From positions 1 to 64,000 of the IMG/VR virus record IMGVR_UViG_3300027973_000057: a stretch of DNA of 64,000 nt; one strand, given 5' to 3'. The position numbers were made by a program, and so were the translations under genes. Shown here one piece after another: positions 1 to 64,000 of the stretch (position 1 is its first letter; each line of letters opens with the position of its first letter). The notes under the pieces were generated by a model, which made no database searches, was not told the DNA's origin, and worked only from the letters and a program-made list of their open reading frames with translations. This stretch comes from a virus.

Positions 1-339
1 TGCAAAAGATCTAGAAGGAAGCATACTCCAACTAGTAGAAATTGTCAACTTGTCTGCAACATGATAAGAACGCATTCTGCCATTAATCATTCTTTCACGC
101 TTTTCAATTCTGGTTGGTTTAAAATCAATCGGCTGTCTATTATCATCTGAAAGAATTAAAAATTGATTAAATGTGGATTCGTCTGTTTCTGATCCAGTTG
201 TTGATCCAACCTCATAGCCATTTGGAACATAAACACCATTAACTAGTGTGCCAGAGTTTTCTGACCATAACATTGCTTGTGGTCTTTGATACTTTCTTCT
301 ACCAGACATATAGGCAGCAGCATTTGGGTTAGTAGCCAT
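1..339 (-). CDS. Putative tail structural protein, C-terminus beyond window
   Basis: An open frame starts with ATG at 339 and runs off the left edge without a stop (113 residues seen, beginning MATNPNAAAYMSG). Its ATG overlaps the tape-measure TAA (TAATG), so it is probably translationally coupled and late expressed. Genes just downstream of the tape measure in siphoviruses usually encode distal tail or baseplate proteins. That position is the only functional clue; no domain is recognisable in this part. Confidence 0.7.
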   Translation of the reverse strand, partial: MATNPNAAAYMSGRRKYQRPQAMLWSENSGTLVNGVYVPNGYEVGSTTGSETDESTFNQFLILSDDNRQPIDFKPTRIEKRERMINGRMRSYHVADKLTISTSWSMLPSRSFA

Positions 340-3300
340 TATAGTTTATTACCTCTTAATCTCATAGAATCTACTTGTTTAATCTTAGTCATTACTGTAT
401 TTGCAATATCATTTGCATTAGCATCAGACTTAACATTTACTGTCAACTCATAATTATACACTGATCCAAGTTGTTGTGAACCGTTATTAATGGCTTTCAT
501 GGTTCCCGTGCCATAATTATCAACAGCATATTTACTCATAACAAATTCCCCTGGTGTAAGCATTGCTGGTACTGTATCTGTACCCTTAGCAAATCCACCT
601 ATAGCAAAATATTTAGGAACAAATCCACCAGAAGAATATCCACCTCTTCTTCCACCAGGAAACATTGCAGCATCTGCAGCAACCCTTGCAGCCTGTGCTT
701 TTTCTTGAGCAGCAACCTGTGCTTGATATGCCAATCCTTGTCCAGTCCATCTAGCAGTCATGGCTGCATCTGCAGCAGACATTCCAGTTCCAACTAAAGA
801 AGATGCCATTGCGTTAGCAACAACTGATGGAGTTAAACCTGCTTTTACTGCATCTGAAACAGCAGTATTAACATCATCTGTAGTTTTTGCAAGAGCAAAG
901 GCAACCATTGCGTTTGCTTGATTTGCTGCTGCATCTGCCTCTGGTGTTGTTGTAGTTTTAGGTTTAGTTACAGGAGGCGGAGTAAAATTATTTTGCTGTG
1001 TTGTAACACTTCCTGGAACTCCTGCAGCATACTGCTGAATCTTTGATAGAATTGAAGCCCACATATTATTAATTGCTGTTGCAGATGTTAATAGTGCACC
1101 AAATGCTGTATCTAGATTCTTTGATGCAAGTGCAGATGCATCAATCTTTGCAAATGTCAAATCCCATTCTCCACGAGTTTGTCCCATTACCTTTAATGAA
1201 GCAACCTGCTTATCTATTTGATTTTGCAGAACAATATTTTCATATGTCAGTGCATCTATGTTTGTTTGAATTGGACGAATCTTTGTATTTTCAATATTAT
1301 AAATTTCATCTTCTTTTGTTTTAATTTTAGCAAGTTCTGCATTTTGAAGTTGTTGCAAGTTATAAATTTCATCTTGCTTTGCCTTAATGTCTGCAACAAT
1401 TTTAAGTCTTGCTGGATTATTTTCCATTGCATAAAGTTTTTGAGCATTTTGATATTGTTGTTCTTGAATTTGTATTTCTGTCAAGCCAGACTGTGGACCC
1501 TTTAGTCTTCCTAAAGCATTTTGTCGTGATTGTTCAAGGGCATCCATTTGTGATGTAGCATATTGATCAGCATTGGCCTGTCTCATTTCTTGTGCAGCCT
1601 GTGCTGCTGCAGCAATATCACCCTGAGTCAATGCATCAGCAAGACCAAGTTGTCTTCCCTGTTGAGCAATTATCTGATCATTAACAGCCTTGACCTCATT
1701 AAGGTTTTTAACTTGTTCATCATAAGATTTATTAACAGCATCTGCTTGATGAGAAATAATAGCAAGATCATTTCCATAAATTGTGTTTTGATCTTGAATT
1801 GCCTGCATTGCACGGTTGCCAAATATTGGACTTGTTTCAAGTTGTCTATCTAATGATTCTACTTGAGTATTAAGGGCCTCTATTGGTCTTGTATATGCAA
1901 TCTCAATGCTTCTTTGTGCATCTGCTATTGATTGATTAATGTCAGCAACTTGTTTTTGGAATGGAAGAAGTTGTGCTTGATAATCTGCAATTTTTTGATT
2001 ATTTGAATCTAGTTGTTGTCCAAGTGGTCCATTCTTAATCAATGCCTCTTGTACAGAGAACATTTCATTTACTAGTTGTCTTCCTTCTTCTGCAGCACCT
2101 GCAAAATCTCCCATTGCAAGTTTTACACGAATATCAATCGATTTCTTTTCTGCGATTGAATCAATATAATCTTTTATGTCTCCTGCTTCAATCTTTCCAT
2201 CTTTAAGGTCTTCAATTAAGTACTTTGCAATATCAGGATCTGACAAAGCCTCATTAATTTGATCAGCACTGTATCCTGCCTCTTTCATAGATTTTGCTAG
2301 TCCTGGGGCATTCTTTGAAATAGCAAAGTCTGAGTTTGCCTGTCTTGCTTTTGTTAGTGCATTAAGTCTTGAAGTTGCATCAGATGCTGCCTGAGCGTCT
2401 GCAATGAATTTCTTCATTTCTTCAGAACCCTTTTTACCAACCGCACCTGATGCAATACCTGCTGCTATTGCAGAATCTTCTACAGTTTTTAATGCATCGG
2501 ATGTGCTCATTCCAGAAGCAATAAGAATTTTAAATGCTGCATCTTGATTTTTTGTTGTTTCTAAAACTTCTTTTTGTGCAACATTAAATTCACCGATTAC
2601 GGCTTCACGGTATGTTTGCATTACCGCTTGACCTTCTTTTGTTAATCCAGTAATGTTTGCCTTTGTTTTTTCTTTACCCTTTTCATAGGTAAACATATTC
2701 TTTCCCTTTGGCAATGATGCAAACTTTTTAAAGTCATCTGCACTCATTCCAGAAATCATATCTCTAAATTCTTTTGGAACACCAAGTTTAATCATTCTTT
2801 GTTGCAAACCATCAAATAGTGTAAACATCTTTGAAACATCTTTTTGAGCCTGCTTTCCACTAAATGCTGCAATCATAGATTTAAGTGGGGTTGTTGCATC
2901 GAAGGCTCCGTCACGAACATTTTTAATTCTCATTGCAAGTGAGTCAAGGAAGTCTAGTGGATTTGCTCCTGTTGAATTTGTATTTGAAGCAGGTCCTGGC
3001 TTGTTGCTTGGAATTGATGTTGGAACTTTGTTTGGCAATAGATCATTTGCAATCATTCCAGTAACGGCAGAGTCGGTTACTACTGATGGTATAGATTTAT
3101 TTTTTCTGTACTGTGCAATTTCTGATTTTCCGATTGTTTTATAAAGTTCTATATATGTAAGAACAACACTCTTTTGAATTTTTGGATCTTTATCTTTCCA
3201 CTTATCCCAATCACTTATTAAAGCCGTCATGTCTGGCATATCTGGATTTGCCTTAACTATGTCTTCTATTACAGTAAGAGTTACAGGCTCAGTTCCAATT

Positions 3301-6300
3301 TTACTATCTACGCTATCTAATAGTGCACTTAGTTTTTCTAGGTTTCCCTTTGTTTTTAAGAATACTTCTAAGTCTAACTCTTTACCATCAAGTTGCATTA
3401 AAGAACTTAAGGTATTCATATTATTTTCAAATGTTGCTGCACCTTCTTTTGATGTCATCTTTACAAAAATATCTTTTGCAGTTTCTTCATCAAAATTAGA
3501 AAGTATTGTAAGCAGTTGCTGAACCTTGCCAGGATCTTGCATTTTAAGTGCTGCTGTAATTTGTGTATACATGCCATTTTCATCTTTGCCAAATATATTT
3601 AATAAGTTTGTTGCAGAAACAGTATCTAGTTGACCGCCAGAAACCAATGTGTTAATTAAAACTTCTATCTTTTCTGATTTAAGTCCCTTGGTTTGTGAAA
3701 GCAACGCTTTGGCAAGTGGGGCTGCATCTCCAGTATATTTTGCAGAAACAGCATTTCTTGATGCAGAAATAACTGCATTCTTATTCATACCTATCTGACC
3801 AGGAAGTTTACCCTTTAATGATTTATCAAATAAGTCTGAAGTTTGTTTTAAACTTTTTGCTGTAAATGAGTTTAATTTTGCATCATCTTTTGCTTGTCGT
3901 TTTTTAACATCTTCTATCTTTCCATCTATTACTAATTGTTTTGCTTTATCTGCAGTTGCTAGTTTTTGTGCTTCAAGTTTGCGTATTTCATCATCATACA
4001 TTTTCTTTTGTGCATCTCTTTGAGCCTGTATAATGGTTAGATTTTGAGACTGAAGTGCCTGTGCTGCAGCAAAAGAATCTGTAGAGGCAGAAGATGCACT
4101 ACCAGTTCTTTGAGCATTTGTTGCAGCCGTTGTCATTGCATCTGTAATTTCATTTTGCGTATTAATTATTTTAATTCTAATTGTAAGCGGATCAACAAGT
4201 AAGTTTTGGCCATCTGGTCCAACAAGATTTGTTATTTCACCTTGAATCTTTGTTCCAATTGTCATGTTGCCAAGATCTAAGCCAATTTGTCTTGCTACGC
4301 TATATGCTTGTTCAGCAGTTAATATTCCATCAGAAATATAAGCAGAAAGTTGCAATGCTAGTTTTTTAGATGCTTGATCTCCACCTGCTGCAAGATCTTT
4401 TACAAAAGATTCTTTTATAGACTTTCCAACATCTGATTGGAAGAAATCTGTTCCAAATTGACTCTTTCCTCTTTCAAATATCTTTGTATATCTATCAGCA
4501 CTGCCTTCTTGTCTCTTTCTTGAATAAAGTTCTGAGGCTCCAACCTTACCTGTTATTTCACCAATTTTCTTCATCTTATCTGTTGTTGCAGATATAGAAT
4601 TAATATAATCAACTTGCTTCTTAACTGTAGCATCAAAGTGTTTCTTCATTAGCCATACAGATCCCGCTGCTGCTGCCACTCCAAGTGCAAGACCCTGTGG
4701 ACCGCTAAGACCAGCAAGCATTGGTGCAAATGATGCAACCATAGATCCAGTTCCAAGTGCTGCTGTGACTTGTGTTGGTGCTCCAGCCATACCAGAAACC
4801 ATTGCAGCAGTACCAAGTGCTCCTGCAACCTTACCAGAATATTGCCCAACTGCTTCTCTACGCATTCCCCTTGCCTGCTGAACTTCTAATTTTCTTTGTG
4901 CTTTAAGGTTTGCAGCATTTGTTTTTTGTTGTTCTGGTGTAAGTGGTCCAATAAACCCTATATCTCCAGCAACAAGATCTGACTGAGATGTTCCTGGGTA
5001 GTTCCCTGCTGCTGCTGCATCCTGTGCATTTCTAACTGCTTGCTCTTTTGCAATAATCTCTTGTTGTCTTAAATCATTTAGTCTTTGCTCTTGTGCAGCA
5101 GACTCAGCAACATTTACACTCGTAGTTTTTGTTTGTCTTGCAATTGCATCATTTAATTTTGTAGTAGTTACTAACTTTCCAGTTAATTTTCTATAGTGTC
5201 TGTCTATAGACTTTTGTCTTTGACGCATTTCAGGATCTTCTTTCATAATCCTGTATTTTTCAAGATTTGCAGTATCAATATTTGATGCAGCGTTTGCAAG
5301 TCTATCTGATTGTGAAGCCACACCTGCTTCTCTAGACTTCATGCCTTCAATAAGTCCATCTCCAATATCTTGTCCAAGTTTTCTAGTTCTCTTTGAAGGT
5401 GAAGCAGTTTGTGCTATTTGTTCTGCTTTGGTTAAACTCTTTTCAACACTTTCTGGAAGATCATCTATAGTTCCAAGAACCTCTGATGCAGTTCTTGCTT
5501 CAACATTTCCATATTTTGCATTACTTGCTTTTGGACCAAGAGTTCCAGCACCTGCTTTTGCAAGGCGATCATTAATTGGTCCAAGATCTTCTTGCTTAAT
5601 AGATGTTCTAAGTGCAGTGATAGTTCTTTTTGCTGTTTCAATTACAGCCTTAAAATCAGGAATAAGGGAGTCTATGTCTTTTCTAACTTCTGACTCTAAC
5701 TTTAAGAATACATCATCTGTGAAAGGCTCTGGAATCTTTTTCCCTGCATTTTCTTGATTCCATGCCTGAATTTTTTGAAGCAATGCCTTGTCATAAATTT
5801 CTGCCTGGGCATGAATCTTGTCAAAATCTGCACCGACAAGTTCTGTCATGGTCTTCCATTTTTCAGCACCAGTCTTTGCAAACTCTTCTTCAAATGCAGA
5901 GCCTACAGTTTTTCCATTTTTCTTTTCAAAATTCTTTTGATTTGGGCTTGCCATTCCTCTATTGACAGACTGCTTCATGTCAAATCCAAATGCATCTGCA
6001 ACTCTTACATCTGGTGCTTGTCTTCCAGTTTCTGCATAATAGGCTTTAACAATATCCATCTGCTTTTGGATCTTTGGAGAAACTTTTAAACCACTTGCTG
6101 TTCCAATGTCAACTTTATGTGTATCTCCTACGTGTGCAAAAGATCCGCCTTGACCTTCATCAAACTTCTTAAACCATCTCCCCATGATGCTTGGTCCACC
6201 ATCAGCACCTGGAGCCTTTCCTATTTCATTTAATCCTTCTTGTGTAAGTTTTCCAGTTTTTGCTTTAACTTCTGCAAGTAATTCTTCAAAGTTTTTAAGG

Positions 6301-8744
6301 ACTGCAGCACGAATTTCTTCCATTGTTTTTTCTGTGCCCATACCAGTAAGTTCTGCATAACGCTTAAGGTTTGCTTCATTTAATTTTGCAATTCTGTCAT
6401 ATTCTTTTTGTAAAAATCCTGGCAGATCTTTAGAAGGTGTTATGGACTGAGTTTGTGATAGTTGTCCATTATCAAATCCAGATCTTCCCATAATGAGATT
6501 ATGTGTTCCACGATAACTTGCACCACTTCTTGAATTATCTGCAGTGCCAGCCATGTACTTTCTAACACTTCCATTTTGCAATGCTGCAACAGTCTCTGGG
6601 TTATCTTTAACTGTTTGCTTTGTTAAAACAACTTCACCAGGAGTTAGTACTGCTGGAACTGTATCCTTATTTCCAGTACCTGGTACTACTCCACCTGATG
6701 ACATTCTAATTCCAGATACCGCTCCCTTAGCACCTGGGGCTGCATTAAATAGTCCTGGACTTGAGGCAGCAAGTGCTCTAGCCTGTGATCCTGCATTTGC
6801 ATATGCTGCTGCTAGTGCATTAACAGATCCTGCCTCAACATTAAATGTATCAATAAGTGTTTTGTGAGACATATGCAAAGCATTTGTTTCTGTAAGATTT
6901 TCAATTTCCTGTTGTGTTAAATAATCAAATCCTCCACCAAGAACTGCATTTTGTCCATTAAGTTTTGCCATGCCACCACGAAGCATTGCAAAGAATTTAA
7001 TTAAGTTTGCAAGACCGTTTGCAAGCAAACCAAATGTCATCAGTGCAACTGGTGCTAAACCACCAACAACTCCAATAACAACCGCAATGGCTTTTTTAGT
7101 GCCATCACTAAAGTTATTAAATCTTTCTAAAATTTTTCCAAAGAAATTAACAATTGGAGTTAATGCTTCTAGGAATGCCTTACCAACTGGAACTAACTCT
7201 TGCTTTAATTGTTCAATTGATTTTTGAAATTTGACTCCAACTGCATTTTCTACTTTGCCTAATTCTCGCTCAGATAGAATTGCTAGTTCTTCAACTGATG
7301 CCCCTGCTAATCCAAGTGCTCTTGCTGCTTGTGAAGAATCTTTTGTAACATTTTGAAAGAGTGTTGACAAACGAGCAAACTGGAACTTACCAAATAGTTG
7401 CTCAATTGCTCTTGCACGGTTAAGTGGATCTAATGTATCAAGTGCTCTAGCAAATCCTACAACAGTTCCTTTTAGATCTCCCTTGTTTGCTTCAACAAGT
7501 CCTTTAATATTTATTCCAAGTCCCGCAAGAAATTCACTAGCCTTTTTTGAAGGATTGATCATAGAAGCAAGACCAGACTTGAGAGCATTAGCACCTTCTG
7601 ATGCATTAATTCCGCCCTCTTTCATTGCAGTCATAAAGAATGCAAGATCTTCTACACTTCCACCAAGTTGTTTAATAACTGGTCCAGCCTTTGGAACTGC
7701 AATAGTTAAGTCTTCAATAGAAAGTACTGTTTGGTTTTCTACTGCGTTAAGAAAGTTAATTTTTTGTGCAAGATCTGTTGCAGCAATACCAAAAGCATTT
7801 TGCAAAGAAATTGTTGTCTCAAGTGCTTGCTGTTGTTCAACTTGACCAAGTACAGAAAGTTTTGTTGCTGCAATCACCTGCTGATTTAGATCATTTCCTG
7901 TAAGACCCATTGCTGCTGCTTTGGCTGCCATTTCAACTGTGTCTTTTACTGCTATTCCGTATTTTGTAAATTCTTTGCCAAGTCTTTGAATATCTTGAAC
8001 AGCCTTATTGGTTGCATCAGATGTTGTCGTCATATCACCATAGACTCTTGTAAACTTAACAACCGCCTCTTCCATATCACGGAATGTCTTCATTGCAACA
8101 GAACCAAGCATTGTAAGTGGAATTGTCAAACCAACCATTAACTGGCGACCTGCCCACTGTGTATTTTTACCAAAATTTAAAAGTTGGGTAGAGCCTTGTT
8201 TAATTAACTGATTAAGAAGTTGTTGTCTTTGTGCAGCCATCTGGACTCTAGTTGCATAGTCTGCATATCGTCCATTGGTCATTTCAAGATGTTTTGGAAC
8301 TACCTTCAAAACTTTTACAAGTTCACCGTTAGCACTTGTTAGTTGTATATATTGAGACTGAAGTGCCTTTACTCTATCTCTACGAGCACGGTTAATTATG
8401 TCTCTTTCAGCAGTAAAAGCACGACCCAAAACCTTTGTATTTGCAGTTGCTGCTGCAGCGGTGTACCTAAAGTACTCACGCATGCTGAGTTGATTTTTTT
8501 CAAGTGCTGTTGTGAATGCACTTGTGCTTGTTGCTACTGTTTTTTGTGATGCAACAAATTTACCAGTAGAGTTGATTGCCTGAACTAATTGATCATTAAG
8601 ACCTTTTTGAGCATTTGCTGCTGCAACATTGCCCTGAGTTAGTGACTGATTGAATCGACTCAGACCAGCCTGTAATTGACGTAAACTAGCAAGTGCCTCT
8701 GTAGTATCAAAGACAATGCCAATATTAGCGTTTACATCAGACAA
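339..8744 (-). CDS. Phage tail tape measure protein (TP901-like)
   Basis: A 2801-residue protein. Coiled N-terminal repeats lead into a TP901-type tape-measure core at about residues 225-430 (many ALETTISLQNAFG-like helical segments). Hydrophobic stretches follow near residues 555-590 and in the middle of the protein. Two copies of the motif (D)TVPAxLTPGE(V/F)V(L/M)(T/S)K lie near residues 698 and 2721, a signature often seen in tape measures. The start is TTG at 8744 with AGAGGG 8 nt upstream; the nearby ATG is out of frame and stops at once. The family sets tail length and is ejected with the DNA. At about 1.5 angstrom per residue the tail would be around 0.4 micrometre, an inference only. 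It follows the two tail-assembly chaperone genes, as expected. Confidence 0.95.
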   Translation of the reverse strand: MSDVNANIGIVFDTTEALASLRQLQAGLSRFNQSLTQGNVAAANAQKGLNDQLVQAINSTGKFVASQKTVATSTSAFTTALEKNQLSMREYFRYTAAAATANTKVLGRAFTAERDIINRARRDRVKALQSQYIQLTSANGELVKVLKVVPKHLEMTNGRYADYATRVQMAAQRQQLLNQLIKQGSTQLLNFGKNTQWAGRQLMVGLTIPLTMLGSVAMKTFRDMEEAVVKFTRVYGDMTTTSDATNKAVQDIQRLGKEFTKYGIAVKDTVEMAAKAAAMGLTGNDLNQQVIAATKLSVLGQVEQQQALETTISLQNAFGIAATDLAQKINFLNAVENQTVLSIEDLTIAVPKAGPVIKQLGGSVEDLAFFMTAMKEGGINASEGANALKSGLASMINPSKKASEFLAGLGINIKGLVEANKGDLKGTVVGFARALDTLDPLNRARAIEQLFGKFQFARLSTLFQNVTKDSSQAARALGLAGASVEELAILSERELGKVENAVGVKFQKSIEQLKQELVPVGKAFLEALTPIVNFFGKILERFNNFSDGTKKAIAVVIGVVGGLAPVALMTFGLLANGLANLIKFFAMLRGGMAKLNGQNAVLGGGFDYLTQQEIENLTETNALHMSHKTLIDTFNVEAGSVNALAAAYANAGSQARALAASSPGLFNAAPGAKGAVSGIRMSSGGVVPGTGNKDTVPAVLTPGEVVLTKQTVKDNPETVAALQNGSVRKYMAGTADNSRSGASYRGTHNLIMGRSGFDNGQLSQTQSITPSKDLPGFLQKEYDRIAKLNEANLKRYAELTGMGTEKTMEEIRAAVLKNFEELLAEVKAKTGKLTQEGLNEIGKAPGADGGPSIMGRWFKKFDEGQGGSFAHVGDTHKVDIGTASGLKVSPKIQKQMDIVKAYYAETGRQAPDVRVADAFGFDMKQSVNRGMASPNQKNFEKKNGKTVGSAFEEEFAKTGAEKWKTMTELVGADFDKIHAQAEIYDKALLQKIQAWNQENAGKKIPEPFTDDVFLKLESEVRKDIDSLIPDFKAVIETAKRTITALRTSIKQEDLGPINDRLAKAGAGTLGPKASNAKYGNVEARTASEVLGTIDDLPESVEKSLTKAEQIAQTASPSKRTRKLGQDIGDGLIEGMKSREAGVASQSDRLANAASNIDTANLEKYRIMKEDPEMRQRQKSIDRHYRKLTGKLVTTTKLNDAIARQTKTTSVNVAESAAQEQRLNDLRQQEIIAKEQAVRNAQDAAAAGNYPGTSQSDLVAGDIGFIGPLTPEQQKTNAANLKAQRKLEVQQARGMRREAVGQYSGKVAGALGTAAMVSGMAGAPTQVTAALGTGSMVASFAPMLAGLSGPQGLALGVAAAAGSVWLMKKHFDATVKKQVDYINSISATTDKMKKIGEITGKVGASELYSRKRQEGSADRYTKIFERGKSQFGTDFFQSDVGKSIKESFVKDLAAGGDQASKKLALQLSAYISDGILTAEQAYSVARQIGLDLGNMTIGTKIQGEITNLVGPDGQNLLVDPLTIRIKIINTQNEITDAMTTAATNAQRTGSASSASTDSFAAAQALQSQNLTIIQAQRDAQKKMYDDEIRKLEAQKLATADKAKQLVIDGKIEDVKKRQAKDDAKLNSFTAKSLKQTSDLFDKSLKGKLPGQIGMNKNAVISASRNAVSAKYTGDAAPLAKALLSQTKGLKSEKIEVLINTLVSGGQLDTVSATNLLNIFGKDENGMYTQITAALKMQDPGKVQQLLTILSNFDEETAKDIFVKMTSKEGAATFENNMNTLSSLMQLDGKELDLEVFLKTKGNLEKLSALLDSVDSKIGTEPVTLTVIEDIVKANPDMPDMTALISDWDKWKDKDPKIQKSVVLTYIELYKTIGKSEIAQYRKNKSIPSVVTDSAVTGMIANDLLPNKVPTSIPSNKPGPASNTNSTGANPLDFLDSLAMRIKNVRDGAFDATTPLKSMIAAFSGKQAQKDVSKMFTLFDGLQQRMIKLGVPKEFRDMISGMSADDFKKFASLPKGKNMFTYEKGKEKTKANITGLTKEGQAVMQTYREAVIGEFNVAQKEVLETTKNQDAAFKILIASGMSTSDALKTVEDSAIAAGIASGAVGKKGSEEMKKFIADAQAASDATSRLNALTKARQANSDFAISKNAPGLAKSMKEAGYSADQINEALSDPDIAKYLIEDLKDGKIEAGDIKDYIDSIAEKKSIDIRVKLAMGDFAGAAEEGRQLVNEMFSVQEALIKNGPLGQQLDSNNQKIADYQAQLLPFQKQVADINQSIADAQRSIEIAYTRPIEALNTQVESLDRQLETSPIFGNRAMQAIQDQNTIYGNDLAIISHQADAVNKSYDEQVKNLNEVKAVNDQIIAQQGRQLGLADALTQGDIAAAAQAAQEMRQANADQYATSQMDALEQSRQNALGRLKGPQSGLTEIQIQEQQYQNAQKLYAMENNPARLKIVADIKAKQDEIYNLQQLQNAELAKIKTKEDEIYNIENTKIRPIQTNIDALTYENIVLQNQIDKQVASLKVMGQTRGEWDLTFAKIDASALASKNLDTAFGALLTSATAINNMWASILSKIQQYAAGVPGSVTTQQNNFTPPPVTKPKTTTTPEADAAANQANAMVAFALAKTTDDVNTAVSDAVKAGLTPSVVANAMASSLVGTGMSAADAAMTARWTGQGLAYQAQVAAQEKAQAARVAADAAMFPGGRRGGYSSGGFVPKYFAIGGFAKGTDTVPAMLTPGEFVMSKYAVDNYGTGTMKAINNGSQQLGSVYNYELTVNVKSDANANDIANTVMTKIKQVDSMRLRGNKL

Positions 8745-8761
8745 TCATTACACCCTCTTTT

Positions 8762-9091
8762 TTATTTTGACATTTGACCAACGAGTGCTGTTGTATCTGA
8801 AAGTGAGAATCCAGATGCTGCATCGATGATCTTGTAGACCGTTGGAAGGTCTAGGCTTTCTTCAAGTTTTTCTCTATCTTCTGCAAGATCTGGATAGAAT
8901 TGCTTAAATGCAATTTGAACGCAGTCGAGCAGTAGATCCATTGACTTGTCATTATCATCCGCTACTTCTGTTAGACCAGTAAACTTCTTCATGAATGGTC
9001 GCAATAGTGAAATCTTTAGCGGTTTTACTTCAAACTCTGTACCGTCAACAAGTCTTAACTTTTGAACAGTATTTTCTACATTGTCAGTCAT
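8762..9091 (-). CDS. Tail assembly chaperone paralogue, short form
   Basis: 109 residues, directly upstream of the tape measure. It is clearly paralogous to the N-terminal 100 residues of the preceding gene: both have DG-x-E-x-(E/K)-PLKI-x-x-LR-x-FM-x-KF, then (D/E)-x-x-K-x-F-x-PD-(L/I)-A and YK-(I/L)-(I/L)-D. Position and size match the gpG class of chaperones that coat the tape measure during tail assembly. The start is supported by GGAGG 6 nt before ATG and an extended -10 box TGGTATAAT about 35 nt upstream. There is no sign of a frameshift extension. Confidence 0.75.
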   Translation of the reverse strand: MTDNVENTVQKLRLVDGTEFEVKPLKISLLRPFMKKFTGLTEVADDNDKSMDLLLDCVQIAFKQFYPDLAEDREKLEESLDLPTVYKIIDAASGFSLSDTTALVGQMSK

Positions 9092-9141
9092 TTTTCCTCC
9101 GTTAGGTTGATAGTTAATTATACCATAGCAGGTATTATTTT

Positions 9142-9822
9142 TTAATCAATTCTTTCATATGTCAGGCCCATTCCAATGCCAAATCCTGCATTTGCTGCAT
9201 TTTGTCCTTGAAGGGCAACTATATCATTTGCATTGGCTGCTTTGCCTTTGCTAAACACTCTAGCCTTCATTTCTTCCCATTCGTTTGATTTATTGTTTTT
9301 ATCTAAATCAACTCCCTGCATGGCTGCTAGAAATTTTTTATGCGTGTAGTCTTCTTCTCTTTTAACATTCAAGACTGCAGTAAGTTCTGGCATAGAGAGA
9401 GATTTTTCCAACTCGTTATAATCTTTCCATATGCCAAGAAGAAACACCTCTGATTCTAGTTGTGCTAAATCCAAATCATCCCAAGAAGATCCACTCTCTA
9501 CTGCTTGTTTCTTTACTGGTTCTTCTGAGTCTTTGTCTATTTTTATACCAGCCGAAAAATCAAGTAGTTTATAGATTGTCTTTAAATCTACAAACTCCTC
9601 AAAACGATCAATGCTTGTTGCTATATCTGGCTTAAACTGTTTCATGCATTCCATAGCACAAATAGATAATGCCGTGATAGTTTCATAATCATTTTTGGCC
9701 TTTTTAACATCTTCAAATTTTTCCATAAAACGTCTTAGATATTTTATTTTTAATGGTGATATTTCTAACTCTTCACCATCTATTAAATATATATAGTTTA
9801 TTTTATAAATTTCAGTAGCCAT
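9142..9822 (-). CDS. Tail assembly chaperone paralogue, long form
   Basis: 226 residues. Residues 1-100 match the short paralogue downstream. Residues 105-226 form a separate C-terminal extension containing SWDDLDLAQLE and NEWEEMKARVFS. This looks like the G/GT pair of other siphoviruses, but encoded as two complete genes with the long one first instead of by -1 frameshifting. The start is fixed by a promoter TGGTATACT whose -10 box ends 6 nt before ATG, predicting a leaderless transcript. The role as tape-measure chaperone is inferred from position and paralogy. Confidence 0.7.
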   Translation of the reverse strand: MATEIYKINYIYLIDGEELEISPLKIKYLRRFMEKFEDVKKAKNDYETITALSICAMECMKQFKPDIATSIDRFEEFVDLKTIYKLLDFSAGIKIDKDSEEPVKKQAVESGSSWDDLDLAQLESEVFLLGIWKDYNELEKSLSMPELTAVLNVKREEDYTHKKFLAAMQGVDLDKNNKSNEWEEMKARVFSKGKAANANDIVALQGQNAANAGFGIGMGLTYERID

Positions 9823-9837
9823 CTATATAGTATACCA

Positions 9838-9877
9838 AAAACAAAATTGCCCCGCTCAAATTAATGAGAAGGGCAAT
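9838..9877 (-). terminator. Intrinsic terminator after tail tube gene
   Basis: On the minus strand ATTGCCC plus CTCA pair with TGAG plus GGGCAAT, followed by TTTGTTTTT. It separates the tail-tube gene from the chaperone unit, which has its own promoter at 9829-9834. Confidence 0.7.
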
Positions 9878-9894
9878 AATGTTATTAAGTTGTA

Positions 9895-10548
9895 TTAGAC
9901 TGCTGCTGGAATTGTACGATCTACGATCTTACCGTATGATGCATCATCATTTGGAAGAAGGCGGAAAGATACTTCAAACATTGTCGCTTCGTCACGCTTT
10001 GCTGATACTGTTACATTTTCGATTGAAAGTGCACGGTATGCAACATAAATACGTTCGATTGAAGATCCTGCTGCACAGTCACCTGTACCTGGACCAACTG
10101 CTACCAAACCACGCTCAACTGGGCATTCGCCTAGTTCGCCTGCAGAAAGGTTAAGTTCCATAGAACCTGTTGCAAGTCCTGTACCTGTTAGGTCAGACTT
10201 GTCTGTATCTTTTGCTGCTAATGCAACAAGAAGATTTTCGAGAGTTGCCTCTGCGAATGTTGTGTTCAAGTTTACTTGCATGCCTTGCTTGTATAGTTTA
10301 GCAACGTCAAGCACCTGATCCACTGCAACCTCACCAAAATCTGGCTGGAACTGTAGTTCCAAACCATTCATTGTGTAACCAACATTGCGGAAGTCATCTT
10401 CATTTGCTGTCAAAGACAGTGTATCTTTAAATGATACTCCATTTGCGTATGCTGGAAGGTCTGAGTCTTGAAGTTGTCCACCTTCATATGTGAAAAGTGC
10501 TGCTGCACCCACGATGATTTGTGAACTGTTACCTCTTGTATATGCCAT
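9895..10548 (-). CDS. Major tail (tube) protein
   Basis: 217 residues starting MAYTRGNSSQ. An upstream in-frame ATG would add 16 residues, but GAGGTG lies 7 nt before the chosen ATG, so 10548 is preferred. Features fit a tail tube subunit: position between neck proteins and chaperones, beta-rich sequence, and a long middle segment about measured differences (FRNVGYTMNGLELQFQPDFGEV). It has its own unit with promoter-like TATAAT near 10598 and a terminator downstream, as expected for a highly expressed virion protein. No specific family was verified. Confidence 0.75.
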   Translation of the reverse strand: MAYTRGNSSQIIVGAAALFTYEGGQLQDSDLPAYANGVSFKDTLSLTANEDDFRNVGYTMNGLELQFQPDFGEVAVDQVLDVAKLYKQGMQVNLNTTFAEATLENLLVALAAKDTDKSDLTGTGLATGSMELNLSAGELGECPVERGLVAVGPGTGDCAAGSSIERIYVAYRALSIENVTVSAKRDEATMFEVSFRLLPNDDASYGKIVDRTIPAAV

Positions 10549-10577
10549 AGTTTTCACCTCTTTTTTTCTTATAGAAT

Positions 10578-10618
10578 AAAGGGCTTGTTTCCTCAAGTAT
10601 AATTATACAGCCCTTTTT
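10578..10618. terminator. Inverted repeat between neck gene and tail tube gene
   Basis: AAAGGGCT at 10578-10585 pairs with AGCCCTTT at 10609-10616. The T-run is better on the plus strand, although both flanking genes are on the minus strand. The loop holds GTATAATTATAC, which also looks like the -10 region of the tail-tube promoter. It could be a terminator or a promoter-associated palindrome. Confidence 0.4.
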
Positions 10619-10619
10619 A

Positions 10620-11171
10620 TTAATTTATAGATTCAATTATGTCTGGCATTTGATGATAGTCATAGTCAATGATCATTTTATTACCGCCGTAGGTTCTGGC
10701 TGTTCCAAAGTCAATAATATCCCTGACCTCTTCTAGTTGGTATATCTTAAAATTGTGGAAATAAAATTGGCAGGTCATGCCATCAATAACTCTTCCTTTG
10801 GCCCAATCATTTATTTCTTGAGCAGTTTCATCTCCACGATCCATATACCTAAGAACTGCTTCTTGAACCCTTATCATATTTTCAATTACAGTATTTTGAG
10901 TTGCATAAAAATAATACAATAGTTGCTCACATTTAATGTGTGGGAAAGGAGATCTTCTCATTCTAATTAGTCTGTCATATACAGCAAGAACACCAGTATA
11001 TGAGACTCTTTCCTCATTAATAACAATCCACTGTTCTGTAAGATCATCTAGGGTAGTTGGTGTTGTTGGAAAAAATGGAACTGGAACTCTTGATATCTCA
11101 AAAATTTTTTCTTGAAGGTATTTATTAACCCATAAACCTGGTGTGTTTAATGTTGATTTTGGTTCTTCCAT
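10620..11171 (-). CDS. Putative tail terminator/neck protein
   Basis: 183 residues. No domain recognised. It sits between the gp10-like protein and the tail tube, the usual place of the tail terminator or tail-completion protein. The ATG overlaps the upstream stop (TAATG). Function is inferred from gene order only. Confidence 0.55.
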   Translation of the reverse strand: MEEPKSTLNTPGLWVNKYLQEKIFEISRVPVPFFPTTPTTLDDLTEQWIVINEERVSYTGVLAVYDRLIRMRRSPFPHIKCEQLLYYFYATQNTVIENMIRVQEAVLRYMDRGDETAQEINDWAKGRVIDGMTCQFYFHNFKIYQLEEVRDIIDFGTARTYGGNKMIIDYDYHQMPDIIESIN

Positions 11172-11845
11172 TATGCCACCACCTTAGCATTTGCTACCCA
11201 ACGATATCCTACTGCTTTACCAACACTCTTACCACCAGTTTTACCTCTACGCAAGTTTGCCTTATATACCATTGGATTATTAAAGTATTGCGATAGACCA
11301 CTAGATCTTAAAAATGCTTGAGTAAAATATACATTAAAAAATGTATCGAATGTATTTGCAAACTGTCCCTGTACATTTCCTCCAGGATTTTGTACAGTTA
11401 CTGGCTTTTTTGTATATACTGCTTCTCCACCAACTTCAAATCTTAAAACATCAGAATTTTTTGGTGCTATTGTTACTGCTATTCCATTTTCCATAATTCT
11501 TGCCTTATCCTGAAATGGAACATTTGATCCTGTCTGAATACTTGTAGACTGCTTAAAGTCAGAAGTGAATGATACGCCACGATTATTTATTGAGTATTTA
11601 ATATCAAATAGTCTTGCATTTTGATTGCCTGCGTTATACCACTCATAAACATGATGAAGTGACTGTTCATCTACCCGTGCATTTGAGTCAATAAATAAAC
11701 CTGCCTGCTCTGAAACAGCAGAACCAAGATTATTTAAAAACTCTGTTTTTGCAGCAACGGATCCTTCAACAAATCCGTATGAATAGTTGACTATGTTATT
11801 TATCTCTTTATTAAACTTTCTTGCATCAAACTTAAGGGTTATCAT
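11171..11845 (-). CDS. Putative HK97 gp10-like neck protein
   Basis: 224 residues. It begins with a helical segment (ARKFNKEINNIVNYSYGFVEG) followed by beta-rich sequence and a basic C-terminus rich in Gly and Lys (RRGKTGGKSVGKAVG). Size and position between the head-closure candidate and tail terminator fit the gp10-like head-tail joining proteins. It overlaps the upstream gene by 4 nt. Similarity is by architecture only. Confidence 0.5.
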   Translation of the reverse strand: MITLKFDARKFNKEINNIVNYSYGFVEGSVAAKTEFLNNLGSAVSEQAGLFIDSNARVDEQSLHHVYEWYNAGNQNARLFDIKYSINNRGVSFTSDFKQSTSIQTGSNVPFQDKARIMENGIAVTIAPKNSDVLRFEVGGEAVYTKKPVTVQNPGGNVQGQFANTFDTFFNVYFTQAFLRSSGLSQYFNNPMVYKANLRRGKTGGKSVGKAVGYRWVANAKVVA

Positions 11846-12288
11846 ATATCTACCGCCTGGTTTTCTGATCTGCGTAAAACTAACTTGTAGTAGTCTACTT
11901 TTCCAAATGGACCAAGGAATGGCTCCTGTGATGCAACTTCAAATATTGTAGACTTTCCCGCTCTAGGGCCAGCGGTTTCTACATAAACATTATTGCAATT
12001 TCTATCTTGAATGTTTGTTAAAATTATGTTTGTTATAGATGTGCCAGAGTCAAGACTAGACACTCTTATATCTGATTTAACTCTGCCAATAAGTAAAGTA
12101 TCTTGTGTGATATTTACATTTGGGACAATTTCTTCTTTTGTTTTTAAACCAGAAGTTGTAAAATGACAAGCAATAACTTTATCTAAAATCCACTGCTTCT
12201 TAACATTTCCATAAGTACCCTGCTCAACAATTGGATAAAAAACATCCACCTGCATAGGGAACATAAAATCTTTTCCCTCGCACTGCAT
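11842..12288 (-). CDS. Putative head closure (stopper) protein
   Basis: 148 residues, predicted mostly beta, between the connector candidate and the gp10-like gene. The start overlaps the previous stop (TAATG). Position fits a head-tail stopper. No recognisable catalytic or binding motif. Confidence 0.5.
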   Translation of the reverse strand: MQCEGKDFMFPMQVDVFYPIVEQGTYGNVKKQWILDKVIACHFTTSGLKTKEEIVPNVNITQDTLLIGRVKSDIRVSSLDSGTSITNIILTNIQDRNCNNVYVETAGPRAGKSTIFEVASQEPFLGPFGKVDYYKLVLRRSENQAVDI

Positions 12289-13199
12289 TAGATCAATCCT
12301 GGCTTAGGTATTGTGACTGTATATTTATCTAAAATCTTATCAACAATCATATTGCCAGTTCCCTCAAATATTTTTTTATCGAACTGAATCTTGAACTGAT
12401 CTGAATTATACGATGTTACGTAGCGTGTGTAATAATCTAACTTGCCACACTTTAGGTCTTCGATTAAAAGTTTAGTTGCATATTCAACATCAGGTGGTAG
12501 TGCTCTATAGCCAATATCAAGGACAAATGTATAGTCCCATCCCTTTGGAAAGGCTACTGCTGATGTTCCAAAAACATTTGCTAAATCTCCAAACGCTCTT
12601 GGATATTGCTGTGCTCCAGTTTCAATTCTATTATATTGTTCTGCGATAACTCTTTGAATTGCTGAGTTGTCAAATGTGACCATAAAATCATACATATTTG
12701 TTTCTGGTGTTTCAACATCATAAACTAAAACATTGTTTTCATAAACCTTTAGAACCTTATTTAGGTCTTCCCAAATTGAAAAATAATCTGATCCATCTGC
12801 AACTTTTTGCACTATATGCTTGCTATTGTAAAAACCATCTACGATAACTGTATCAATAATAGATCTGGCAACCATTTCAAATGTTTTGTATTCTTCAATT
12901 TCTGAGGCAGTCGTTCCTAGTTTGTTTGGATCTGTATACGGTCTAACAATATCTAGGTTTTCTTCATATAGTGTATGGATATGCTCTGTGTCATAAAACT
13001 TAATAAAAAATTTACGGTCATATTGGACCTGTGCCAAAGGTATTTCATAAATCAATTTTCCATTGGCATCTGAAAAAATATTAGTTTCAGTTACTGAGTG
13101 ATCCACCAAATCCTCAACATAGACAACATACTCATAATTGGGTATAGGCAAAGTCCATGTTGTTGTTAAAGGATATGGTGGAACTCTCAATACTTCCAT
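12288..13199 (-). CDS. Putative head-tail connector/adaptor protein
   Basis: 303 residues. The N-terminal 90 residues look like a beta-sandwich (TWTLPIPNYEYVVYVEDLVD). A helical region about residues 100-140 (ASEIEEYKTFEMVARSIID) resembles the helical adaptor proteins that bind the portal. The fusion of an extra N-terminal beta domain to an adaptor-like core is unusual, but the assignment rests on gene order. Confidence 0.5.
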   Translation of the reverse strand: MEVLRVPPYPLTTTWTLPIPNYEYVVYVEDLVDHSVTETNIFSDANGKLIYEIPLAQVQYDRKFFIKFYDTEHIHTLYEENLDIVRPYTDPNKLGTTASEIEEYKTFEMVARSIIDTVIVDGFYNSKHIVQKVADGSDYFSIWEDLNKVLKVYENNVLVYDVETPETNMYDFMVTFDNSAIQRVIAEQYNRIETGAQQYPRAFGDLANVFGTSAVAFPKGWDYTFVLDIGYRALPPDVEYATKLLIEDLKCGKLDYYTRYVTSYNSDQFKIQFDKKIFEGTGNMIVDKILDKYTVTIPKPGLI

Positions 13200-13202
13200 T
13201 AA

Positions 13203-13664
13203 TTATGCACCAAATTCCGATTTAACTTCTTCTGGTGTAACTAGTGTTACGTGATCACGAGTAAGCCATTGTTCTGCTTCTTTTTGAGAAACGATATTGA
13301 TTCCCTTTGAAACCTTACCAACGCCAACCCAAGAAACATTCTTAGTTGACTTAACAGCAACTGTCTTTTCATCCTTTGCAGGCTTTGCTACTGCTGCCTT
13401 GCGTGGTTCACGCTTTGCAGTAGTTGCACCAATTGCTCCATTGGCTACTGTTCCAACAGCCTGAACTGTATCTGATCCAGCATATGATGGTGCTGCGATT
13501 GCTGTTGGTTCTTCTGCTTTTTCTTCTTCCTGAGCAGGGGCTGCAGGTGCTTCTTCAACAACTGGTGTTTCTACAACTGGTGCCTCTTCGACAACTGCTG
13601 TTTCTACAACTTCTGGTGTTTCTACAACTGCTTCTTCTGCAGGATTATTATTAAAATCTTCCAT
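13203..13664 (-). CDS. Acidic low-complexity virion-associated protein
   Basis: 153 residues following the capsid gene. Residues 8-52 are a Glu/Val/Pro-rich repeat (VVETPVVEEAPA-type), then an Ala/Lys-rich linker. A compact C-terminus (about 108-153, NVSWVGVGKVSKGINIVSQK) contains a W-x-T-R-D-H-V segment. A head accessory or decoration role is possible. The start has AGGAGG 8 nt upstream and a nearby TGATATAAT promoter about 25 nt away. Confidence 0.6.
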   Translation of the reverse strand: MEDFNNNPAEEAVVETPEVVETAVVEEAPVVETPVVEEAPAAPAQEEEKAEEPTAIAAPSYAGSDTVQAVGTVANGAIGATTAKREPRKAAVAKPAKDEKTVAVKSTKNVSWVGVGKVSKGINIVSQKEAEQWLTRDHVTLVTPEEVKSEFGA

Positions 13665-13704
13665 TATTTCCTCCTGAATAGTATTATATCATTATAAATG
13701 ATAA

Positions 13705-13735
13705 GGGGAGCAGGAGCGTTAACTCCTACTCCCCC
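13705..13735 (-). terminator. Hairpin after major capsid gene
   Basis: GGGGAGCAGGAG pairs with CTCCTACTCCCC (one G-U pair) around a 6-nt loop. On the minus strand it follows the short spacer upstream of the capsid gene, so it ends the 13203-13664 promoter-side transcript or insulates the capsid mRNA. The downstream tract is A/T-rich but not a clean T-run. Confidence 0.5.
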
Positions 13736-13755
13736 TAAAGTTTTACTGTTACAGA

Positions 13756-14904
13756 TTATGCATCTGCTGCAGCGTCAGCCCATGCGATTGCATCTTGTTC
13801 TTCCCACTGAATACCGAAGCGAACGAAGACTGTATATTCTACAGTGTCCTTCTTTGGCTTGTATTCACGGTTAACTGTGATGTCACGCTGGAATCCCCAT
13901 ACACGGTTCTGTGGGAATGTCAAGTCGACATATCCTGCAGGGTAGTAAGGAACTTCTTGTACGTCAATTCCGAGAACACGAGTTGTACGTGCTCCACCGA
14001 ATGTCTGTGCTGTACCATCAAGGTATGCTTGACGGTTTGCAGGTGTACCTGCTGGTGTACCAGCAAATGCTTCTGCGATTGCGTCTGCAAGAGTACCATT
14101 ATTCTTAATGATTCCCTGGAACGCATCTGTACCAGCATAGAACTTCAAGTTAGACTTGATTGCACGGTACTTACGTGGCATTGCAAGAATGATCTTCTGC
14201 ATTGCATCTGTTGTCCAGTTATTATTTGTAACTGTAACAACTGCTTCGTGAGCATCTCCATCAGTCTTAACATGAGGTACGAAACCTTCCATGATTGAAA
14301 GAAATGCGTCTGATCCTGTTCCTGTTCCGTTGATTGCAAGGTCTTCGATATCATTACCGAAAGCATTTGTCATCAAACGTACAATGTGATCTTCTAGTTG
14401 TGCACCTTCGATATTATCTTCTAGTGCTTCTGCAGAAACTTCCCAGTCAAGACGAATCTTCTTTGTAGTCAATTCAACCTTTGAGAATGTTGCTCCTGCG
14501 TTTGTGTAGTCGCCAACTGCTTGCGCTGCTGCACGAATTACACGCTCTCCGACGTTTACCTTTTCGAGTTCCATTGTATTGGCTCTCATAGTAACACGAC
14601 GGCCATCTTGGGCGAGAGTGGTTGCATCCCACACGTAGTCAATAAAACGACGTGCTTGCTCTGGGCGTAGGATACCTGATCCAGCCTCACCTGAAGGGTT
14701 TACTGCGTTTGGTCCTGTTGTTAGACCGTTATTTGATGTAGGGATGTTTCCAAGTACTCCACCGTCTGTGTAGTTACCTGGTACGTTTACTCCTGCATCT
14801 GAACCTGATGCGAATGCTCCCTGACCCTGATAGAGTCCTGGTGCTGTTCCACCTAGATTACCTGAAGTTCCAGGTTGGTTCTTGATTATTTCTTGTTCCG
14901 ACAT
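13756..14904 (-). CDS. Major capsid protein (HK97 fold)
   Basis: 382 residues. The N-terminal 75 residues are Gly/Asn-rich and disordered (a probable delta region). Then come typical HK97-fold segments: the helix LEDHIVRLMTNAFGNDIEDL near residue 175, an NLKFYAGTDAFQGI strand, and the C-terminal VFVRFGIQWEEQDAIAWADA. AGGAGGTGACAAT immediately before ATG is the strongest ribosome-binding site seen in the window, fitting very high expression. It follows the protease/scaffold gene. Confidence 0.9.
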   Translation of the reverse strand: MSEQEIIKNQPGTSGNLGGTAPGLYQGQGAFASGSDAGVNVPGNYTDGGVLGNIPTSNNGLTTGPNAVNPSGEAGSGILRPEQARRFIDYVWDATTLAQDGRRVTMRANTMELEKVNVGERVIRAAAQAVGDYTNAGATFSKVELTTKKIRLDWEVSAEALEDNIEGAQLEDHIVRLMTNAFGNDIEDLAINGTGTGSDAFLSIMEGFVPHVKTDGDAHEAVVTVTNNNWTTDAMQKIILAMPRKYRAIKSNLKFYAGTDAFQGIIKNNGTLADAIAEAFAGTPAGTPANRQAYLDGTAQTFGGARTTRVLGIDVQEVPYYPAGYVDLTFPQNRVWGFQRDITVNREYKPKKDTVEYTVFVRFGIQWEEQDAIAWADAAADA

Positions 14905-14940
14905 ATTGTCACCTCCTGTGATTTTTACTTATTTTATTTT

Positions 14941-16365
14941 TTAATTGAATAAGTCGGCTGTTTTGAGGAAACTACCGCCCCATAGGGATTTTTCAACCAT
15001 TTCAGGTTGATCCTGTACAATCTCGCCGAGATCGCCAGACTTTCGGAAAGCGGTGTCTGCTTCTACAGCATCTACACGCTTACCAAATTCATTGAATTCT
15101 TTTGAAACTGATGCAATATCTTTTGCAACTGCTTCAAATGAACTTTTTGCTGTATCAACATCGACCTTTGAAACCTTAAGTGCTTCCACTTCGGCTTGCA
15201 ATGATTTAACTGTTGATACTAGATCGCTAAAGGCTGATGTTAGAGTGTTCTTGATTTCTGCAATTGACTCTGCAATTACTTCATCTGACTTTGGAGCCAT
15301 TGGCTTCTTGTCTTCTTCTGCCTCAACATCTGTTGACTCAGTTCCTTCATGAGCAGCAGATTCTTCAGCATCAGTCGGCTTTGCAGCCTTTTCTGTTGAA
15401 TCTTCTGTATTTGTATCAGACTTTGAATCGCACATGCATGCATCCATAGCCTTTCCACAATCTGGACATGTTGAAGCCTTTGTAACTTCATGTGTATTAG
15501 CATCTGCCTCTGGAGCAACCTCTGTTGATTTAACTACTTCTGTTGCTGTTGCCTCTGTTGCTTCTGCAACTGTGGTTTCAACAACTGTTGTTGTTTCTTC
15601 TGTCATAGGATTTACCTCCTTGGTAATCTTAGAAGTATTAATGCCTTTAGCACTATCAACTAAGAACTTTATCATGTTTGTTTTTTCGTTATCCGTTTTT
15701 TCGACGAATCCTATATTTTTCATTTCATTACCAGTTACTGGGCTTGTAACTGATTCTTCTTCAGACAACAAAACAATGCCTGATTCGTTGTCGTAGAAAA
15801 CATTTTCAAGGACTGTGTTTGATCCATCGCCCTTAATAACATCAATGCCATCAACCTTTTCTACTGACATAATATTTGCAAATTGATTAGCAGGGGAATC
15901 TACAAGACTCAACTCTACTAAATCATATTCTTTAATAATTCTAATTTGTGTGTCTGACTTCTCATCATAAGCGTCATCCCACTTATTCATTCTTCCGCCA
16001 ATTGAAAAACCAGTATATGTTCCATCCAAAACTTTTTCCCATGCATCTTGTGCACCCTTAGAAATGTATGCAGAAACAAAAACACCAGAATAAAATTTCT
16101 TAGATTCTGGATCAAAGTACTTATCTTCTTTAAATGATACCATCTTTCCTACTGCTGATGGTGTATGCATTTCTCTAATGTTCCCACGGAATTTTGCAAA
16201 TGCATCCATCGATGCTTCTGATGTTACAATATCATTTTGTTTGTCTAAATTGTCAAGGGACGCAAAACCTGAGACTATGCGTCTTTCCTTATCGACTTTA
16301 GCAAATGGAAGGGAGAGGCGAACACTTTCGCCCTCAGTATCCCAATGGGCTTTAGATATGATCAT
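14941..16365 (-). CDS. HK97-family prohead protease with scaffold-like C-terminus
   Basis: 474 residues. Residues 15-165 match the HK97 prohead protease fold: IVSGFASLDNLDKQNDIV, His67 in REMHTPSAVGK, Ser121 in GFSIGGRM, and the EYDLVELSLVDSPAN strand. The remainder is acidic and repetitive, with a four-cysteine segment CPDCGKAMDACMCD in the middle and a heptad-rich helix (SDLVSTVKSLQAEVEALK) near residues 385-435. This suggests a protease-scaffold fusion cleaved during head maturation. The cysteine cluster is an unusual extra. Confidence 0.88.
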   Translation of the reverse strand: MIISKAHWDTEGESVRLSLPFAKVDKERRIVSGFASLDNLDKQNDIVTSEASMDAFAKFRGNIREMHTPSAVGKMVSFKEDKYFDPESKKFYSGVFVSAYISKGAQDAWEKVLDGTYTGFSIGGRMNKWDDAYDEKSDTQIRIIKEYDLVELSLVDSPANQFANIMSVEKVDGIDVIKGDGSNTVLENVFYDNESGIVLLSEEESVTSPVTGNEMKNIGFVEKTDNEKTNMIKFLVDSAKGINTSKITKEVNPMTEETTTVVETTVAEATEATATEVVKSTEVAPEADANTHEVTKASTCPDCGKAMDACMCDSKSDTNTEDSTEKAAKPTDAEESAAHEGTESTDVEAEEDKKPMAPKSDEVIAESIAEIKNTLTSAFSDLVSTVKSLQAEVEALKVSKVDVDTAKSSFEAVAKDIASVSKEFNEFGKRVDAVEADTAFRKSGDLGEIVQDQPEMVEKSLWGGSFLKTADLFN

Positions 16366-16403
16366 GGTTATTATATTATATACCCTTTTTTACAGAAGTA
16401 TCA

Positions 16404-18023
16404 CTATTCGGACATTTCAGCAATTGCATCAATATCGTCAAATTTTCTGCCCTCACCCTTTGGATTTCGTCCTGCAACTGTTGCAGATCCATCAGACTGA
16501 TTATTTGTTCGTTGGGCATCTCTGGCTCTATTTGTAGTTGCATCTGCTGACTGTTGTGGCTTAAGGTCTAGTGGCTGATCCCCACCATCTCTTTGTGGCA
16601 TTCTCAAAATAGTTCTTGCCTCATTAGGAAGCATGATTTGATTTTTTACATAACGCTCAAGGATTTGTGATTGTGCAATTTCATCAGTTAATGTGAGTTC
16701 ATTAAACTTAAACTGAAGAATATCTGTTTTTTCACGAATAATCTTATTGATTGGCTTTTCAAGTTCTCTTTGTGCTGGTCTTGCAACCTGTTCCTTAAAT
16801 GTTCTATCTTGTGCAAGTGCTGCAGCGATAGCAGATGAATCGGATCCGCCAAGTTTTGAAAGTGGCACCTGATGTGCTACCAAAATATCATCACGATTTT
16901 GCTTACGATACTTTTCAAAAGATCCCTCTTGAACACCATTTTCAATTGGCTCCATCTTAAACTCAACCTTATTTGTATCAGAGTCTCCTGGGAGTGGTAT
17001 ATAAAGAGTTCTATGATTTTGCCCCTTCATTCCAGTCTGCAAGAATCTAAACATCTTATCTTCTGCTTCACCAGAAAGTTTTGCACCCTTAAGAGTTACA
17101 ACATATCGTGGTACTGCCTTGTTGCTAAAATAGTCAATATTGTATTGTGATGCAAGCATATCTCCTTGAAGTGCTGTGATTGCTGAAATAATATCTGGAA
17201 CACCGTAAAAAGTATTTAGTGGAGAGTATTCTTTAAAGTGAATAATTTCATTTGGTCTAGCATCTGCAGTTACTGGATTTGGGTTTGTTGCTCCAAAGTT
17301 ACGGAAATAAACAACTTTATTTGCAATAACCTGAACAAATCCATCACGCAGTCTTCTTGCTCTCATTGTTACTGATGGGATGTGACCAATGTATCCTATT
17401 TCTCCTTTTACCGTACGTCCAACTTCAATGTATCCGTTTCCAGTTGCTTGAACATCTGTATAAACCTTTTCCATAATAGTAGTAAACGAGTCTTCGCTAT
17501 TTAGACTTTCAAGCCAATCTGTTAACTCTATCTTTGCTCTTTCAATTCTTTTTCTAGCACGACCAACTGCTTCTGAATCTGAAGAAGATTCTAACTTCAA
17601 CATTGTCCTTGAAGAAACCTCAAAGTCATAGCCAAGACCAACAATGTTTTCTACCTTTGCATCAATGGCTGCATGGTTAGCAAAAGAGGTATCATAATAA
17701 CTTGCAAGTTCATAAAGATTCCATGGTGGAGTAATAACATCAAATAAGCCATATCCATTTCTAAAAATAGTACCTGGATTAATCTCTTTAGACTTAGCAC
17801 CATCTTTACCGCTTCTAACTGCTAAAGCACTATCCATATATTGTGGAGTTGCCTCACCCTTAGCGATTCTTGACGCTCTTCTTTTAAAGTTATTATCTAA
17901 ACCAGATAAAGTTTTTAATTCATCCCAAGTCTTATTAAATGGATCTTGCTCTTTAAAAACATCTGCTTCTTGTGGAAAATTATCCATAGATGCACGAACT
18001 ATATATTCATTTTCTTCTGACAT
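16404..18023 (-). CDS. Portal protein
   Basis: 539 residues. Portal-type features include PPWNLYELASYYDTSFANH near residue 95, NEIIHFKEYSPLNTFYGVPD, a helix with QYNIDYFSNKAVPRYVV, and PLSKLGGSDSSAIAAALAQD leading into helix EQVARPAQRELEKPIN. The C-terminal 60 residues are Asn/Asp/Arg-rich and probably disordered. The ATG overlaps the previous TAA (TAATG). It is the first gene of the head block, followed by protease and capsid. Confidence 0.9.
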   Translation of the reverse strand: MSEENEYIVRASMDNFPQEADVFKEQDPFNKTWDELKTLSGLDNNFKRRASRIAKGEATPQYMDSALAVRSGKDGAKSKEINPGTIFRNGYGLFDVITPPWNLYELASYYDTSFANHAAIDAKVENIVGLGYDFEVSSRTMLKLESSSDSEAVGRARKRIERAKIELTDWLESLNSEDSFTTIMEKVYTDVQATGNGYIEVGRTVKGEIGYIGHIPSVTMRARRLRDGFVQVIANKVVYFRNFGATNPNPVTADARPNEIIHFKEYSPLNTFYGVPDIISAITALQGDMLASQYNIDYFSNKAVPRYVVTLKGAKLSGEAEDKMFRFLQTGMKGQNHRTLYIPLPGDSDTNKVEFKMEPIENGVQEGSFEKYRKQNRDDILVAHQVPLSKLGGSDSSAIAAALAQDRTFKEQVARPAQRELEKPINKIIREKTDILQFKFNELTLTDEIAQSQILERYVKNQIMLPNEARTILRMPQRDGGDQPLDLKPQQSADATTNRARDAQRTNNQSDGSATVAGRNPKGEGRKFDDIDAIAEMSE

Positions 18024-18427
18024 TAGTCATCACTTCCATATTTAGCAATAGTGTCCTTAGCAGCCTGAACAGCACCCAGGTCGTTCATAGATGGAATTAA
18101 TCCTTCTGATAATCTTTGCTTTTGCTCAGAGTACTCTTCTTCTGAAATTCTAGTTAATCCTGGAACAAAGATACACTGCCCATTGCCTTCATCTCCGTAA
18201 TATTTTGCTGCATCACGTAGTTTTGCAATTTGGGTTATGTCGCCCTTCATTGATTCAATGTTAAGAACAGATCCAGAACCATCAGTAAACCACTTTCCGT
18301 CTGCCTTCTTGTAAACATAAAGTCCCCAGTCATAATGCTTTTCAATAATCTTTGCACGAGACTCACCAATTTGCCCTTTCATTTTGGGCAATGCTTTACG
18401 CTTTTTCTTTGGATTTTCAATATTCAT
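18023..18427 (-). CDS. Small basic protein preceding portal
   Basis: 134 residues starting MNIENPKKKRKAL, with a Lys-rich N-terminus and no known domain. The start is taken at 18427 because an extended -10 box (TGGTATACT) ends 7 nt before it; an upstream GTG would add two residues. In this position phages often carry a small terminase or head gene, but nothing here supports that. Confidence 0.6.
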   Translation of the reverse strand: MNIENPKKKRKALPKMKGQIGESRAKIIEKHYDWGLYVYKKADGKWFTDGSGSVLNIESMKGDITQIAKLRDAAKYYGDEGNGQCIFVPGLTRISEEEYSEQKQRLSEGLIPSMNDLGAVQAAKDTIAKYGSDD

Positions 18428-18445
18428 AACCACAAGTATACCATA

Positions 18446-21400
18446 TTATACTGGATCTGATGTCTGAGATTGCCACACTATATCTGTATAAAGTTCATAT
18501 TGATATGAGTTTAGCCTAAATTTTCTTGTATCGTCTACAATTATCTTATTTGTACCAACATAACTCTTATACACATCAGAAGGATCTACTCCATAATAAG
18601 ACTTTGTGGACAAAACAAGTACCCCATTCCAAACATATGCTGAATTCCAGTAATCCCACTCTAACTCTAAAGGCCCCAGATACTTAACCTTAAACCAAGG
18701 TCTTTCTGTAATATTTTGAACTTCCTGTAAGTTTGTGGACTTGTAATGAGAAACAAGATTAACAAGCAAAGGACCATTAATTTTAATTGATCCAACATAG
18801 TTATCAAAGTTAACAATACTGGAAAATGATACCCCCAGCATTCCCCATTCCCTTATGGTTATGTTTGGCTCTTTTACAAGATTACCATTCCAATAAAATC
18901 CAATACCGTTTTCAATTTGTCCAGTTCTTGCATTAACAGCATATATTTTTGCTCTTTTGCCATCTGGATGATTTGCTACCATATAAAACTTTATAAGATC
19001 ATTTTTGCCCTCAACCTCAAAAATTTGTGTTGGAGCATATGGGAAAAAGTCTTGATCATATCTAATTGCTGCCTGCATAGCCATAACTTTATAATTAGAA
19101 GATTTGTTTGAATTTACTGGAATTGATAGTCCACGATTTACTAATGGGTCATACGAACCCTTCACCTGTATTCCAGAATTTTTTGTAAGATATAAGTATG
19201 GAGAACTACCCTTATAAATTGTGTATGGATTTGGCTTTTTATAATCATAGTAAATACCAGTTTTTGTATATGGATAAATCTGAACACCAAACCTGCTTCC
19301 AATTGGATTTGGAGCCACATCATTATAAGCCTGTGATGCTAGTTGCAAACTTTTAACTCTAACTGGATTATTAAGAATTCCACGCACTTTAAAATTTAAA
19401 TGAACAACTACCGCAAGATCATTGAAATTAGTTCCTCTTGGTGGGTATAGTAGCATTCCATCTACTACCTCATATTTTGTATTTATAAAATTATCGTAGA
19501 TAGGTTTATTATTATCATCATAACCCAAAAGATATGTTCCTGGCTCAACAATTCCATTTTGCAATGGTGACTCTATATTTGTAAAATAAGAGTCTTTGGC
19601 ATTTGCACCTGTTGAGACATACTGAAAACTGACATAAGATTTTACTAATGAGTTTGATGTATCATACTTATATGTTTTTGAAGATTTATTTTTTAAGTCT
19701 GAATAATCCATGTACCCAGTAAAAAGGTGATTGTCAAGTGATTCATAAGTTCTTTGAATTGGATTTTGGTACTCAGATTGCAGTTCTTCATAATTCCAAG
19801 AGCCAACCTGAGATTCTTCTACAAACTTTGAGGGTGCTGGATAATTTATATTAAACTGCATAAAATCTAAATCATAGTACGATTCATTTTTTGCATCTGT
19901 AACATATTTTGCAAAATATGACAATGGTATGTGATCTTCCCAATAACCATCTATATCTATATCTAATGCAAAAGTATCAAAGTAGTTATTTGGGCTTAAG
20001 GTATAACTTGCTATATGATTTATTAATTTTTGAGTTGGATATGAGTTAATGTTTCCACCATCTAAAATATAGTCCCAAAAATAAGAAGTTGCACCAACAT
20101 ATTGGCCAGCATCATAATCAATATACTGATTATAAGTATTAAAAACATTTTCAAAATTAGTAGGTGTTCCAAAATCATTAAAGCATTCAGAAATAAAAGA
20201 GTGGTTTCTTTCTGTTGCAAAACCTATTTTATATATATTTCCTAAAAACATTTTAGATAGAGTTTTATCTCCACCAACATATAATTTAAGCCCTGACCTA
20301 TTTCCAAAAAAACTAGAGACATCTTGGCCGTAATGAGAAGCAAAAGTATCTATATCTAACCCAGAGATAAAATCTTCTCCAACTTGTACTGGCACTGTTT
20401 CATATATGAATTTTTCCCCAGAAGATTTAACAATTTTATACTCTAACTCTAATGTATGTTGCAACTCAATAATAAATGAATTTCCAGTTATTTGGTCATC
20501 TATCCTAAATAAAACTTGTGGTGAATCTGGCACTGATAAAACTTTAAAAATTCCATAAAAAGATCTAATTGGAGTATTTGTAACATCTAAACTATCAAAC
20601 AAAATATATCCGCTTGTATCGTTCCAGTCAGAATTTGGCCTTAATCTAAAGAGCATATCTGATTCATTCTGTATGTTCTTACATGCAGTGTTCCACTCTT
20701 GATTTGTTTTATTATTAAAAAATACCGTTGGCAAATTATACTCTGGAAGAGATAGTGCATTATTTGATGCAACTAGATTATCTATAGATGCTTGAGACCA
20801 AATACCTATATCTGGATAAGAATAATTATTTGAATAGTTTGAAAATGGATAATCAATAAATAGGGATGTTCCACTATAAGATGCATTAATATTTTCTGGT
20901 ACCTCAACACCTTGACCGTAAACAAACCTTCGTTTTGCAACAATTGATGGAACCTGATAAGGATAAATTGCAACACAGTCTACTTCAATTGGAGATACAT
21001 CTTCGTATGCATAAAATCCAATCCAGTCTTGATTTTTACCTTCAGAATTATATTTATCTGGTAAAGCAAGTTCTGAAGTTATCATGTTTAATGAAATTAC
21101 CTGCTCTCCATTAATAAGAAGGTTTGCTGAGTTATTTGTTAATCTAACATGAACAATCATTGGCCTTACCCATTCACCAATATAGTGAGATCCATAATAA
21201 TTATCAATCTTTAAAATTATGAAAGGGCCATCTACATAAATTCCATCTAAAGATGAGATTGGTCCACAAATTCTTTTCTTAACACTTGTATCTGAATTAA
21301 TTCTGAGCCACATCTCTAGCGTTTGTTCTTTAAATTTACCACCCTCATTTAAAAAACCATTTCCAGGAATTATTAAAGATGGCAGATCTCCATTTTCTTT

Positions 21401-22180
21401 TAATATTGTTGTACTTGTAGATCCATAAACTAGAGGAATCCCAGAATTTTTTGCAACAAGTGCATTGTCAGAGACCATATAGTATCCAGGAGAATCTGAC
21501 AAACCATAAGATTTTGCCTCAATCGCATATGATGAATCAATTGCTATATCGGAAGGAACTAAAACTTTTTGAGCACCCAAAGATGTTGAATTAAACTCTT
21601 CTGACCATTGACCAAGAGTTATTCCATTAACAAGAAATTCATAATCATTTTGTGAAATAGAACCACTAATATACTTTATCTTCAACACAATTCTAAAGGT
21701 TGTATTTTTATTTGGAATCTCAAAGGTTTCTGAGACAAACATCCATTTTCCATAAATAGATGTATTATAATTTTTTAGATTTTGAATTACTTTACCACTT
21801 AGTGGATCGTAGTACTCATACCCTATTTCGATTCCAGCAATATAAGAACTTAATGAATTTATATAACCACCAATAGAAAATGTAGACATATATGAATTTA
21901 GTGTCGTAAAATTACTTAAGTTATCGCTTATGCAAACTATCTCACCAAAACTTTCAGTGCTTAACTCTCCAGTAAGTTTAGTAACTGAACTATCTGTAAA
22001 AGGCTCATCGTATACGGAGTCAAACTCTTGCGAAGACCCACCAGTTACTGACCAATTGAAAACAGATCTTTCTTCTTCATTAATCAAAGAAATATAGTCT
22101 GCTTTATCATCCAATGCCCACAAAACCGTTGGGTGTTCAGCAAACACTTTTTCTGCATATAGATTTGATGGAATAGACAT
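18446..22180 (-). CDS. Giant fibre/LamG-like structural protein
   Basis: 1244 residues, rich in Tyr, Asn, Ser and aromatic residues with beta-strand periodicity. Three stretches resemble concanavalin/LamG-like jelly-roll domains: residues about 270-400 (QTLEMWLRINSDTS..LLINGEQV), 510-640 (LYVGGDKTLSKMFLGNIYKIGFA) and 1040-1130 (NGIGFYWNGNLV). The LamG match is by pattern only. Its position between accessory enzymes and the portal is unusual for a fibre. It is likely a receptor-binding or virion-surface protein. Confidence 0.65.
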   Translation of the reverse strand: MSIPSNLYAEKVFAEHPTVLWALDDKADYISLINEEERSVFNWSVTGGSSQEFDSVYDEPFTDSSVTKLTGELSTESFGEIVCISDNLSNFTTLNSYMSTFSIGGYINSLSSYIAGIEIGYEYYDPLSGKVIQNLKNYNTSIYGKWMFVSETFEIPNKNTTFRIVLKIKYISGSISQNDYEFLVNGITLGQWSEEFNSTSLGAQKVLVPSDIAIDSSYAIEAKSYGLSDSPGYYMVSDNALVAKNSGIPLVYGSTSTTILKENGDLPSLIIPGNGFLNEGGKFKEQTLEMWLRINSDTSVKKRICGPISSLDGIYVDGPFIILKIDNYYGSHYIGEWVRPMIVHVRLTNNSANLLINGEQVISLNMITSELALPDKYNSEGKNQDWIGFYAYEDVSPIEVDCVAIYPYQVPSIVAKRRFVYGQGVEVPENINASYSGTSLFIDYPFSNYSNNYSYPDIGIWSQASIDNLVASNNALSLPEYNLPTVFFNNKTNQEWNTACKNIQNESDMLFRLRPNSDWNDTSGYILFDSLDVTNTPIRSFYGIFKVLSVPDSPQVLFRIDDQITGNSFIIELQHTLELEYKIVKSSGEKFIYETVPVQVGEDFISGLDIDTFASHYGQDVSSFFGNRSGLKLYVGGDKTLSKMFLGNIYKIGFATERNHSFISECFNDFGTPTNFENVFNTYNQYIDYDAGQYVGATSYFWDYILDGGNINSYPTQKLINHIASYTLSPNNYFDTFALDIDIDGYWEDHIPLSYFAKYVTDAKNESYYDLDFMQFNINYPAPSKFVEESQVGSWNYEELQSEYQNPIQRTYESLDNHLFTGYMDYSDLKNKSSKTYKYDTSNSLVKSYVSFQYVSTGANAKDSYFTNIESPLQNGIVEPGTYLLGYDDNNKPIYDNFINTKYEVVDGMLLYPPRGTNFNDLAVVVHLNFKVRGILNNPVRVKSLQLASQAYNDVAPNPIGSRFGVQIYPYTKTGIYYDYKKPNPYTIYKGSSPYLYLTKNSGIQVKGSYDPLVNRGLSIPVNSNKSSNYKVMAMQAAIRYDQDFFPYAPTQIFEVEGKNDLIKFYMVANHPDGKRAKIYAVNARTGQIENGIGFYWNGNLVKEPNITIREWGMLGVSFSSIVNFDNYVGSIKINGPLLVNLVSHYKSTNLQEVQNITERPWFKVKYLGPLELEWDYWNSAYVWNGVLVLSTKSYYGVDPSDVYKSYVGTNKIIVDDTRKFRLNSYQYELYTDIVWQSQTSDPV

Positions 22181-22195
22181 TATAGGTCTATTTTA

Positions 22196-22717
22196 TCATA
22201 CTATGCGGGTAAACCATCTTGGAAGTGCATATCTATTTGAGCCAGTAATTTTTTTTACACCGTGCATAAAAGAGGGATTATCTGGAAAAGCAATCATATC
22301 TCCAGTCTTGGGTTTAATCTCTATATCATGGTCTGGGAAATAAATTTCTCCACCACCATAATTATCATTTAAATATATTAGTGTTGCAATATCATTTGGT
22401 CTAGATGTATCAAAATGTGCTGGCATATCTGCATCTATATCAAATTTTGAAATATGTGTCTTTCTTTCTAAAAAATCTTGAAATGGTCCTTCATAATCTT
22501 CAAGTATTTGACTGTATGCTTTTTTTGCAACATTTTGTAATAAACTTATTACATTTACATCATTTTTTGAAATTTCCTGAAAGGTCTGTATTTTAAAATA
22601 ATCTATATGCTCATATTTAAAAAAAGAACTATCTGTTTTTTTGGAATAATCATATATGATTTCTGCAAGTTCTGAACTAATAAAGTTTGGATAAATTTTT
22701 ATTAAATCTGAACTCAT
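22196..22717 (-). CDS. 2-oxoglutarate/Fe(II)-dependent oxygenase (prolyl 4-hydroxylase type)
   Basis: 173 residues. The double-stranded beta-helix signature is clear: H-F-D in MPAHFDTSRPND, GGGEIYFPDHDIEIKPKTGDMIAFP, the distal histidine in FMHGVKKI, and the 2-oxoglutarate-binding arginine in NRYALPRWF. Members of this superfamily hydroxylate protein side chains or small molecules using Fe(II), O2 and 2-oxoglutarate. The ATG overlaps the reductase stop (ATGA), so the two are translationally coupled. The target is unknown; virion fibres are plausible. Confidence 0.88.
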   Translation of the reverse strand: MSSDLIKIYPNFISSELAEIIYDYSKKTDSSFFKYEHIDYFKIQTFQEISKNDVNVISLLQNVAKKAYSQILEDYEGPFQDFLERKTHISKFDIDADMPAHFDTSRPNDIATLIYLNDNYGGGEIYFPDHDIEIKPKTGDMIAFPDNPSFMHGVKKITGSNRYALPRWFTRIV

Positions 22718-24744
22718 GATATTTTTATTTCACAATAATCTGTTGTACAGTATGCCTCACCCATTGCTTCTAGGTTATCTACACCGTCGTAAATTGCACC
22801 AAAATCAATATGCTTTAACTTACCTACATAACTATTATACTCCTCTTCAGAAATCTGAGTATATGGCTGTTGAGGATAAACAGTATTTCCCATTGGCAAG
22901 AATGATACTGCCTTTAACTGTCCCTCGTACATATGCAATGCTGGAACAACATGCTTTGATTCTGTTTCCTTGTCAAAAGACAAAGTTACAGAAACCCCAT
23001 TATCTGACCAATACTTTTGAGCAGTTGCTGCAAGTGCAATTTTTTCAAATAGCGTTACATCTTTTTCAGATCTTGGATGACCTGACTTGATTGGGAAGTA
23101 AACTACTGATGTATTTGCTGATACTACGTCGTCTTCAATTGTGTACCCTGCTGCTTTGAACAAGTGCGTCATTGGATCTGTGTTTCCAAATCGAACTGCA
23201 CGAAGGAAGAAGTTTCCTCCAGGTCCCCAGTGAACTCCAGGAGTTGCACCAGAAAGAATTGAAACTGATCCTGATGGCTTAACTGTTGTTACACGAATTG
23301 ATTCACGAACACAAAGCCATTCTGAATACTGATGATCGTAGTGACGAATCTTGTTGTATCCTTCATCCATCCACTCACGAACGATTGGCAAACCCTTTTG
23401 ATCTGCAAAGGAAGCAATACCAGTAAGTGATGTACCAATACGACGATTGCGTTGCATGATACCGTTTGTTTGTGGCCAGTGTGTTGGAACAAGTGTAACA
23501 GTCTTTCCATAAAGGTATGCAAACTTCAGGGTACGCAGGAAGTCCTCCTTAGATTCATGACGATTCAGGTGCACTTCTACAAGTGTACATAGTTCGTATG
23601 ACTCCAATGGCTGCTCCGCACATGGGTTAAACCCCATCACACGATAATCTTTACCGTCTGGCGCATCCTTTAGTCGTCCATAATTACGAGCAACATCAAG
23701 CCAAATAAAACCTGGCTCTCCATTTTCCGTAATTAAATCTACATAATCTTCATACTTTGTTCCTACTTCTGCTGAAATAGAGTTATTAGACATCCAAGCC
23801 CAACCTGGATTTTCTGGGTCAAATGAGTTACGCTCTGGGAACATCTCTGAGTTCTTTAAGTTCATAAATGTATCATCGCCAGCGTTACCCAAAGCAAGTG
23901 TTGCTGATCTACGAACATTTCCTGATACAACGCATGTACCAATAAGGTTTACCAAATCTACAATAGCACGAGAATCCAGTGTTTCTCCACCTCTGGAGCC
24001 GATTACACGGTCTATTTGGTCGTGCAACTTGATAAGAGGTGCAGGCCCTGACGCAACGCCTCCAAAGCCCTTAATGGGTGCTCCAAGAGGTCTGATCAAA
24101 TCATAATTAAACTTCTGAATACTTTGGTTTGCTCTAAGGTATGAGTTGATTAGAAGTCTAACTGACTCTACCCATCCTTCACGAGTGTCTGGAATTTCAA
24201 AGATCTCTTCTGGCTCTGTTGGGGTATAGATTAAGAAATTCTTATCCTGTCCCACTGTATCAAATCCTACACCAATGCCAAGCATTAATGCATCCATAAC
24301 CCAAGCAAACAAGGCTCCTGGATCATTCTTATCAAGATCCTTGGTTGATACCATTGCACAGTTTTGTAGTGCTGCTGAGTTCTTCTTCTCCATAGTCATA
24401 GGAGTTCCAAATGCCCACATTCCTCGACCTGGTGGAGTCCACTTCAATTCAAACATTCTTTGAAATGCTTCTTGTGCAGATTTTTGAGCCTTGTAGTCAT
24501 TCCATGGTAAGCGGTTTTCTTTAGCATGATTCTTCTGAACTGAATACATACCTTCAATTACACGACGACAAACCTCATGCCATCTTTCTTTAGTTCCATC
24601 TTCCTTCATGCGAGAATAAGTACGAATAAAAGTAATTTCTCCAAGTGAATTTTCTGCTGCATCTTTAAAACCAAATGGACTTTCTGTATTCTTGTACTTT
24701 TCTACAAAATCTTCTGGAAGTCTAAAACTAAAAAAATCGGTCAT
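22714..24744 (-). CDS. nrdJ: Adenosylcobalamin-dependent (class II) ribonucleotide reductase, monomeric type
   Basis: 676 residues, slightly shorter than the Lactobacillus RTPR type. Catalytic residues can be placed: Cys129 (LQNCAMVST), thiyl Cys375 and Glu377 in NPCAEQPLE, Cys386 (ELCTLVEV, 11 residues after Cys375 as in RTPR), and the C-terminal redox pair Cys666/Cys671 (CTTDYC). It reduces ribonucleotides to deoxyribonucleotides for phage DNA synthesis using coenzyme B12, which the host must supply. GAAAGGACG precedes ATG and TGCTATACT lies about 45 nt upstream. It sits inside the virion gene block, away from any replication genes. Confidence 0.95.
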   Translation of the reverse strand: MTDFFSFRLPEDFVEKYKNTESPFGFKDAAENSLGEITFIRTYSRMKEDGTKERWHEVCRRVIEGMYSVQKNHAKENRLPWNDYKAQKSAQEAFQRMFELKWTPPGRGMWAFGTPMTMEKKNSAALQNCAMVSTKDLDKNDPGALFAWVMDALMLGIGVGFDTVGQDKNFLIYTPTEPEEIFEIPDTREGWVESVRLLINSYLRANQSIQKFNYDLIRPLGAPIKGFGGVASGPAPLIKLHDQIDRVIGSRGGETLDSRAIVDLVNLIGTCVVSGNVRRSATLALGNAGDDTFMNLKNSEMFPERNSFDPENPGWAWMSNNSISAEVGTKYEDYVDLITENGEPGFIWLDVARNYGRLKDAPDGKDYRVMGFNPCAEQPLESYELCTLVEVHLNRHESKEDFLRTLKFAYLYGKTVTLVPTHWPQTNGIMQRNRRIGTSLTGIASFADQKGLPIVREWMDEGYNKIRHYDHQYSEWLCVRESIRVTTVKPSGSVSILSGATPGVHWGPGGNFFLRAVRFGNTDPMTHLFKAAGYTIEDDVVSANTSVVYFPIKSGHPRSEKDVTLFEKIALAATAQKYWSDNGVSVTLSFDKETESKHVVPALHMYEGQLKAVSFLPMGNTVYPQQPYTQISEEEYNSYVGKLKHIDFGAIYDGVDNLEAMGEAYCTTDYCEIKIS

Positions 24745-24847
24745 GTGTATCGTCCTTTCAAAAACGGAATAGTGTTAAGTATAGCAGAGTTTTATAAAAG
24801 TTAAAACTGTAAGTAAATCTTTACTTTAGAGTTAACAAAAACTAAAA

Positions 24848-25492
24848 TTATCCAATTGGAATCCAGTGTTGTTGTTGCGATCCAAGCATTTGTGATAATG
24901 GTGATAAATCATATGCAATTGTAATTCTTGGAGTTGTTTCGCTCCAACCACCTATTCCGTGTGGGTGACCAGTTTCTGAAAGGATAGCACGATTGTTTTT
25001 GTTTATATTATCAAAAAGATCTTCCCCATTGATTCTGTATCTAGTATATGATGGTTCTGCATTTACACAATAATATCCATGAAATATTGGTGCTCCAGTT
25101 CCATTCATATGATCATGCAATCCGTCTTTTGTTTTATCATTAAGTTTTGGATCAAAGTTGTAGTTTATATTAAACCACCCCTGAATCATATACTGTTCTT
25201 TTTTAATATCTATTTCATAATAATATGTTGCTTCTTTTAACATGTCTTCAATGTTTGAATATAAGTTATAAATCATGTGATTATGAAATTGAAAAATGTT
25301 ATATTTTTGAGCAAGCATGCTTGTAAAATTTGGATATTTTGATTTTATATCATTAAATTCTTCTTTAGATAGTCCAGGTAGTTCTCCATTTTTCAAGGAT
25401 GTCTCTAGTTTTAAAACATAGTCTACTAATTCAACTAAGTTGTTATCTAGTGATCTTTCAAAAAATCTATGACCTTTATTATTTGTGTTCAT
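24848..25492 (-). CDS. Putative 2OG/Fe(II)-type oxygenase-like protein
   Basis: 214 residues starting MNTNNKGHRF. The ATG overlaps the upstream TGA (ATGA) and has AAAGG before it, so the longer frame from 25513 is rejected. Candidate metal ligands are H-D-H in DGLHDHMNGT and a distal His in GHPHGIGGW; PRITIAYDLSP could supply the 2-oxoglutarate arginine. The arrangement resembles putative 2OG oxygenases of marine phages. Substrate unknown. Confidence 0.6.
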   Translation of the reverse strand: MNTNNKGHRFFERSLDNNLVELVDYVLKLETSLKNGELPGLSKEEFNDIKSKYPNFTSMLAQKYNIFQFHNHMIYNLYSNIEDMLKEATYYYEIDIKKEQYMIQGWFNINYNFDPKLNDKTKDGLHDHMNGTGAPIFHGYYCVNAEPSYTRYRINGEDLFDNINKNNRAILSETGHPHGIGGWSETTPRITIAYDLSPLSQMLGSQQQHWIPIG

Positions 25493-26223
25493 TTGTATAC
25501 CTTTTTCTTCCAAAAGTGTTTCTTATAACCAGAATTAAATACACTTCGAATTATATTCCTTTGCTTATTTATTTTTTTAACTTCATCTATACTTCTTACT
25601 ATTTTTGAAACAAAGGTTGTTCTTTTAAATGGAATTACCTGAACCAGTGGAGTTCCTTGTTTAATAAAACCTTTAAAGTTGTCTTTTACCAAAAATGAAA
25701 AAAGTCCGTCTGAGGCAAAACTATCCGTATCTATTATTGCAGAAATAGCAAATAGGGGTGAATCCTCACGATGTTGTGGGTTAATGAATATACTACTATA
25801 TCCTGGAGTTGTTTTTACTAGCCAAACTAGATTAACTCTAAATATATGATCAATGTATTCATCTTTATTTATTGGGTATCCAGAAATCTGTCTCATATCA
25901 TGCATACCAGTCATTGGTGTAGAAACAAATTGCTTCATAGATTGTGGAACATCAAAGATTTGTTTTCCTTCTGTTGTATCTATATATATATCAAATGGTG
26001 CTTTTAATATATACCCGCTTGTTAAAATATCTAAAAATGCCATACATTTTTTAACAGTTAATTTTTGTACACCATTTGAAGGTGATTGATCATTATCATA
26101 AAATCCTGGAATTTTTCTAAACCATTCTGGCATATTTTTTGAAGATGGTTCTGGCTCTGGAAAAGCATCCACCATTTGTGGAAATAAAGTAATAAAACTT
26201 ATTTCTTGATTTTCAGACTTCAT
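25489..26223 (-). CDS. Uncharacterised phage protein, paralogue of 46124-46849
   Basis: 244 residues. Features: PEWFRKIPGF, TVKKCMAFLDILTSGYILKAPFDIYI, and a strand KQGTPLVQVIPFKR followed by a basic C-terminus. The KxGxPL-strand-basic layout and the preceding conserved strands recur in the gene at 46124-46849, which also lies beside an oxygenase gene. The start is fixed by TGATATAAT ending 6 nt before ATG (predicted leaderless). Function unknown. Confidence 0.6.
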   Translation of the reverse strand: MKSENQEISFITLFPQMVDAFPEPEPSSKNMPEWFRKIPGFYDNDQSPSNGVQKLTVKKCMAFLDILTSGYILKAPFDIYIDTTEGKQIFDVPQSMKQFVSTPMTGMHDMRQISGYPINKDEYIDHIFRVNLVWLVKTTPGYSSIFINPQHREDSPLFAISAIIDTDSFASDGLFSFLVKDNFKGFIKQGTPLVQVIPFKRTTFVSKIVRSIDEVKKINKQRNIIRSVFNSGYKKHFWKKKVYK

Positions 26224-26235
26224 CTAACAATTATA

Positions 26236-27456
26236 TCAGACTGTATCTGGTCTGTCAAATGCTAGTGATTTTTCTGTAAAGAAGTTGTCATAAGGTTCAC
26301 AGTTAATAGAAAGTTTTTCCATTTCCATGTCAATTGCTTCAACTACTAAAATATCAACAAATCCACTATGTTCGTGTGAATATCTCTGATATGTTGTATC
26401 TACTTGTGCAACATTAAGGTACTTGATAACTCCATCTTTTTTAACCAAAATATTGTGTGTATTAACAAACATATCTCCATCAATAAATACAAAGTTTTGT
26501 GCTACACCTGGGGTCAAAGAAACAATTGTTGTTTCAACTACTGGTAGATTTGACAAATCTTCTGTTGTTGACCAAGAAAGCCAATCATTATTTTCTCCAA
26601 GATCTACAGCAAGAACTTTGTCTCCTACATTAAGGTTTTTTGCCTCAACATAGCCATTAGTTGTAAGAACTTTTGTTTCAATTGATATTGAGTCACGCCA
26701 TCCTGGTGAGAATCCAAACACACCGAATGGTGAGAATCCAAACACACCGAATGGTGAGAATCCAAACACACCGAATGGTGAGAATCCAAACACACCGAAT
26801 GGTGAGAATCCAAACACACCGAATGGTGAGAATCCGAATACTGAGAATGGTGTAAATGAGAATGTTGTAACATTTGAAGAGTATCCAGAATAGTCAGAAT
26901 TACCATTTGCATTTGTTGCATAGACTCTGTAAGCCTGTGTTTGTCCACCACCCTGTGAAATATTAATAGATGTTCCAGAAGTGTCTCCCGCTGTTCCATC
27001 ATTTCCTTCGACATGGTAGTTTGAAATTGCTTTTCCACCGTTTGCTGGAGCAGACCATGTTACTGTATCATAAGATGCTCCAGAGGGAGATGATCCGCTT
27101 GGAGCAGATGGTGCACCTGGAACTGTTGTTGCAGTTACTGGAGATGTTGCTGAAGATTCTCCACTAGTTCCATAAGAGTTTGTAGCAGTTACCTTAAATG
27201 TATAAGATGTGCCTGATGCTAAATTTTGTACTACGATAGGAGAAGAAGCCCCAGATGCAGTTTTTGATGCATCCTCAACAGCCGTAACTGTATAGGATGT
27301 TGCTGCATATGGGCCTGCTGCTGTGAATGTTACAGAGATTGCGCCATTGTTATATGCACGACCAGTTCCAACATCTGTCCCCGTTCCGATTGTTGGTGTA
27401 TATGGTGCCAAGAAGTCATTTGCTCCCTGGCTCATTCTGCCTGCTTGTTTTGACAT
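26236..27456 (-). CDS. FN3-repeat-Hint domain virion protein
   Basis: 406 residues. Residues about 25-113 and 115-200 are two fibronectin type III-like domains (SYTVTAVED..SGTSYTFKVTATNSYG). Residues 203-251 are octapeptide repeats FSPFGVFG. Residues 256-401 form a Hint (intein/hedgehog) fold: Ser256 in SISIETKVLT at the intein position 1, NLNVGDKVLAVD, His334 in block B, and YDNFFTEKSLAFD in block F/G. The C-terminal Asn and the following nucleophile are Asp401 and Arg, so full splicing is unlikely; N-terminal cleavage remains possible. AAAGGAG precedes ATG. Confidence 0.75.
   Translation of the reverse strand: MSKQAGRMSQGANDFLAPYTPTIGTGTDVGTGRAYNNGAISVTFTAAGPYAATSYTVTAVEDASKTASGASSPIVVQNLASGTSYTFKVTATNSYGTSGESSATSPVTATTVPGAPSAPSGSSPSGASYDTVTWSAPANGGKAISNYHVEGNDGTAGDTSGTSINISQGGGQTQAYRVYATNANGNSDYSGYSSNVTTFSFTPFSVFGFSPFGVFGFSPFGVFGFSPFGVFGFSPFGVFGFSPFGVFGFSPGWRDSISIETKVLTTNGYVEAKNLNVGDKVLAVDLGENNDWLSWSTTEDLSNLPVVETTIVSLTPGVAQNFVFIDGDMFVNTHNILVKKDGVIKYLNVAQVDTTYQRYSHEHSGFVDILVVEAIDMEMEKLSINCEPYDNFFTEKSLAFDRPDTV
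26705..26848. repeat. 24-bp coding tandem repeat (5 exact units plus 1 diverged)
   Basis: A unit beginning GGTGAGAATCCAAACACACC repeats exactly every 24 bp from 26705, with a diverged sixth copy ending at 26848. In the minus-strand gene it encodes FSPFGVFG. Identical codons in each unit indicate recent slippage or recombination. Confidence 0.95.
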
Positions 27457-27478
27457 AGTTAATCTCCTTTAATTCGTA

Positions 27479-29527
27479 TTATGCTGATAGGTCTCCGAAG
27501 ACCAACCATCCGCCTGAAATCTTCATTGCTGTTACAACTGAGTATGTTGTTCTGAACTTGAGTCCAGGTGTACCAACTACACCGTTTGTTGAAGCAAATG
27601 ATGCACCTGTACCTGATGCCTGGTAGAAGTCAATTGACTGTCCAGTTGAGTACCCTGTTGCAGGAAGTGTGATTTGTACTGCTCCAGTTAGTGGAACAAA
27701 CTTATCTGCTTCTCCAGCAGCAAGTGTTGCTGATGATGAAATTGCTGTTGCAATTGTTGTAATAGATGGTACGCCAACCTTTGTTTGTGTACCGTCTGAG
27801 AATGTAACACCAGATGATGCTGTAACAGCACCAGAGAATGTTGGAGCATCTGCGACTGCAATTGTTGAACCAGTCTTTGTGATATTTGTACCAGCAGTTA
27901 CTGCTTCAGAAGCATTAAACTGTGTGTAGTTAACATTTGTTGTTCCAATTGTAATTGTTCCTGTTGTGGTAAGAATAAATCCCTTAGAACCATTTGTTGT
28001 TCCAGAAGTTACAAAACAGAAATCTCCTGTTGCAAGTTCTCCTGATGGGTTGTTATCGGCATCGGCTGCACGAGTTAATACCCATGCTGCTGAACCTGAT
28101 CCAACCGTAGTTAATGTATAAATACCATTTTGTGTTGCAGTTGTTTGATCTTTAACAAGAACTCTATCTCCAACAGACCATGATGAAACTCCATCTAACG
28201 TAGTAAATGAACGGTTGGTATCAGCAGTAAGTGTTGCACCAAGACCATTTGTACCATTGCTATAGTTAGCAGATAAATTTGTTGTAGTTGTTGCTTTTAC
28301 TGCTTGGTGAAAGTTAATTCCAGCAGCAATACCATCAACATATAACTTAGTTGCTGCATGAAGGTCTGATGTAGGTGCACCTGAAAGTGTAAGTGCTCCT
28401 GTCATTGTTCCTCCAGCAAGTGCCAACTTAGCATTAAGTGCTGTCTGTGTAGCAGTTGAAACAGGCTTATTGGCATCTGAAGTATTATCAACATTTGCAA
28501 GGCCTACTGAAGACTTTGTAAGTGCTGCTACTGCAGTTGAAACCTTTGTATCTGCTGCTGTTCCTGCTGCTGCAATAGCCTCAGACTTAGCGGTAGCAAC
28601 TGTTGTTGCTGTTGCAAGAACTGAAGTATCTGCAATTCCATGTACAGAAGTTGTTGCTGAATTATGTGTTGTTACCTGACCATCAGCATATGTTTTTGTT
28701 GCTAATAGTGTAGTATCTGCAATTCCATGAACATCTGTTGTGTCTGCCCCATGAGTAGAAACTGCTGAATCTACGTATGACTTAAGAGCAAGATCTGCAG
28801 TATTTAAAATACCATGAACACTTGTTGTATCTTCAGTGTGTGTATTTATTAATGTATTTACTGAAGCAGTTGTTGCTAGTGCAGCAGTATTTGCAATTCC
28901 GTGAACATCAGTTGTTCTAGCATTGAAGTCAGTAATATAAGTTTCAATATCTGGCCACTTGGCAAGAACTGTTGTATCTGAAATTCCGTGAACATTTGTT
29001 GTATCAGCCTCGTGAGCAACCACAACACCATTTACATAATCTTTGTTTGCTGCATCTTGTCCACCTGTTGGTGCTGGAAGATTTGTAATTTTATTATTAT
29101 CCATATTTATGTTTCCAGTCATCTGTGTTCCTGACTTTGAAACTTTTGCATTAACTGCATTTAAAATTGTTGTTGCAAATGATCCATCATTATCAAGTGC
29201 TGCTGCAATTTCGCTAAGTGTATCTAATGCTTCTGGTGCTCCAGCAATAAGATTTCCTAGTTGACCTAGTGGGATTTTTCCATTTGAATCAAGTGTTGCA
29301 ACACCATTAGATGCTGCTTTTTGAGTTAAAAGAATATAATCATCTAGTGATCCACCAAGATCTTCTAGATTCTTAAAGTATGATAGGTCAGACCATTCAG
29401 TCGTACCATCACCTAGTTTAAATTGGTTTGTGTCTGTTTCTACACCAATTTCACCCGCAGCAAGTACTGGGTTTGCATTTGTCCATTGAGAGGCTGTTCC
29501 TCTTCTTTGTTGCATTCTTGTTGACAT
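27479..29527 (-). CDS. Long tail fibre-like protein with VHGI repeats
   Basis: 682 residues. The N-terminus (RRGTASQWTNANPVLAAGEIG..FKLGDGTTEWSDLSYF) is the phage fibre/tropism-determinant attachment type. About five copies of (D/A)TT-x-VHGI-x-(D/N)T follow between residues 170 and 310, then SSVGLANVDNTSDANKPVS. A globular C-terminus ends WLVFGDLSA. The first 50 residues and the repeats are paralogous to the next gene upstream. The start has GGAGAG before ATG and a GTACG-CAGC-CCGTAC hairpin in the leader. Confidence 0.8.
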   Translation of the reverse strand: MSTRMQQRRGTASQWTNANPVLAAGEIGVETDTNQFKLGDGTTEWSDLSYFKNLEDLGGSLDDYILLTQKAASNGVATLDSNGKIPLGQLGNLIAGAPEALDTLSEIAAALDNDGSFATTILNAVNAKVSKSGTQMTGNINMDNNKITNLPAPTGGQDAANKDYVNGVVVAHEADTTNVHGISDTTVLAKWPDIETYITDFNARTTDVHGIANTAALATTASVNTLINTHTEDTTSVHGILNTADLALKSYVDSAVSTHGADTTDVHGIADTTLLATKTYADGQVTTHNSATTSVHGIADTSVLATATTVATAKSEAIAAAGTAADTKVSTAVAALTKSSVGLANVDNTSDANKPVSTATQTALNAKLALAGGTMTGALTLSGAPTSDLHAATKLYVDGIAAGINFHQAVKATTTTNLSANYSNGTNGLGATLTADTNRSFTTLDGVSSWSVGDRVLVKDQTTATQNGIYTLTTVGSGSAAWVLTRAADADNNPSGELATGDFCFVTSGTTNGSKGFILTTTGTITIGTTNVNYTQFNASEAVTAGTNITKTGSTIAVADAPTFSGAVTASSGVTFSDGTQTKVGVPSITTIATAISSSATLAAGEADKFVPLTGAVQITLPATGYSTGQSIDFYQASGTGASFASTNGVVGTPGLKFRTTYSVVTAMKISGGWLVFGDLSA

Positions 29528-29576
29528 TATTATCTCTCCTCTGTACGGGCTGCGTACTCTTTATTATTTAAATTTT

Positions 29577-30860
29577 TCATTGACTAACTCCCCCGCCATC
29601 AAGAACGAGATTGAGTGAACCAATATTGTTTAAAACAGATTTTACAAAAGCAGTTGTTGCTATTTGTGTGCTATCTGTTGAAAATGATGCTGTTGGTGCT
29701 GATGGTGTTCCAGTAAGTGCTGGTGAAGCCAAAGCAGCCTTAAGATCAAGTGCTGTTTGTGTTGCAGTTGATACTGGTTTTGCAGAGTCTGCTGTATTGT
29801 CTACTGAACCAAGTCCAACCATAGATTTTGTAATACCAGAAACTGTACCAGTAAAGGTTGGTGAAACAATTGGTGCGTATGTTGATGATGCAGTTGCAGA
29901 AGCAAGTTTAGCATCTAGTGCTGTTTGTGTTGCAGTTGATACTGGCTTATTTGCGTCTGAAGTATTATCAACATCTGAAAGTCCAACTGATGATTTTGTC
30001 AATCCAGAAACTGCAGTTGAAACTGCTGAGTCTGCATAAGTTTTTGTAGCAAGTTGTGCTGTGTTAGCAATGCCATGGATATTAGTTGTGTCTGCTTCAT
30101 GTGAAGCAAGGTCAGCACTTGAAGCCTTTGTTCCAACAAGAGTAGCAAGTGTTGCTGCTGTTGATTCGTCTGCTGTTAGAGCATCTGCAAGTTCTTTTAG
30201 TGTATTTAGTGCTTCTGGTGCTGAGTTTACAACTGCTGCTACTGCAGTAGATGCTGCGTTATCAGCATATGTTTTTGTAGCAAGAGCAGATGTATCTGCA
30301 ATACCGTGAATATTTGTTGTATCTGATTCATGTGAAGCAAGAGCAGTTGCTGCTGTTGTTTCTGCACCTGACTTGGCATTATTAGCCTTAGTAGTTGCAT
30401 CAGATGAAGCAGTTGAAATTGCTTCTGATTTAGCAGTTGAAATTGCTGTAGCCTGTGCTGTAGAGACTGGCTTTGCTGAATCTGCTGTATTATCAACCGA
30501 TCCAAGTCCTACCATAGACTTTGTTACACCAGATACAGTTCCTGTAAATGTTGGTGATGCTATTGGAGCCTTGGCTGCAAGATTTGTTGTCATTGTGCCA
30601 ATAAAGTCTGGGTTATCTCCAATAGATGCTGCTAATTCATTAAGTGTATCAAGTAGGTCTGGTGCTCCATCAATTAGGTCTTGGATGGCTGCTGCAGCGT
30701 CTGCAGTAAAGTAGACAAGGTCTTCCCAGCGATTAGTGCCGTCACCAATTTTAAATTTATTTGTGTCAACTTCAAATCCGATTTCGCCTGCTGCGAGAAT
30801 TGGGTTTGCTGATACCCACTGAGAGGCTGTTCCTCTGCGTTGCTGTTGTCTAACTGCCAT
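29577..30860 (-). CDS. Tail fibre-like protein, paralogue of 27479-29527
   Basis: 427 residues with the same N-terminal module (QQRRGTASQWVSANPILAAG), repeated (S/A)DTTNIHGIA(D/N)T and KSMVGLGSVDNTADSAKPVS units. The C-terminus is short, without the globular tip of its neighbour. It may be a chaperone-free stem or one of several interchangeable fibres. AAGGAGG precedes ATG, with an ATGGG-CAGCA-CCCAT leader hairpin and GTTATAAT upstream. Confidence 0.75.
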   Translation of the reverse strand: MAVRQQQRRGTASQWVSANPILAAGEIGFEVDTNKFKIGDGTNRWEDLVYFTADAAAAIQDLIDGAPDLLDTLNELAASIGDNPDFIGTMTTNLAAKAPIASPTFTGTVSGVTKSMVGLGSVDNTADSAKPVSTAQATAISTAKSEAISTASSDATTKANNAKSGAETTAATALASHESDTTNIHGIADTSALATKTYADNAASTAVAAVVNSAPEALNTLKELADALTADESTAATLATLVGTKASSADLASHEADTTNIHGIANTAQLATKTYADSAVSTAVSGLTKSSVGLSDVDNTSDANKPVSTATQTALDAKLASATASSTYAPIVSPTFTGTVSGITKSMVGLGSVDNTADSAKPVSTATQTALDLKAALASPALTGTPSAPTASFSTDSTQIATTAFVKSVLNNIGSLNLVLDGGGVSQ

Positions 30861-30914
30861 TTATTTCCTCCTTATGGGTGCTGCCCATATGTATCTTATT
30901 ATAACATCAATTTA

Positions 30915-31364
30915 TTAATTGAAATTATCTATTGCAATTCCGCCATCATGTGTTGATGAGAATACTGTATCTAATGCACTGCCAGAGTCTGTGCTGGCAG
31001 TCATTGGACTGTTAAAAAATCCAGAATCTACAAACATTGTAACAATAAGGCCATTGCCATCAATTGAAGTGTCATGAATGTGATCTGGAATATTGGTTGT
31101 GTCTTCAATAGTTGCTTGTGTATACCAAGAACCATTATAATAAAAATTAACTCTATTTGTCAGAGTGTCTAACCACTGTGTACCATTAGTTGGTGAAGAA
31201 GGAGCAGTATCGCCGACAGCCATTGATTTTGAATCAACATACTCTTTAGTTGCTGCATGTGTATTAAGAGTTGGGACTCCTACTGTTACTGCATCTCCAA
31301 ATGTACCGCCGTTTGCTACGACTAATCCATTTTTGACTTTGAAGTCTTTATCGACTGTTGCCAT
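30915..31364 (-). CDS. Small fibre/adhesin protein
   Basis: 149 residues. The N-terminus VDKDFKVKNGLVVANGG closely resembles that of 31431-33302 (VNKDFKIKSGLIVEG). The middle part NGTQWLDTLTNRVNFYYNGSWYTQ is a common virion display segment. Leader hairpin CCACA-TTTTTT-TGTGG and GGGGAG precede ATG. Probably a virion surface protein. Confidence 0.65.
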   Translation of the reverse strand: MATVDKDFKVKNGLVVANGGTFGDAVTVGVPTLNTHAATKEYVDSKSMAVGDTAPSSPTNGTQWLDTLTNRVNFYYNGSWYTQATIEDTTNIPDHIHDTSIDGNGLIVTMFVDSGFFNSPMTASTDSGSALDTVFSSTHDGGIAIDNFN

Positions 31365-31430
31365 TTATTTCTCCCCTGTACCACATTTTTTGTGGGGGAT
31401 TTTGAAAGGATCCCCCTAACCTTTAATTAA

Positions 31431-33302
31431 TTACTTAAGTAGTGTTCCCATAACAGTAACTGTTGAGTTATTGTTAGCAGTTGTTACTAGAAGTTGTACG
31501 TTTGATCCTGAAATACCTGCTGAAATTGATGATGCTGAACCATTAGTTCCAACAATTCCGTATTCAGTGATTGCAATATTGTCTGAAGTATCAAGTGTCA
31601 AAAGAACCTTTGAAATTTCAGTGTGTGTTCCATAGGCAACCTTTACAAGGTATTCTGCTGAACGGTAGTCAGCCTTTGCAAAAGCATGTGCTGTCTGAAC
31701 TCCAGCAGTTGGTGCTGAAAGAGTTGCAGCAACTTGCTTGGCAACTGAATTCAAATCAACTGATGTGAAGTTTGGAACAACTGCTTGTACAGCAGATACT
31801 GCACGAGCATTTGTAAAGTAAAGGTTTGTGCCTTCTGCAAGATCAGATGTTGTAGAATCTGCTACACCGTTTTCTGCGGTAATAGTAAGTCCTGCACCTG
31901 TTCCTGTGATTGTGATATTTGTAAGTGATGCACCAGTCAAAAGATCTGCTGCTGAAGACTTAGCACGAGAATCTGTAAAGTATTCATTTGTACCCTCTTC
32001 AATATCAGATGTTGTAAGTGCGTTTACTGCTGATGTAATTGCAGAGTTACGATCTGAAACTTCTGTAGAAATTGCTGAATTTGTGTAATCATTAGCATCA
32101 GTAATTGCTTCGCCCTTAGCGTTTGAAATTGCTGAATTACGGTTTGAAACTTCAAGTGAGATTGCAGAATCTGTGTACCCATTTGAAGATGAGATTGCTT
32201 CGCCCTTAGCAGTTGAAATTGCAGAGTTGCGGTTTGTAACTTCGGTTGAGATTGCAGAATCTGTGTACCCATTTGCAGCAATCTCTGCAGCATCTGCATA
32301 TCCTTGTGCTGCTGTATCAAGGCCAGAAATTTCTGAATCTACATATGTTGTGTCAGCCTTTGTTGCAACCAAGTTAGCAACATCTGTTGCATAATTTGGA
32401 TTATCAGCAATTGCAGCAGCCAATTCATTAAGTGTATCAAGAAGTGCTGGTGCTGAATCTACAAGAGCAGCGATCTCTCCATCTGTGTATGAATTAGCAG
32501 AAGAAATTGCCTCTGATTTAGCAGTTGAGATAGCACTATTTCTATTTGTAACTTCTGTTGAAATTGCAGAAGAAATTGCTGAGTTGCGGTTTGTAACTTC
32601 AGAAGAAATTGCAGAATCTGTATATCCCTCAGATGTTGAAATTGCTTCACTCTTAGCAGTTGAAATTGCTGAGTTGCGATTTGTAACTTCAGTTGAGATT
32701 GCTGAATCTGTATATCCATTTGAAGATGATATTGCCTCACCCTTAGCGGTTGAAATTGCAGAGTTACGATTAGTAACTTCGGTTGAGATTTCAGAATCTG
32801 TATAGCCATTTGCAGCAATTTCTGCAGCATCTGCATATCCTTGTGCTGCTGTATCTAGAGTAGAAATTTCTCCATTTACATATCCACGAGTTGCAATTTC
32901 ATTATTTGATGATTTTCCGCCATAGTAGGCTGATCCATCTGGATTAAGAACAATGTCTCCATTGCCTGAATTAAGTGCAATGTCATCTGATGCAGAAAGA
33001 AGGATTCCATTATTAGAACCAATTTCTGTATCTCCATTAACAACATCAATACCGTTGTTTGTTGAACCACCAACATAGAGCGTATTTACTGTTACATTTT
33101 CAGCAGCAAAGTCTCCGTTAGCGTCACGCTTTACAACCTTGTTTGCTTCGTTAGCAGATGTGGCTGTTCCACCAATAAGACTAACTATGTAGTCTTGATC
33201 ATCTTGTTTCTTTGTAAGAATGTCAAATCCATTAACTGTCGCTGTTGTACCTTCAACGATAAGTCCACTCTTAATTTTAAAATCTTTATTTACTGTTGCC
33301 AT
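31431..33302 (-). CDS. Long repetitive tail fibre protein
   Basis: 623 residues. After the shared N-terminal module, the stem is built of repeats of the type GYTDSAISTEVTNRNSAIS and AQGYADAAEIAANGYTDS (predicted helical/coiled, residues 140-420). The motif NxYFT(D/N)ARA follows twice. The C-terminal 80 residues (VKVAYGTHTEISKVLLTL..ITEYGIVGTNG) are paralogous to the C-terminus of 33322-33768 and resemble a domain common in cyanophage structural proteins. Likely trimeric fibre. Confidence 0.75.
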   Translation of the reverse strand: MATVNKDFKIKSGLIVEGTTATVNGFDILTKKQDDQDYIVSLIGGTATSANEANKVVKRDANGDFAAENVTVNTLYVGGSTNNGIDVVNGDTEIGSNNGILLSASDDIALNSGNGDIVLNPDGSAYYGGKSSNNEIATRGYVNGEISTLDTAAQGYADAAEIAANGYTDSEISTEVTNRNSAISTAKGEAISSSNGYTDSAISTEVTNRNSAISTAKSEAISTSEGYTDSAISSEVTNRNSAISSAISTEVTNRNSAISTAKSEAISSANSYTDGEIAALVDSAPALLDTLNELAAAIADNPNYATDVANLVATKADTTYVDSEISGLDTAAQGYADAAEIAANGYTDSAISTEVTNRNSAISTAKGEAISSSNGYTDSAISLEVSNRNSAISNAKGEAITDANDYTNSAISTEVSDRNSAITSAVNALTTSDIEEGTNEYFTDSRAKSSAADLLTGASLTNITITGTGAGLTITAENGVADSTTSDLAEGTNLYFTNARAVSAVQAVVPNFTSVDLNSVAKQVAATLSAPTAGVQTAHAFAKADYRSAEYLVKVAYGTHTEISKVLLTLDTSDNIAITEYGIVGTNGSASSISAGISGSNVQLLVTTANNNSTVTVMGTLLK

Positions 33303-33321
33303 TTTTTATATCTCCTTTTAT

Positions 33322-33768
33322 TTATGCCTTAAGTCCCATACGTGCAAAACGTACAGTGACTGGCTTGATCGCAGGATCTGGAGTGACTGTTAAAGCCACG
33401 GTATTTCCAGTGCGAGAGACATCAATGGTGCCAATATTCCCATCATTGTCGATAGTGCCATATTCGCTGACAGACACATTTTGTCCATCAACTAAAATTG
33501 TTAATTCGGTTGCATAGAACTTATTGTCCCCTGCAGAGGTTTTTGATATTGAAACAATATACTTGACCATTCGCCAAACTGTGGCATCAAAATTATCAAC
33601 TACAGTTACATTCTCAATACCATTGATTGTATTTTCATTATTACCCGCTGATCCCAAATCTGTTGATTGAGCAACAAGGGTATCAATTAAATCTACATAA
33701 TTTTCTTGAGTTGGTCTATCACCTGTTTGAAATAGACTCTTTACTCCTGGAACTGATATTTTAGCCAT
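33322..33768 (-). CDS. Virion surface protein sharing fibre C-terminal domain
   Basis: 148 residues. Residues 1-40 contain GVKSLFQTGDRPTQENYVDLIDT, a common start of phage fibre subunits. Residues 70-148 (YATELTILVDGQ..VSEYGTIDNDGNIG) match the C-terminal domain of the neighbouring long fibre. The start is defined by TGTTATAAT ending 6 nt before ATG (leaderless). Probably a free copy of the tip domain. Confidence 0.65.
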   Translation of the reverse strand: MAKISVPGVKSLFQTGDRPTQENYVDLIDTLVAQSTDLGSAGNNENTINGIENVTVVDNFDATVWRMVKYIVSISKTSAGDNKFYATELTILVDGQNVSVSEYGTIDNDGNIGTIDVSRTGNTVALTVTPDPAIKPVTVRFARMGLKA

Positions 33769-33802
33769 GTGGTAATTATAACACCCCTTTTTATTTATTT
33801 AA

Positions 33803-34024
33803 TTAGAGGATATAGTTGCTATATCCAATAACTTGCAATGGGATTGCTGGAATCATCCCACGAACATCTTGAATTTGAACTGATGAGAATTTAACACGGA
33901 ATGGAAGAATTTCTTTTATTTCAACAAATCTTTGAAGATCTTTGATTGTTGTTATTGAATAGTCAAATGATTTTATTAACTTAGTTTTATGATTTAGTTC
34001 ATCTATTATTATTGCTGTTGCCAT
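33803..34024 (-). CDS. Small hypothetical protein
   Basis: 73 residues, no recognised domain. The ATG overlaps the preceding stop (TAATG), so it is coupled to the baseplate-upper-protein-like gene. Probably virion-associated. Confidence 0.55.
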   Translation of the reverse strand: MATAIIIDELNHKTKLIKSFDYSITTIKDLQRFVEIKEILPFRVKFSSVQIQDVRGMIPAIPLQVIGYSNYIL

Positions 34025-34422
34025 TAATCTGTTACATCTTCAAGGATCTTCATGCTACCCTGGCAAACAGTCCAAACTCTTGTTGAGTCAGATAACTGGA
34101 TGTCAAAAATGTCTCCTGTTTGAAGTTGTACAGATTCTGCTGCTGTTAGCCAAACTGTGAATTCTCCTATTAGATCATCATCATCTTTTCTTGGGTGCAA
34201 ATGCATTACAACTGTAGCATCATCTGTAATAATTCCAGGGGTTGAGTTTGGTCTTTTAATTTTCATAGCAATTTCCCAATCAGGGATATTTAATGGTTGT
34301 TTTGCATCATCTGTTGCGTATACTTTAAAACCAGACGTATCTCCACGAACTACAGTCCAAATAACAGTAGGTGGTTTATTTCCTATATCGTATGATGATT
34401 GAGATCCCCTTGTAGTTGCCAT
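34024..34422 (-). CDS. BppU-N-like virion protein (copy 1 of 3)
   Basis: 132 residues. WTVVRGDTSGFKVYATDD, a central PNSTPG strand region and a final WTVCQGSMKILEDVTD fit the N-terminal domain of baseplate upper proteins. Related proteins are at 40382-40756 and 44038-44415. A TGATATAAT box ends 6 nt before ATG, so it is predicted leaderless. Confidence 0.6.
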   Translation of the reverse strand: MATTRGSQSSYDIGNKPPTVIWTVVRGDTSGFKVYATDDAKQPLNIPDWEIAMKIKRPNSTPGIITDDATVVMHLHPRKDDDDLIGEFTVWLTAAESVQLQTGDIFDIQLSDSTRVWTVCQGSMKILEDVTD

Positions 34423-34440
34423 TATTTTATTATATCACTA

Positions 34441-34944
34441 TTAGGCTAATCCAGCCTTTAGTGCCCCCCATGTACCGTTGCCTTTTGCCTCAACAATAAT
34501 AATTCCACTTACATCTTTTTTTGCAACTATGCCTACTGCTCCGCCTGATTGTGTTTTAGTCAACCAGCCATCGGTGCCAACATATAAAACATCCCCATTT
34601 TCAAAATTACGAGTATCAATATTTTTTAATACACCTGCAACTACACAAACTCCTTGAGAATTACTTGTTAGGTCCTGTTTTAATAATCCTAGGATTGGAT
34701 TGGTGGTTGAAGGAACTGCTTTATTTACCTTGGTTGCTGTTGAATAATCAGTTACATAAACTGGAGTACCAGCGGGAAGAGTTTGACCAGAAGCATTTAT
34801 TACACTAACCTGAATTACAGATAAGTCTAATCCAGATAGAGCATCTTGAACATCTTCAGCAAGATTGGCAATATCTCCATGCACATTTACTGCATCTGAT
34901 GCCTGTGGATAACGTAATGAAAAATCTCCAGATGTTTGTGCCAT
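34441..34944 (-). CDS. Virion surface protein, first gene of the left minus-strand block
   Basis: 167 residues. The segment VINASGQTLPAGTPVYVT..NPILGLL..FENGDVLYVGTDGWLT is a beta-rich module often found in phage fibre or hub proteins. Promoter TGGTATAAT lies 8 nt before ATG. It is divergent from the lysozyme gene. Confidence 0.6.
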   Translation of the reverse strand: MAQTSGDFSLRYPQASDAVNVHGDIANLAEDVQDALSGLDLSVIQVSVINASGQTLPAGTPVYVTDYSTATKVNKAVPSTTNPILGLLKQDLTSNSQGVCVVAGVLKNIDTRNFENGDVLYVGTDGWLTKTQSGGAVGIVAKKDVSGIIIVEAKGNGTWGALKAGLA

Positions 34945-34977
34945 AATATTTCATTATACCATATTTGATTTAACAAC

Positions 34978-35007
34978 TTGACAACATTAAGTAAAAACTG
35001 TTATAAT
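34978..35007 (+). promoter_or_regulatory. Consensus sigma70-type promoter for lysozyme
   Basis: TTGACA (34978-34983), an 18-bp spacer and TATAAT (35002-35007), one of the two most canonical promoters in the window. The transcript would begin near 35014 and carry a hairpin ACACC-taccag-GGTGT before TAAGGAGG. Confidence 0.8.
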
Positions 35008-35055
35008 TATACATAGACACCTACCAGGGTGTTATTGTTTTCTAAGGAGGAAACT

Positions 35056-35610
35056 ATGATTAAATTTATCGAAAGAAACAAAGAGATCATTAGCACACTC
35101 AGTATTGTGGCATTATTTGCTGTATTTTCTAACAGTGCTAATGCTGCAACAATTAATAACCATTTAAGTCCCGAACAGGCTCAGATCTCGCAAACCACCT
35201 CGCAAGAGGTTTTTTTGGTTTCTAAGGAAGAAAAATTAAAGAGTTTTGAAAATAAAGGAACTCTTACCGATCTAGAACTAAAGGAACTACTTTACCTTGT
35301 TGGATTCAGAGGATCAAACCTTGTTGAGGCTTGGGCAGTAGCAAAGAAAGAGTCTAATGGTCAGCCAATTAGATTTAATGGAAACTCCAAGACTGGGGAC
35401 AGTTCTTATGGTATGTTTCAAATCAATATGATTAATGATTTAGGTCCTGAGCGTCGTGACAAGTTTGAACTTGTTACAAACTCTGACCTTTTAAACCCAG
35501 TAATAAATGCACAGATTGCATTTCATATGTCAGATGGTGGCAAAGATTGGTCTTCTTGGCATGGACTGACTCCACGTACAAAGTACTGGATGGCTCAATT
35601 TCCAAACTAA
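35056..35610 (+). CDS. Exported lysozyme/lytic transglycosylase-like endolysin
   Basis: 184 residues from ATG 35056, which has TAAGGAGG 6 nt upstream; a longer frame from 35029 lacks a ribosome site. Residues 11-30 are a signal peptide (IISTLSIVALFAVFSNSANA, likely cut after ANA). The catalytic region is AWAVAKKESNGQP (candidate Glu99) and GDSSYGMFQINM, typical of the goose/SLT lysozyme superfamily, ending near DWSSWHG. It cleaves peptidoglycan, presumably for host lysis. It is the only plus-strand gene among minus-strand virion genes. Confidence 0.85.
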   Translation: MIKFIERNKEIISTLSIVALFAVFSNSANAATINNHLSPEQAQISQTTSQEVFLVSKEEKLKSFENKGTLTDLELKELLYLVGFRGSNLVEAWAVAKKESNGQPIRFNGNSKTGDSSYGMFQINMINDLGPERRDKFELVTNSDLLNPVINAQIAFHMSDGGKDWSSWHGLTPRTKYWMAQFPN

Positions 35611-35623
35611 ATTATAAACAACT

Positions 35624-35661
35624 AAAAGCACCTATGGGATAAAACCTATGGGTGCTTTTTA
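35624..35661. terminator. Bidirectional intrinsic terminator
   Basis: AAAAGCACCTATGGG pairs with CCTATGGGTGCTTTT (15 bp including two G-U pairs) around ATAAAA, with T-tracts on both sides. It lies between the convergent lysozyme and cupin genes and can serve both. Confidence 0.9.
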
Positions 35662-36321
35662 GTTTCTCAATATTAAATTGACTGCTACTCTAGGTGCCAC
35701 TAAAGTCTCAACCTCATGGGTAAGGTTTTTAGGTATAAACACAAAATCTCCTTCTACAAGATGATATTCATTTTGCAGGTTTTCTCCAGTACGCCAAATC
35801 ATTTCACCTTTAACTACCCACTGAAATTGATCTACATGATCACTGTGTTTTTTTCCAACAACCCCACGATTTTTCATAAGAGAAACTAAAGCAAAGTTAC
35901 CATCATAAACATCTGAAGAGTATTCAGAAAGACCCCATTTAGTTACCTGATCAAGTTCTGGAATTATGGACATATATTTATCATTTTGATCATAAAGTTG
36001 AAAAGCCATTCTTGACCAAAATCTACATTTTAGTCTCATGTCAGAGGACTCGCCTTCAACAAAATCATTTAAAAGGTATGATCTTTCTGGAAACTTTTCC
36101 AAGTCTTCATCAACATATTGAGAGACCATTGACATAATTGTATCTAAAGATGGAAGATCTGTAAAAACATCTTTAAATATATGAATTCTGTTTTCTTTAC
36201 GGGCTTGATCTACTAATGACATATTAATTTTAGTATTTTTTGGTTCTAAACTATTTATTTTTATAGAACTATTTTTATATTTTTCCCAAGGAGATATTTC
36301 ATTCTTTTTCATTTTAGCCAA
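35659..36321 (-). CDS. Cupin-fold (JmjC-like) putative oxygenase
   Basis: 220 residues. The N-terminus has SPWEKYK, a motif also in the zinc-ribbon gene two genes upstream. The cupin core has KKHSDHVDQFQWVVKGEMIW (metal-binding His/Asp candidates) and VEGDFVFIPKNLTHEVE (second cupin motif with His). Such proteins include 2OG hydroxylases and non-catalytic cupins. It overlaps the upstream 2OG oxygenase gene by 13 nt, suggesting a joint role. Substrate unknown. Confidence 0.7.
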   Translation of the reverse strand: MAKMKKNEISPWEKYKNSSIKINSLEPKNTKINMSLVDQARKENRIHIFKDVFTDLPSLDTIMSMVSQYVDEDLEKFPERSYLLNDFVEGESSDMRLKCRFWSRMAFQLYDQNDKYMSIIPELDQVTKWGLSEYSSDVYDGNFALVSLMKNRGVVGKKHSDHVDQFQWVVKGEMIWRTGENLQNEYHLVEGDFVFIPKNLTHEVETLVAPRVAVNLILRN

Positions 36322-36905
36322 CTAACTACTGAATACCTAGTTCCTTCCAAAACTGGAAGAACCGAATGATTATAAACATAGGTTGACGGAAACAGTAAAA
36401 GTTCATTTGAATTTGGCTTATATGTTATATTAAATCTTGGAAAAACAATCTCTCCGCCCTCATAGTTGTCATTAATATAATAAACAAGAGAAAGCCTTCT
36501 ATGAAAGTCTTTGTGATCATCTATATGATTAACAAATTTTTGACCTTTACCATATTTTAAAATACTATAGGAATCATGCCATGTGGTCTCAAGTTGGTGC
36601 TCTGACTTATAATCTACCTCTGCAGGTCCAAAGCCAACTAAAAAAATATTTGATAGTATTGCATTAAAGGCTTGATCTAAATTTATAAAATCATCAATGA
36701 TTGACTTTGAATATGGCACAACAGTTGTAAGAGTATCTCTATAATCAGTGTCTATCTTTACTGTATCATCACTTTTAATAGATGATGGAGTCCAATCCCT
36801 TCTTGCACTAATCATTCCTTCTTCAATATCTGCAATAAGGCTTGTGTGATTTTCAACTACATCTGAGTATATAAAAATTCCTGGTGCTAGTTCTTTTTTA
36901 TTCAT
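36309..36905 (-). CDS. 2-oxoglutarate/Fe(II)-dependent oxygenase
   Basis: 198 residues starting MNKKELAPG; the ATG overlaps the zinc-ribbon stop (TAATG). Motifs: VNHIDDHKDFHRRLSLVYY (H-x-D), GGEIVFPRFNITYKPNSNELLLFPS, the distal His in YNHSVLPV and Arg in TRYSVVSWLK. It is a prolyl-hydroxylase-type DSBH enzyme, similar in design to 22196-22717. It sits in one operon with a zinc-ribbon protein and a cupin, just upstream of the fibre-rich block. Confidence 0.88.
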   Translation of the reverse strand: MNKKELAPGIFIYSDVVENHTSLIADIEEGMISARRDWTPSSIKSDDTVKIDTDYRDTLTTVVPYSKSIIDDFINLDQAFNAILSNIFLVGFGPAEVDYKSEHQLETTWHDSYSILKYGKGQKFVNHIDDHKDFHRRLSLVYYINDNYEGGEIVFPRFNITYKPNSNELLLFPSTYVYNHSVLPVLEGTRYSVVSWLK

Positions 36906-37144
36906 TACCATTTTCCAATTGGACAAGATGCTTTTTCAAGTTTTGATTTAACCTTCATAAAACATCCACATTTTTTACATTGAGTTGTTAATTTTATAAG
37001 TTCTGGACATGTTTTACAAATTTCAAATCTTCTATTTGATTCTTCTTCACTGGCCCATTCTACATTTGGATTTACAATATCCCAAGGCCTTGTTTCGCCT
37101 AAATTTTGTTTATACTTTTCCCATGCTGAAAGTTGTTCTTCCAT
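36905..37144 (-). CDS. Zinc-ribbon protein, DUF6171-like (copy 1 of 2)
   Basis: 79 residues starting MEEQLSAWEKYKQN. The start at 37144 is one base after the upstream TAA; a longer frame is rejected. The C-terminus C-x2-C..C-x2-C-GCFM-x-K..CPIGKW is a five-cysteine signature nearly identical to 45140-45340. Both copies directly precede a 2OG-oxygenase gene. A metal-binding or iron-delivery partner role is possible but unproven. Confidence 0.75.
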   Translation of the reverse strand: MEEQLSAWEKYKQNLGETRPWDIVNPNVEWASEEESNRRFEICKTCPELIKLTTQCKKCGCFMKVKSKLEKASCPIGKW

Positions 37145-37145
37145 T

Positions 37146-37343
37146 TTATTCTGGTGCCTTAAACTCTTTACCGTCCCAAACTGAAAAATCAGAAACAACT
37201 TGATCTTTATCAACAATCACAATTGTAGGGTTTGAGGCTAATCCAGCACGAACTTGAGGACCTTTATTGTATGTTTCATCATCAATATCTAGCACCCAAA
37301 ATACCTCATTGTTTGCTAAGAATACAAATCTTTCTTTTGCCAT
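37146..37343 (-). CDS. Small hypothetical protein
   Basis: 65 residues, beta-rich with a final DFSVWDGKEFKAPE. AAGGAGAT precedes ATG and TGCTATACT lies about 30 nt upstream, so it opens the zinc-ribbon/2OG/cupin operon. No known domain. Confidence 0.6.
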   Translation of the reverse strand: MAKERFVFLANNEVFWVLDIDDETYNKGPQVRAGLASNPTIVIVDKDQVVSDFSVWDGKEFKAPE

Positions 37344-37388
37344 TTTTTATCTCCTTTCTTTTAAGTATAGCATAATATGATTTTTTAA

Positions 37389-38624
37389 TCAACAACTTTC
37401 ATAGGATGTACTGCAGTCTGAGTTAGTACATATTTGAACATCTCCAGAACATGGAGTACAGTTAGGTGTACATCCAGGGGTTACAGAAGGAGTTACAGAA
37501 GGAGTTACAGCAGGTGTAACTTCTGGTGTAACAGATGGCGTAACGGCAGGTGTTACTGAAGGTGTAACTGCTGGGGTAACGGCTGGTGTTACTGCTGGTA
37601 CTCCACAAAAAGTATACCCTAAGTTCATATCTGGACATCCAGCCGTCCATGATCTTTGATATGCTGTTCCGTAACCTTGAGCATTAACATTTAAACAATA
37701 TACTGTTCCATCTTCATAATCACATACTGGTGCTGGAGTAACGGCTGGAGTAACGGCTGGTGTTACTGCTGGGGTAACGGCTGGTGTTACAGATTGTGAC
37801 ACACATGATATAAAAGTAATAGAAACTGCAGGACCACTAAAGTCTGCATTGTTATAACAGACATTTCCGTAGGCCTCATCTCCTGGACAACTTTCATTTC
37901 CATAAACTTCGGTTCTACAATAAGGGCCTGCTGGTGTTACTGCAGGAGTTACAGGTGTTACTGCAGGAGTTACAGGTGTTACTGCAGGAGTAACTGGTGT
38001 TACTGCAGGAGTTACGCTTGGGCAACACTCATTATTGTCAGGATTAAATGTACCTGGGCATTGCTCTTCATTTGAAGCATAGTAACATCCTGGTCCATAA
38101 GGTGTAACTGGGGTAACTGGGGTTACAGGGGTAACTGCAGGTGTAACTGGAGGTACCCAAGGTCTTCCATCGCTGTCACAACATCTTGTTGGATCAAAAC
38201 CACATGGATCAGAATAACTTCCAGATGTATCTCCTGGTGGTGGGCAAACTAGTGGAGTTACAGGTGTTACAGGGGTAACTGGGGTTACAGGTGTAACTGG
38301 TGTTACAGGTGTAACTGGGGTTACAGGTGTAACTGGGGTTACAGGTGTAACTGGAGTTACTGGGGTTACAGGGGTGACTCCAACATATGTGTAATATCTT
38401 ATGCTGATTATAGTTTCATAATTAACCAGCGTACCTGCTTGAACTGATTGTGATTCAACTTTATTATCTAGATTTTGATCTGATGTAGAAACTGGAGTAC
38501 TTATAACAGCATAATTAAGATGAGATGATGAAAATGCACTTAAAGCATCTGATGATGTCATTCCAACTACATTTGGTACTAAAACCATACCTTTTGAAGA
38601 TGCCCAGGATCCAAAGTTTAGCAT
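37389..38624 (-). CDS. PASTA plus (Val-Thr-Pro)n cysteine-rich virion protein
   Basis: 411 residues. Residues 14-78 form a PASTA-like domain ([23 protein letters not shown]). Then come about 13 uninterrupted VTP tripeptides and, later, blocks of AVTP/VTPA. Between them are Cys-rich modules ([32 protein letters not shown]) and a Cys-rich C-terminus. PASTA domains bind peptidoglycan in other proteins. The Thr/Pro-rich rod and disulfide-capable knobs suggest an extended adhesin. The Pro residues are candidate targets of nearby hydroxylases. Confidence 0.7.
38235..38373. repeat. Tandem 9-bp array encoding Val-Thr-Pro
   Basis: Near-perfect 9-bp units (GGTGTTACA/GGGGTAACT type) in tandem encode the VTP rod on the minus strand. 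Related but less regular copies occur at 37480-37620, 37735-37790 and 37925-38160. Confidence 0.85.
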
Positions 38625-38631
38625 CTTTTAC

Positions 38632-39261
38632 CTACGCCGTTAAATCGCCTATTAAAAGCCAAGTGTTTGTATCAATTTTTACCAATATTGCACCAGAGTA
38701 TTGTGCTGCAATCTTTTTATTCATAAACTTGCTATTAATTGTTACTCCGTTTGCTCCTTGAAAAATAACATTGCCAGAACCATTGCGAACAATCTCAACT
38801 TTTTGACCCTTAATAAATGGAACAGAACTATTTAGTGGAACTGTAATTGTTACATCAGAAGATGAGTCAACATTTAATGTTTTCCCAGCATCTGTTTTTG
38901 CAATTGTATAATTAGATAGGGTTGTCACTAAATCTGTAGCATCTCCATAATAACGCCATTCACCATTATGGTAATACTGAATTTGATTAATTACATCACC
39001 GTTATTATTTTGTCTTACAAAACAAACTACTCCATTGCTTGGAGAAGTAATTGCTGCATCTCTTGCAGTAAGGTTTTGAAAATTATTAACTCCAGCCTTT
39101 GCATTTGCAACGGTATCAAAAGTTACTACAGAACCAAATCTTTGATCTGCTGTCCATGTATATTGAGCGTTAGTATTAACTGCTCCACCCAACGCATACC
39201 AAGTCTGATTTGATGCATTATAGATATATGCTACTTTTCCATCTGAATTAATTGTTGCCAT
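38632..39261 (-). CDS. Virion fibre/adhesin component
   Basis: 209 residues. Segments YYHNGEWRYYGD and a C-terminal beta domain (DVTITVPLNSSVPFIKGQKVEI..WLLIGDLTA). The final W-L-x2-GDL-x-A matches the end of 27479-29527, so both probably share a tip fold. Near the PASTA protein gene in the same direction. Confidence 0.65.
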   Translation of the reverse strand: MATINSDGKVAYIYNASNQTWYALGGAVNTNAQYTWTADQRFGSVVTFDTVANAKAGVNNFQNLTARDAAITSPSNGVVCFVRQNNNGDVINQIQYYHNGEWRYYGDATDLVTTLSNYTIAKTDAGKTLNVDSSSDVTITVPLNSSVPFIKGQKVEIVRNGSGNVIFQGANGVTINSKFMNKKIAAQYSGAILVKIDTNTWLLIGDLTA

Positions 39262-39373
39262 CTGATGTGATCCCCAATGCTCTTAATTCTGCTTCTGTGA
39301 TTCCAGTTGATGCAACTAATTTTGCAATTCCAATTTCACGAAGTTGTTGCTCTGTAGTTTTTTCTTTAGCCAT
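39248..39373 (-). CDS. Short overlapping gene, 41 residues
   Basis: ATG at 39373 overlaps the TAA of the upstream gene (TAATG), and the 3' end overlaps the next start by 14 nt. The product (MAKEKTTEQQLREIGIAKL..) is a Glu/Lys-rich helix-forming peptide. Its position exactly fills the gap between two fibre genes, supporting translation. Confidence 0.6.
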   Translation of the reverse strand: MAKEKTTEQQLREIGIAKLVASTGITEAELRALGITSDGNN

Positions 39374-39798
39374 TATGCACCAATCTCTCTCCATGCAGAA
39401 CCTGACCATACATACATTTTAAGCGGTGTGGTATCTGAATCTACCCATAGGGCACCAGTTGATGGATTTGAAGGTTGTGATGTTTGATATGATGCCGTAG
39501 CATATTGAATATTTGTTGTAACTGCAGTTGTTGAATCAACCCAAATATATCCATTATCAATACCAGTTGGCATTGATGCTAATACAGCAGATCCAAGTCC
39601 ATCTGCCTCAATATTATCAATTCTTGTATCTAATGCTTTTATGTGTCCAACTACTGAGTTTGCAACTATGTCTGCTTCTGTAGATACCGTGGCAGATGTG
39701 CCATAATGATACAACTTAAACGCTGCTTGAATATCCGCTGCCTCATCAAGACCTGGGATTTTTGTGGGATAAACTGATCCAATATTTTCAGAAGCCAT
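39373..39798 (-). CDS. Virion surface protein
   Basis: 141 residues. YHYGTSATVSTEADIVANSVVG and SNPSTGALWVDSDTTPLKMYVWSG are modules recurrent in phage fibre/collar proteins. An extended -10 box TGGTATAAT lies 7 nt before ATG and overlaps the end of the upstream gene. Confidence 0.65.
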   Translation of the reverse strand: MASENIGSVYPTKIPGLDEAADIQAAFKLYHYGTSATVSTEADIVANSVVGHIKALDTRIDNIEADGLGSAVLASMPTGIDNGYIWVDSTTAVTTNIQYATASYQTSQPSNPSTGALWVDSDTTPLKMYVWSGSAWREIGA

Positions 39799-39806
39799 AC
39801 CTTAGA

Positions 39807-40382
39807 TTATACCACAGTAATGAATAAATGTACTGTTTGTGCTCCAGTTAAATTTGACCAAGAATTGTCAGAGTATTTGATTGCCTTTATTGTCAATGGG
39901 AGTGCTAGGTTATCACCGTCTGTAATAATTTCACCAATACTAATTGACGAAGATATTGGGTTTTGATTTAAAATGCTATATTGAATATTAAAGTTTTCTG
40001 CAGTAACAGATCCAATAAGTTCTGCGGGAACCACACTAATAAGAGGCACATTTATTTGTCTTACCCCACTTGAATTAAATGTTCCAGTATTATTTAGGCT
40101 ATGGGTATTTGGAATTAATTTAAATAGTTTTACCCACTCATTAGTTCCAGCATTATTGATATATTGATAGTAGGCCAGATAGTCTTCATGGGATTTAAGA
40201 TTGTTTATGCATAGGTCAAAAACTTTTGGTGTTTGTCCAATTGCAGTTTCGTTTGGATCTCCATTACAAATAAAAATTTGACTTCCACGATCACCTTGTG
40301 GACCAAAATCAACTTCTAGATTTATAGTTGCTGGACCACCTAAAACTGTTATTTCATCATTAGACAATAAAACATCAGGCAT
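39807..40382 (-). CDS. Virion protein, unknown
   Basis: 191 residues. The N-terminus GPATINLEVDFGPQGDRGSQIFI contains a short collagen-like GPQGDRG piece; the rest is beta-rich. It is coupled by TAATG to the BppU-N-like gene upstream. Confidence 0.6.
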   Translation of the reverse strand: MPDVLLSNDEITVLGGPATINLEVDFGPQGDRGSQIFICNGDPNETAIGQTPKVFDLCINNLKSHEDYLAYYQYINNAGTNEWVKLFKLIPNTHSLNNTGTFNSSGVRQINVPLISVVPAELIGSVTAENFNIQYSILNQNPISSSISIGEIITDGDNLALPLTIKAIKYSDNSWSNLTGAQTVHLFITVV

Positions 40383-40756
40383 TAGGATGTTGCTCCAGTA
40401 ATTTGATCTGTAACATTTAATGTTCCAGTCAACAATGTATGAACATAGTTATATGGTGTTGCATTCTTTGTAATTTCAACATCGTAGACATAGGTTGTAG
40501 AAGAACTCATAGTAGTTGAATCTCCTGGACGAATTGTACAAGTAATATAGTTTCCAACATTACCACTTGTAATAACTGCAAGGGCTTCAATTTTTGAAGA
40601 AACTCCAGCAGATCCACGGGCAGTTGAAATAGTAAATTTGGGGTTTGTATATTGAGTTAAATCAAATGTTGCACCATTAGAATCTTTAGGATAAATACGA
40701 AATTCGTAAGTGTCACCCTTATAGTATGAAATATTATATGTACCTGGAAATGCCAT
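40382..40756 (-). CDS. BppU-N-like virion protein (copy 2 of 3)
   Basis: 124 residues. YYKGDTYEFRIYPKDSNGATFDLT and the C-terminal LLTGTLNVTDQITG match the design of the copies at 34024-34422 and 44038-44415. TGGTATAAT ends 6 nt before ATG, predicting a leaderless mRNA. Confidence 0.6.
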   Translation of the reverse strand: MAFPGTYNISYYKGDTYEFRIYPKDSNGATFDLTQYTNPKFTISTARGSAGVSSKIEALAVITSGNVGNYITCTIRPGDSTTMSSSTTYVYDVEITKNATPYNYVHTLLTGTLNVTDQITGATS

Positions 40757-40763
40757 AGTTTTA

Positions 40764-41501
40764 TTATACCACGCTGACGTATATTGATTTCATAATTACT
40801 GATGAATCATAGTCAGTTCTAATTTGTGGATATGCTCCATTACCCCACATCTTTTGATCCTCAATAAATATCTGCTGAGTAACAGAAATTGGATATGTAT
40901 GCTGATATTTAAGCGATGCTACAAACTGAGATATCTCTCTATTAGAGTTTGCAAAAAATGTTCTAATCCAAACCTCAGTATTACTTGTATAAGTTGTCAA
41001 CTCAAAGTTGTAGGTAATAAAAACCTGAGCACCTTCTTTAAGTCCTTTAAAGTTTAACATTCTTGCATGATTGTTCCATAGACTTACTGTATCTTTTGGT
41101 AAATAGGTTTCATTTTGAGATTCCTCGGAATTTATGTAAACTGTAACCCATCCATCATCACCTTGAGTTACTCCAAGTCTATGCATATTTGTTAAATTAT
41201 TAAAATATGCTGCCCATCCTGCTTGCTGACCAGATGAAGATAGTGAACTAACTCCATCTTTACCATTTGCCCCTTTTTCGCCTTTAGGACCCTGTTTACC
41301 CTCTGGTCCTTGCTTTCCCTCTGGACCAGGGCTTCCGTCCTTTCCATCCCGTCCTGCAGGCCCTTGTGGACCTACTGGGCCAGGAACTGGTAAAAAGGAA
41401 AGTGTATTTTCTTGAGAAGCACCAGGTTGGCTTTGTTGCACTTGTGCTGCATAACTTGATTTTTGAGCACCAGGAAAATCCATAGATTTAGAAACAGCCA
41501 T
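40764..41501 (-). CDS. Collagen-like virion protein with beta C-terminal head
   Basis: 245 residues. Residues about 40-85 form an uninterrupted Gly-x-y stretch (GPVGPQGPAGRDGKDG and onward, including GSP, GPK and GEK triplets). A 150-residue globular C-terminus contains WVTVYINSEES and FEGLKEGAQVF-like strands. Collagen-like stalks trimerise in phage fibres. Proline or lysine in the y position is the classical hydroxylation target. Promoter TGAGATAAT ends 6 nt before ATG. Confidence 0.75.
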   Translation of the reverse strand: MAVSKSMDFPGAQKSSYAAQVQQSQPGASQENTLSFLPVPGPVGPQGPAGRDGKDGSPGPEGKQGPEGKQGPKGEKGANGKDGVSSLSSSGQQAGWAAYFNNLTNMHRLGVTQGDDGWVTVYINSEESQNETYLPKDTVSLWNNHARMLNFKGLKEGAQVFITYNFELTTYTSNTEVWIRTFFANSNREISQFVASLKYQHTYPISVTQQIFIEDQKMWGNGAYPQIRTDYDSSVIMKSIYVSVV

Positions 41502-41528
41502 GGTTAGATTATCTCATGGTTTTAAAAA

Positions 41529-43655
41529 TTATTGACTAATATACATTCCGTTTAAACGGAAAGTTGTTGATGTTGTCATATTTGCTGGATGTTGTTTTGT
41601 TAATGGTTCCCAAGTATTTGGTGTTCCATTTCCATTAGATAAACAATACATAACTCCAATTGAATTTGATCCAGCAGTTACCTTACCACCAATTTCATAT
41701 ATAGTTCCAGCGATTGTACATTGACCGAAAAGGAATCCATCATATGCTGCATTTACTGGCAATGTCAAAAAGTATTGAATTCCATTTTGACCAAAGTTAG
41801 TAACTGTTGCTAAGTTAACATCAATACTTACATTAATCATTTTTCCATTTGGAATATACCGTGCAGTTGTTGGTGTTCCTGAGTATGCAAGGTTGGTTGA
41901 TGAAAGAGTTGAGGTATATGATGTTACCGCTCCTGCAAGACCTGCAGGCCCTGTATCTCCAGTATCACCTTTTACTCCTTGAGGTCCTTGTGTTCCCGTG
42001 TCACCTTTTGGTCCTGTTAAACCTGTATCACCTTTGTCACCTTTTGCACCATTAGTACCATTTGTTCCATTAGTACCTGCTGCACCAGTTAAACCTGTGT
42101 CACCTTTAAGACCTGTTAATCCAGTATCACCCTTATCACCTTTTAATCCTTGTGGACCTTGAATTCCTTGCGGTCCTTGCAAATCTCCAGAATCAAACCA
42201 TCCTGATGAACCATATACCATTAAAGATCCATCACTTAAAAGTATGTAGGCATCTCCTAATGTTCCAGCACTTGATCCTGCTCCTGCATTGAATGCAGTT
42301 AGGTTTGCATAACTTCCAAGAACTGTAAATGAATTTCCTGCTGGTCCTTGAACCCCTTGTGGACCTTGAATTCCTTGCTCACCCTGAAGTAGTTCTGGTT
42401 TATTAAGAATTTCAGAAAGACCAGATGTTGAATTCCAGTCAGCATTAACTTGTGGAACTGCAGCGGTAGTCTGAGTTGTATTATCACTAAAAGTTAAGTT
42501 AGTAACTTCAAGATTAGGCAACTGTGCTTGTGCAATACCGTTGATAAAGAAAACACCATTATCAATTCCCATAGTTGCATTTGTTCCTAAACTCTGGTCA
42601 ATAATATTAATTGTATTTGGGCCTAAATAAACATCTGCCCAACGATGGTCAACTGTTCCAAGTGTATAAAAATTTGTTGTAGTTGGAACAATGTTACTTG
42701 CTACATTTAAAAAGTCTAGTGGATCTCCATTAAGACCTGGCTCACCCTGAATTCCTTGATCACCTTTTTCTGCAAGAGGTGTCCATGATGCATTTACAGA
42801 GCCTACTGTTGGAGGGTATCCAGGATTAAGTGGATTACCAGTTCTTACATATGTTCCGCCGTTATAATAAACAGCAATTCCTAAGTTATATGAAACACCA
42901 TTGTCGTATGCACCTACAAGAGTAAATGGACTTGCTCCATTTTCCCCTGCTGGTCCTTGAGGTAAAACAAAATGTTCGTTATCATCAATTACCCATCCAG
43001 TTAAAGAAGCAGGGTTTTCACGAACTACATAAATTTTATTTGGGTTTTCATTATCCTTTACAAAAGCCCACCAATCTCCTACTGCTAATCCCATTGGACC
43101 ACCTTGATATACTGCAAGAAATTCATCTACACTATTCCATGTACCAAGAAAATATGAAGATGCTCCATTTGTACCATCTGCACCTTTAGGAATCCATACT
43201 TCCCATTGTCCATTAACTTCATAATTAATTGGATCACCAAGTTGTCCACTTGCTTTTGCAAGATATAGTTGTCCATCTGATCCTCTAACTACTGCAATGT
43301 TTGGAAGATATCCAGACTGTGAATTGTAATTTCCTAAATAGTAAATACCAAATGGATCTCCAGCAGCACCTTGTGCACCAGAATCTCCAGGTTCTCCCTT
43401 TGCTGCTAATATATTCCAGTAGTTAGAATCAGTTGGAAGTGGAAAACTTCCACCATTTGCAACTTTAATATATGAAGAACCTTCATATGAAACTACATAG
43501 TTTAATGGATATGTTGTTCCTGCATCAAACTCTGCAGACCATAAAAAAGAAATACCATCTTCTCCATTGGCACCTGCTGGTCCCTGTGGACCAGTTGCTC
43601 CTGGTGCTCCTGGTGTACCGTCTCCGCTACTACCTATTGTAGTAAAACGTGCCAT
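41529..43655 (-). CDS. Large collagen-like tail fibre
   Basis: 708 residues. Collagen stretches lie near residues 10-35 (GTPGAPGATGPQGPAG), 85-105 and 420-440, plus a long one at about 490-580 (GLKGDKGDTG and GTNGTNGTNG units). They separate beta-rich modules such as DGISFLWSAEFDAGTTYPLNY and TVDHRWADVYLGPN. The C-terminal 120 residues are globular. Gly-x-Pro and Gly-x-Lys triplets are possible hydroxylation sites. It overlaps the upstream stop by one base. Confidence 0.8.
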   Translation of the reverse strand: MARFTTIGSSGDGTPGAPGATGPQGPAGANGEDGISFLWSAEFDAGTTYPLNYVVSYEGSSYIKVANGGSFPLPTDSNYWNILAAKGEPGDSGAQGAAGDPFGIYYLGNYNSQSGYLPNIAVVRGSDGQLYLAKASGQLGDPINYEVNGQWEVWIPKGADGTNGASSYFLGTWNSVDEFLAVYQGGPMGLAVGDWWAFVKDNENPNKIYVVRENPASLTGWVIDDNEHFVLPQGPAGENGASPFTLVGAYDNGVSYNLGIAVYYNGGTYVRTGNPLNPGYPPTVGSVNASWTPLAEKGDQGIQGEPGLNGDPLDFLNVASNIVPTTTNFYTLGTVDHRWADVYLGPNTINIIDQSLGTNATMGIDNGVFFINGIAQAQLPNLEVTNLTFSDNTTQTTAAVPQVNADWNSTSGLSEILNKPELLQGEQGIQGPQGVQGPAGNSFTVLGSYANLTAFNAGAGSSAGTLGDAYILLSDGSLMVYGSSGWFDSGDLQGPQGIQGPQGLKGDKGDTGLTGLKGDTGLTGAAGTNGTNGTNGAKGDKGDTGLTGPKGDTGTQGPQGVKGDTGDTGPAGLAGAVTSYTSTLSSTNLAYSGTPTTARYIPNGKMINVSIDVNLATVTNFGQNGIQYFLTLPVNAAYDGFLFGQCTIAGTIYEIGGKVTAGSNSIGVMYCLSNGNGTPNTWEPLTKQHPANMTTSTTFRLNGMYISQ

Positions 43656-43936
43656 TAGTTACCTGTCTCTAGTCCAGTTTTTAAAACTGAAACTTTTGAA
43701 GTATCAATATTTGAAATTGCATAAAGTGCATCTTGTCCAGGTAGTTCAATTGAAAATGCAGAACCTGGAGCAATTCTAAATCCATAATCAGATGATGTTA
43801 CACCTTCTCCACCAATATAAACATATGCTGATTCATCTGTATTTTGAATAGTAATATCCATGCCAGAGTGCACTCCGTTTGGAGTTAGGCGGGTAGCAGA
43901 AGTGCTGCTAAGTGTTGTAAGGGCGTGAGTTGTCAT
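43655..43936 (-). CDS. Small virion-associated protein
   Basis: 93 residues. The sequence (MTTHALTTLSSTSATRLTPNG..ESAYVYIGGEGVTSSDYGFRI) looks like a small beta-sandwich common at the base of phage fibres. Promoter TGATATAAT ends 6 nt before ATG (leaderless). Confidence 0.65.
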   Translation of the reverse strand: MTTHALTTLSSTSATRLTPNGVHSGMDITIQNTDESAYVYIGGEGVTSSDYGFRIAPGSAFSIELPGQDALYAISNIDTSKVSVLKTGLETGN

Positions 43937-43951
43937 GTATAGATTATATCA

Positions 43952-44038
43952 CTACTTATTTACTTTAAAAGATTTACCATCTACACGTATTACAGGCGGA
44001 AGTTCTGGTCTTGGTATACTGACTTTAACAACTGCCAT
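43952..44038 (-). CDS. 28-residue coupled peptide
   Basis: ATG at 44038 overlaps the preceding TAA (TAATG). The product MAVVKVSIPRPELPPVIRVD continues to GKSFKVNK and fills the gap between two virion genes. Pro-rich and basic. Its placement supports it being real. Confidence 0.5.
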   Translation of the reverse strand: MAVVKVSIPRPELPPVIRVDGKSFKVNK

Positions 44039-44415
44039 TAAAGTGCTCCAGAGACATCACCAATGACCTTTATGGTTCCAATTACGGGAGTCCATACGAC
44101 GGTATCAATTGTAACTTCTAGATCAAATGTTAATTCTGCAATAGCAGAGCCATAACCAGTTCCCCAGTATTGAGTTACATCAGAAGATGCTTTAACATCT
44201 ACATAACCACTATGTGTCACTACCTCTAGTTCATCAATAATGTCACCCTTTGGATCATAGGCACTTGCCCTATATGTCCAAGTAGAGGTGTTAAAATATG
44301 TTTCTTCGTCATTATCTAAAAATTCAACTCTAAGGGAAGCAGAGTCTCCTCTAACAACATTCCACTTGATCTTTACTGGATCAGCACCAAAAATATCAGG
44401 TCCACACATAGTCAT
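44038..44415 (-). CDS. BppU-N-like virion protein (copy 3 of 3)
   Basis: 125 residues. KWNVVRGDSASLRVEFLDND near the N-terminus and the ending WTPVIGTIKVIGDVSG parallel the copy at 34024-34422. TGGTATAAT lies 7 nt before ATG. First gene of the right-hand minus virion block after the terminator at 44443. Confidence 0.6.
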   Translation of the reverse strand: MTMCGPDIFGADPVKIKWNVVRGDSASLRVEFLDNDEETYFNTSTWTYRASAYDPKGDIIDELEVVTHSGYVDVKASSDVTQYWGTGYGSAIAELTFDLEVTIDTVVWTPVIGTIKVIGDVSGAL

Positions 44416-44442
44416 AAGTTTGATTATACCATTAAATTAAAA

Positions 44443-44488
44443 AAGATACTCAGGATAGGTGGGTATGAAGAGACTATCCTAAGTATCT
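44443..44488 (-). terminator. Intrinsic terminator upstream of right virion block
   Basis: On the minus strand AAGATACTTAGGATAG pairs with CTATCCTGAGTATCTT, followed by TTTTTTAA. It would end transcripts from the holin-like gene or from the promoter at 44557. Confidence 0.9.
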
Positions 44489-44556
44489 TTATAAAATTAT
44501 ATCATATCAGTATAAGTTGGACATATAAAATATCATGTTATAAAAGTTATCAAATC

Positions 44557-44585
44557 GTTATAATTAAGAATGTCCATTTTGTCAG
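44557..44585 (-). promoter_or_regulatory. Minus-strand promoter candidate before a terminator
   Basis: CTGACA, a 17-bp spacer, then TATAAC on the minus strand, with predicted start near 44550. A second CTGACA lies 22 bp upstream. The surrounding 44490-44711 stretch has no gene and is AT-rich with short TATATA runs. Confidence 0.4.
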
Positions 44586-44711
44586 GTTATAGAATAGTTT
44601 GTCAGGAATAGCGATAGTGTATACTTTAATATATATAAGAGAAAAGAACTATCTTTAAAGTTTAATATTTATATATCTTATATATTATATATAGCAAATA
44701 GGCAAATTAGG

Positions 44712-44999
44712 TTAATTGGATTTTTTAGCAATATAGTCTAACAATATATCATACATATGATCAAGTTTCTGCTTTTGCTCTTCACGAATTTTACAATCTG
44801 CTTCTTGTTGTTTTTTGATTGATTTTATTTCGTCACGCATTGAAGATCCGCCGTTAGTTTTAGTTTCGGAGCGAATATCATTTACTGCTTCTTGTATTGG
44901 GGAGATTTGGATTTTAATATACCATCGTATTCCGCCGAGAACAACTCCGCCGATGCTAAGTATTGTAAGTATAAATCCAGCCCAGTCTTGAGTGCTCAT
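44712..44999 (-). CDS. Holin-like small membrane protein
   Basis: 95 residues starting MSTQDWAGFILTIL. One N-terminal transmembrane segment (about residues 6-27) precedes a charged coiled-coil tail with a Cys. The upstream ATG at 45017 overlaps the promoter TATAAT itself, so 44999 is preferred. Size and topology fit a class III-like holin or a membrane anchor. It is not adjacent to the lysozyme gene, so the holin call is tentative. Confidence 0.5.
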   Translation of the reverse strand: MSTQDWAGFILTILSIGGVVLGGIRWYIKIQISPIQEAVNDIRSETKTNGGSSMRDEIKSIKKQQEADCKIREEQKQKLDHMYDILLDYIAKKSN

Positions 45000-45139
45000 A
45001 ACTATATTATTATACATAGCGTTTTTTATTTTTTGAAACGGTATTTAAGTCGTCGGCGAAATAGAAGTACTCCAAACCACCTTATGCTTAACAATGCTAA
45101 ACATTGGCAACTATAAGCAAGTTATGGTATTATAGACAT

Positions 45140-45340
45140 ATGTCTGACGATGTAAAATTTACTGATTTATTTAATCCTAACCAACCTAGAAGTGATAAAG
45201 AGTTAATTGAGTTTAGACTTGAAATTTGTAACACATGTGTATATTTTAATAAAAAAATGGTAAAATGTAAGAAGTGCGGATGTTTTATGAAATTAAAGTC
45301 AACTTTAAAACAAGCAAAATGTCCAATAGGAAAGTGGTGA
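45140..45340 (+). CDS. Zinc-ribbon protein, DUF6171-like (copy 2 of 2)
   Basis: 66 residues starting MSDDVKFTDLF. TTGGCA-N18-TATTAT ends 6 nt before ATG 45140, so the mRNA is probably leaderless and the longer frame is rejected. C-x2-C..C-x2-C-GCFMKLKS..CPIGKW matches 36905-37144 almost residue for residue in the C-terminus. It is followed 3 nt later by a 2OG-oxygenase-like gene. Confidence 0.75.
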   Translation: MSDDVKFTDLFNPNQPRSDKELIEFRLEICNTCVYFNKKMVKCKKCGCFMKLKSTLKQAKCPIGKW

Positions 45341-45343
45341 TTT

Positions 45344-45943
45344 ATGAAATGGTTAGATGATGTAGTTCCAAGACGCCTGGATAATTTTTTCACCCAAGAA
45401 CAAATGGATCAAGCCTATAGGTATGTTAGACAAATGGAAAAACCAAAAGCATCTGAACATACTGGATATTTTTCATCTTATATTTTTTATCCAGAAAACA
45501 TACAAAAAGAATTATTTGCAATTGTTGATAAATATGCTGAAGATGAAGGTGTTGATTTTAAATCAACTAGTCTTCAAACCCATATAGGTAGATATACGCT
45601 AGATACTGGGTTTAAACCAAAGTTAACACCACACACCGACTATGGTCTTGAGTTTCATAGTATTACTATAAGTGTTTTGTTAAAAAAGAATATTGAATGG
45701 CCTATTGGAGTTAATTTAGATAGTTGGCTTTTGAATCCTGGAGATGCCGTGATTTTTTCTGGCACAACCCAAGTTCATTGGAGACCTGCAATTGATTTTA
45801 AAGAAGGTGATTTTGTAGAATCTTTGATCATTCAAGTTACAGATCAAAGACAAAGAAAAACCAATGAAGATCAAGGCCTACAACAGAAAAAATTGCTAAA
45901 CTTTTATAACCAACTATTTGCTGATGGAAGATTGGTTATATGA
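45344..45943 (+). CDS. 2OG/Fe(II)-type oxygenase-like protein
   Basis: 199 residues. The DSBH motifs are LTPHTDYGLEFHSITISVLL (H-x-D), WLLNPGDAVIFSGTTQVHWRP (turn and distal His) and a later strand ESLIIQVTDQ. The usual C-terminal Arg partner may be Arg in HWRPAI. It forms a pair with the upstream zinc-ribbon gene, repeating the arrangement at 36309-37144. Substrate unknown. Confidence 0.75.
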   Translation: MKWLDDVVPRRLDNFFTQEQMDQAYRYVRQMEKPKASEHTGYFSSYIFYPENIQKELFAIVDKYAEDEGVDFKSTSLQTHIGRYTLDTGFKPKLTPHTDYGLEFHSITISVLLKKNIEWPIGVNLDSWLLNPGDAVIFSGTTQVHWRPAIDFKEGDFVESLIIQVTDQRQRKTNEDQGLQQKKLLNFYNQLFADGRLVI

Positions 45944-46131
45944 GTAAAGAAGATGTAATAAAGTTGATGTCTGATGTAGTTGAAAAAGAAAACATTAAGA
46001 TGGCTCAACATAGTAATGTCTCAGCCGAAATGATTGATGAGTATGTCAAACAATCTAGGCCAATGTTAGATCATTTAAATGAAAAAATATATGATGTACT
46101 TTTAAATGTTGGAATTATTAACAATGGCTGA
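45940..46131 (+). CDS. Small helical hypothetical protein
   Basis: 63 residues, helical and charged (IKLMSDVVEKENIKMAQHSN). ATGA overlap with the oxygenase gene and 8-nt overlap with the next gene indicate an operon. Confidence 0.6.
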   Translation: MSKEDVIKLMSDVVEKENIKMAQHSNVSAEMIDEYVKQSRPMLDHLNEKIYDVLLNVGIINNG

Positions 46132-46849
46132 TGACTTTATTACAATTTACTATTGCACGGATCTTTATGTTAAAAATGAAAAGTCTTATATACTAAGCAA
46201 AATGTTTTCAGATTTAATTAATGAAAAAGATCAGAATAAAAATACTGGTTCATTTTTGTCATGTCCTGCTGTAGGACCACATTTTAAAAAGACAATTGTT
46301 GCAAATAGTACAAAATACTCAGAGCATATGATTGAAGGAGATAGGATACGTCCTTTAGGTCATGATCCATATCATGTAAAAAATGTAAGACCAAGAACAC
46401 TTGGTATGGGGGCTACGTTTGAGTATCAAAGCCTTAGTATATTTTTTGCAGATTCACCACTAGAGACATTGTTTACATCTCCGTATTTTCATAAGGCTGG
46501 ATATACTCAGTATGCAAGTTTAGTCCCTGGAAAATTTGACATAGGTAGATGGTTTAGACCTTTTAATTTTGAAGTCCAGTCTTGGATAGAAGAAGGAAAG
46601 ATTATTATAAAAAAGGGTGAGCCACTTTTCTATATAAATTTTCTTACCGATAAAAAAATTGTTATGAAAGAGTTTAAGTACAATCACAAGTTTGCTGATT
46701 TTGCAGAATCACTTATCAAAACATCTTCTTTTCTTAAAGGAGAAGGTTTAGAAGGTCGATATGAGATTTTTAGCAAAAGTGATATTAGAACTAAGATTAT
46801 GGAAGAGATCAAGAATAATTTATTGGATACGCCAGATATAATACTATAA
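46124..46849 (+). CDS. Uncharacterised protein, paralogue of 25489-26223
   Basis: 241 residues starting MADDFITIYYCT at 46124. Shared design with 25489-26223: a central conserved strand region ending in KKGEPLFYINFLTDKK, matching KQGTPLVQVIPFKR. Both genes neighbour oxygenase genes. The longer frame from 46106 is not favoured. Function unknown. Confidence 0.6.
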   Translation: MADDFITIYYCTDLYVKNEKSYILSKMFSDLINEKDQNKNTGSFLSCPAVGPHFKKTIVANSTKYSEHMIEGDRIRPLGHDPYHVKNVRPRTLGMGATFEYQSLSIFFADSPLETLFTSPYFHKAGYTQYASLVPGKFDIGRWFRPFNFEVQSWIEEGKIIIKKGEPLFYINFLTDKKIVMKEFKYNHKFADFAESLIKTSSFLKGEGLEGRYEIFSKSDIRTKIMEEIKNNLLDTPDIIL

Positions 46850-47022
46850 TGAAGAAACATGAAGATAAGGCTTGGCTTGAAGAACAATATGTGGATCATG
46901 AGAAATCCTTAGATACCCTCGCACAAATGTGTAATGTAGATAAGAAAGTTATTATTCAAGCATTAAACGATTTTAGGATATACCGTAAATATGATCATAC
47001 CAAACACCCTAAGCGTTGGTAG
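46849..47022 (+). CDS. Small HTH-like protein
   Basis: 57 residues (MKKHEDKAWLEEQYVDHEKS..). The segment SLDTLAQMCNVDKKVIIQAL has the spacing of a helix-turn-helix, and a basic tail follows. TAATG coupling to the upstream gene. It overlaps the 3' end of the convergent gene at 47009 by 14 nt. Confidence 0.55.
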   Translation: MKKHEDKAWLEEQYVDHEKSLDTLAQMCNVDKKVIIQALNDFRIYRKYDHTKHPKRW

Positions 47023-47203
47023 AGCAAGTACAGTTATCGCAGCACTCTTCTTTAAACATTTTTAGTGCCAAACCATCATTTTCTGGTCTTCCCAAATCAT
47101 TCCAAAATATTTCCCTACCCATGTTATCTGTATCAGATATAGGTTTTGACTCAAACTGAAACTCTGGATCCCAGGCGTTTTCCAAATTGTCTAATATTCC
47201 CAT
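47009..47203 (-). CDS. Small acidic protein with Cys tail
   Basis: 64 residues starting MGILDNLENAWD. TATAAT ends 6 nt before ATG 47203, so the 6-residue-longer frame is rejected. The C-terminus ECCDNCTCSTNA is Cys-rich. Function unknown. Confidence 0.6.
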   Translation of the reverse strand: MGILDNLENAWDPEFQFESKPISDTDNMGREIFWNDLGRPENDGLALKMFKEECCDNCTCSTNA

Positions 47204-47292
47204 GTTTTTATTATACCGCAAATCTGAAAAATTTTAAAAATTGACTTTTACCAAAATCTGAATATTTTTACCAAATGTATGATACATGATCT

Positions 47293-47321
47293 AAAAAAAA
47301 ACACACCAAAAATATAGTGTG
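47293..47321 (-). terminator. Intrinsic terminator of minus micro-operon
   Basis: On the minus strand CACAC-tatatttttg-GTGTG is followed by nine T residues. It ends the 47694-47381 operon. Confidence 0.85.
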
Positions 47322-47380
47322 CACATAATAAGAGTGCTAACTATACTAGTGGGTGCTTAGTATTTTATAGTACTACCCGC

Positions 47381-47479
47381 TTAGTTTTTAATGCAAGCAC
47401 ATGATTGAATTTTAATCTCTGTACCATTGAAATTAACGATTGCTAATGTATCGCATGAATCACATAAAAAGAGTTGCAT
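47381..47479 (-). CDS. 32-residue Cys-rich peptide
   Basis: ATG at 47479 overlaps the upstream TAA. The product MQLFLCDSCDTLAIVNFNG.. ends SCACIKN and has C-x2-C and C-x-C pairs, a mini zinc ribbon. A terminator follows 60 nt downstream. Confidence 0.6.
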   Translation of the reverse strand: MQLFLCDSCDTLAIVNFNGTEIKIQSCACIKN

Positions 47480-47694
47480 TAGTTGCACTCCTCACATGGA
47501 CACCATGGGAACTCTCGTTCCTGCTTAATGCGATTAGCAAGAGCCTGAACCTTTTGATAAGTTTCAGCACTAGCACCTCTAAAAGAGATGAGATGACCAT
47601 CAGCCATCATTTGTGCAGCGACTTGAATTCGCTCATCTAGTGTTAGATGTCCGTACTTAGCGGACTTGATTGTATTTTTATCTAGTGTATTCAT
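47479..47694 (-). CDS. Small hypothetical protein of divergent early unit
   Basis: 71 residues (LTLDERIQVAAQMMADGHLI..), helical with C-terminal CPCEEC. AGAAAGG precedes ATG by 13 nt and the leader has a perfect GTTAGCA-aag-TGCTAAC hairpin. It is transcribed from 47855-47883 through a 150-nt leader. Confidence 0.65.
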   Translation of the reverse strand: MNTLDKNTIKSAKYGHLTLDERIQVAAQMMADGHLISFRGASAETYQKVQALANRIKQEREFPWCPCEECN

Positions 47695-47854
47695 TTAATG
47701 AGTACCTTTCTTTTAATGTGTTAGCACTTTGCTAACGCTTTCCTTGCCTAGTGTTATTTGCTCTTATTTGCTACGCTCACCCGATAATCGGTTTATTTGG
47801 TAGGCTCAGAGGCTCAACTAGGATTTACCTTTATTTAATTTTTCTTATAGTAGA

Positions 47855-47883
47855 ATACTATCACACAATACCCCAAAAGTCAA
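47855..47883 (-). promoter_or_regulatory. Minus P1 promoter
   Basis: TTGACT-N17-TAGTAT on the minus strand. The -10 region overlaps the palindrome ATAGTA-gaa-TACTAT. Its leader shares sequence blocks with the plus leader at 49804-49930. Confidence 0.7.
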
Positions 47884-47904
47884 GTCCTAACACGGCGTGT
47901 CGTA

Positions 47905-47920
47905 TGTGATTTAGACCACA
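47905..47920. promoter_or_regulatory. CRP/GlxR-like operator (one mismatch)
   Basis: TGTGA-N6-CCACA. Its centre is 64.5 bp upstream of the predicted minus P1 start. Confidence 0.5.
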
Positions 47921-47956
47921 GTACATATAGGACAAATCGGACATTGTGACGTCGAG

Positions 47957-48006
47957 TTATCCACATGACGCACATCACATTTATAATTGAGCGTAAGTTA
48001 TCCACA
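47957..48006 (+). promoter_or_regulatory. Two DnaA boxes
   Basis: Perfect TTATCCACA at 47957-47965 and 47998-48006, same orientation, each followed by TGAC and an ATCACA half-site. Confidence 0.6.
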
Positions 48007-48060
48007 TGACCTACATCACAAATCAAAATGTCCGTATTGCCCTAGTTACTGGGTAGTAGA

Positions 48061-48082
48061 TGTCAGACCCCCCTGCTATACT
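48061..48082 (+). promoter_or_regulatory. TGTCAG-N10-TATACT promoter (copy 1)
   Basis: TGTCAG at 48061, exactly 10 bp, then TATACT at 48077 with extended TGC. The -10/start region contains the palindrome TATACT-tac-AGTATA. Confidence 0.75.
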
Positions 48083-48098
48083 TACAGTATAAAGAAAG

Positions 48099-48115
48099 TC
48101 AATCAAGGTGATTGA
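48099..48115 (+). promoter_or_regulatory. Leader hairpin before first early operon
   Basis: TCAATC-aaggt-GATTGA in the 5' leader, followed by ACTAGAAAGG. The second early operon has the same structure with a different stem sequence. Confidence 0.6.
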
Positions 48116-48132
48116 ACTAGAAAGGAATTCAA

Positions 48133-48315
48133 ATGAATTCAAATGTAATAAACACAGTATGTGTGTCACATACCCCTAATAAGTCTGCTATCTCAGACCA
48201 TAATGATGAGCAATTCACATTTTGTGAAGTTTGCGAAACTAACATTGAGCGTTGGTATAACGATACCGACCCTGAGCGTCTACCTATGTGGACAGATTGG
48301 AAAGTGTCTAAATAA
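48133..48315 (+). CDS. Small early protein
   Basis: 60 residues (MNSNVINTVCVSHTPNKS..FCEVCETNIERWYND). C-x2-C near the centre suggests metal binding. AAAGGA precedes ATG. First gene of a three-gene operon. Confidence 0.65.
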   Translation: MNSNVINTVCVSHTPNKSAISDHNDEQFTFCEVCETNIERWYNDTDPERLPMWTDWKVSK

Positions 48316-48452
48316 TGAATAACATAATTTGTTGCTTTTGCGAAAACACTTATTCCGAAGGAACGCTATTCTGCGTTTCCTGTAATGAGTATAAAGGTCT
48401 AATGACTATAAATGAATTTGACAAATACTATGGAGAAAGGATTTATTCATAA
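48315..48452 (+). CDS. Zinc-ribbon micro-protein
   Basis: 45 residues. CCFCENTYSEGTLFCVSCN gives two C-x2-C knuckles. TAATG coupled at both ends. Confidence 0.65.
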   Translation: MNNIICCFCENTYSEGTLFCVSCNEYKGLMTINEFDKYYGERIYS

Positions 48453-48550
48453 TGAATTTCTATGAAACATTCTTTGTAAGTGGTAACGCACTATTCTGGT
48501 TCTCTATGATCTGTTTAATAAGTGGATTTTATTTATTCGTAAAAGAATAA
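48452..48550 (+). CDS. 32-residue membrane peptide
   Basis: One hydrophobic segment (ALFWFSMICLISGFYLF). TAATG coupled to the preceding gene. Function unknown. Confidence 0.6.
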   Translation: MNFYETFFVSGNALFWFSMICLISGFYLFVKE

Positions 48551-48571
48551 ATTTAATTCCCTGCAAAAAAT

Positions 48572-48643
48572 GGGACGTCGCCTGTGGATAACTTGTGGAT
48601 AACTTGTGTGATATTTATCACAAAAATACTTTCCCGACACGCC
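48572..48643. promoter_or_regulatory. Early regulatory cassette
   Basis: GGGACGTCG (48572-48580), two DnaA boxes TGTGGATAA (48583, 48594), CRP-like TGTGA-N6-TCACA (48607-48622), then CGACACGCC (48635-48643), all in 72 bp upstream of the next promoter. Confidence 0.7.
48607..48622. promoter_or_regulatory. CRP/GlxR-like operator
   Basis: Perfect TGTGA-TATTTA-TCACA, centred 74.5 bp upstream of the predicted start for promoter copy 2. Confidence 0.65.
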
Positions 48644-48660
48644 CGAAAAAGGGGTCAAAA

Positions 48661-48682
48661 TGTCAGTGGTAGGTGTTACACT
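48661..48682 (+). promoter_or_regulatory. TGTCAG-N10-TACACT promoter (copy 2)
   Basis: Same layout and leader length as copy 1, exactly 600 bp away, including palindrome TACACT-aat-AGTATA and hairpin TTGAGAA-agg-TTCTCAA (48699-48715). Confidence 0.75.
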
Positions 48683-48732
48683 AATAGTATAAAGAAAGTT
48701 GAGAAAGGTTCTCAAACTAGAAAGGTCAGATA

Positions 48733-48906
48733 ATGACAAATAGAATATGGGAAAGTCGTAATGACTACCAAGTTGAAAGTGACGCACAGCGTCTTGGATA
48801 TGTAGCCTGTTCAGCAGGTTGTGGCAGAGTAACCGCTTGGTCGCTCTGTGTAATGTGTGGCGGTAACTATACCGAACACAATCTACTAGGAAAGGTGGTC
48901 AAATAA
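48733..48906 (+). CDS. Zinc-ribbon micro-protein
   Basis: 57 residues. GYVACSAGCGRVTAWSLCVMCG has paired cysteines. AGAAAGG precedes ATG. First of six overlapping genes. Confidence 0.65.
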   Translation: MTNRIWESRNDYQVESDAQRLGYVACSAGCGRVTAWSLCVMCGGNYTEHNLLGKVVK

Positions 48907-49076
48907 TGACTACACTAAATGAAACACTATTCAGCACAATCGTGCACGAATACCATAATGGTGGTGTTCAATCCTCTTATGGATTAGACGCTTACACTAG
49001 AAAAGAATTGCTAAAATTCTTATTCAGTAGCAAAGGTTGCTATTGCATAAATTGTATCTCTAAGGAGTCTAAATAA
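48906..49076 (+). CDS. Small early protein
   Basis: 56 residues with a C-terminal CYCINC metal-binding-like motif. TAATG coupled at both ends. Confidence 0.65.
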   Translation: MTTLNETLFSTIVHEYHNGGVQSSYGLDAYTRKELLKFLFSSKGCYCINCISKESK

Positions 49077-49315
49077 TGAGTCTCTCTCTTGCTAATAAAT
49101 TGGCACAAGATAAATTCTTTCTGCCCCCTTCAAAATATATCAACCACAAAGTCGTGGAAATTATTTCGCTAAATGACGAAACTGAAACTGTGTCAGTTAC
49201 ACTTCAAAAATATGGAATTAGCCGTAGTGCTAATGCCGTAAAAGGTAATCTAATAACTATTGAATTACCTTATGCTGAATTCAAAAATCTAAATGGTTGG
49301 GGAAATAATAAATGA
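49076..49315 (+). CDS. Small early protein
   Basis: 79 residues, beta-rich middle (KVVEIISLNDETETVSVTLQ). TAATG start. No known domain. Confidence 0.65.
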   Translation: MSLSLANKLAQDKFFLPPSKYINHKVVEIISLNDETETVSVTLQKYGISRSANAVKGNLITIELPYAEFKNLNGWGNNK

Positions 49316-49476
49316 GCACTTTCATAAATCTTGATTCCGTTTGCGGAAAATCATCTGCCTCTGTTGATGTCTATGACTTAGACCTCAATCCTCATGGCGT
49401 TATCTGTTGCGATAACTGCCGTTCAATTTTAATCTGCCGTAAGGCATGGGACTTTTTATATAAGGAGAAAAACTAA
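49312..49476 (+). CDS. Zinc-ribbon micro-protein
   Basis: 54 residues. GVICCDNCRSILICRKAWDF carries the Cys pairs. ATGA overlap upstream, TAATG downstream. Confidence 0.65.
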   Translation: MSTFINLDSVCGKSSASVDVYDLDLNPHGVICCDNCRSILICRKAWDFLYKEKN

Positions 49477-49619
49477 TGCGAGTATTTGAATTCACTACAT
49501 TTATTGACATCGTTGCTAATAACTATGATGAAGCAATAGATATCTTTGATCATAAATTAAAATATGGAAACATAGATAGAAGCACTGTCTATGTTGCAGA
49601 CATTGAGGAGAAAGAATGA
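49476..49619 (+). CDS. Small early protein
   Basis: 47 residues (MRVFEFTTFIDIVANNYDEA..), ferredoxin-like beta-alpha pattern. TAAGGAG upstream; ATGA overlap with the next gene. Confidence 0.6.
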   Translation: MRVFEFTTFIDIVANNYDEAIDIFDHKLKYGNIDRSTVYVADIEEKE

Positions 49620-49705
49620 AAACACTTCAAGAAAAATTAGATTTAGTTTCTAAAGAATTAGAACCAATACTTTGGGAATTACTAAATGAAATTGAAAATG
49701 AATAA
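49616..49705 (+). CDS. 29-residue acidic helix
   Basis: MKTLQEKLDLVSKELEPILW.. predicted helical. ATGA overlap upstream; a terminator follows 13 nt later. Confidence 0.55.
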   Translation: MKTLQEKLDLVSKELEPILWELLNEIENE

Positions 49706-49717
49706 ATAAAAAACAAG

Positions 49718-49745
49718 ATCGCAGAAATAAAACTCTGCGATTTTT
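49718..49745 (+). terminator. Intrinsic terminator
   Basis: ATCGCAGA-aataaaac-TCTGCGAT followed by TTTT. Ends the six-gene operon from promoter copy 2. Confidence 0.9.
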
Positions 49746-49756
49746 GAACGTCCCCG

Positions 49757-49772
49757 TGTGACGAGAATCACA
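49757..49772. promoter_or_regulatory. CRP/GlxR-like operator
   Basis: Perfect TGTGA-CGAGAA-TCACA, centred 74.5 bp upstream of the P1 start near 49839. It is flanked by AACGTCCCC (49747) and ATGTCCGATTT (49779). Confidence 0.65.
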
Positions 49773-49803
49773 TCAAAAATGTCCGATTTGTGCGTGTCTA
49801 AAC

Positions 49804-49832
49804 TTGACTTTTTGACATTTATCTGCTAGTAT
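49804..49832 (+). promoter_or_regulatory. P1 promoter with long leader
   Basis: TTGACT-N17-TAGTAT, with palindrome TAGTA-ttc-TACTA over the -10 box. The leader contains two copies of GAGCCTAGC(A/G)AATAAATG at 49870 and 49904, related to the minus leader at 47760-47850. Confidence 0.7.
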
Positions 49833-49885
49833 TCTACTATAACAATTAAATAATGACTAATAAGGTAATGAGCCTAGCAAATAAA

Positions 49886-49901
49886 TGTGACCAGTATCAC
49901 A
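49886..49901. promoter_or_regulatory. CRP/GlxR-like operator
   Basis: Perfect TGTGA-CCAGTA-TCACA, centred 64.5 bp upstream of the predicted start of promoter copy 3. Confidence 0.65.
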
Positions 49902-49929
49902 GTGAGCCTAGCGAATAAATGCCCTAAAA

Positions 49930-49951
49930 TGTCAGCCCCTAATGGTAAGAT
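49930..49951 (+). promoter_or_regulatory. TGTCAG-N10-TAAGAT promoter (copy 3)
   Basis: Same fixed spacing. The leader begins ATCAACTAAAC and leads to GAAAGGAAG before ATG 49985. Confidence 0.65.
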
Positions 49952-49984
49952 AGTCTTATCAACTAAACGAAAGGAAGTCTAAAA

Positions 49985-50182
49985 ATGACTTACACTATAA
50001 CACTAGAAACCTTTTCAGGTTCTACAAAAAAAATCGCTATGCCCTCAAAAGGTGCGGTTGCTCAATTCATCTCAACTTATCCAACTCAATTACCTGTTGG
50101 CGTATCTGTCAAGGTTGCTTGCGATACTCTCGGAATTAGTGGCACACTTCGTGGCACTCTTACACCCTCAAACTCAAACTAA
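49985..50182 (+). CDS. Small early protein
   Basis: 65 residues (MTYTITLETFSGSTKKIAMP..), beta-rich and Ser/Thr-rich. AAAGGAAG upstream. No known domain. Confidence 0.65.
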   Translation: MTYTITLETFSGSTKKIAMPSKGAVAQFISTYPTQLPVGVSVKVACDTLGISGTLRGTLTPSNSN

Positions 50183-50201
50183 GAATAGGAAAACTAAAAT
50201 A

Positions 50202-50408
50202 ATGGTAAAAGTAAATCACTCTCTAAATTTCGTTACAGAATTTGACGAAACACATCCAATCGCTAAACAAGCACTTTCAATTCCTGAATCAGATTTAATT
50301 GCTATGCTTGAAGGAATGCTAAAAGAATTATTAGTGCCTGCACTAACTTCAACCCTTGATGAAATAAATGCTCGTGGCACTTACGCAATTCTAAAGGTGG
50401 CAGAATAA
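50202..50408 (+). CDS. Small early protein
   Basis: 68 residues starting MVKVNHSLNFVTEFD at 50202, preceded by AGGAAAAC. The longer frame from 50052 overlaps the previous gene and is rejected. Helical C-terminal half. Confidence 0.65.
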   Translation: MVKVNHSLNFVTEFDETHPIAKQALSIPESDLIAMLEGMLKELLVPALTSTLDEINARGTYAILKVAE

Positions 50409-50608
50409 TGATGACCCGTAAAGACTATGTAGCAACTGCTGAAATTCTTAGCAATTACTTTGCTACCTCTGTTTTTGATGAGCAAGGAGAAATGCTATTT
50501 GCTGATTTAGTAGATGAATTTTCTCTAATGTTTGAAACAGATAATCCAAGATTTGACGCAACTAAATTTGCTATTGCTTGCTATGAAAAATTGGAGATGG
50601 CTAAATGA
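50408..50608 (+). CDS. Small early protein
   Basis: 66 residues, helical (YVATAEILSNYFATSVFDEQ). TAATG coupling; a second ATG follows directly, so the product may start one residue later. Confidence 0.65.
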   Translation: MMTRKDYVATAEILSNYFATSVFDEQGEMLFADLVDEFSLMFETDNPRFDATKFAIACYEKLEMAK

Positions 50609-50754
50609 TTTTAGATACTGGAACACTTCTTGCAATCATAATTGCACTTGGTGGATCAATAACAGTTATGTGTTTATTCTGGAAACAGAACGCAGAACTA
50701 ACAAGAGAAAACTATCGACTGCGTAATGAATTGCGTAAATCAAAACTAATCTAA
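50605..50754 (+). CDS. Small membrane protein with coiled tail
   Basis: 49 residues. One transmembrane segment (TLLAIIIALGGSITVMCLFW) and a charged helix. ATGA overlap upstream. It resembles spanin or membrane-anchor micro-proteins, but the location is early. Confidence 0.6.
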   Translation: MILDTGTLLAIIIALGGSITVMCLFWKQNAELTRENYRLRNELRKSKLI

Positions 50755-50761
50755 AATAAAA

Positions 50762-50789
50762 TCCTAAGCATGATTTAAAACTGCTCTCA
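50762..50789 (+). repeat. Repeated 3' element (copy 1)
   Basis: ATCCTAAGCATGATTTAAAA then CTGCTC. Related copies follow genes at 53815-53844 and 56301-56328, with a partial one at 54468. GAGCA and TGCTC can pair, so it may be a weak terminator or RNA-processing site. Confidence 0.5.
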
Positions 50790-50795
50790 ATTTTT

Positions 50796-50863
50796 GGGAC
50801 GTCGGGGTCGGGCGTGTCGTCCACAGACTTATCCACAGGACTATTTGTGTGAGATTTATCACA
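50796..50863. promoter_or_regulatory. Early regulatory cassette with CRP-like site
   Basis: GGGACGTCG (50796), GGCGTGTCG (50811), DnaA box TTATCCACA (50829) and perfect TGTGA-GATTTA-TCACA (50848-50863). The CRP-like centre is 86.5 bp upstream of the next P1 start. Confidence 0.65.
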
Positions 50864-50906
50864 CGGCTTGAGCGTCTCACTATTTGGATTTACTGGCTAG
50901 TAAGTT

Positions 50907-50935
50907 GATAATTTGTGTCTAATAGGCTAGACTTA
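50907..50935 (+). promoter_or_regulatory. P1-type promoter
   Basis: TTGATA-N17-TAGACT. A second GGCGTGTCG box lies at 50970 between it and promoter copy 4. Confidence 0.5.
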
Positions 50936-50987
50936 CATAGTAAGAAAAAATAAATAGTTTAGCAATTACGGCGTGTCGTTTAGAAAA

Positions 50988-51009
50988 TGTCAGTCTAATA
51001 TGCTAAGAT
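50988..51009 (+). promoter_or_regulatory. TGTCAG-N10-TAAGAT promoter (copy 4)
   Basis: TGTCAG 50988-50993 and TAAGAT 51004-51009, with a leader starting ATCAACAAAAAAAG before an AAGAGG ribosome site. Confidence 0.7.
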
Positions 51010-51043
51010 ATTTATATCAACAAAAAAAGAAAGAGGTTGGCAA

Positions 51044-51259
51044 ATGTCAGCAAATGTCTATACAATAGAAAACCTACTTGTAGGAAAGTCCTATCGCTCA
51101 CGCACCCTAACAGGTGAAATTATCTCAGCAGAGATACACCCTAAAGCAGTTTGGTATGAAAATTGTGAAACTTATCTTGTAGAAATTGCACCTAATAGCG
51201 GAAGCAATACTTGGGGTCGCAGAACTTATCGCACAGTTGCAGTAAAGACAGGAGAATAA
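51044..51259 (+). CDS. Small early protein
   Basis: 71 residues (MSANVYTIENLLVGKSYRSR..), small beta-barrel-like pattern. AAGAGG upstream. First gene of a five-gene operon. Confidence 0.65.
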   Translation: MSANVYTIENLLVGKSYRSRTLTGEIISAEIHPKAVWYENCETYLVEIAPNSGSNTWGRRTYRTVAVKTGE

Positions 51260-51262
51260 GTA

Positions 51263-51406
51263 ATGGGATATGTAGAAATTTTTAGAATTGACGAAGATGG
51301 TGCAGGTTGGGTAGACTTATCTCAAGCAACACCCGATGAACTATTTACTTTGGAAGTGGGCTTACTAAATGAAGGTGCATTATTCACAACGAAAGAGGCA
51401 GACTAA
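51263..51406 (+). CDS. Small early protein
   Basis: 47 residues, acidic (MGYVEIFRIDEDGAGWVDLS..). AGGAGAA upstream; TAATG to the next gene. Confidence 0.6.
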   Translation: MGYVEIFRIDEDGAGWVDLSQATPDELFTLEVGLLNEGALFTTKEAD

Positions 51407-51615
51407 TGGAATATAACTACTCTCTAACTATTGCCTATGACGGCGAATTGGTATCAACAACACGAAGTGCAGATATGCTTGAGATGGTATCTGAATGGAA
51501 TAAGTGTGTAGACTTTGGAGACGCTAAAGAATACGCAACCTATAATCTGTCAGACCCTACTGGCAAGATGTATACTAAGACTTTCTACCGCAACGGAAAT
51601 GTGAGCGTGAAATAA
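51406..51615 (+). CDS. Small early protein
   Basis: 69 residues, beta-rich (YNYSLTIAYDGELVSTTRSA). TAATG start. No known domain. Confidence 0.6.
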   Translation: MEYNYSLTIAYDGELVSTTRSADMLEMVSEWNKCVDFGDAKEYATYNLSDPTGKMYTKTFYRNGNVSVK

Positions 51616-51616
51616 T

Positions 51617-51901
51617 ATGGGTTCAGTTACAGCATTAGGAATTAAAGATGAAGTCTTAGACCTAGAGACTCAGATTCTCTATCACTTAAAGGGTAATCAC
51701 TATCCCCCTGTCCCCGCAGAAATGGTTGCCCCTTGCATAGAGGCTATTGACGCATACTACGAAGAAGATTACAATCGAGAAATTTCTATGCCCAAAGTTG
51801 GAGACTTTCAGATTATGTATAAAAATTCCATTACGGCACCTGCTTGGGCTATCGTGGAACAGCACCACCTGCAATTCTGGCTGCCAGAGGAGGAATACTA
51901 A
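51617..51901 (+). CDS. Small early protein
   Basis: 94 residues with IEAIDAYYEEDYNREISMP in the centre. One base after the upstream stop. No known domain. Confidence 0.65.
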   Translation: MGSVTALGIKDEVLDLETQILYHLKGNHYPPVPAEMVAPCIEAIDAYYEEDYNREISMPKVGDFQIMYKNSITAPAWAIVEQHHLQFWLPEEEY

Positions 51902-51903
51902 AA

Positions 51904-52149
51904 ATGTCTGCTACAATAAAAACTATGCAATTAATTTACGCAGACCTACTTACTCCAGATCAGTTGATGGAGGAAGATTTGATTAAGGTAGATGGTGAAA
52001 TAGTCACTGTCATAGGAATTGAATCTAATCCTAGTGGTGATATTTATTATGTAGGTTATGAAGATGACTTTGGTGATAAAGATGTAGTTGAATTTAACTA
52101 CGATCAAAAAGTTGAACTTTATGTATTCCGTGAAGATTTAGAAGATTAA
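51904..52149 (+). CDS. Small acidic early protein
   Basis: 81 residues starting MSATIKTMQLIYADLL; AGGAGG precedes ATG 51904, so the longer frame is rejected. The region DGEIVTVIGIESNPSGDIYY looks like a small SH3-like barrel. Confidence 0.65.
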   Translation: MSATIKTMQLIYADLLTPDQLMEEDLIKVDGEIVTVIGIESNPSGDIYYVGYEDDFGDKDVVEFNYDQKVELYVFREDLED

Positions 52150-52167
52150 CTAAAACCCCTAAAAAAT

Positions 52168-52211
52168 GGGACGTCCCGCAGTCGGGCGTGTCGCATGTGA
52201 GATTAATCACA
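52168..52211. promoter_or_regulatory. Early regulatory cassette with CRP-like site
   Basis: Palindromic GGGACGTCCC (52168-52177), GGCGTGTCG (52185-52193) and perfect TGTGA-GATTAA-TCACA (52196-52211), centred 53.5 bp upstream of the P1 start. Confidence 0.7.
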
Positions 52212-52220
52212 ATTTATGAT

Positions 52221-52250
52221 TTGACATTTTTACTTTATCTCTGCTAGTAT
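52221..52250 (+). promoter_or_regulatory. P1 promoter, leaderless
   Basis: TTGACA-N18-TAGTAT, ending 6 nt before ATG 52257. Confidence 0.7.
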
Positions 52251-52256
52251 TAAGTT

Positions 52257-52403
52257 ATGAAGAAGTCATCTGAGGAATTACGCAAACTAATGGAATTACG
52301 CCGTAGTAATGCTGCTTCCGCTGTGCCTTCTAAAAAGGCTTACAATCGCAAGAAATGTCAGTCTGAACTGCTACAATTAAAATATCAACAAAAAGGAGAA
52401 TAG
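52257..52403 (+). CDS. 48-residue basic peptide containing the next promoter
   Basis: MKKSSEELRKLMELRRSNAA.. is basic and helical. The second half of the frame contains promoter copy 5 and the next ribosome site, and it ends at the AGGAGAATAG that serves as that site. It may be a real peptide or a leader peptide. Confidence 0.5.
   Translation: MKKSSEELRKLMELRRSNAASAVPSKKAYNRKKCQSELLQLKYQQKGE
52356..52377 (+). promoter_or_regulatory. TGTCAG-N10-TACAAT promoter (copy 5)
   Basis: Lies inside the 48-residue frame. The transcript would begin near ATCAACAAAAAGGAG and serve 52408-53371. Confidence 0.65.
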
Positions 52404-52407
52404 CCCC

Positions 52408-52584
52408 ATGGGAAATATCGCAGATGAATTCTATGATGAATACTACGCAACTGTCTGTCCGTCTTGTCAAGAAAATTCGGTAGACGCATATGAAGAAAAA
52501 TGCACTCATTGCTTACTAGAAGAAATGTCCGCTACATATAACGAAGACATCGCTCTAGAAATGAGTCTTGGTCTTGACTACTAA
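52408..52584 (+). CDS. Zinc-ribbon micro-protein
   Basis: 58 residues. CPSCQENSVDAYEEKCTHC forms a four-cysteine ribbon; the rest is acidic. AAGGAG upstream. It overlaps the GP88-like gene start. Confidence 0.65.
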   Translation: MGNIADEFYDEYYATVCPSCQENSVDAYEEKCTHCLLEEMSATYNEDIALEMSLGLDY

Positions 52585-53299
52585 ACTACTTCGCTCTAAA
52601 GATAGGAAAGTTACTAATGCTGTATCCCCTAATGGCAAGACTGCAACAATTGCTAACACTTTCGGATTACCCGCAGGAAAAGAATACTCATGCCCTGGAG
52701 CAACCTCAGTGTGTGAGTCAGTCTGCTACGCAGGAAAGTTAGAGAAACTCTTCAAAGGCGTTAAGGTTAACCTATTACATAACTGGGACCTGCTCAAAGA
52801 CGCAGATCTAGAAACTATGCAGGACCTGCTCACTGAAATGATAAATGATTTCAAGAAAGACTGTATCAAGAAAGACGCCCCTATGCTATTTCGCATTCAC
52901 TGGGACGGAGATTTCTTTAATGATACGTACACGCAAGCCTGGAAGAATGTCATCCTAAATAATACTGATATTCAATTCTGGGTATATACACGAGTACAAT
53001 CTGCAGCACTTATGCTTAAGGATATTGCTAATCTATCTTTATATTATTCTACAGATAGCGAGAATAAAGAAACTGGAATTAGCCTTAAGACTGTTCATGG
53101 AATTAAGTTAGCATATCTTGCTAAGAATTTTGCAGACGGTCAAGCAGATATGAAAGCGTTAACTTCAAAACCTGGTGCTAAGTGTCCTGAAAATGCAAAA
53201 CGCATTCCACTTATTTCAACTACTGGTAGTGCTTGTGTTTCTTGCAGATTATGTGTATACTCTAAGAGTGATATTGTATTCAGTGCGAGTAAAAAATAA
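52568..53299 (+). CDS. GP88-like phage protein
   Basis: 243 residues. CPGATSVCESVCYA near residue 43 and a C-terminal CVSCRLC are characteristic of the Gene product 88 family of actinobacteriophages. RIHWDGDFFND is also conserved-looking. Biochemical role unknown; the cysteine pattern hints at a metal or Fe-S site. Start is TTG (52568 or 52574); no in-frame ATG is available nearby, and it overlaps the preceding gene. Confidence 0.75.
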   Translation: MVLTTKLLRSKDRKVTNAVSPNGKTATIANTFGLPAGKEYSCPGATSVCESVCYAGKLEKLFKGVKVNLLHNWDLLKDADLETMQDLLTEMINDFKKDCIKKDAPMLFRIHWDGDFFNDTYTQAWKNVILNNTDIQFWVYTRVQSAALMLKDIANLSLYYSTDSENKETGISLKTVHGIKLAYLAKNFADGQADMKALTSKPGAKCPENAKRIPLISTTGSACVSCRLCVYSKSDIVFSASKK

Positions 53300-53371
53300 A
53301 TGATGAGTTTATTTTATTTATTAATGATAACACTAGTAATGTGTGCACTCCTTGGTTCTAGTGGGTTCTAG
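53300..53371 (+). CDS. Possible 23-residue membrane peptide
   Basis: ATG directly follows the GP88 stop (TAAATG). MMSLFYLLMITLVMCALLGS is fully hydrophobic. Real translation is uncertain. Confidence 0.35.
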   Translation: MMSLFYLLMITLVMCALLGSSGF

Positions 53372-53389
53372 CGGATCCCCTGGAATTTT

Positions 53390-53470
53390 GGGACGTCCCG
53401 CCCACCCCCATTTGTCAAGTTACGACACGCACGATTTTTGTGAGGTTTATCACAATTTAATGTCCGATTT
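53390..53470. promoter_or_regulatory. Early regulatory cassette with CRP-like site
   Basis: GGGACGTCCC (53390), CGACACGC (53423), perfect TGTGA-GGTTTA-TCACA (53439-53454, centre -73.5 from P1) and ATGTCCGATTT (53460-53470, centre -55). Confidence 0.7.
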
Positions 53471-53484
53471 ATGACATTTTCGAT

Positions 53485-53513
53485 TTGTATTTATGACATT
53501 TATTTGCTATTAT
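53485..53513 (+). promoter_or_regulatory. P1 promoter, leaderless
   Basis: TTGTAT-N17-TATTAT with extended TGC, ending 6 nt before ATG 53520. That ATG opens an in-frame 38-residue extension of the next gene. Confidence 0.6.
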
Positions 53514-53578
53514 TAAGTTATGAACAAAACAACACCCGTAGTCCAAGATGTGAGATTTTTCTTGGCTGACTTGCGAAA

Positions 53579-53600
53579 TGTCAGTAGGAAATGTTATACT
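53579..53600 (+). promoter_or_regulatory. TGTCAG-N10-TATACT promoter (copy 6)
   Basis: Fixed spacing; leader contains ATCAACCAAACAAAAGGAG before ATG 53634. Confidence 0.7.
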
Positions 53601-53633
53601 TGGATTATCAACCAAACAAAAGGAGAAACAAAA

Positions 53634-53798
53634 ATGGCAGTAGCAACAGCAACATACAAGGTAGGCGACCTCTACACAACACAGAAGTCAAAGGTTACAG
53701 GAACAATTCAGGAGATTACTCCACAGGCAAATGGAAATGTTCGTGTAAAGTTAGATGTAAATGGCACACCTCGTTACACAACTTGGACAGCAAAGTAA
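53634..53798 (+). CDS. Small early protein (two possible forms)
   Basis: 54 residues (MAVATATYKVGDLYTTQKSK..), a small barrel-like domain. AAAGGAG lies 8 nt upstream of ATG 53634. An alternative in-frame start at 53520, directly at promoter P1, would give a 92-residue form. The two promoters may therefore produce long and short isoforms. Confidence 0.65.
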   Translation: MAVATATYKVGDLYTTQKSKVTGTIQEITPQANGNVRVKLDVNGTPRYTTWTAK

Positions 53799-53872
53799 TC
53801 TAATTACACTTTCCTGAGTATGAAATAAAACTGCTCAACACCCCCAACTAACAGAAAAGGAAACAGACCCAA

Positions 53873-54295
53873 ATGGCACAACGCAAAGCAATCTCAGTAA
53901 AGATAGCAACAGAAAAGGTAATCAAGGCACTAGAAGGCTCACTCGCTAAACTAGAACTTGACTACACATCACAAGAAGCAAGCGAAGCAAAGTATCAGAA
54001 AGCACACGAAGCGTGGAAAAAGCAAATTGGTGAGTGGGCTATTGCCAACTTCTCAAAGGCTGAGAACCTTCGCACTAACTATCGTTCTTGGAACAACAAC
54101 CTCAATGTTGATTTTGACATTGTAGTAAAGCAAGGCGACTTCCCAACTGAACCTGAAAAGGATTTTGAGGTTATCCATCAGCACACTTATCGTGAGCAGA
54201 AAGAGGAAATTGCTAACGCAATTCGTATTCTCAAGATGACAGATGAGGAAACAGTAAGCACAAGCACTTACAATGCTATTGCTCGTTACCTATAA
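53873..54295 (+). CDS. Early protein, unknown
   Basis: 140 residues, helical (VIKALEGSLAKLELDYTSQE..QKEEIANAIRILKMTDEETV), possibly coiled-coil. AAAGGAAAC precedes ATG. No known function. Confidence 0.7.
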   Translation: MAQRKAISVKIATEKVIKALEGSLAKLELDYTSQEASEAKYQKAHEAWKKQIGEWAIANFSKAENLRTNYRSWNNNLNVDFDIVVKQGDFPTEPEKDFEVIHQHTYREQKEEIANAIRILKMTDEETVSTSTYNAIARYL

Positions 54296-54299
54296 CTAA

Positions 54300-54510
54300 A
54301 TAACGAAACAGGGGCAGTTTAGAGAGTGTTCTCGCCCAATGTCGTAAGTAAGAACTCTCATTATTAGGGCAAGGGGTTCAGAGCCTCTCCTATGTTCGCC
54401 AGGCTGATTAGGGCGACAATAGAAATACTATAGAGCAAGGTTCCTGCAGACCTAAAGAAGCAGACATCCTGAGCACGATCCAAAAAGGCTCCCCGCAAGG
54501 GTCTTTGACA
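54300..54510 (+). other. Gene-free stretch with possible structured RNA
   Basis: About 210 bp without a convincing gene. Complementary pieces include GAGAGTGTTC with GAACTCTC, AGCCT with AGGCT, and GCCC with GGGC. It ends with a partial copy of the repeated 3' element (TCCTGAGCACGAT at 54468) before promoter copy 7. It may be a non-coding RNA, but no family is recognised. Confidence 0.3.
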
Positions 54511-54512
54511 AA

Positions 54513-54534
54513 TGTCAGTGGCCACTAGTACAAT
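54513..54534 (+). promoter_or_regulatory. TGTCAG-N10-TACAAT promoter (copy 7)
   Basis: TGTCAG 54513-54518, TACAAT 54529-54534; leader AAACAAACTAACAG then AAGAGG before ATG 54567. Confidence 0.7.
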
Positions 54535-54566
54535 TAATATAAACAAACTAACAGAAAGAGGCCCCC

Positions 54567-55007
54567 ATGGACCAGCAATACCCAACAATAATCAATGCAA
54601 CTGATGAATTTAATCAGAAGCAGGCTGCAGCACTACAAGAAGCAATTGAAAAAAAGGATGCATTAATTGTATCTCTTCAAGACCGTATGTCTGCAATGTC
54701 TCAGCGCTCATATGCTGATTCAGCGGAGCGTAACCGTATGGTTGAATCAATGCAAGAGTGGACTCTAGAAGAGTTAAGCAATGAAACAATTACAGAATCA
54801 CAGGCCCAAGAAATTGCAGAAATTATGGGCTTTGACCTTACCAAGGAAGTTGAAGTTGAGGTTACCGTTACGTACAACCTAACACTGCAGGTACCTCATG
54901 ATGAGGACGCCGAATCAATTGTTAACGATATCGATTTTGAATCTGTATCTTATAATTCTGATAACATCACATGGCTATCGGCCAGTGTTGACAGAATTGA
55001 TTTTTAG
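54567..55007 (+). CDS. Early protein, unknown
   Basis: 146 residues. The N-terminal helix (QKQAAALQEAIEKKDALIVS) is coiled-coil-like; the C-terminus is beta-rich (EVEVEVTVTYNLTLQV). AAGAGG upstream. Single-gene unit from promoter copy 7. Confidence 0.7.
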   Translation: MDQQYPTIINATDEFNQKQAAALQEAIEKKDALIVSLQDRMSAMSQRSYADSAERNRMVESMQEWTLEELSNETITESQAQEIAEIMGFDLTKEVEVEVTVTYNLTLQVPHDEDAESIVNDIDFESVSYNSDNITWLSASVDRIDF

Positions 55008-55110
55008 TAGGGGGCTACTAAATATAGACATGTCGAATGTCTTTAAACTAGGCAAGGGACCTGAGCATTGTCCATGTAAACGGCTCACTTTAAATTCTTT
55101 CAAAATTTTT

Positions 55111-55187
55111 GACGTCCCGCCTGTGGATAACTTTGTCAAATCGACACGCCGTTACGACTATATGATCTTTCCCACAATGTCCGATTT
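55111..55187. promoter_or_regulatory. Early regulatory cassette
   Basis: GACGTCCCGC (55111), DnaA box TGTGGATAA (55122-55130), CGACACGCC (55142-55150) and ATGTCCGATTT (55177-55187). No CRP-like site here. Confidence 0.6.
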
Positions 55188-55216
55188 ATCCATGTTTAAC
55201 TATCTGGATTTGCATA

Positions 55217-55238
55217 TGTCAGTCAGTCCTGCTATACT
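55217..55238 (+). promoter_or_regulatory. TGTCAG-N10-TATACT promoter (copy 8)
   Basis: TGTCAG, exact 10-bp spacer, extended TGCTATACT; leader TTTCAACAAACAAAAAGGAG before ATG 55271. Confidence 0.75.
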
Positions 55239-55270
55239 TAAATTTCAACAAACAAAAAGGAGAAAAACTC

Positions 55271-56293
55271 ATGGCACATGACCTAGAAACACAAAACGGC
55301 GTTGCATCTTTTGCATCATTCCGTGAACCCGCTTGGCATGGATTGGGTACCGTATTTACAGAAGAGAAAACAACTAGCGAGATGCTATCAGCAGCAAATC
55401 TCAATGGTTGGAATGTTCGTCTGGAAGATTTGGAAACCCCATCGCATCTATCAAGCGACAAGTCGTACCAATATGTATTGCGTACAAACCCTACAGACAA
55501 CACACAAACCGATATTCTTGGAATCGTTGGTGAGCGTTATGTCCCTCTACAGAATGAAGATTTATTCTCATTCGGTGATAACATTCTAGATGGTGGTGGT
55601 CGTTGGGAGACTGCTGGTGCTATCAAGGGTGGTCGTGTAGTATTCGGCTCTCTTGCTCTTGAGCGTGAGACTGTACTAGACCCAAATGGTGTTGCAGATA
55701 AGGTAAAGACTTATTTGCTCATTAACACATCACACGATGGCTCTATTGCAATTCAAGCATCTATTACACCTGTTCGTGTTGTATGTGCTAACACTCTTAA
55801 CCTTGCTCTTGGTGGCGTAGGTCGTAAGAAGAATAAGGGCATCAAGCAATCATTCAAGATTCGCCACACGCAAACAGCAGAAGGCAAAATCCAAATTGCT
55901 CGTGAGACTCTTGGTCTTGCTAATGCTTACATGGACGAATTCGACATCATGGCTAAGGCAATGATTGAGAAGGAAGTCAATGCTAAATCGTTTAACGATA
56001 TTATTCTCGCTGCTTATCCTAAGCCAGAAAAAGATGCTAAGGGTGCAATCAAGAAGTGGGAAAACAAGGTCGATATTATTAACGACATCTACACAGGTGA
56101 ATTTAATGGTATGATTGCTGGCAATGCGTGGGGTGCGTTTAATGCACTTACAGAACGCCTTGACTGGTACCGCTCTGCTCGTGGTGGTTCTAACGAATCT
56201 ATCCTTGCATCAGCATCAGGATTTGACCCTGCAATTAACGCAGAGAAAAATCGTTTGCTAAAAGTTGTACAAAATGTAATGCAACTTTCATAA
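55271..56293 (+). CDS. DUF932 / TIGR03299 phage-plasmid protein
   Basis: 340 residues. MAHDLETQNGVASFASFREP, AWHGLGTVF, LGIVGERYVPLQNEDLFSF and RVVCANTLNLALG are hallmarks of the DUF932 (phage/plasmid-like TIGR03299) family, common in mycobacteriophages and plasmids. Molecular function unknown; it is associated with replication-type gene regions. Strong AAAAGGAG site and promoter copy 8 suggest high early expression. Confidence 0.9.
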   Translation: MAHDLETQNGVASFASFREPAWHGLGTVFTEEKTTSEMLSAANLNGWNVRLEDLETPSHLSSDKSYQYVLRTNPTDNTQTDILGIVGERYVPLQNEDLFSFGDNILDGGGRWETAGAIKGGRVVFGSLALERETVLDPNGVADKVKTYLLINTSHDGSIAIQASITPVRVVCANTLNLALGGVGRKKNKGIKQSFKIRHTQTAEGKIQIARETLGLANAYMDEFDIMAKAMIEKEVNAKSFNDIILAAYPKPEKDAKGAIKKWENKVDIINDIYTGEFNGMIAGNAWGAFNALTERLDWYRSARGGSNESILASASGFDPAINAEKNRLLKVVQNVMQLS

Positions 56294-56331
56294 CAAAAAA
56301 ATCCTGAGCACGATTTAAAACTGCTCAACAT

Positions 56332-56405
56332 GGTCCGTTAGAATAGTTGGTTAGTTCGCTACCCTGTCACGGTAGAGGTCACGGGTTCAAGTCCCGTACG
56401 GATCG
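56332..56405 (+). tRNA. tRNA-Asp (GTC)
   Basis: 74 nt. Acceptor GGTCCGT/ACGGATC (one G-U pair), D arm with TTGGTTAG, anticodon stem CTACC/GGTAG with loop CTGTCAC (anticodon GTC), T stem ACGGG/CCCGT with loop TTCAAGT, discriminator G, no encoded CCA. It follows a copy of the 3' repeated element. Confidence 0.93.
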
Positions 56406-56441
56406 CAAGTAATAAATATGCAAGTGAATGCATAAAAATGC

Positions 56442-56468
56442 GGGACGTCGGCTGTGACCTAAATCACA
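56442..56468. promoter_or_regulatory. GACGTC box and CRP-like operator
   Basis: GGGACGTCG (56442-56450) adjoining perfect TGTGA-CCTAAA-TCACA (56453-56468), centred 75.5 bp upstream of the predicted start at 56536. Confidence 0.65.
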
Positions 56469-56489
56469 TGACATTTTTAATAAAAAACA

Positions 56490-56514
56490 ATTACGAAGAC
56501 TTGATTTTTTCCCC
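56490..56514 (+). repeat. ATTACGAAG..TTTTTCCCC repeat (copy 1 of 4)
   Basis: Begins ATTACGAAGAC and ends TTTTTTCCCC. Further copies are at 59473, 59530 and 59957. Here it overlaps the -35 region. Confidence 0.7.
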
Positions 56515-56529
56515 AGTCCATGAGATAAT
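56501..56529 (+). promoter_or_regulatory. Leaderless promoter of small-gene operon
   Basis: TTGATT-N17-GATAAT, ending 6 nt before ATG 56536. Confidence 0.65.
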
Positions 56530-56535
56530 TAATAT

Positions 56536-56703
56536 ATGACCCAAACAACCAAACCATACACAATAGATGAACTAATGCAAAAAATATATGATGAGAATTT
56601 TTCTCATTTTGATTTCATGGACAACATGAATGGTGGAGAATGTGATTGTAAATTACATATAGCAATGGATTTGATGTATGAATATGGGGGTGGATTATGT
56701 TAG
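56536..56703 (+). CDS. Small early protein
   Basis: 55 residues (MTQTTKPYTIDELMQKIYDE..) with GGECDCKLH. Predicted leaderless; overlaps the next gene by 7 nt. Confidence 0.6.
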   Translation: MTQTTKPYTIDELMQKIYDENFSHFDFMDNMNGGECDCKLHIAMDLMYEYGGGLC

Positions 56704-56855
56704 GCTATAATAAAACAGATCTAGATGATATGACAGAAGGTTTGTCAGTGGTCTTGGATACAATTAAGGATAACCCATATGTTTACAATAGCGTATGGAA
56801 AGCAAGAGACCTACTTGAGGGTCTATGGGCAGAAGGGTACTTTGACTACAAATGA
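56697..56855 (+). CDS. Small early protein
   Basis: 52 residues, acidic and helical (LSVVLDTIKDNPYVYNSVWK). ATGA overlap with the next gene. Confidence 0.6.
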   Translation: MLGYNKTDLDDMTEGLSVVLDTIKDNPYVYNSVWKARDLLEGLWAEGYFDYK

Positions 56856-57058
56856 AAGTTAAAATCAGTCTTGAACAAACCATAGATATTGATGAAGCAA
56901 TGTCTAATGATATAGGGTTTGAACTCTATGGTCCCTCTGATATGAGCACGGAAGATAAAGTAGATTATCTAATGGCTAGATTTGCTGAAGACATAGATAC
57001 TATGGTAAAGTATGATGAAGTGTTGGGCAACATCTCAGTAGAATATATAGAGGACTAA
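56852..57058 (+). CDS. Small acidic early protein
   Basis: 68 residues (MKVKISLEQTIDIDEAMSND..), highly acidic. ATGA start overlap. Confidence 0.6.
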   Translation: MKVKISLEQTIDIDEAMSNDIGFELYGPSDMSTEDKVDYLMARFAEDIDTMVKYDEVLGNISVEYIED

Positions 57059-57059
57059 T

Positions 57060-57266
57060 ATGTGGACTAAGTATAGTTATGTTTGTACAGACTGTGATTC
57101 TTTAATTGAGGTTACTACAAATACCGTGCCAGTTATGGATCCAGGCTGTGTATGTGGCTTAGATACCTTCGTTACTCGTACTGCCATGGAGCCAACGGTA
57201 CAGCCTAATGTGACGAGTATCACACCCACAGGGCTTGTAAAAATCAACTCAAACCCCTATAATTAA
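57060..57266 (+). CDS. Zinc-ribbon small protein
   Basis: 68 residues. YVCTDCDSLIEV and GCVCGLD provide two Cys pairs of a zinc ribbon. The 3' part of the gene contains a perfect CRP-like site at 57209-57224. Confidence 0.65.
   Translation: MWTKYSYVCTDCDSLIEVTTNTVPVMDPGCVCGLDTFVTRTAMEPTVQPNVTSITPTGLVKINSNPYN
57209..57224. promoter_or_regulatory. CRP/GlxR-like operator inside a gene
   Basis: TGTGA-CGAGTA-TCACA, centred 53.5 bp upstream of the predicted leaderless start at 57270. Confidence 0.55.
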
Positions 57267-57269
57267 TAT

Positions 57270-57422
57270 ATGGACCTAAATACATTTAGAGAATATATCA
57301 GACTACACGCCATATCCCTTGAACAGGATTTGGAAAACGAGGACGGTGCTGATAGCATTGTTCCTTACCTAGAAGGAGCCATTCATGTATCCAAACACTA
57401 CTTGGAGGTTTTAAATGGATAA
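57270..57422 (+). CDS. Small early protein
   Basis: 50 residues (MDLNTFREYIRLHAISLEQD..), helical. TATAAT at 57258-57263 ends 6 nt before ATG (leaderless). Overlaps the next gene by 8 nt. Confidence 0.6.
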   Translation: MDLNTFREYIRLHAISLEQDLENEDGADSIVPYLEGAIHVSKHYLEVLNG

Positions 57423-57699
57423 GATGACATTAGACCCATACCTAATGAAACAGGTAGACATGGGTATGGACGGAGCAGACATTCTGCACGGACACCTAAA
57501 GACTATGATGTATGAGGCTGAACAACAGTTAGACCTATGCATTGAGGCAGAGGAGTACTCAGAGGAAGCCATGGACTCTATGGCTCGTACGGAGGCTTCA
57601 GGATACCTTGACGCACTATCTGAGGTTTATGCCTTGACCTATGCCATTGCTTTTGCCAAAGAAGATATTAAGAACCGTAAGGAGATTCTTGGTGAATAA
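57415..57699 (+). CDS. Small acidic helical protein
   Basis: 94 residues, helical and acidic (ILHGHLKTMMYEAEQQLDLC). TTGGAGG upstream. No known domain. Confidence 0.65.
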   Translation: MDKMTLDPYLMKQVDMGMDGADILHGHLKTMMYEAEQQLDLCIEAEEYSEEAMDSMARTEASGYLDALSEVYALTYAIAFAKEDIKNRKEILGE

Positions 57700-58210
57700 C
57701 TTTGTTGAGTTAGATTATGATGAATGGGTTGATACGTATAAGCCTATTCTTAATCATATAGAGACAAATGCTTCCTTTGACGGTATGATGTTTGAGACCT
57801 ATGGCGATGAGGTAGAGTTTGTCAAGGCAACTGATGAGAATCGTATCTGGATGTATGGAGACGGAGACGACGGTGGGTCTTACATATGGTCTGGCTGGGG
57901 CTTTGTTAATAGAATAGGATACTTTATCACTGAGGTACCTTTTCCTGATAATACTACTATTCAAGTTCAAGTCTCACTACCTTGGTTTTTCTGTGAGAAC
58001 TGTAACGAAGAAATGGAAGACCCTGATAATACTATTAGAGATGCCTTTGATGAGGCAGACTTGCAAAAATGCCCTGAGTGTGCTACCCTTGAAGAAATGA
58101 CCCTAGTAGGATTGGAAAATAAAATGGATAAAGACCCAATAAATGAAGTAGAACAAGATGAGGAAGAAACCGTGTTTCACTCATTCACAGAACGGACGGT
58201 ACAAATCTAA
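57692..58210 (+). CDS. Acidic zinc-ribbon early protein
   Basis: 172 residues from GTG 57692, which has AAGGAG 8 nt upstream and overlaps the previous stop. The longer ATG frame inside the previous gene is rejected. The zinc ribbon is FFCENCNEEMEDP..KCPEC. Tryptophan- and glycine-rich centre (YIWSGWGFVNRIGYF). Function unknown. Confidence 0.7.
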   Translation: MNNFVELDYDEWVDTYKPILNHIETNASFDGMMFETYGDEVEFVKATDENRIWMYGDGDDGGSYIWSGWGFVNRIGYFITEVPFPDNTTIQVQVSLPWFFCENCNEEMEDPDNTIRDAFDEADLQKCPECATLEEMTLVGLENKMDKDPINEVEQDEEETVFHSFTERTVQI

Positions 58211-58392
58211 TGCCTAAGTACACAGTAACAGCCACACGAGAGACTTACTATGAGTTTGAGATTGAGGCAGAGGATGAACTATCTGCTGAAGATCAAGTAA
58301 GACAATTAGAACTTGAAGGTGACATTGAAACATATGCCTATGACTGGTATCCTTTAGAAGTACAATCAATCGAAGAGGAAGAGGAAGAGTAA
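58210..58392 (+). CDS. Small acidic beta protein
   Basis: 60 residues. YTVTATRETYYEFEIEAEDE is typical of small phage proteins loosely similar to DpnD/PcfM-type domains; poly-Glu C-terminus. TAATG coupling. Confidence 0.65.
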   Translation: MPKYTVTATRETYYEFEIEAEDELSAEDQVRQLELEGDIETYAYDWYPLEVQSIEEEEEE

Positions 58393-58739
58393 TGGGAGCA
58401 CGAATTAATTACGTATTCAAAGACAGTGAGTCAGGGCCTATGGTTGTACTCTATAGCCACTGGGGTCAGACTGAATGGGAGCGGGACCTAGCAATGGCCC
58501 TGCAACACGCAAAACCTCGTCTAGGTGATTCATCATATGGTACCCGTATGATTATTAGTTATCTTATTCAAGATAGCATTCTGGAAGAGACAGGGTTTGG
58601 TATCTATGCTATCGACAATGATGGCTATGACCTAGGAGAGCAAACCGTGCTCATCGACTTCACTAACAATACTATTACTGATAATGTATCAGTAGACTTT
58701 GATAAATTTGTGGCTGCGTATTCGCCACTAACTGTCTAA
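58392..58739 (+). CDS. Early protein, unknown
   Basis: 115 residues. RINYVFKDSESGPMVVLYSH followed by WGQTEWERDLAMALQHA is a pattern seen in many actinophage early proteins. TAATG coupling. Last gene before a terminator. Confidence 0.65.
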   Translation: MGARINYVFKDSESGPMVVLYSHWGQTEWERDLAMALQHAKPRLGDSSYGTRMIISYLIQDSILEETGFGIYAIDNDGYDLGEQTVLIDFTNNTITDNVSVDFDKFVAAYSPLTV

Positions 58740-58761
58740 GGAGTGGGTCCCTTAGACTAAT

Positions 58762-58805
58762 GGGGATGGGGTAAGTCCTGCAGATTTGCCCCTCCCCTTC
58801 TTTTG
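58762..58805 (+). terminator. Intrinsic terminator
   Basis: GGGGATGGGG pairs with CCCCTCCCC (one bulge) across a 16-nt loop, followed by TTCTTTTG. Confidence 0.75.
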
Positions 58806-58832
58806 CGGTACAATAGATAAGAGAGGAGTATC

Positions 58833-59072
58833 ATGCCTAGAAGTAGTATATATGCCAAGCCCTCGCATAATAAAGAATCAAGAAAAGCAGAGCAAATAGC
58901 AAAACTACTCACGGAAGATTTCTCTATTGACCTAGAGCGAGTTGGCTATTATTTGGTTAGAAATCTACCTATGATTGTTTTTCATAGGTTTGATGTCCTT
59001 GCCTTGACAGCACAGGAAGAGCATGGTAAACTTATGGAAGAGATGAAAACAGGAGGCCCATCATGGCGGTAG
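58833..59072 (+). CDS. Small basic early protein
   Basis: 79 residues (MPRSSIYAKPSHNKESRKAE..). GCGGTACAAT then GAGAGGAG precede ATG. Overlaps the next gene by 10 nt. Confidence 0.65.
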   Translation: MPRSSIYAKPSHNKESRKAEQIAKLLTEDFSIDLERVGYYLVRNLPMIVFHRFDVLALTAQEEHGKLMEEMKTGGPSWR

Positions 59073-59365
59073 AGTTTGCAGATAAAGCAGGTATCTTAGG
59101 AACACTCTGGATCGAGTTCAGAGCAGATGAAGATTTTTCAGATTTTATTGAATACAATGACCTTGGATTACCAATGGCATATATGATTGCAGAAGGTTTG
59201 GTTAAAGAACTTACAGCAACAGGTGAATCATTAATCGATGAAACATTTAATATGTTTTGTGAATTGCTAGAAATCACAGAAGAAGATTTTGATGCTCTTG
59301 ATGATATTAACCTTGGTTCGGTTTTGATGTTTGCTTATAATAAAAAGCAGAACACAGCAGAATAA
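59063..59365 (+). CDS. Small acidic early protein
   Basis: 100 residues, helical and acidic (ELLEITEEDFDALDDINLGS). GGAGG upstream inside the preceding gene. Unknown function. Confidence 0.65.
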   Translation: MAVEFADKAGILGTLWIEFRADEDFSDFIEYNDLGLPMAYMIAEGLVKELTATGESLIDETFNMFCELLEITEEDFDALDDINLGSVLMFAYNKKQNTAE

Positions 59366-59374
59366 TTAAACATT

Positions 59375-59400
59375 GCGAGGGGCCTTGCGCCCCTTGCTTT
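59375..59400 (+). terminator. Intrinsic terminator
   Basis: GCGAGGGGC-cttgc-GCCCCTTGC followed by TTTG. Confidence 0.8.
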
Positions 59401-59665
59401 GTGCTGCCTGGACGGGACGTCAAACCATATCAAATCGGACATATTACCCAAACCACATTTTCTTATATAAACATTACGAAGATCAAATTCTTTTCCCCAA
59501 ACGTGGAACTTTTATTTTTTAAAACAAAGATTACGAAGGACAAATATTTTTCCCCGTACCAAACCTTATATCAGACAAACCTTTATTTGTCAAGTATTCA
59601 AATAATATATCCAAACCCCTATATCATACAAACATTTGTTTGTCAAATAGGTGTATAATAATTTT

Positions 59666-59878
59666 ATGAGTCCAAGACATTTTTCTAGAACAATGAATCC
59701 ACAAATGGCAAGACAAGAAGATAAAGGTTTGGAACAAGTCTTTACTTCCTTTACTGTTCTTATAGGGTTGGGTAGATACTTTTCTCCAGATCCCGTCGTG
59801 GCAATGTCTAATAAGACTATCGAAGATCCAGAAGCGGGACGGGATCAAAAGATAAACCACTCTTCCCTATATAACTAA
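59666..59878 (+). CDS. Small hypothetical protein
   Basis: 70 residues from ATG 59666 (MSPRHFSRTMNPQMARQEDK..). TATAAT ends 6 nt before ATG (leaderless); the longer frame overlaps that promoter. Inside it GATCCCGTC and GACGGGATC form a 9-bp inverted repeat. Unknown function. Confidence 0.55.
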   Translation: MSPRHFSRTMNPQMARQEDKGLEQVFTSFTVLIGLGRYFSPDPVVAMSNKTIEDPEAGRDQKINHSSLYN

Positions 59879-60025
59879 TACCTGATATACAAACACTTTT
59901 ATCCAAACAATTTTTTGATTTGTTTTGGATATTTTTTATATCTTTTCAAATAAAATATTACGATAATCAAACATTTTTCCCCAAATTTGGATATTTTTGT
60001 CATACAATTTTGGTACAAAATGAAG

Positions 60026-60054
60026 TTGACAAACATAAGGTTTGGGTATATAAT
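60026..60054 (+). promoter_or_regulatory. Perfect consensus promoter without a clear gene
   Basis: TTGACA-N17-TATAAT. Only a 19-codon frame follows directly; the next supported gene starts at 60287. The product may be a short RNA through the TTTGGATAT repeats. Confidence 0.6.
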
Positions 60055-60286
60055 GCCATGTTTGGATATATGGATTTGACAAAGGTTTGGATATGTGATA
60101 GGGGGTTTGGCCCGTAAGATTACGACGCCCTTCTTATAAATGCTCTATACTCCACTATCCTCCACTTTACTCCACTTCTAGAATGTCAAACAACATAATC
60201 AGTAATATTTATTTGTGGATAAACCTGTGGATAACTTTTTTGCACGGAACCTATATCTGTTAACCTTCATGTGATACTATAGGGTT

Positions 60287-60418
60287 ATGGAATGCAAACA
60301 CTACTATGAAATTGATCTAGATGGCAAGGTTTCTTGCTCTAATTGTCATGCTGCAGTAGATGAAATTGAAACAAAAAATAACGATTTCTGGTCATCACAA
60401 ATGAGTTTTGAGGAATAG
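60287..60418 (+). CDS. Zinc-ribbon micro-protein
   Basis: 43 residues. ECKHYYEIDLDGKVSCSNCH provides C-x-H..C-x2-C ligands. TGATACTAT ends 6 nt before ATG (leaderless). Confidence 0.6.
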   Translation: MECKHYYEIDLDGKVSCSNCHAAVDEIETKNNDFWSSQMSFEE

Positions 60419-60454
60419 GTTTTATATCTTATACTAGGGGTTATTGGGTCTTTC

Positions 60455-60483
60455 TTGACTTACCCGCTCCAAATTGCTATACT
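60455..60483 (+). promoter_or_regulatory. Leaderless promoter
   Basis: TTGACT-N17-TATACT with extended TGC, ending 6 nt before ATG 60490. Confidence 0.75.
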
Positions 60484-60489
60484 AGATAC

Positions 60490-60627
60490 ATGAATAAAGA
60501 ATATCGAATTAAAGACAGATACTGGGTACAGGTGGGCTATTCAAAAGGCTTTGGTCTAGGCTTTCGTATTGATCGCTATTCAACAAATATAGATTTCCTA
60601 TGGTTTTGGATTAGCATTGAGTACTAA
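60490..60627 (+). CDS. Small aromatic early protein
   Basis: 45 residues (MNKEYRIKDRYWVQVGYSKG..), rich in Trp/Tyr/Phe. Leaderless start; overlaps the next gene. Confidence 0.6.
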   Translation: MNKEYRIKDRYWVQVGYSKGFGLGFRIDRYSTNIDFLWFWISIEY

Positions 60628-60829
60628 GACATATGAAATCCCTGATCCATTCCAAACCTTTGTAGCCAAGAAATATGCCAATGCTAAAGGCTATGTACAT
60701 GACTGGTTTACTGGTGAATGGTCTTATACTTGCTCTACTTGTAAGGAAGATCTTTCTGGTCCATCCCGCAAAATTTTGACAAAGATCAGGTTATATCATA
60801 CAAGAAATGAGTGCCTTGGTGGATACTAA
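60617..60829 (+). CDS. Zinc-binding small protein
   Basis: 70 residues from TTG 60617; no in-frame ATG fits and the start lies in the end of the previous gene. YTCSTCKEDLSG..YHTRNEC gives C-x2-C and H-x3-C ligands. Confidence 0.6.
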   Translation: MSTKTYEIPDPFQTFVAKKYANAKGYVHDWFTGEWSYTCSTCKEDLSGPSRKILTKIRLYHTRNECLGGY

Positions 60830-60983
60830 TTGCTGCACAATTGATAAAGACAGTGAGTCCTTCTGGTATACCCATCAAACCATGCCTGATGGCCATATCT
60901 GGTGTCTCACCAAGTCTATGGTCGATAAGGCTAAGGCTGATATTAAGGCTAAGTATGGAAATAAGAAAAGACACAGACAGTAA
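60807..60983 (+). CDS. Small basic protein
   Basis: 58 residues (MSALVDTNCCTIDKDSESFW..) with a Lys/Arg-rich end. Overlaps the previous gene by 23 nt in another frame; TAAATG junction with the HNH gene. Confidence 0.6.
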   Translation: MSALVDTNCCTIDKDSESFWYTHQTMPDGHIWCLTKSMVDKAKADIKAKYGNKKRHRQ

Positions 60984-61349
60984 ATGCCAATTAAATCTAA
61001 GGAAGAGCGTAATCGTGTCCAACGCCTATGGTATCAGCGCAATAAAGAAGCAAGACTAATCCAGATCAAATCTAAGGTATCTTGGATAAGAAAATATGTG
61101 TCTGACCATAAGGCTAATAACCCTATCTGTGTTGACTGTGGAATTGATTATCCTCCACATGTGTTAGATTTTGATCACTTACCAGAGTTTGAAAAATCTT
61201 TTGCTCTATCATCATCTGGTGTTAAGGGCAGAGGCTTAGACTCAGTTAATTCTGAGATAGCAAAATGTGAGATAGTCTGTGCCAATTGCCATAGACATAG
61301 AACCTTTATGAGAAAAGCAGAAGCAAGGGCTAAAAGCAATGATAGTTAA
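60984..61349 (+). CDS. HNH endonuclease
   Basis: 121 residues. C49-x2-C52, LDFDH (Asp64-His65) and C99-A-N-C102-H103-R-H-R-T form the zinc-stabilised HNH (beta-beta-alpha-metal) site. The basic N-terminal helix (EERNRVQRLWYQRNKEAR) likely binds DNA. It could be a free-standing homing endonuclease or part of DNA processing; no packaging genes are near. Confidence 0.85.
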   Translation: MPIKSKEERNRVQRLWYQRNKEARLIQIKSKVSWIRKYVSDHKANNPICVDCGIDYPPHVLDFDHLPEFEKSFALSSSGVKGRGLDSVNSEIAKCEIVCANCHRHRTFMRKAEARAKSNDS

Positions 61350-61391
61350 TTACCTAGACTGGCTTACTATTAATAATATAGATTGGGAATA

Positions 61392-61622
61392 ATGACATAC
61401 GACGAAATCTCTACTCAGATAGAGTCTTTGAAGACTGCTAGAGGTGGTTGGACTAAAGCCTCTCTTGCATCTCTTGGTGTACCCTGGCCTCCTCCTGCAG
61501 GTTGGAAGCAAAGACTACTAGATAAGGCAACAGATAGAACATGTGAACATAAGTGGTATATGAGATCACCTGGAATTCAGTGTGTAAATTGTTTTATAGT
61601 CTGGGAAAAGAGTATGGGATGA
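61392..61622 (+). CDS. Small protein with WPPP motif and zinc ribbon
   Basis: 76 residues from ATG 61392 (a TTG 9 nt earlier is possible). RGGWTKASLASLGVPWPPPAG is a conserved-looking phage motif; CEHKW..CVNC gives zinc ligands. Function unknown. Confidence 0.6.
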   Translation: MTYDEISTQIESLKTARGGWTKASLASLGVPWPPPAGWKQRLLDKATDRTCEHKWYMRSPGIQCVNCFIVWEKSMG

Positions 61623-61723
61623 GAATATTAATCTGTCCAGTCTGTAAAAAGGAATGGGATTTAAGATGGGGTATATTTGGACACGACTCCCTATCTAGGC
61701 ATATGAAGGCTAATCACCGATAG
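61619..61723 (+). CDS. C2H2-like zinc finger micro-protein
   Basis: 34 residues. ICPVCKKEWDL..GHDSLSRHMKANH fits C-x2-C..H-x4-H of a C2H2 finger. ATGA overlap with the previous gene. Confidence 0.65.
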   Translation: MRILICPVCKKEWDLRWGIFGHDSLSRHMKANHR

Positions 61724-61754
61724 TGCCCGTGTAGGGCATGGGATGGTTTTATAA
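61723..61754 (+). terminator. Weak terminator candidate
   Basis: TGCCC-gtgta-GGGCA immediately after the stop, then TGGGATGGTTTT. The T-run is 12 nt away, so termination is uncertain. Confidence 0.4.
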
Positions 61755-61781
61755 TTCCTATTTTTGCCGAACTTTAAAAAA

Positions 61782-61790
61782 TGCTATAAT
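61782..61790 (+). promoter_or_regulatory. Extended -10 promoter, leaderless
   Basis: TGCTATAAT ending 6 nt before ATG 61797, with no clear -35 box. Confidence 0.65.
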
Positions 61791-61796
61791 TAAAAT

Positions 61797-62681
61797 ATGC
61801 AAAAAGATTCAAACATAATAAATATGCTTCGCTTGGAAATGTATAGTACTTTTGTACTAAATGGGTATGGAATGCCATTTGGTTCAAGCATCACTATTGA
61901 TCCTAATACAAAGTACATCACAAATTCCCTTGGATTTCGCACACAAGAATTTGGTAAAACACCAGATTTTATTTTTGCTGGATGTTCTCACACTTGGGGA
62001 TGGGGTATTGACGAGTCTTTGATTTGGGGCAATCGTATTGCAAAAACCAAGCAGATCGAGACACGAAACCTTGGAATTAGTAATGGTTCTATAACAACAA
62101 TAATAGATAATCTAATCGCATATTTTGACAAATTTGGTAAGCCAAAAGTATTATTTTGTTTATTTCCAAGTTTAGCAAGAATGAATGTTTGGACAGATAG
62201 AAGTGTATTTATTGGAAGACACGGATTTGATTCTTTAAGAGATACAGCCGTTCCAGTTAAGGGTGATCTTCCAAAATATTCACAAAAACCACACAAGTTA
62301 GAAGAGGTTTTAACTTCAGAACTACCAACCCTATTATCATTAAAATATATTTTAAATTTTGAGCAATACTGTATATCTAATAATATTATTTTTAAATATG
62401 CATTTTGGGATCCAACAGATGACCGAATGATGAATGGCTTACCCCACAATAATAGTTATCAGGGTTATGTTAAGTCTGACTCTGATCTATGGGTTAGAGA
62501 TGGTATTGTTGAGGTTTTTAATGGATCTAAGGATTGTCACACACCATCTAACGAATTAGAGCAGTACGCATGGCTTCATGGTATGGATATAGAGTTATCA
62601 AGTTTGCCCCATATTGGCGCACATAGACAAATTCATTACTACGAACTATTTCTTAATGAATATGATAAGATTTATTCATGA
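61797..62681 (+). CDS. SGNH/GDSL-type hydrolase
   Basis: 294 residues. Block I is AGCSHTWGWG with nucleophile Ser64; NLGISNGS fits blocks II-III; SSLPHIGAHRQIH near the C-terminus supplies the catalytic His (His272), with the usual Asp of DxxH replaced by Ser. The family includes esterases acting on acylated carbohydrates. In a phage it may modify surface glycans. Substrate unknown. Confidence 0.75.
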   Translation: MQKDSNIINMLRLEMYSTFVLNGYGMPFGSSITIDPNTKYITNSLGFRTQEFGKTPDFIFAGCSHTWGWGIDESLIWGNRIAKTKQIETRNLGISNGSITTIIDNLIAYFDKFGKPKVLFCLFPSLARMNVWTDRSVFIGRHGFDSLRDTAVPVKGDLPKYSQKPHKLEEVLTSELPTLLSLKYILNFEQYCISNNIIFKYAFWDPTDDRMMNGLPHNNSYQGYVKSDSDLWVRDGIVEVFNGSKDCHTPSNELEQYAWLHGMDIELSSLPHIGAHRQIHYYELFLNEYDKIYS

Positions 62682-62761
62682 AATTTATACTATTTTATTT
62701 AGAAAGACTTGTTAGGTCCATATTAAAGAAAAATAAAAAGAAAAAAGACTATACTTATTAG
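62678..62761 (+). CDS. 27-residue basic membrane-associated peptide
   Basis: MKFILFYLERLVRSILKKNK.. has a hydrophobic start and a poly-Lys tail. ATGA overlap with the hydrolase gene. Confidence 0.5.
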   Translation: MKFILFYLERLVRSILKKNKKKKDYTY

Positions 62762-62768
62762 TCCAACA

Positions 62769-62790
62769 TGTCTGTAGTATCTGGTATACT
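62769..62790 (+). promoter_or_regulatory. TGTCTG-N10-TATACT promoter (variant, copy 9)
   Basis: One mismatch in the upstream box but the same 10-bp spacing; TGGTATACT ends 6 nt before ATG 62797, so this copy is leaderless. Confidence 0.55.
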
Positions 62791-62796
62791 GTAATA

Positions 62797-62988
62797 ATGA
62801 TTACAACACTATTAATTTTACTGACTTGGTATATTACAAAACTCTACTATACCCGAAGCATAAAATTTTATATGCCAGAACTACAAGAGCACGGCCTGAT
62901 CAATGCAAGATGCTCAAGATGTTCACAACACATCATCATTTCTGAAGAAGAAATGCGTACGCCATACTATTGCGTTGTGTGCAAGTAA
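62797..62988 (+). CDS. Membrane-anchored zinc-ribbon protein
   Basis: 63 residues. One N-terminal transmembrane segment (ITTLLILLTWYITKLYY), then CSRCSQHIII..YYCVVCK zinc ribbon facing the cytoplasm or outside. Leaderless start. Confidence 0.65.
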   Translation: MITTLLILLTWYITKLYYTRSIKFYMPELQEHGLINARCSRCSQHIIISEEEMRTPYYCVVCK

Positions 62989-63000
62989 AATAGGAGAAAA

Positions 63001-63117
63001 ATGAAAACAACATATAAGTGTACAGAATGCAAGACAACTATTGCTATTACCACGAAAGTTCACGAATTGCCTGATTCAATCATATGCCCATGTGAAATGG
63101 TAATGCCAAAGGTATGA
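63001..63117 (+). CDS. Zinc-ribbon micro-protein
   Basis: 38 residues. YKCTECKTTIAI..ICPCEM gives four cysteines. TAGGAGAAAA precedes ATG; ATGA overlap with the next gene. Confidence 0.65.
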   Translation: MKTTYKCTECKTTIAITTKVHELPDSIICPCEMVMPKV

Positions 63118-63215
63118 TTCTTTATGTTTATTGGATATATGCTATGATAGGTATATCTGCAGTAGCAATAATAGAATCAATGTATCAATATTTTAAATCA
63201 TTTAAGGAGAAATAA
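63114..63215 (+). CDS. 33-residue membrane peptide
   Basis: MILYVYWIYAMIGISAVAII.. is a single transmembrane helix with a basic end. ATGA and TAATG overlaps on both sides. Confidence 0.6.
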   Translation: MILYVYWIYAMIGISAVAIIESMYQYFKSFKEK

Positions 63216-63748
63216 TGCACGTAATAATTTCACAACCAAGATCTGGATCAAACTTCATAATTGAAAATGTAAGAAAATTTTCAGATATTACAATAGACAA
63301 ACATCCATATACTCATCTATGGAATAAAGATTTTATAGAAAAAAGGTTTGAAAATAAATACATTTTGGTTATTAGAAAACCAATAGATGTTGTTGTTTCA
63401 TCATTAATACATAGTTTTGCAAATAAAGAAGAAGAAGTTCAAATAAATGAAGATGTCTTAATAAAGTCTGCTGCAAGGTATTCAAGACACATTGTGCCGT
63501 GTTCAATTGACGAAGTGCTTAAGTTTGATTTTAATGATCTAGTATCTCAACCTCATAGAGTTATATCAGCGATTACAGATTTAGACTTCAGTGATAAAGA
63601 GTTAATAGAGCCAGAAGGTCTACATGGATCTTTAAAAATGCACAAAGGCTATGAAGATTCATATAATTTTGCACTAAAACATTCTAGTATTTTTGATGAA
63701 GCAAATATTTTATATGAAGAAGCACTTTTAAAAACTATAAAGTTTTAA
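63215..63748 (+). CDS. Sulfotransferase-like protein
   Basis: 177 residues, short for the family. SQPRSGSNF (6-14) is the 5'-phosphosulfate loop for PAPS and RKPIDVVVSS (54-63) the 3'-phosphate motif. It would transfer sulfate from PAPS to a hydroxyl or amine acceptor, perhaps glycans or tyrosines. AAGGAG precedes ATG. It overlaps the convergent gene end by 14 nt. Confidence 0.8.
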   Translation: MHVIISQPRSGSNFIIENVRKFSDITIDKHPYTHLWNKDFIEKRFENKYILVIRKPIDVVVSSLIHSFANKEEEVQINEDVLIKSAARYSRHIVPCSIDEVLKFDFNDLVSQPHRVISAITDLDFSDKELIEPEGLHGSLKMHKGYEDSYNFALKHSSIFDEANILYEEALLKTIKF

Positions 63749-64000
63749 TAGTTTTATTTACTAATCGAATCAATGATTTTTTCTTAATTTGTTTTGATGA
63801 GAATGTTTCAGTGTATCCATTTTGAGGCATATCTTCTTTACTAAGGAATACTGCATGTTTCTTTCTTAGCGTTTGTATTACTAGAGATTCTACTGCTCTT
63901 GCCTTATCCCGCTCAAAAAAATGCCAATAACAAACCAGTTTCCATCCTTTGGCCCTATGGGATGCAAACCTTTTTCCAGATATATCCGATATTCCTATTT
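63735..64000 (-). CDS. Nuclease-like protein (possible GIY-YIG family), N-terminus beyond window
   Basis: Open frame entering from the right edge, 87 codons to a TAG at 63735-63737. Visible sequence: SGKRFASHRAKGWKLVCYWH, then ARAVESLVIQTLRKKHAVFL and MPQNGYTETF. The A-x-x-E-helix plus GYTETF ending is reminiscent of GIY-YIG/T5orf172-type nucleases; the catalytic GIY part would lie outside. Basic C-terminus. Confidence 0.5.
   Translation of the reverse strand, partial: IGISDISGKRFASHRAKGWKLVCYWHFFERDKARAVESLVIQTLRKKHAVFLSKEDMPQNGYTETFSSKQIKKKSLIRLVNKTIKTL

Follow-up and report, generated by a model that had tools for sequence, protein, structure and literature searches.

Promoter boxes resembling PafBC-type -26 elements in the small-gene block of a clade of large phages, probably read by a host activator

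What reads a six-base box that recurs at one distance from the -10 element in a block of small phage genes? The question is posed by the window, a stretch of 64,000 nt analysed here at full length (IMG/VR virus record IMGVR_UViG_3300027973_000057, positions 1 to 64,000), in which the initial annotation described eight promoters with TGTCAG exactly 10 bp before the -10 box, plus a ninth with TGTCTG, as a new promoter class. All eight were recovered at the coordinates claimed, on the plus strand, and seven carried an extended -10 (TGn): 48061..48082 (TGTCAG at 48061-48066 as the -26 box, extended -10 TGCTATACT, predicted +1 48089, preceding ORF 48133-48315), 48661..48682 (TGTTACACT, predicted +1 48689), 49930..49951 (TGGTAAGAT, predicted +1 49958, preceding ORF 49985-50182), 50988..51009 (TGCTAAGAT, predicted +1 51016, preceding ORF 51044-51259), 52356..52377 (TGCTACAAT, predicted +1 52384), 53579..53600 (TGTTATACT, predicted +1 53607, preceding a 54-aa gene at 53634-53798), and 55217..55238 (TGCTATACT, predicted +1 55245, preceding ORF 55271-56293, PHROG 1221 of unknown function). 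The exception, 54513..54534 (predicted +1 54541, preceding ORF 54567-55007), combines TACAAT lacking TGn with a perfect TTGACA (54505-54510) separated from the -10 by 18 bp, and the claim that no -35 box is present therefore held for most of the promoters but failed for this one. Similarly, the proposed common leader start was seen in half of the set, with ATCAAC exactly at the predicted +1 of 49930, 50988, 52356, and 53579, while the other four began with ATAAAG (two), AAACAA, and TCAACA. The ninth site was also present (62769..62790, plus strand, TGTCTG, TGGTATACT, -10 ending at 62790), but is retained as a weaker candidate; its predicted +1 at 62797 coincides with the A of the ATG of ORF 62797-62988, such that the transcript would be leaderless.

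The pairing of box and -10 exceeded chance within the window. TGTCAG-N10-TAnnnT occurred ten times on the plus strand and not at all on the minus strand compared to 0.95 expected, and none of 100 shuffles reached ten; besides the eight clear promoters, the matches were two plus-strand sites inside coding sequence, at 51045 (overlapping the ATG TCA start of ORF 51044) and 56743 (within ORF 56697-56855). A scan of gaps from 0 to 30 on the plus strand gave these 10 matches at gap 10 and a maximum of 6 elsewhere (gap 16), bearing out the invariant spacing. TGTCAG alone was not enriched in the window (31 observed versus 37.8 expected) and the signal is therefore its pairing with TAnnnT at 10 bp.

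The motif search in related phages that had been suggested yielded many more sites, with 298 core matches versus one for the reversed control in 39 IMG/VR records chosen by a longer form of the box itself. Across these relatives the box sharpened to TGTC(A/G)G at one spacing, although finding the records via the box and the kinship among their promoters inflate all counts even with near-copies dropped. Among 467 non-redundant sites (from 336 loci listed in three scans; chosen by TGTC-N12-TAnnnT, TGn, and A/G at -9, with exact scan-pattern matches removed), the base after TGTC was A in 73% and G in 20% (A or G in 93%), followed directly by G in 424 (91%); it was A in all eight window promoters, which had been selected on TGTCAG. 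Counting TGTC against TAnnnT in the 336 listed loci gave 3233 pairs at 12 bp, a figure that includes 429 scan-pattern matches, versus 409-1096 for every other gap between 6 and 19. In 12 records, TGTCAG with an extended -10 occurred 109 times at one spacing and 0 or 1 times at each of eight others, and the promoter-like sites per record, some of these records being fragments, numbered 13 to 20 compared to 0-6 for control spacings. The inverted box CTGACA favoured no spacing, with counts of 8-20 for every gap between 4 and 23, and the site is therefore polar. The inverted box as the -35 of a divergent promoter was considered and rejected, as its distance to reversed -10 elements upstream showed no preference. 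These data support a distinct promoter architecture in which box and -10 keep a single distance; this constancy calls for a factor beside RNA polymerase, and to that extent the dedicated factor suggested from the spacing was upheld.

A -35 hexamer of at least 5/6 at 16-19 bp was identified in 52 of 350 non-redundant related sites (49 of them at 17 or 18 bp) versus 11 of 1400 shifted controls, the other 298 sites having none of 5/6 or better, and -35 and TGn traded off against each other in the non-redundant box promoters (Fisher p 0.039). This trade-off fits a positive element better than an operator for a repressor bound in the promoter spacer, a very improbable reading even though the box sits where a bound repressor would block polymerase, since the box has one orientation and one spacing and TGTCAG shows no overall excess in the window. 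That the invariance reflects descent only, with promoter cassettes copied within phages in the absence of selection, is hardly credible: many sites do precede related genes in related phages, but the flanks and most of the spacer vary among 350 sites of <80% identity, and R and G persist in sites selected on TGTC alone.

The architecture has a published counterpart. The mycobacterial RecA-independent DNA-damage promoter (P1) is described with the consensus tTGTCRgtg-8nt-TannnT (PMC5656591), and the protein that binds its -26 box is PafBC, a WYL activator by which the housekeeping sigma factor is adapted (PMC11804915). The phage core, spacing, and -10 match this consensus as reported, and the designation as a new promoter class was consequently abandoned. 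The likeness extends to the TGTCR-g core, an asymmetric box, a dispensable -35, and exact spacing (TAnnnT 8 nt after TGTCRGTG equals 10 after TGTCRG), and the predicted box position of -28 to -23 agrees with the "-26 motif." Agreement in the flanks is weaker: the t after TGTCRG occurs in 6/8 window promoters and 60% of the 467 sites, the following g at -21 in 2/8 and 41%, and the base before TGTC is A in 8/8 window promoters with the consensus t in 0/8 and 26% of the 467. Unlike mycobacterial P1, the phage promoters serve a small-gene block with their 13 to 20 promoter-like sites per record, are mostly preceded by A, commonly have an extended -10, have phased CRP-like sites upstream, and show ACC as often as TGG after the box. 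Motif identity with P1 does not prove which protein reads the box.

The initial annotation had suggested a phage-encoded sigma-like factor or activator. The WYL domain (PF13280) was found in 0/28 phage records, 17 of which, at less than 95 kb, are possibly fragments, compared to detection in 7/14 genomes by the control search, which speaks against a phage-encoded activator of PafBC type; because of this result, the PafBC of the host appears the likeliest reader. A phage sigma factor was dropped, as Sigma70_r4 (PF04545), a search covering region 4 only, gave 0/28 records over the cut-off and 5/28 below it. WhiA was likewise dropped (HTH_WhiA over the cut-off in 0/28 with one weak match). The third suggestion, an altered polymerase contact, survives only as sigma adaptation by an activator.

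Candidates for a phage-specific reader were listed as genes shared by at least 6/7 long records but without a match in three named phages. When 80 proteins from one genome, G006 (of 131 short non-structural ORFs listed), were scanned with Pfam and PHROGs, WhiB was the sole transcription factor named among the 25 families listed per library (of 34 and 57 matched); the PHROGs families listed for the same proteins also included two "DNA binding protein" families (9759 in two members, 3636 in one), so the inventory is non-exhaustive. A structural search with a model of a conserved 54-aa phage protein (pLDDT 75) yielded nothing at E ≤ 0.001. It is unlikely that the box is read by a phage-encoded regulator, either WhiB, which could sit on domain 4 of sigma-A, or a conserved helix-turn-helix protein of 48-56 aa encoded in the replication gene cluster. 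WhiB was over the cut-off in 20/28 records including all 11 above 95 kb, and in G018 one whiB gene directly follows a TGTCAG promoter; the small protein occurs in 6/7 long records, with weak similarity to sigma region 4 in G005. However, homologs of both proteins occur in Streptomyces phages, and those of the small protein in Rhodococcus phages too, while eight named Streptomyces/Rhodococcus phages showed no excess of the box. Furthermore, Wbl proteins are reported to act at sigma domain 4, with the WhiB7 site just upstream of the -35 (PMC6282962), which would fit poorly with a phage box whose distance to the -10 is constant. Improbable, too, is a host reader other than PafBC (ClgR or a second WYL factor): ClgR is reported to recognize the P1 motif (PMC5656591), and Mycobacterium smegmatis has a further WYL activator, SiwR, that binds between -35 and -10, but the SiwR target promoter is described with a 19-bp imperfect palindrome unlike the asymmetric phage box (PMC10693628), and PafB is the subunit placed on the -26 motif by structural studies (PMC11804915).

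Two further systems were compared. T4 middle promoters, with the MotA box and AsiA/MotA sigma appropriation, as outlined in PMC6755090, likewise make up a regulon of phage genes in which a box near -30 takes the place of the -35 and the -10 is often extended, but MotA and AsiA are phage proteins with another box, and no such phage factor was identified here. Streptomyces SARP/AfsR promoters, as presented in PMC10936776, share an activator box that lies between -35 and -10 and keeps a constant distance to the -10, as well as a mechanism like sigma adaptation; unlike the phage box, theirs consist of direct repeats spaced by 11 or 22 bp. TGTC was found 11 or 22 bp upstream in <8/349 sites (14, 10, and 13 sites at 14, 23, and 32 bp), and SARP identity was rejected.

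Upstream of the boxes, TGTGA-N6-TCACA occurred at 104 sites in 343 regions versus 3.4 expected, with peaks in a 10-bp phase at -64.5 (18), -74.5 (18), and -84.5/-85.5 (20). In the window, plus-strand palindromes were centred at -74.5 from the predicted start of promoter 48661 (TGTGATATTTATCACA, 48607..48622) and at -64.5 from that of 49930 (TGTGACCAGTATCACA, 49886..49901), and a third (50848..50863) lay outside the phased positions at -160.5 from promoter 50988. Anchored on the CRP sites, the hexamer 10 bp before an extended -10 was TGTCAG in 22/37, 27/32, and 6/8 cases at distances 60, 70, and 80, and in 3/7 and 0/5 at distances 69 and 61; in the 12 records alone, TGTC stood in 26/38 phased -10-like sites by a tally of those listed. 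Palindrome and phase resemble class I CRP promoters, but the phage peaks at -64.5, -74.5, and -84.5 from the predicted start are ~3 bp off the class I position of -61.5 given in PMC10936776. The palindromes would presumably be bound by a host CRP-type protein.

The explanation we consider quite probable as a whole joins PafBC-type (-26 element) boxes, host PafBC as reader, CRP-like stimulation, and a small-gene block under a damage response. The PafBC mechanism and its activation by single-stranded DNA are known from mycobacteria (papers including PMC11804915). In this model, single-stranded DNA activates the heterodimeric PafBC that an actinobacterial host presumably encodes; the helix-turn-helix of PafB would contact TGTC(A/G)G at -28 to -23, that of PafC would sit on sigma-A domain 4, and the housekeeping holoenzyme would start from the (often extended) -10 by sigma adaptation with the -35 not needed. 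Upstream, a CRP-like host activator bound to a single face of the helix may add class-I-type stimulation. The small-gene block, whose genes are probably early, would thereby be placed under the host DNA-damage response, which infection or replication could trigger. We lean slightly towards a broader version, in which a freshwater actinophage clade holds an early regulon (~13 to 20 promoters per genome) under single-stranded-DNA-sensing PafBC and a phased CRP-like activator, and single-stranded DNA arising during entry or replication would turn on early transcription and amplify it; if true, the damage alarm of the host is the start signal of the phage. A role in repressing anti-phage systems is described for WYL regulators (PMC10693628), phage use of a WYL activator was not found in the literature searched, and a phage clade with a small-gene, probably early, region under a PafBC-type activator looks new. 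An apparently unknown phage promoter is thus tied, in a concrete and testable way, to the PafBC damage response of Actinobacteria; a working pafBC is the predicted host trait, and the box offers a means to pick out the regulon in the clade.

Among the matches listed from three scans, 331/336 loci fell within a single clade of large phages with kinship to Stanwilliamsviridae, and the host of the window phage is probably a freshwater actinobacterium. In the genome collection the fullest composite had one match (Tenacibaculum), about the chance expectation, so cellular promoters lack the complete phage form. Two scans for unrelated phage families listed 216 new loci, 211 of which share at least three ORFs with the clade and average 7.8 sites versus 0.21 in control spacings; the other five have no ORFs in common with it and one to three sites each. 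In one lineage (G039) the two bases after TGTC are relaxed.

The + strand of the window, the source of which is a 66,573-base virus record, carried ten TGTCAG-N10-TAnnnT matches compared to 0.95 expected, a number attained in 0 of 100 shuffles, and none occurred on the - strand. Eight of the ten were the promoters proposed in the initial annotation (48061, 48661, 49930, 50988, 52356, 53579, 54513, and 55217), confirming these sites, and the other two at 51045 and 56743 lay within coding sequence. TGTCAG by itself was not enriched in the window and therefore, the spacing constitutes the signal. A promoter-like TGTCTG site (62769-62797, + strand) placed its predicted +1 at the A of an ATG, suggesting a possible leaderless gene. 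The genes behind the box promoters are called putatively early solely because they are small and related to genes that lie close to the genome end in Streptomyces phages. A tRNA-Asp(gtc) gene was located at 56332-56406, shortly 3' of the ORF behind promoter 55217. In the window, as well as in several related loci, a box promoter immediately preceded a gene for a 54-aa protein (53634-53798), predicted to be all-beta and with homologs in 7/7 long records, for which no match to solved structures was found by sequence or by fold at E 0.001.

A composite scan pattern of 19 fixed bases (AATGTCAG-N7-TGnTAnnnT-N6-ATCAAC) matched at least 120 stretches in viral contigs and one in the genome collection. 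This single match says that the complete form with its leader is apparently phage-specific and does not mean that the box is missing from hosts. In the 120 loci, 820 TGTCAG to TAnnnT pairs were separated by 10 bp versus 159 at the next commonest gap (gaps 4 to 21). The proposed search for the motif in related phages also bore out the pattern, with 298 core matches in 39 records versus 1 for the reversed control (4 to 19 per record, the records being drawn from composite loci and thus holding at least one site each by construction). Sites additionally followed by a ribosome-binding-site-like stretch and start codon numbered 13 to 20 per record compared to 0 to 6 at control spacings (12 records). 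All 120 composite loci had ORFs in common with a set of 12 of the 39 records, and the related record G006 (116,566 bases) held the window's genes, almost all at 98-100% identity. Among the best 30 matches listed, the window's portal protein showed 47-49% identity to Streptomyces phage portals, including two phages classified in the Stanwilliamsviridae. Eight named Streptomyces and Rhodococcus phages contained 0 to 3 core matches each versus 11 in both G006 and the related record G013, and the TGTC peak at the box spacing was absent from the three of these named phages examined.

A consensus was built on 319 non-redundant sites, none matching the scan pattern and with TGTCAG itself fixed by the search. 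It was A-rich at -31 to -29, had C/A at -16, T at -15 (66%), and G at -14 (76%) followed by TAnnnT, and A as the predicted +1 in 69%. TGTCAG was followed by A/T, C/G, C/G (ACC 104/343 and TGG 92/343). Single-base loosening on 12 records yielded 109 TGTCAG at the box spacing versus 0 or 1 in control spacings, with clear alternatives limited to TGTCGG (17 vs 0.1) and TGTCTG (10 vs 0.9), followed by TGTCAT (5 vs 1.0) and TATCAG (4 vs 1.2). Among 467 sites from three scans, requiring TGn plus A/G at -9 and with exact scan-pattern matches removed, TGTC was followed by A (73%) or G (20%) and then G (91%). The divergent record G039 kept TGTC with the two following bases variable.

The origin of the mycobacterial RecA-independent damage promoter consensus is reportedly Gamulin 2004. 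By its sequence, TGTCRG with 10 bp to TAnnnT is this motif; the phage box matches its R, g, and spacing, whereas the lower-case flanks are poorly matched (in the window, t before TGTC in 0/8 and g at -21 in 2/8). The promoters had been proposed as a new class, a claim superseded by the consensus tTGTCRgtg - 8 nt - TannnT in an earlier study (PMC5656591), and no phage clade with many copies of this promoter kind was found in the open-licence papers searched. The motif is linked to PafBC. According to a second study, PafBC is activated by ssDNA and lodges between SigA domain 4, which PafC contacts, and the promoter DNA, where PafB engages the -26 motif (PMC11804915). Such a mode of action would account for the position and polarity of the box, its register with the -10, and the dispensable -35.

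The suggested lack of a -35 box did not hold as a general rule since promoter 54513 also has a perfect one. A -35 of at least 5/6 accompanied 52/350 box sites versus 11/1400 shifted controls and was rarer where TG was present (Fisher p 0.039, non-redundant sites); it was placed at 17 or 18 bp, whereas the box spacing spectrum was a single peak. Ordinary TTGACA-17/18-TA promoters also occurred in the same phages (55 at 17 and 55 at 18 vs 5-19 at other gaps) and thus, two promoter kinds coexist. One ordinary TTGACA promoter preceded a gene in G006 (L133:18666-19190) for a conserved 174-aa protein, 91% identical between two phages, with a proteasome-family match barely above cut-off (PF00227, E 5e-5). 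A conserved 134-aa protein of G006 (L133:1612-2016) looked like a small heat-shock protein by inspection, and neither protein was found in three named phages.

The initial annotation had also raised a phage-encoded sigma-like factor, which gained no support as sigma region 4 was above cut-off in 0/28 phage records (five weak matches, that of the related record G005 being within a small helix-turn-helix protein). WYL domains were detected in 0/28 and WhiA domains above cut-off in 0/28 (one weak match). WhiB was above cut-off in 20/28 records, including 11/11 longer than 95 kb. WhiB or the small helix-turn-helix protein would be a less likely, phage-encoded reader; both have homologs in Streptomyces phages, and the named phages searched displayed no box excess. 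Host PafBC would therefore be the simplest reader of the phage boxes. PafBC is presumably present in the host, which the WhiB, kinship, and low GC of the phages suggest to be a freshwater actinobacterium. The 39-kb phages obtained on 'Ca. Nanopelagicales', assigned in their published description to a different family, carry genes for WhiB and a sigma-70 factor (PMC10202952).

Further elements lay upstream of the boxes. CRP-like TGTGA-N6-TCACA palindromes numbered 104 versus 3.4 expected and were present in 28% of 343 regions, counts inflated by orthologous promoters despite dropping sites of at least 80% identity. In related phages their centres followed a 10-bp phase, falling at -64.5, -74.5, and -84.5/-85.5 relative to the predicted +1. 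The window contained palindromes at 48607-48622, 49886-49901, and 50848-50863 upstream of box promoters, with an in-phase site for only 2/8 promoters (48661 and 49930). In the reverse test from the CRP sites of 12 records (100 readings covering both orientations of every palindrome, 89 of them non-redundant), a phased -10-like hexamer accompanied 38, of which 26 carried TGTC. In related loci, a GACACGCC / CGACACGCC element, the latter including a WhiA-type GACAC, preceded promoters with its centre fixed at -50.5 (-41.5 in the reversed orientation); CGACACGCC occurred in the window at 48635-48645 and 50968-50978. DnaA-box-like TTATCCACA / TGTGGATAA sequences were overrepresented among the related phages, at 56 and 29 sites vs 2.7 each, lay farther upstream than the GACACGCC element, and were identified upstream of box promoters in the window at 47955-48006, 48583-48602, 50829-50837, and 55122-55130.
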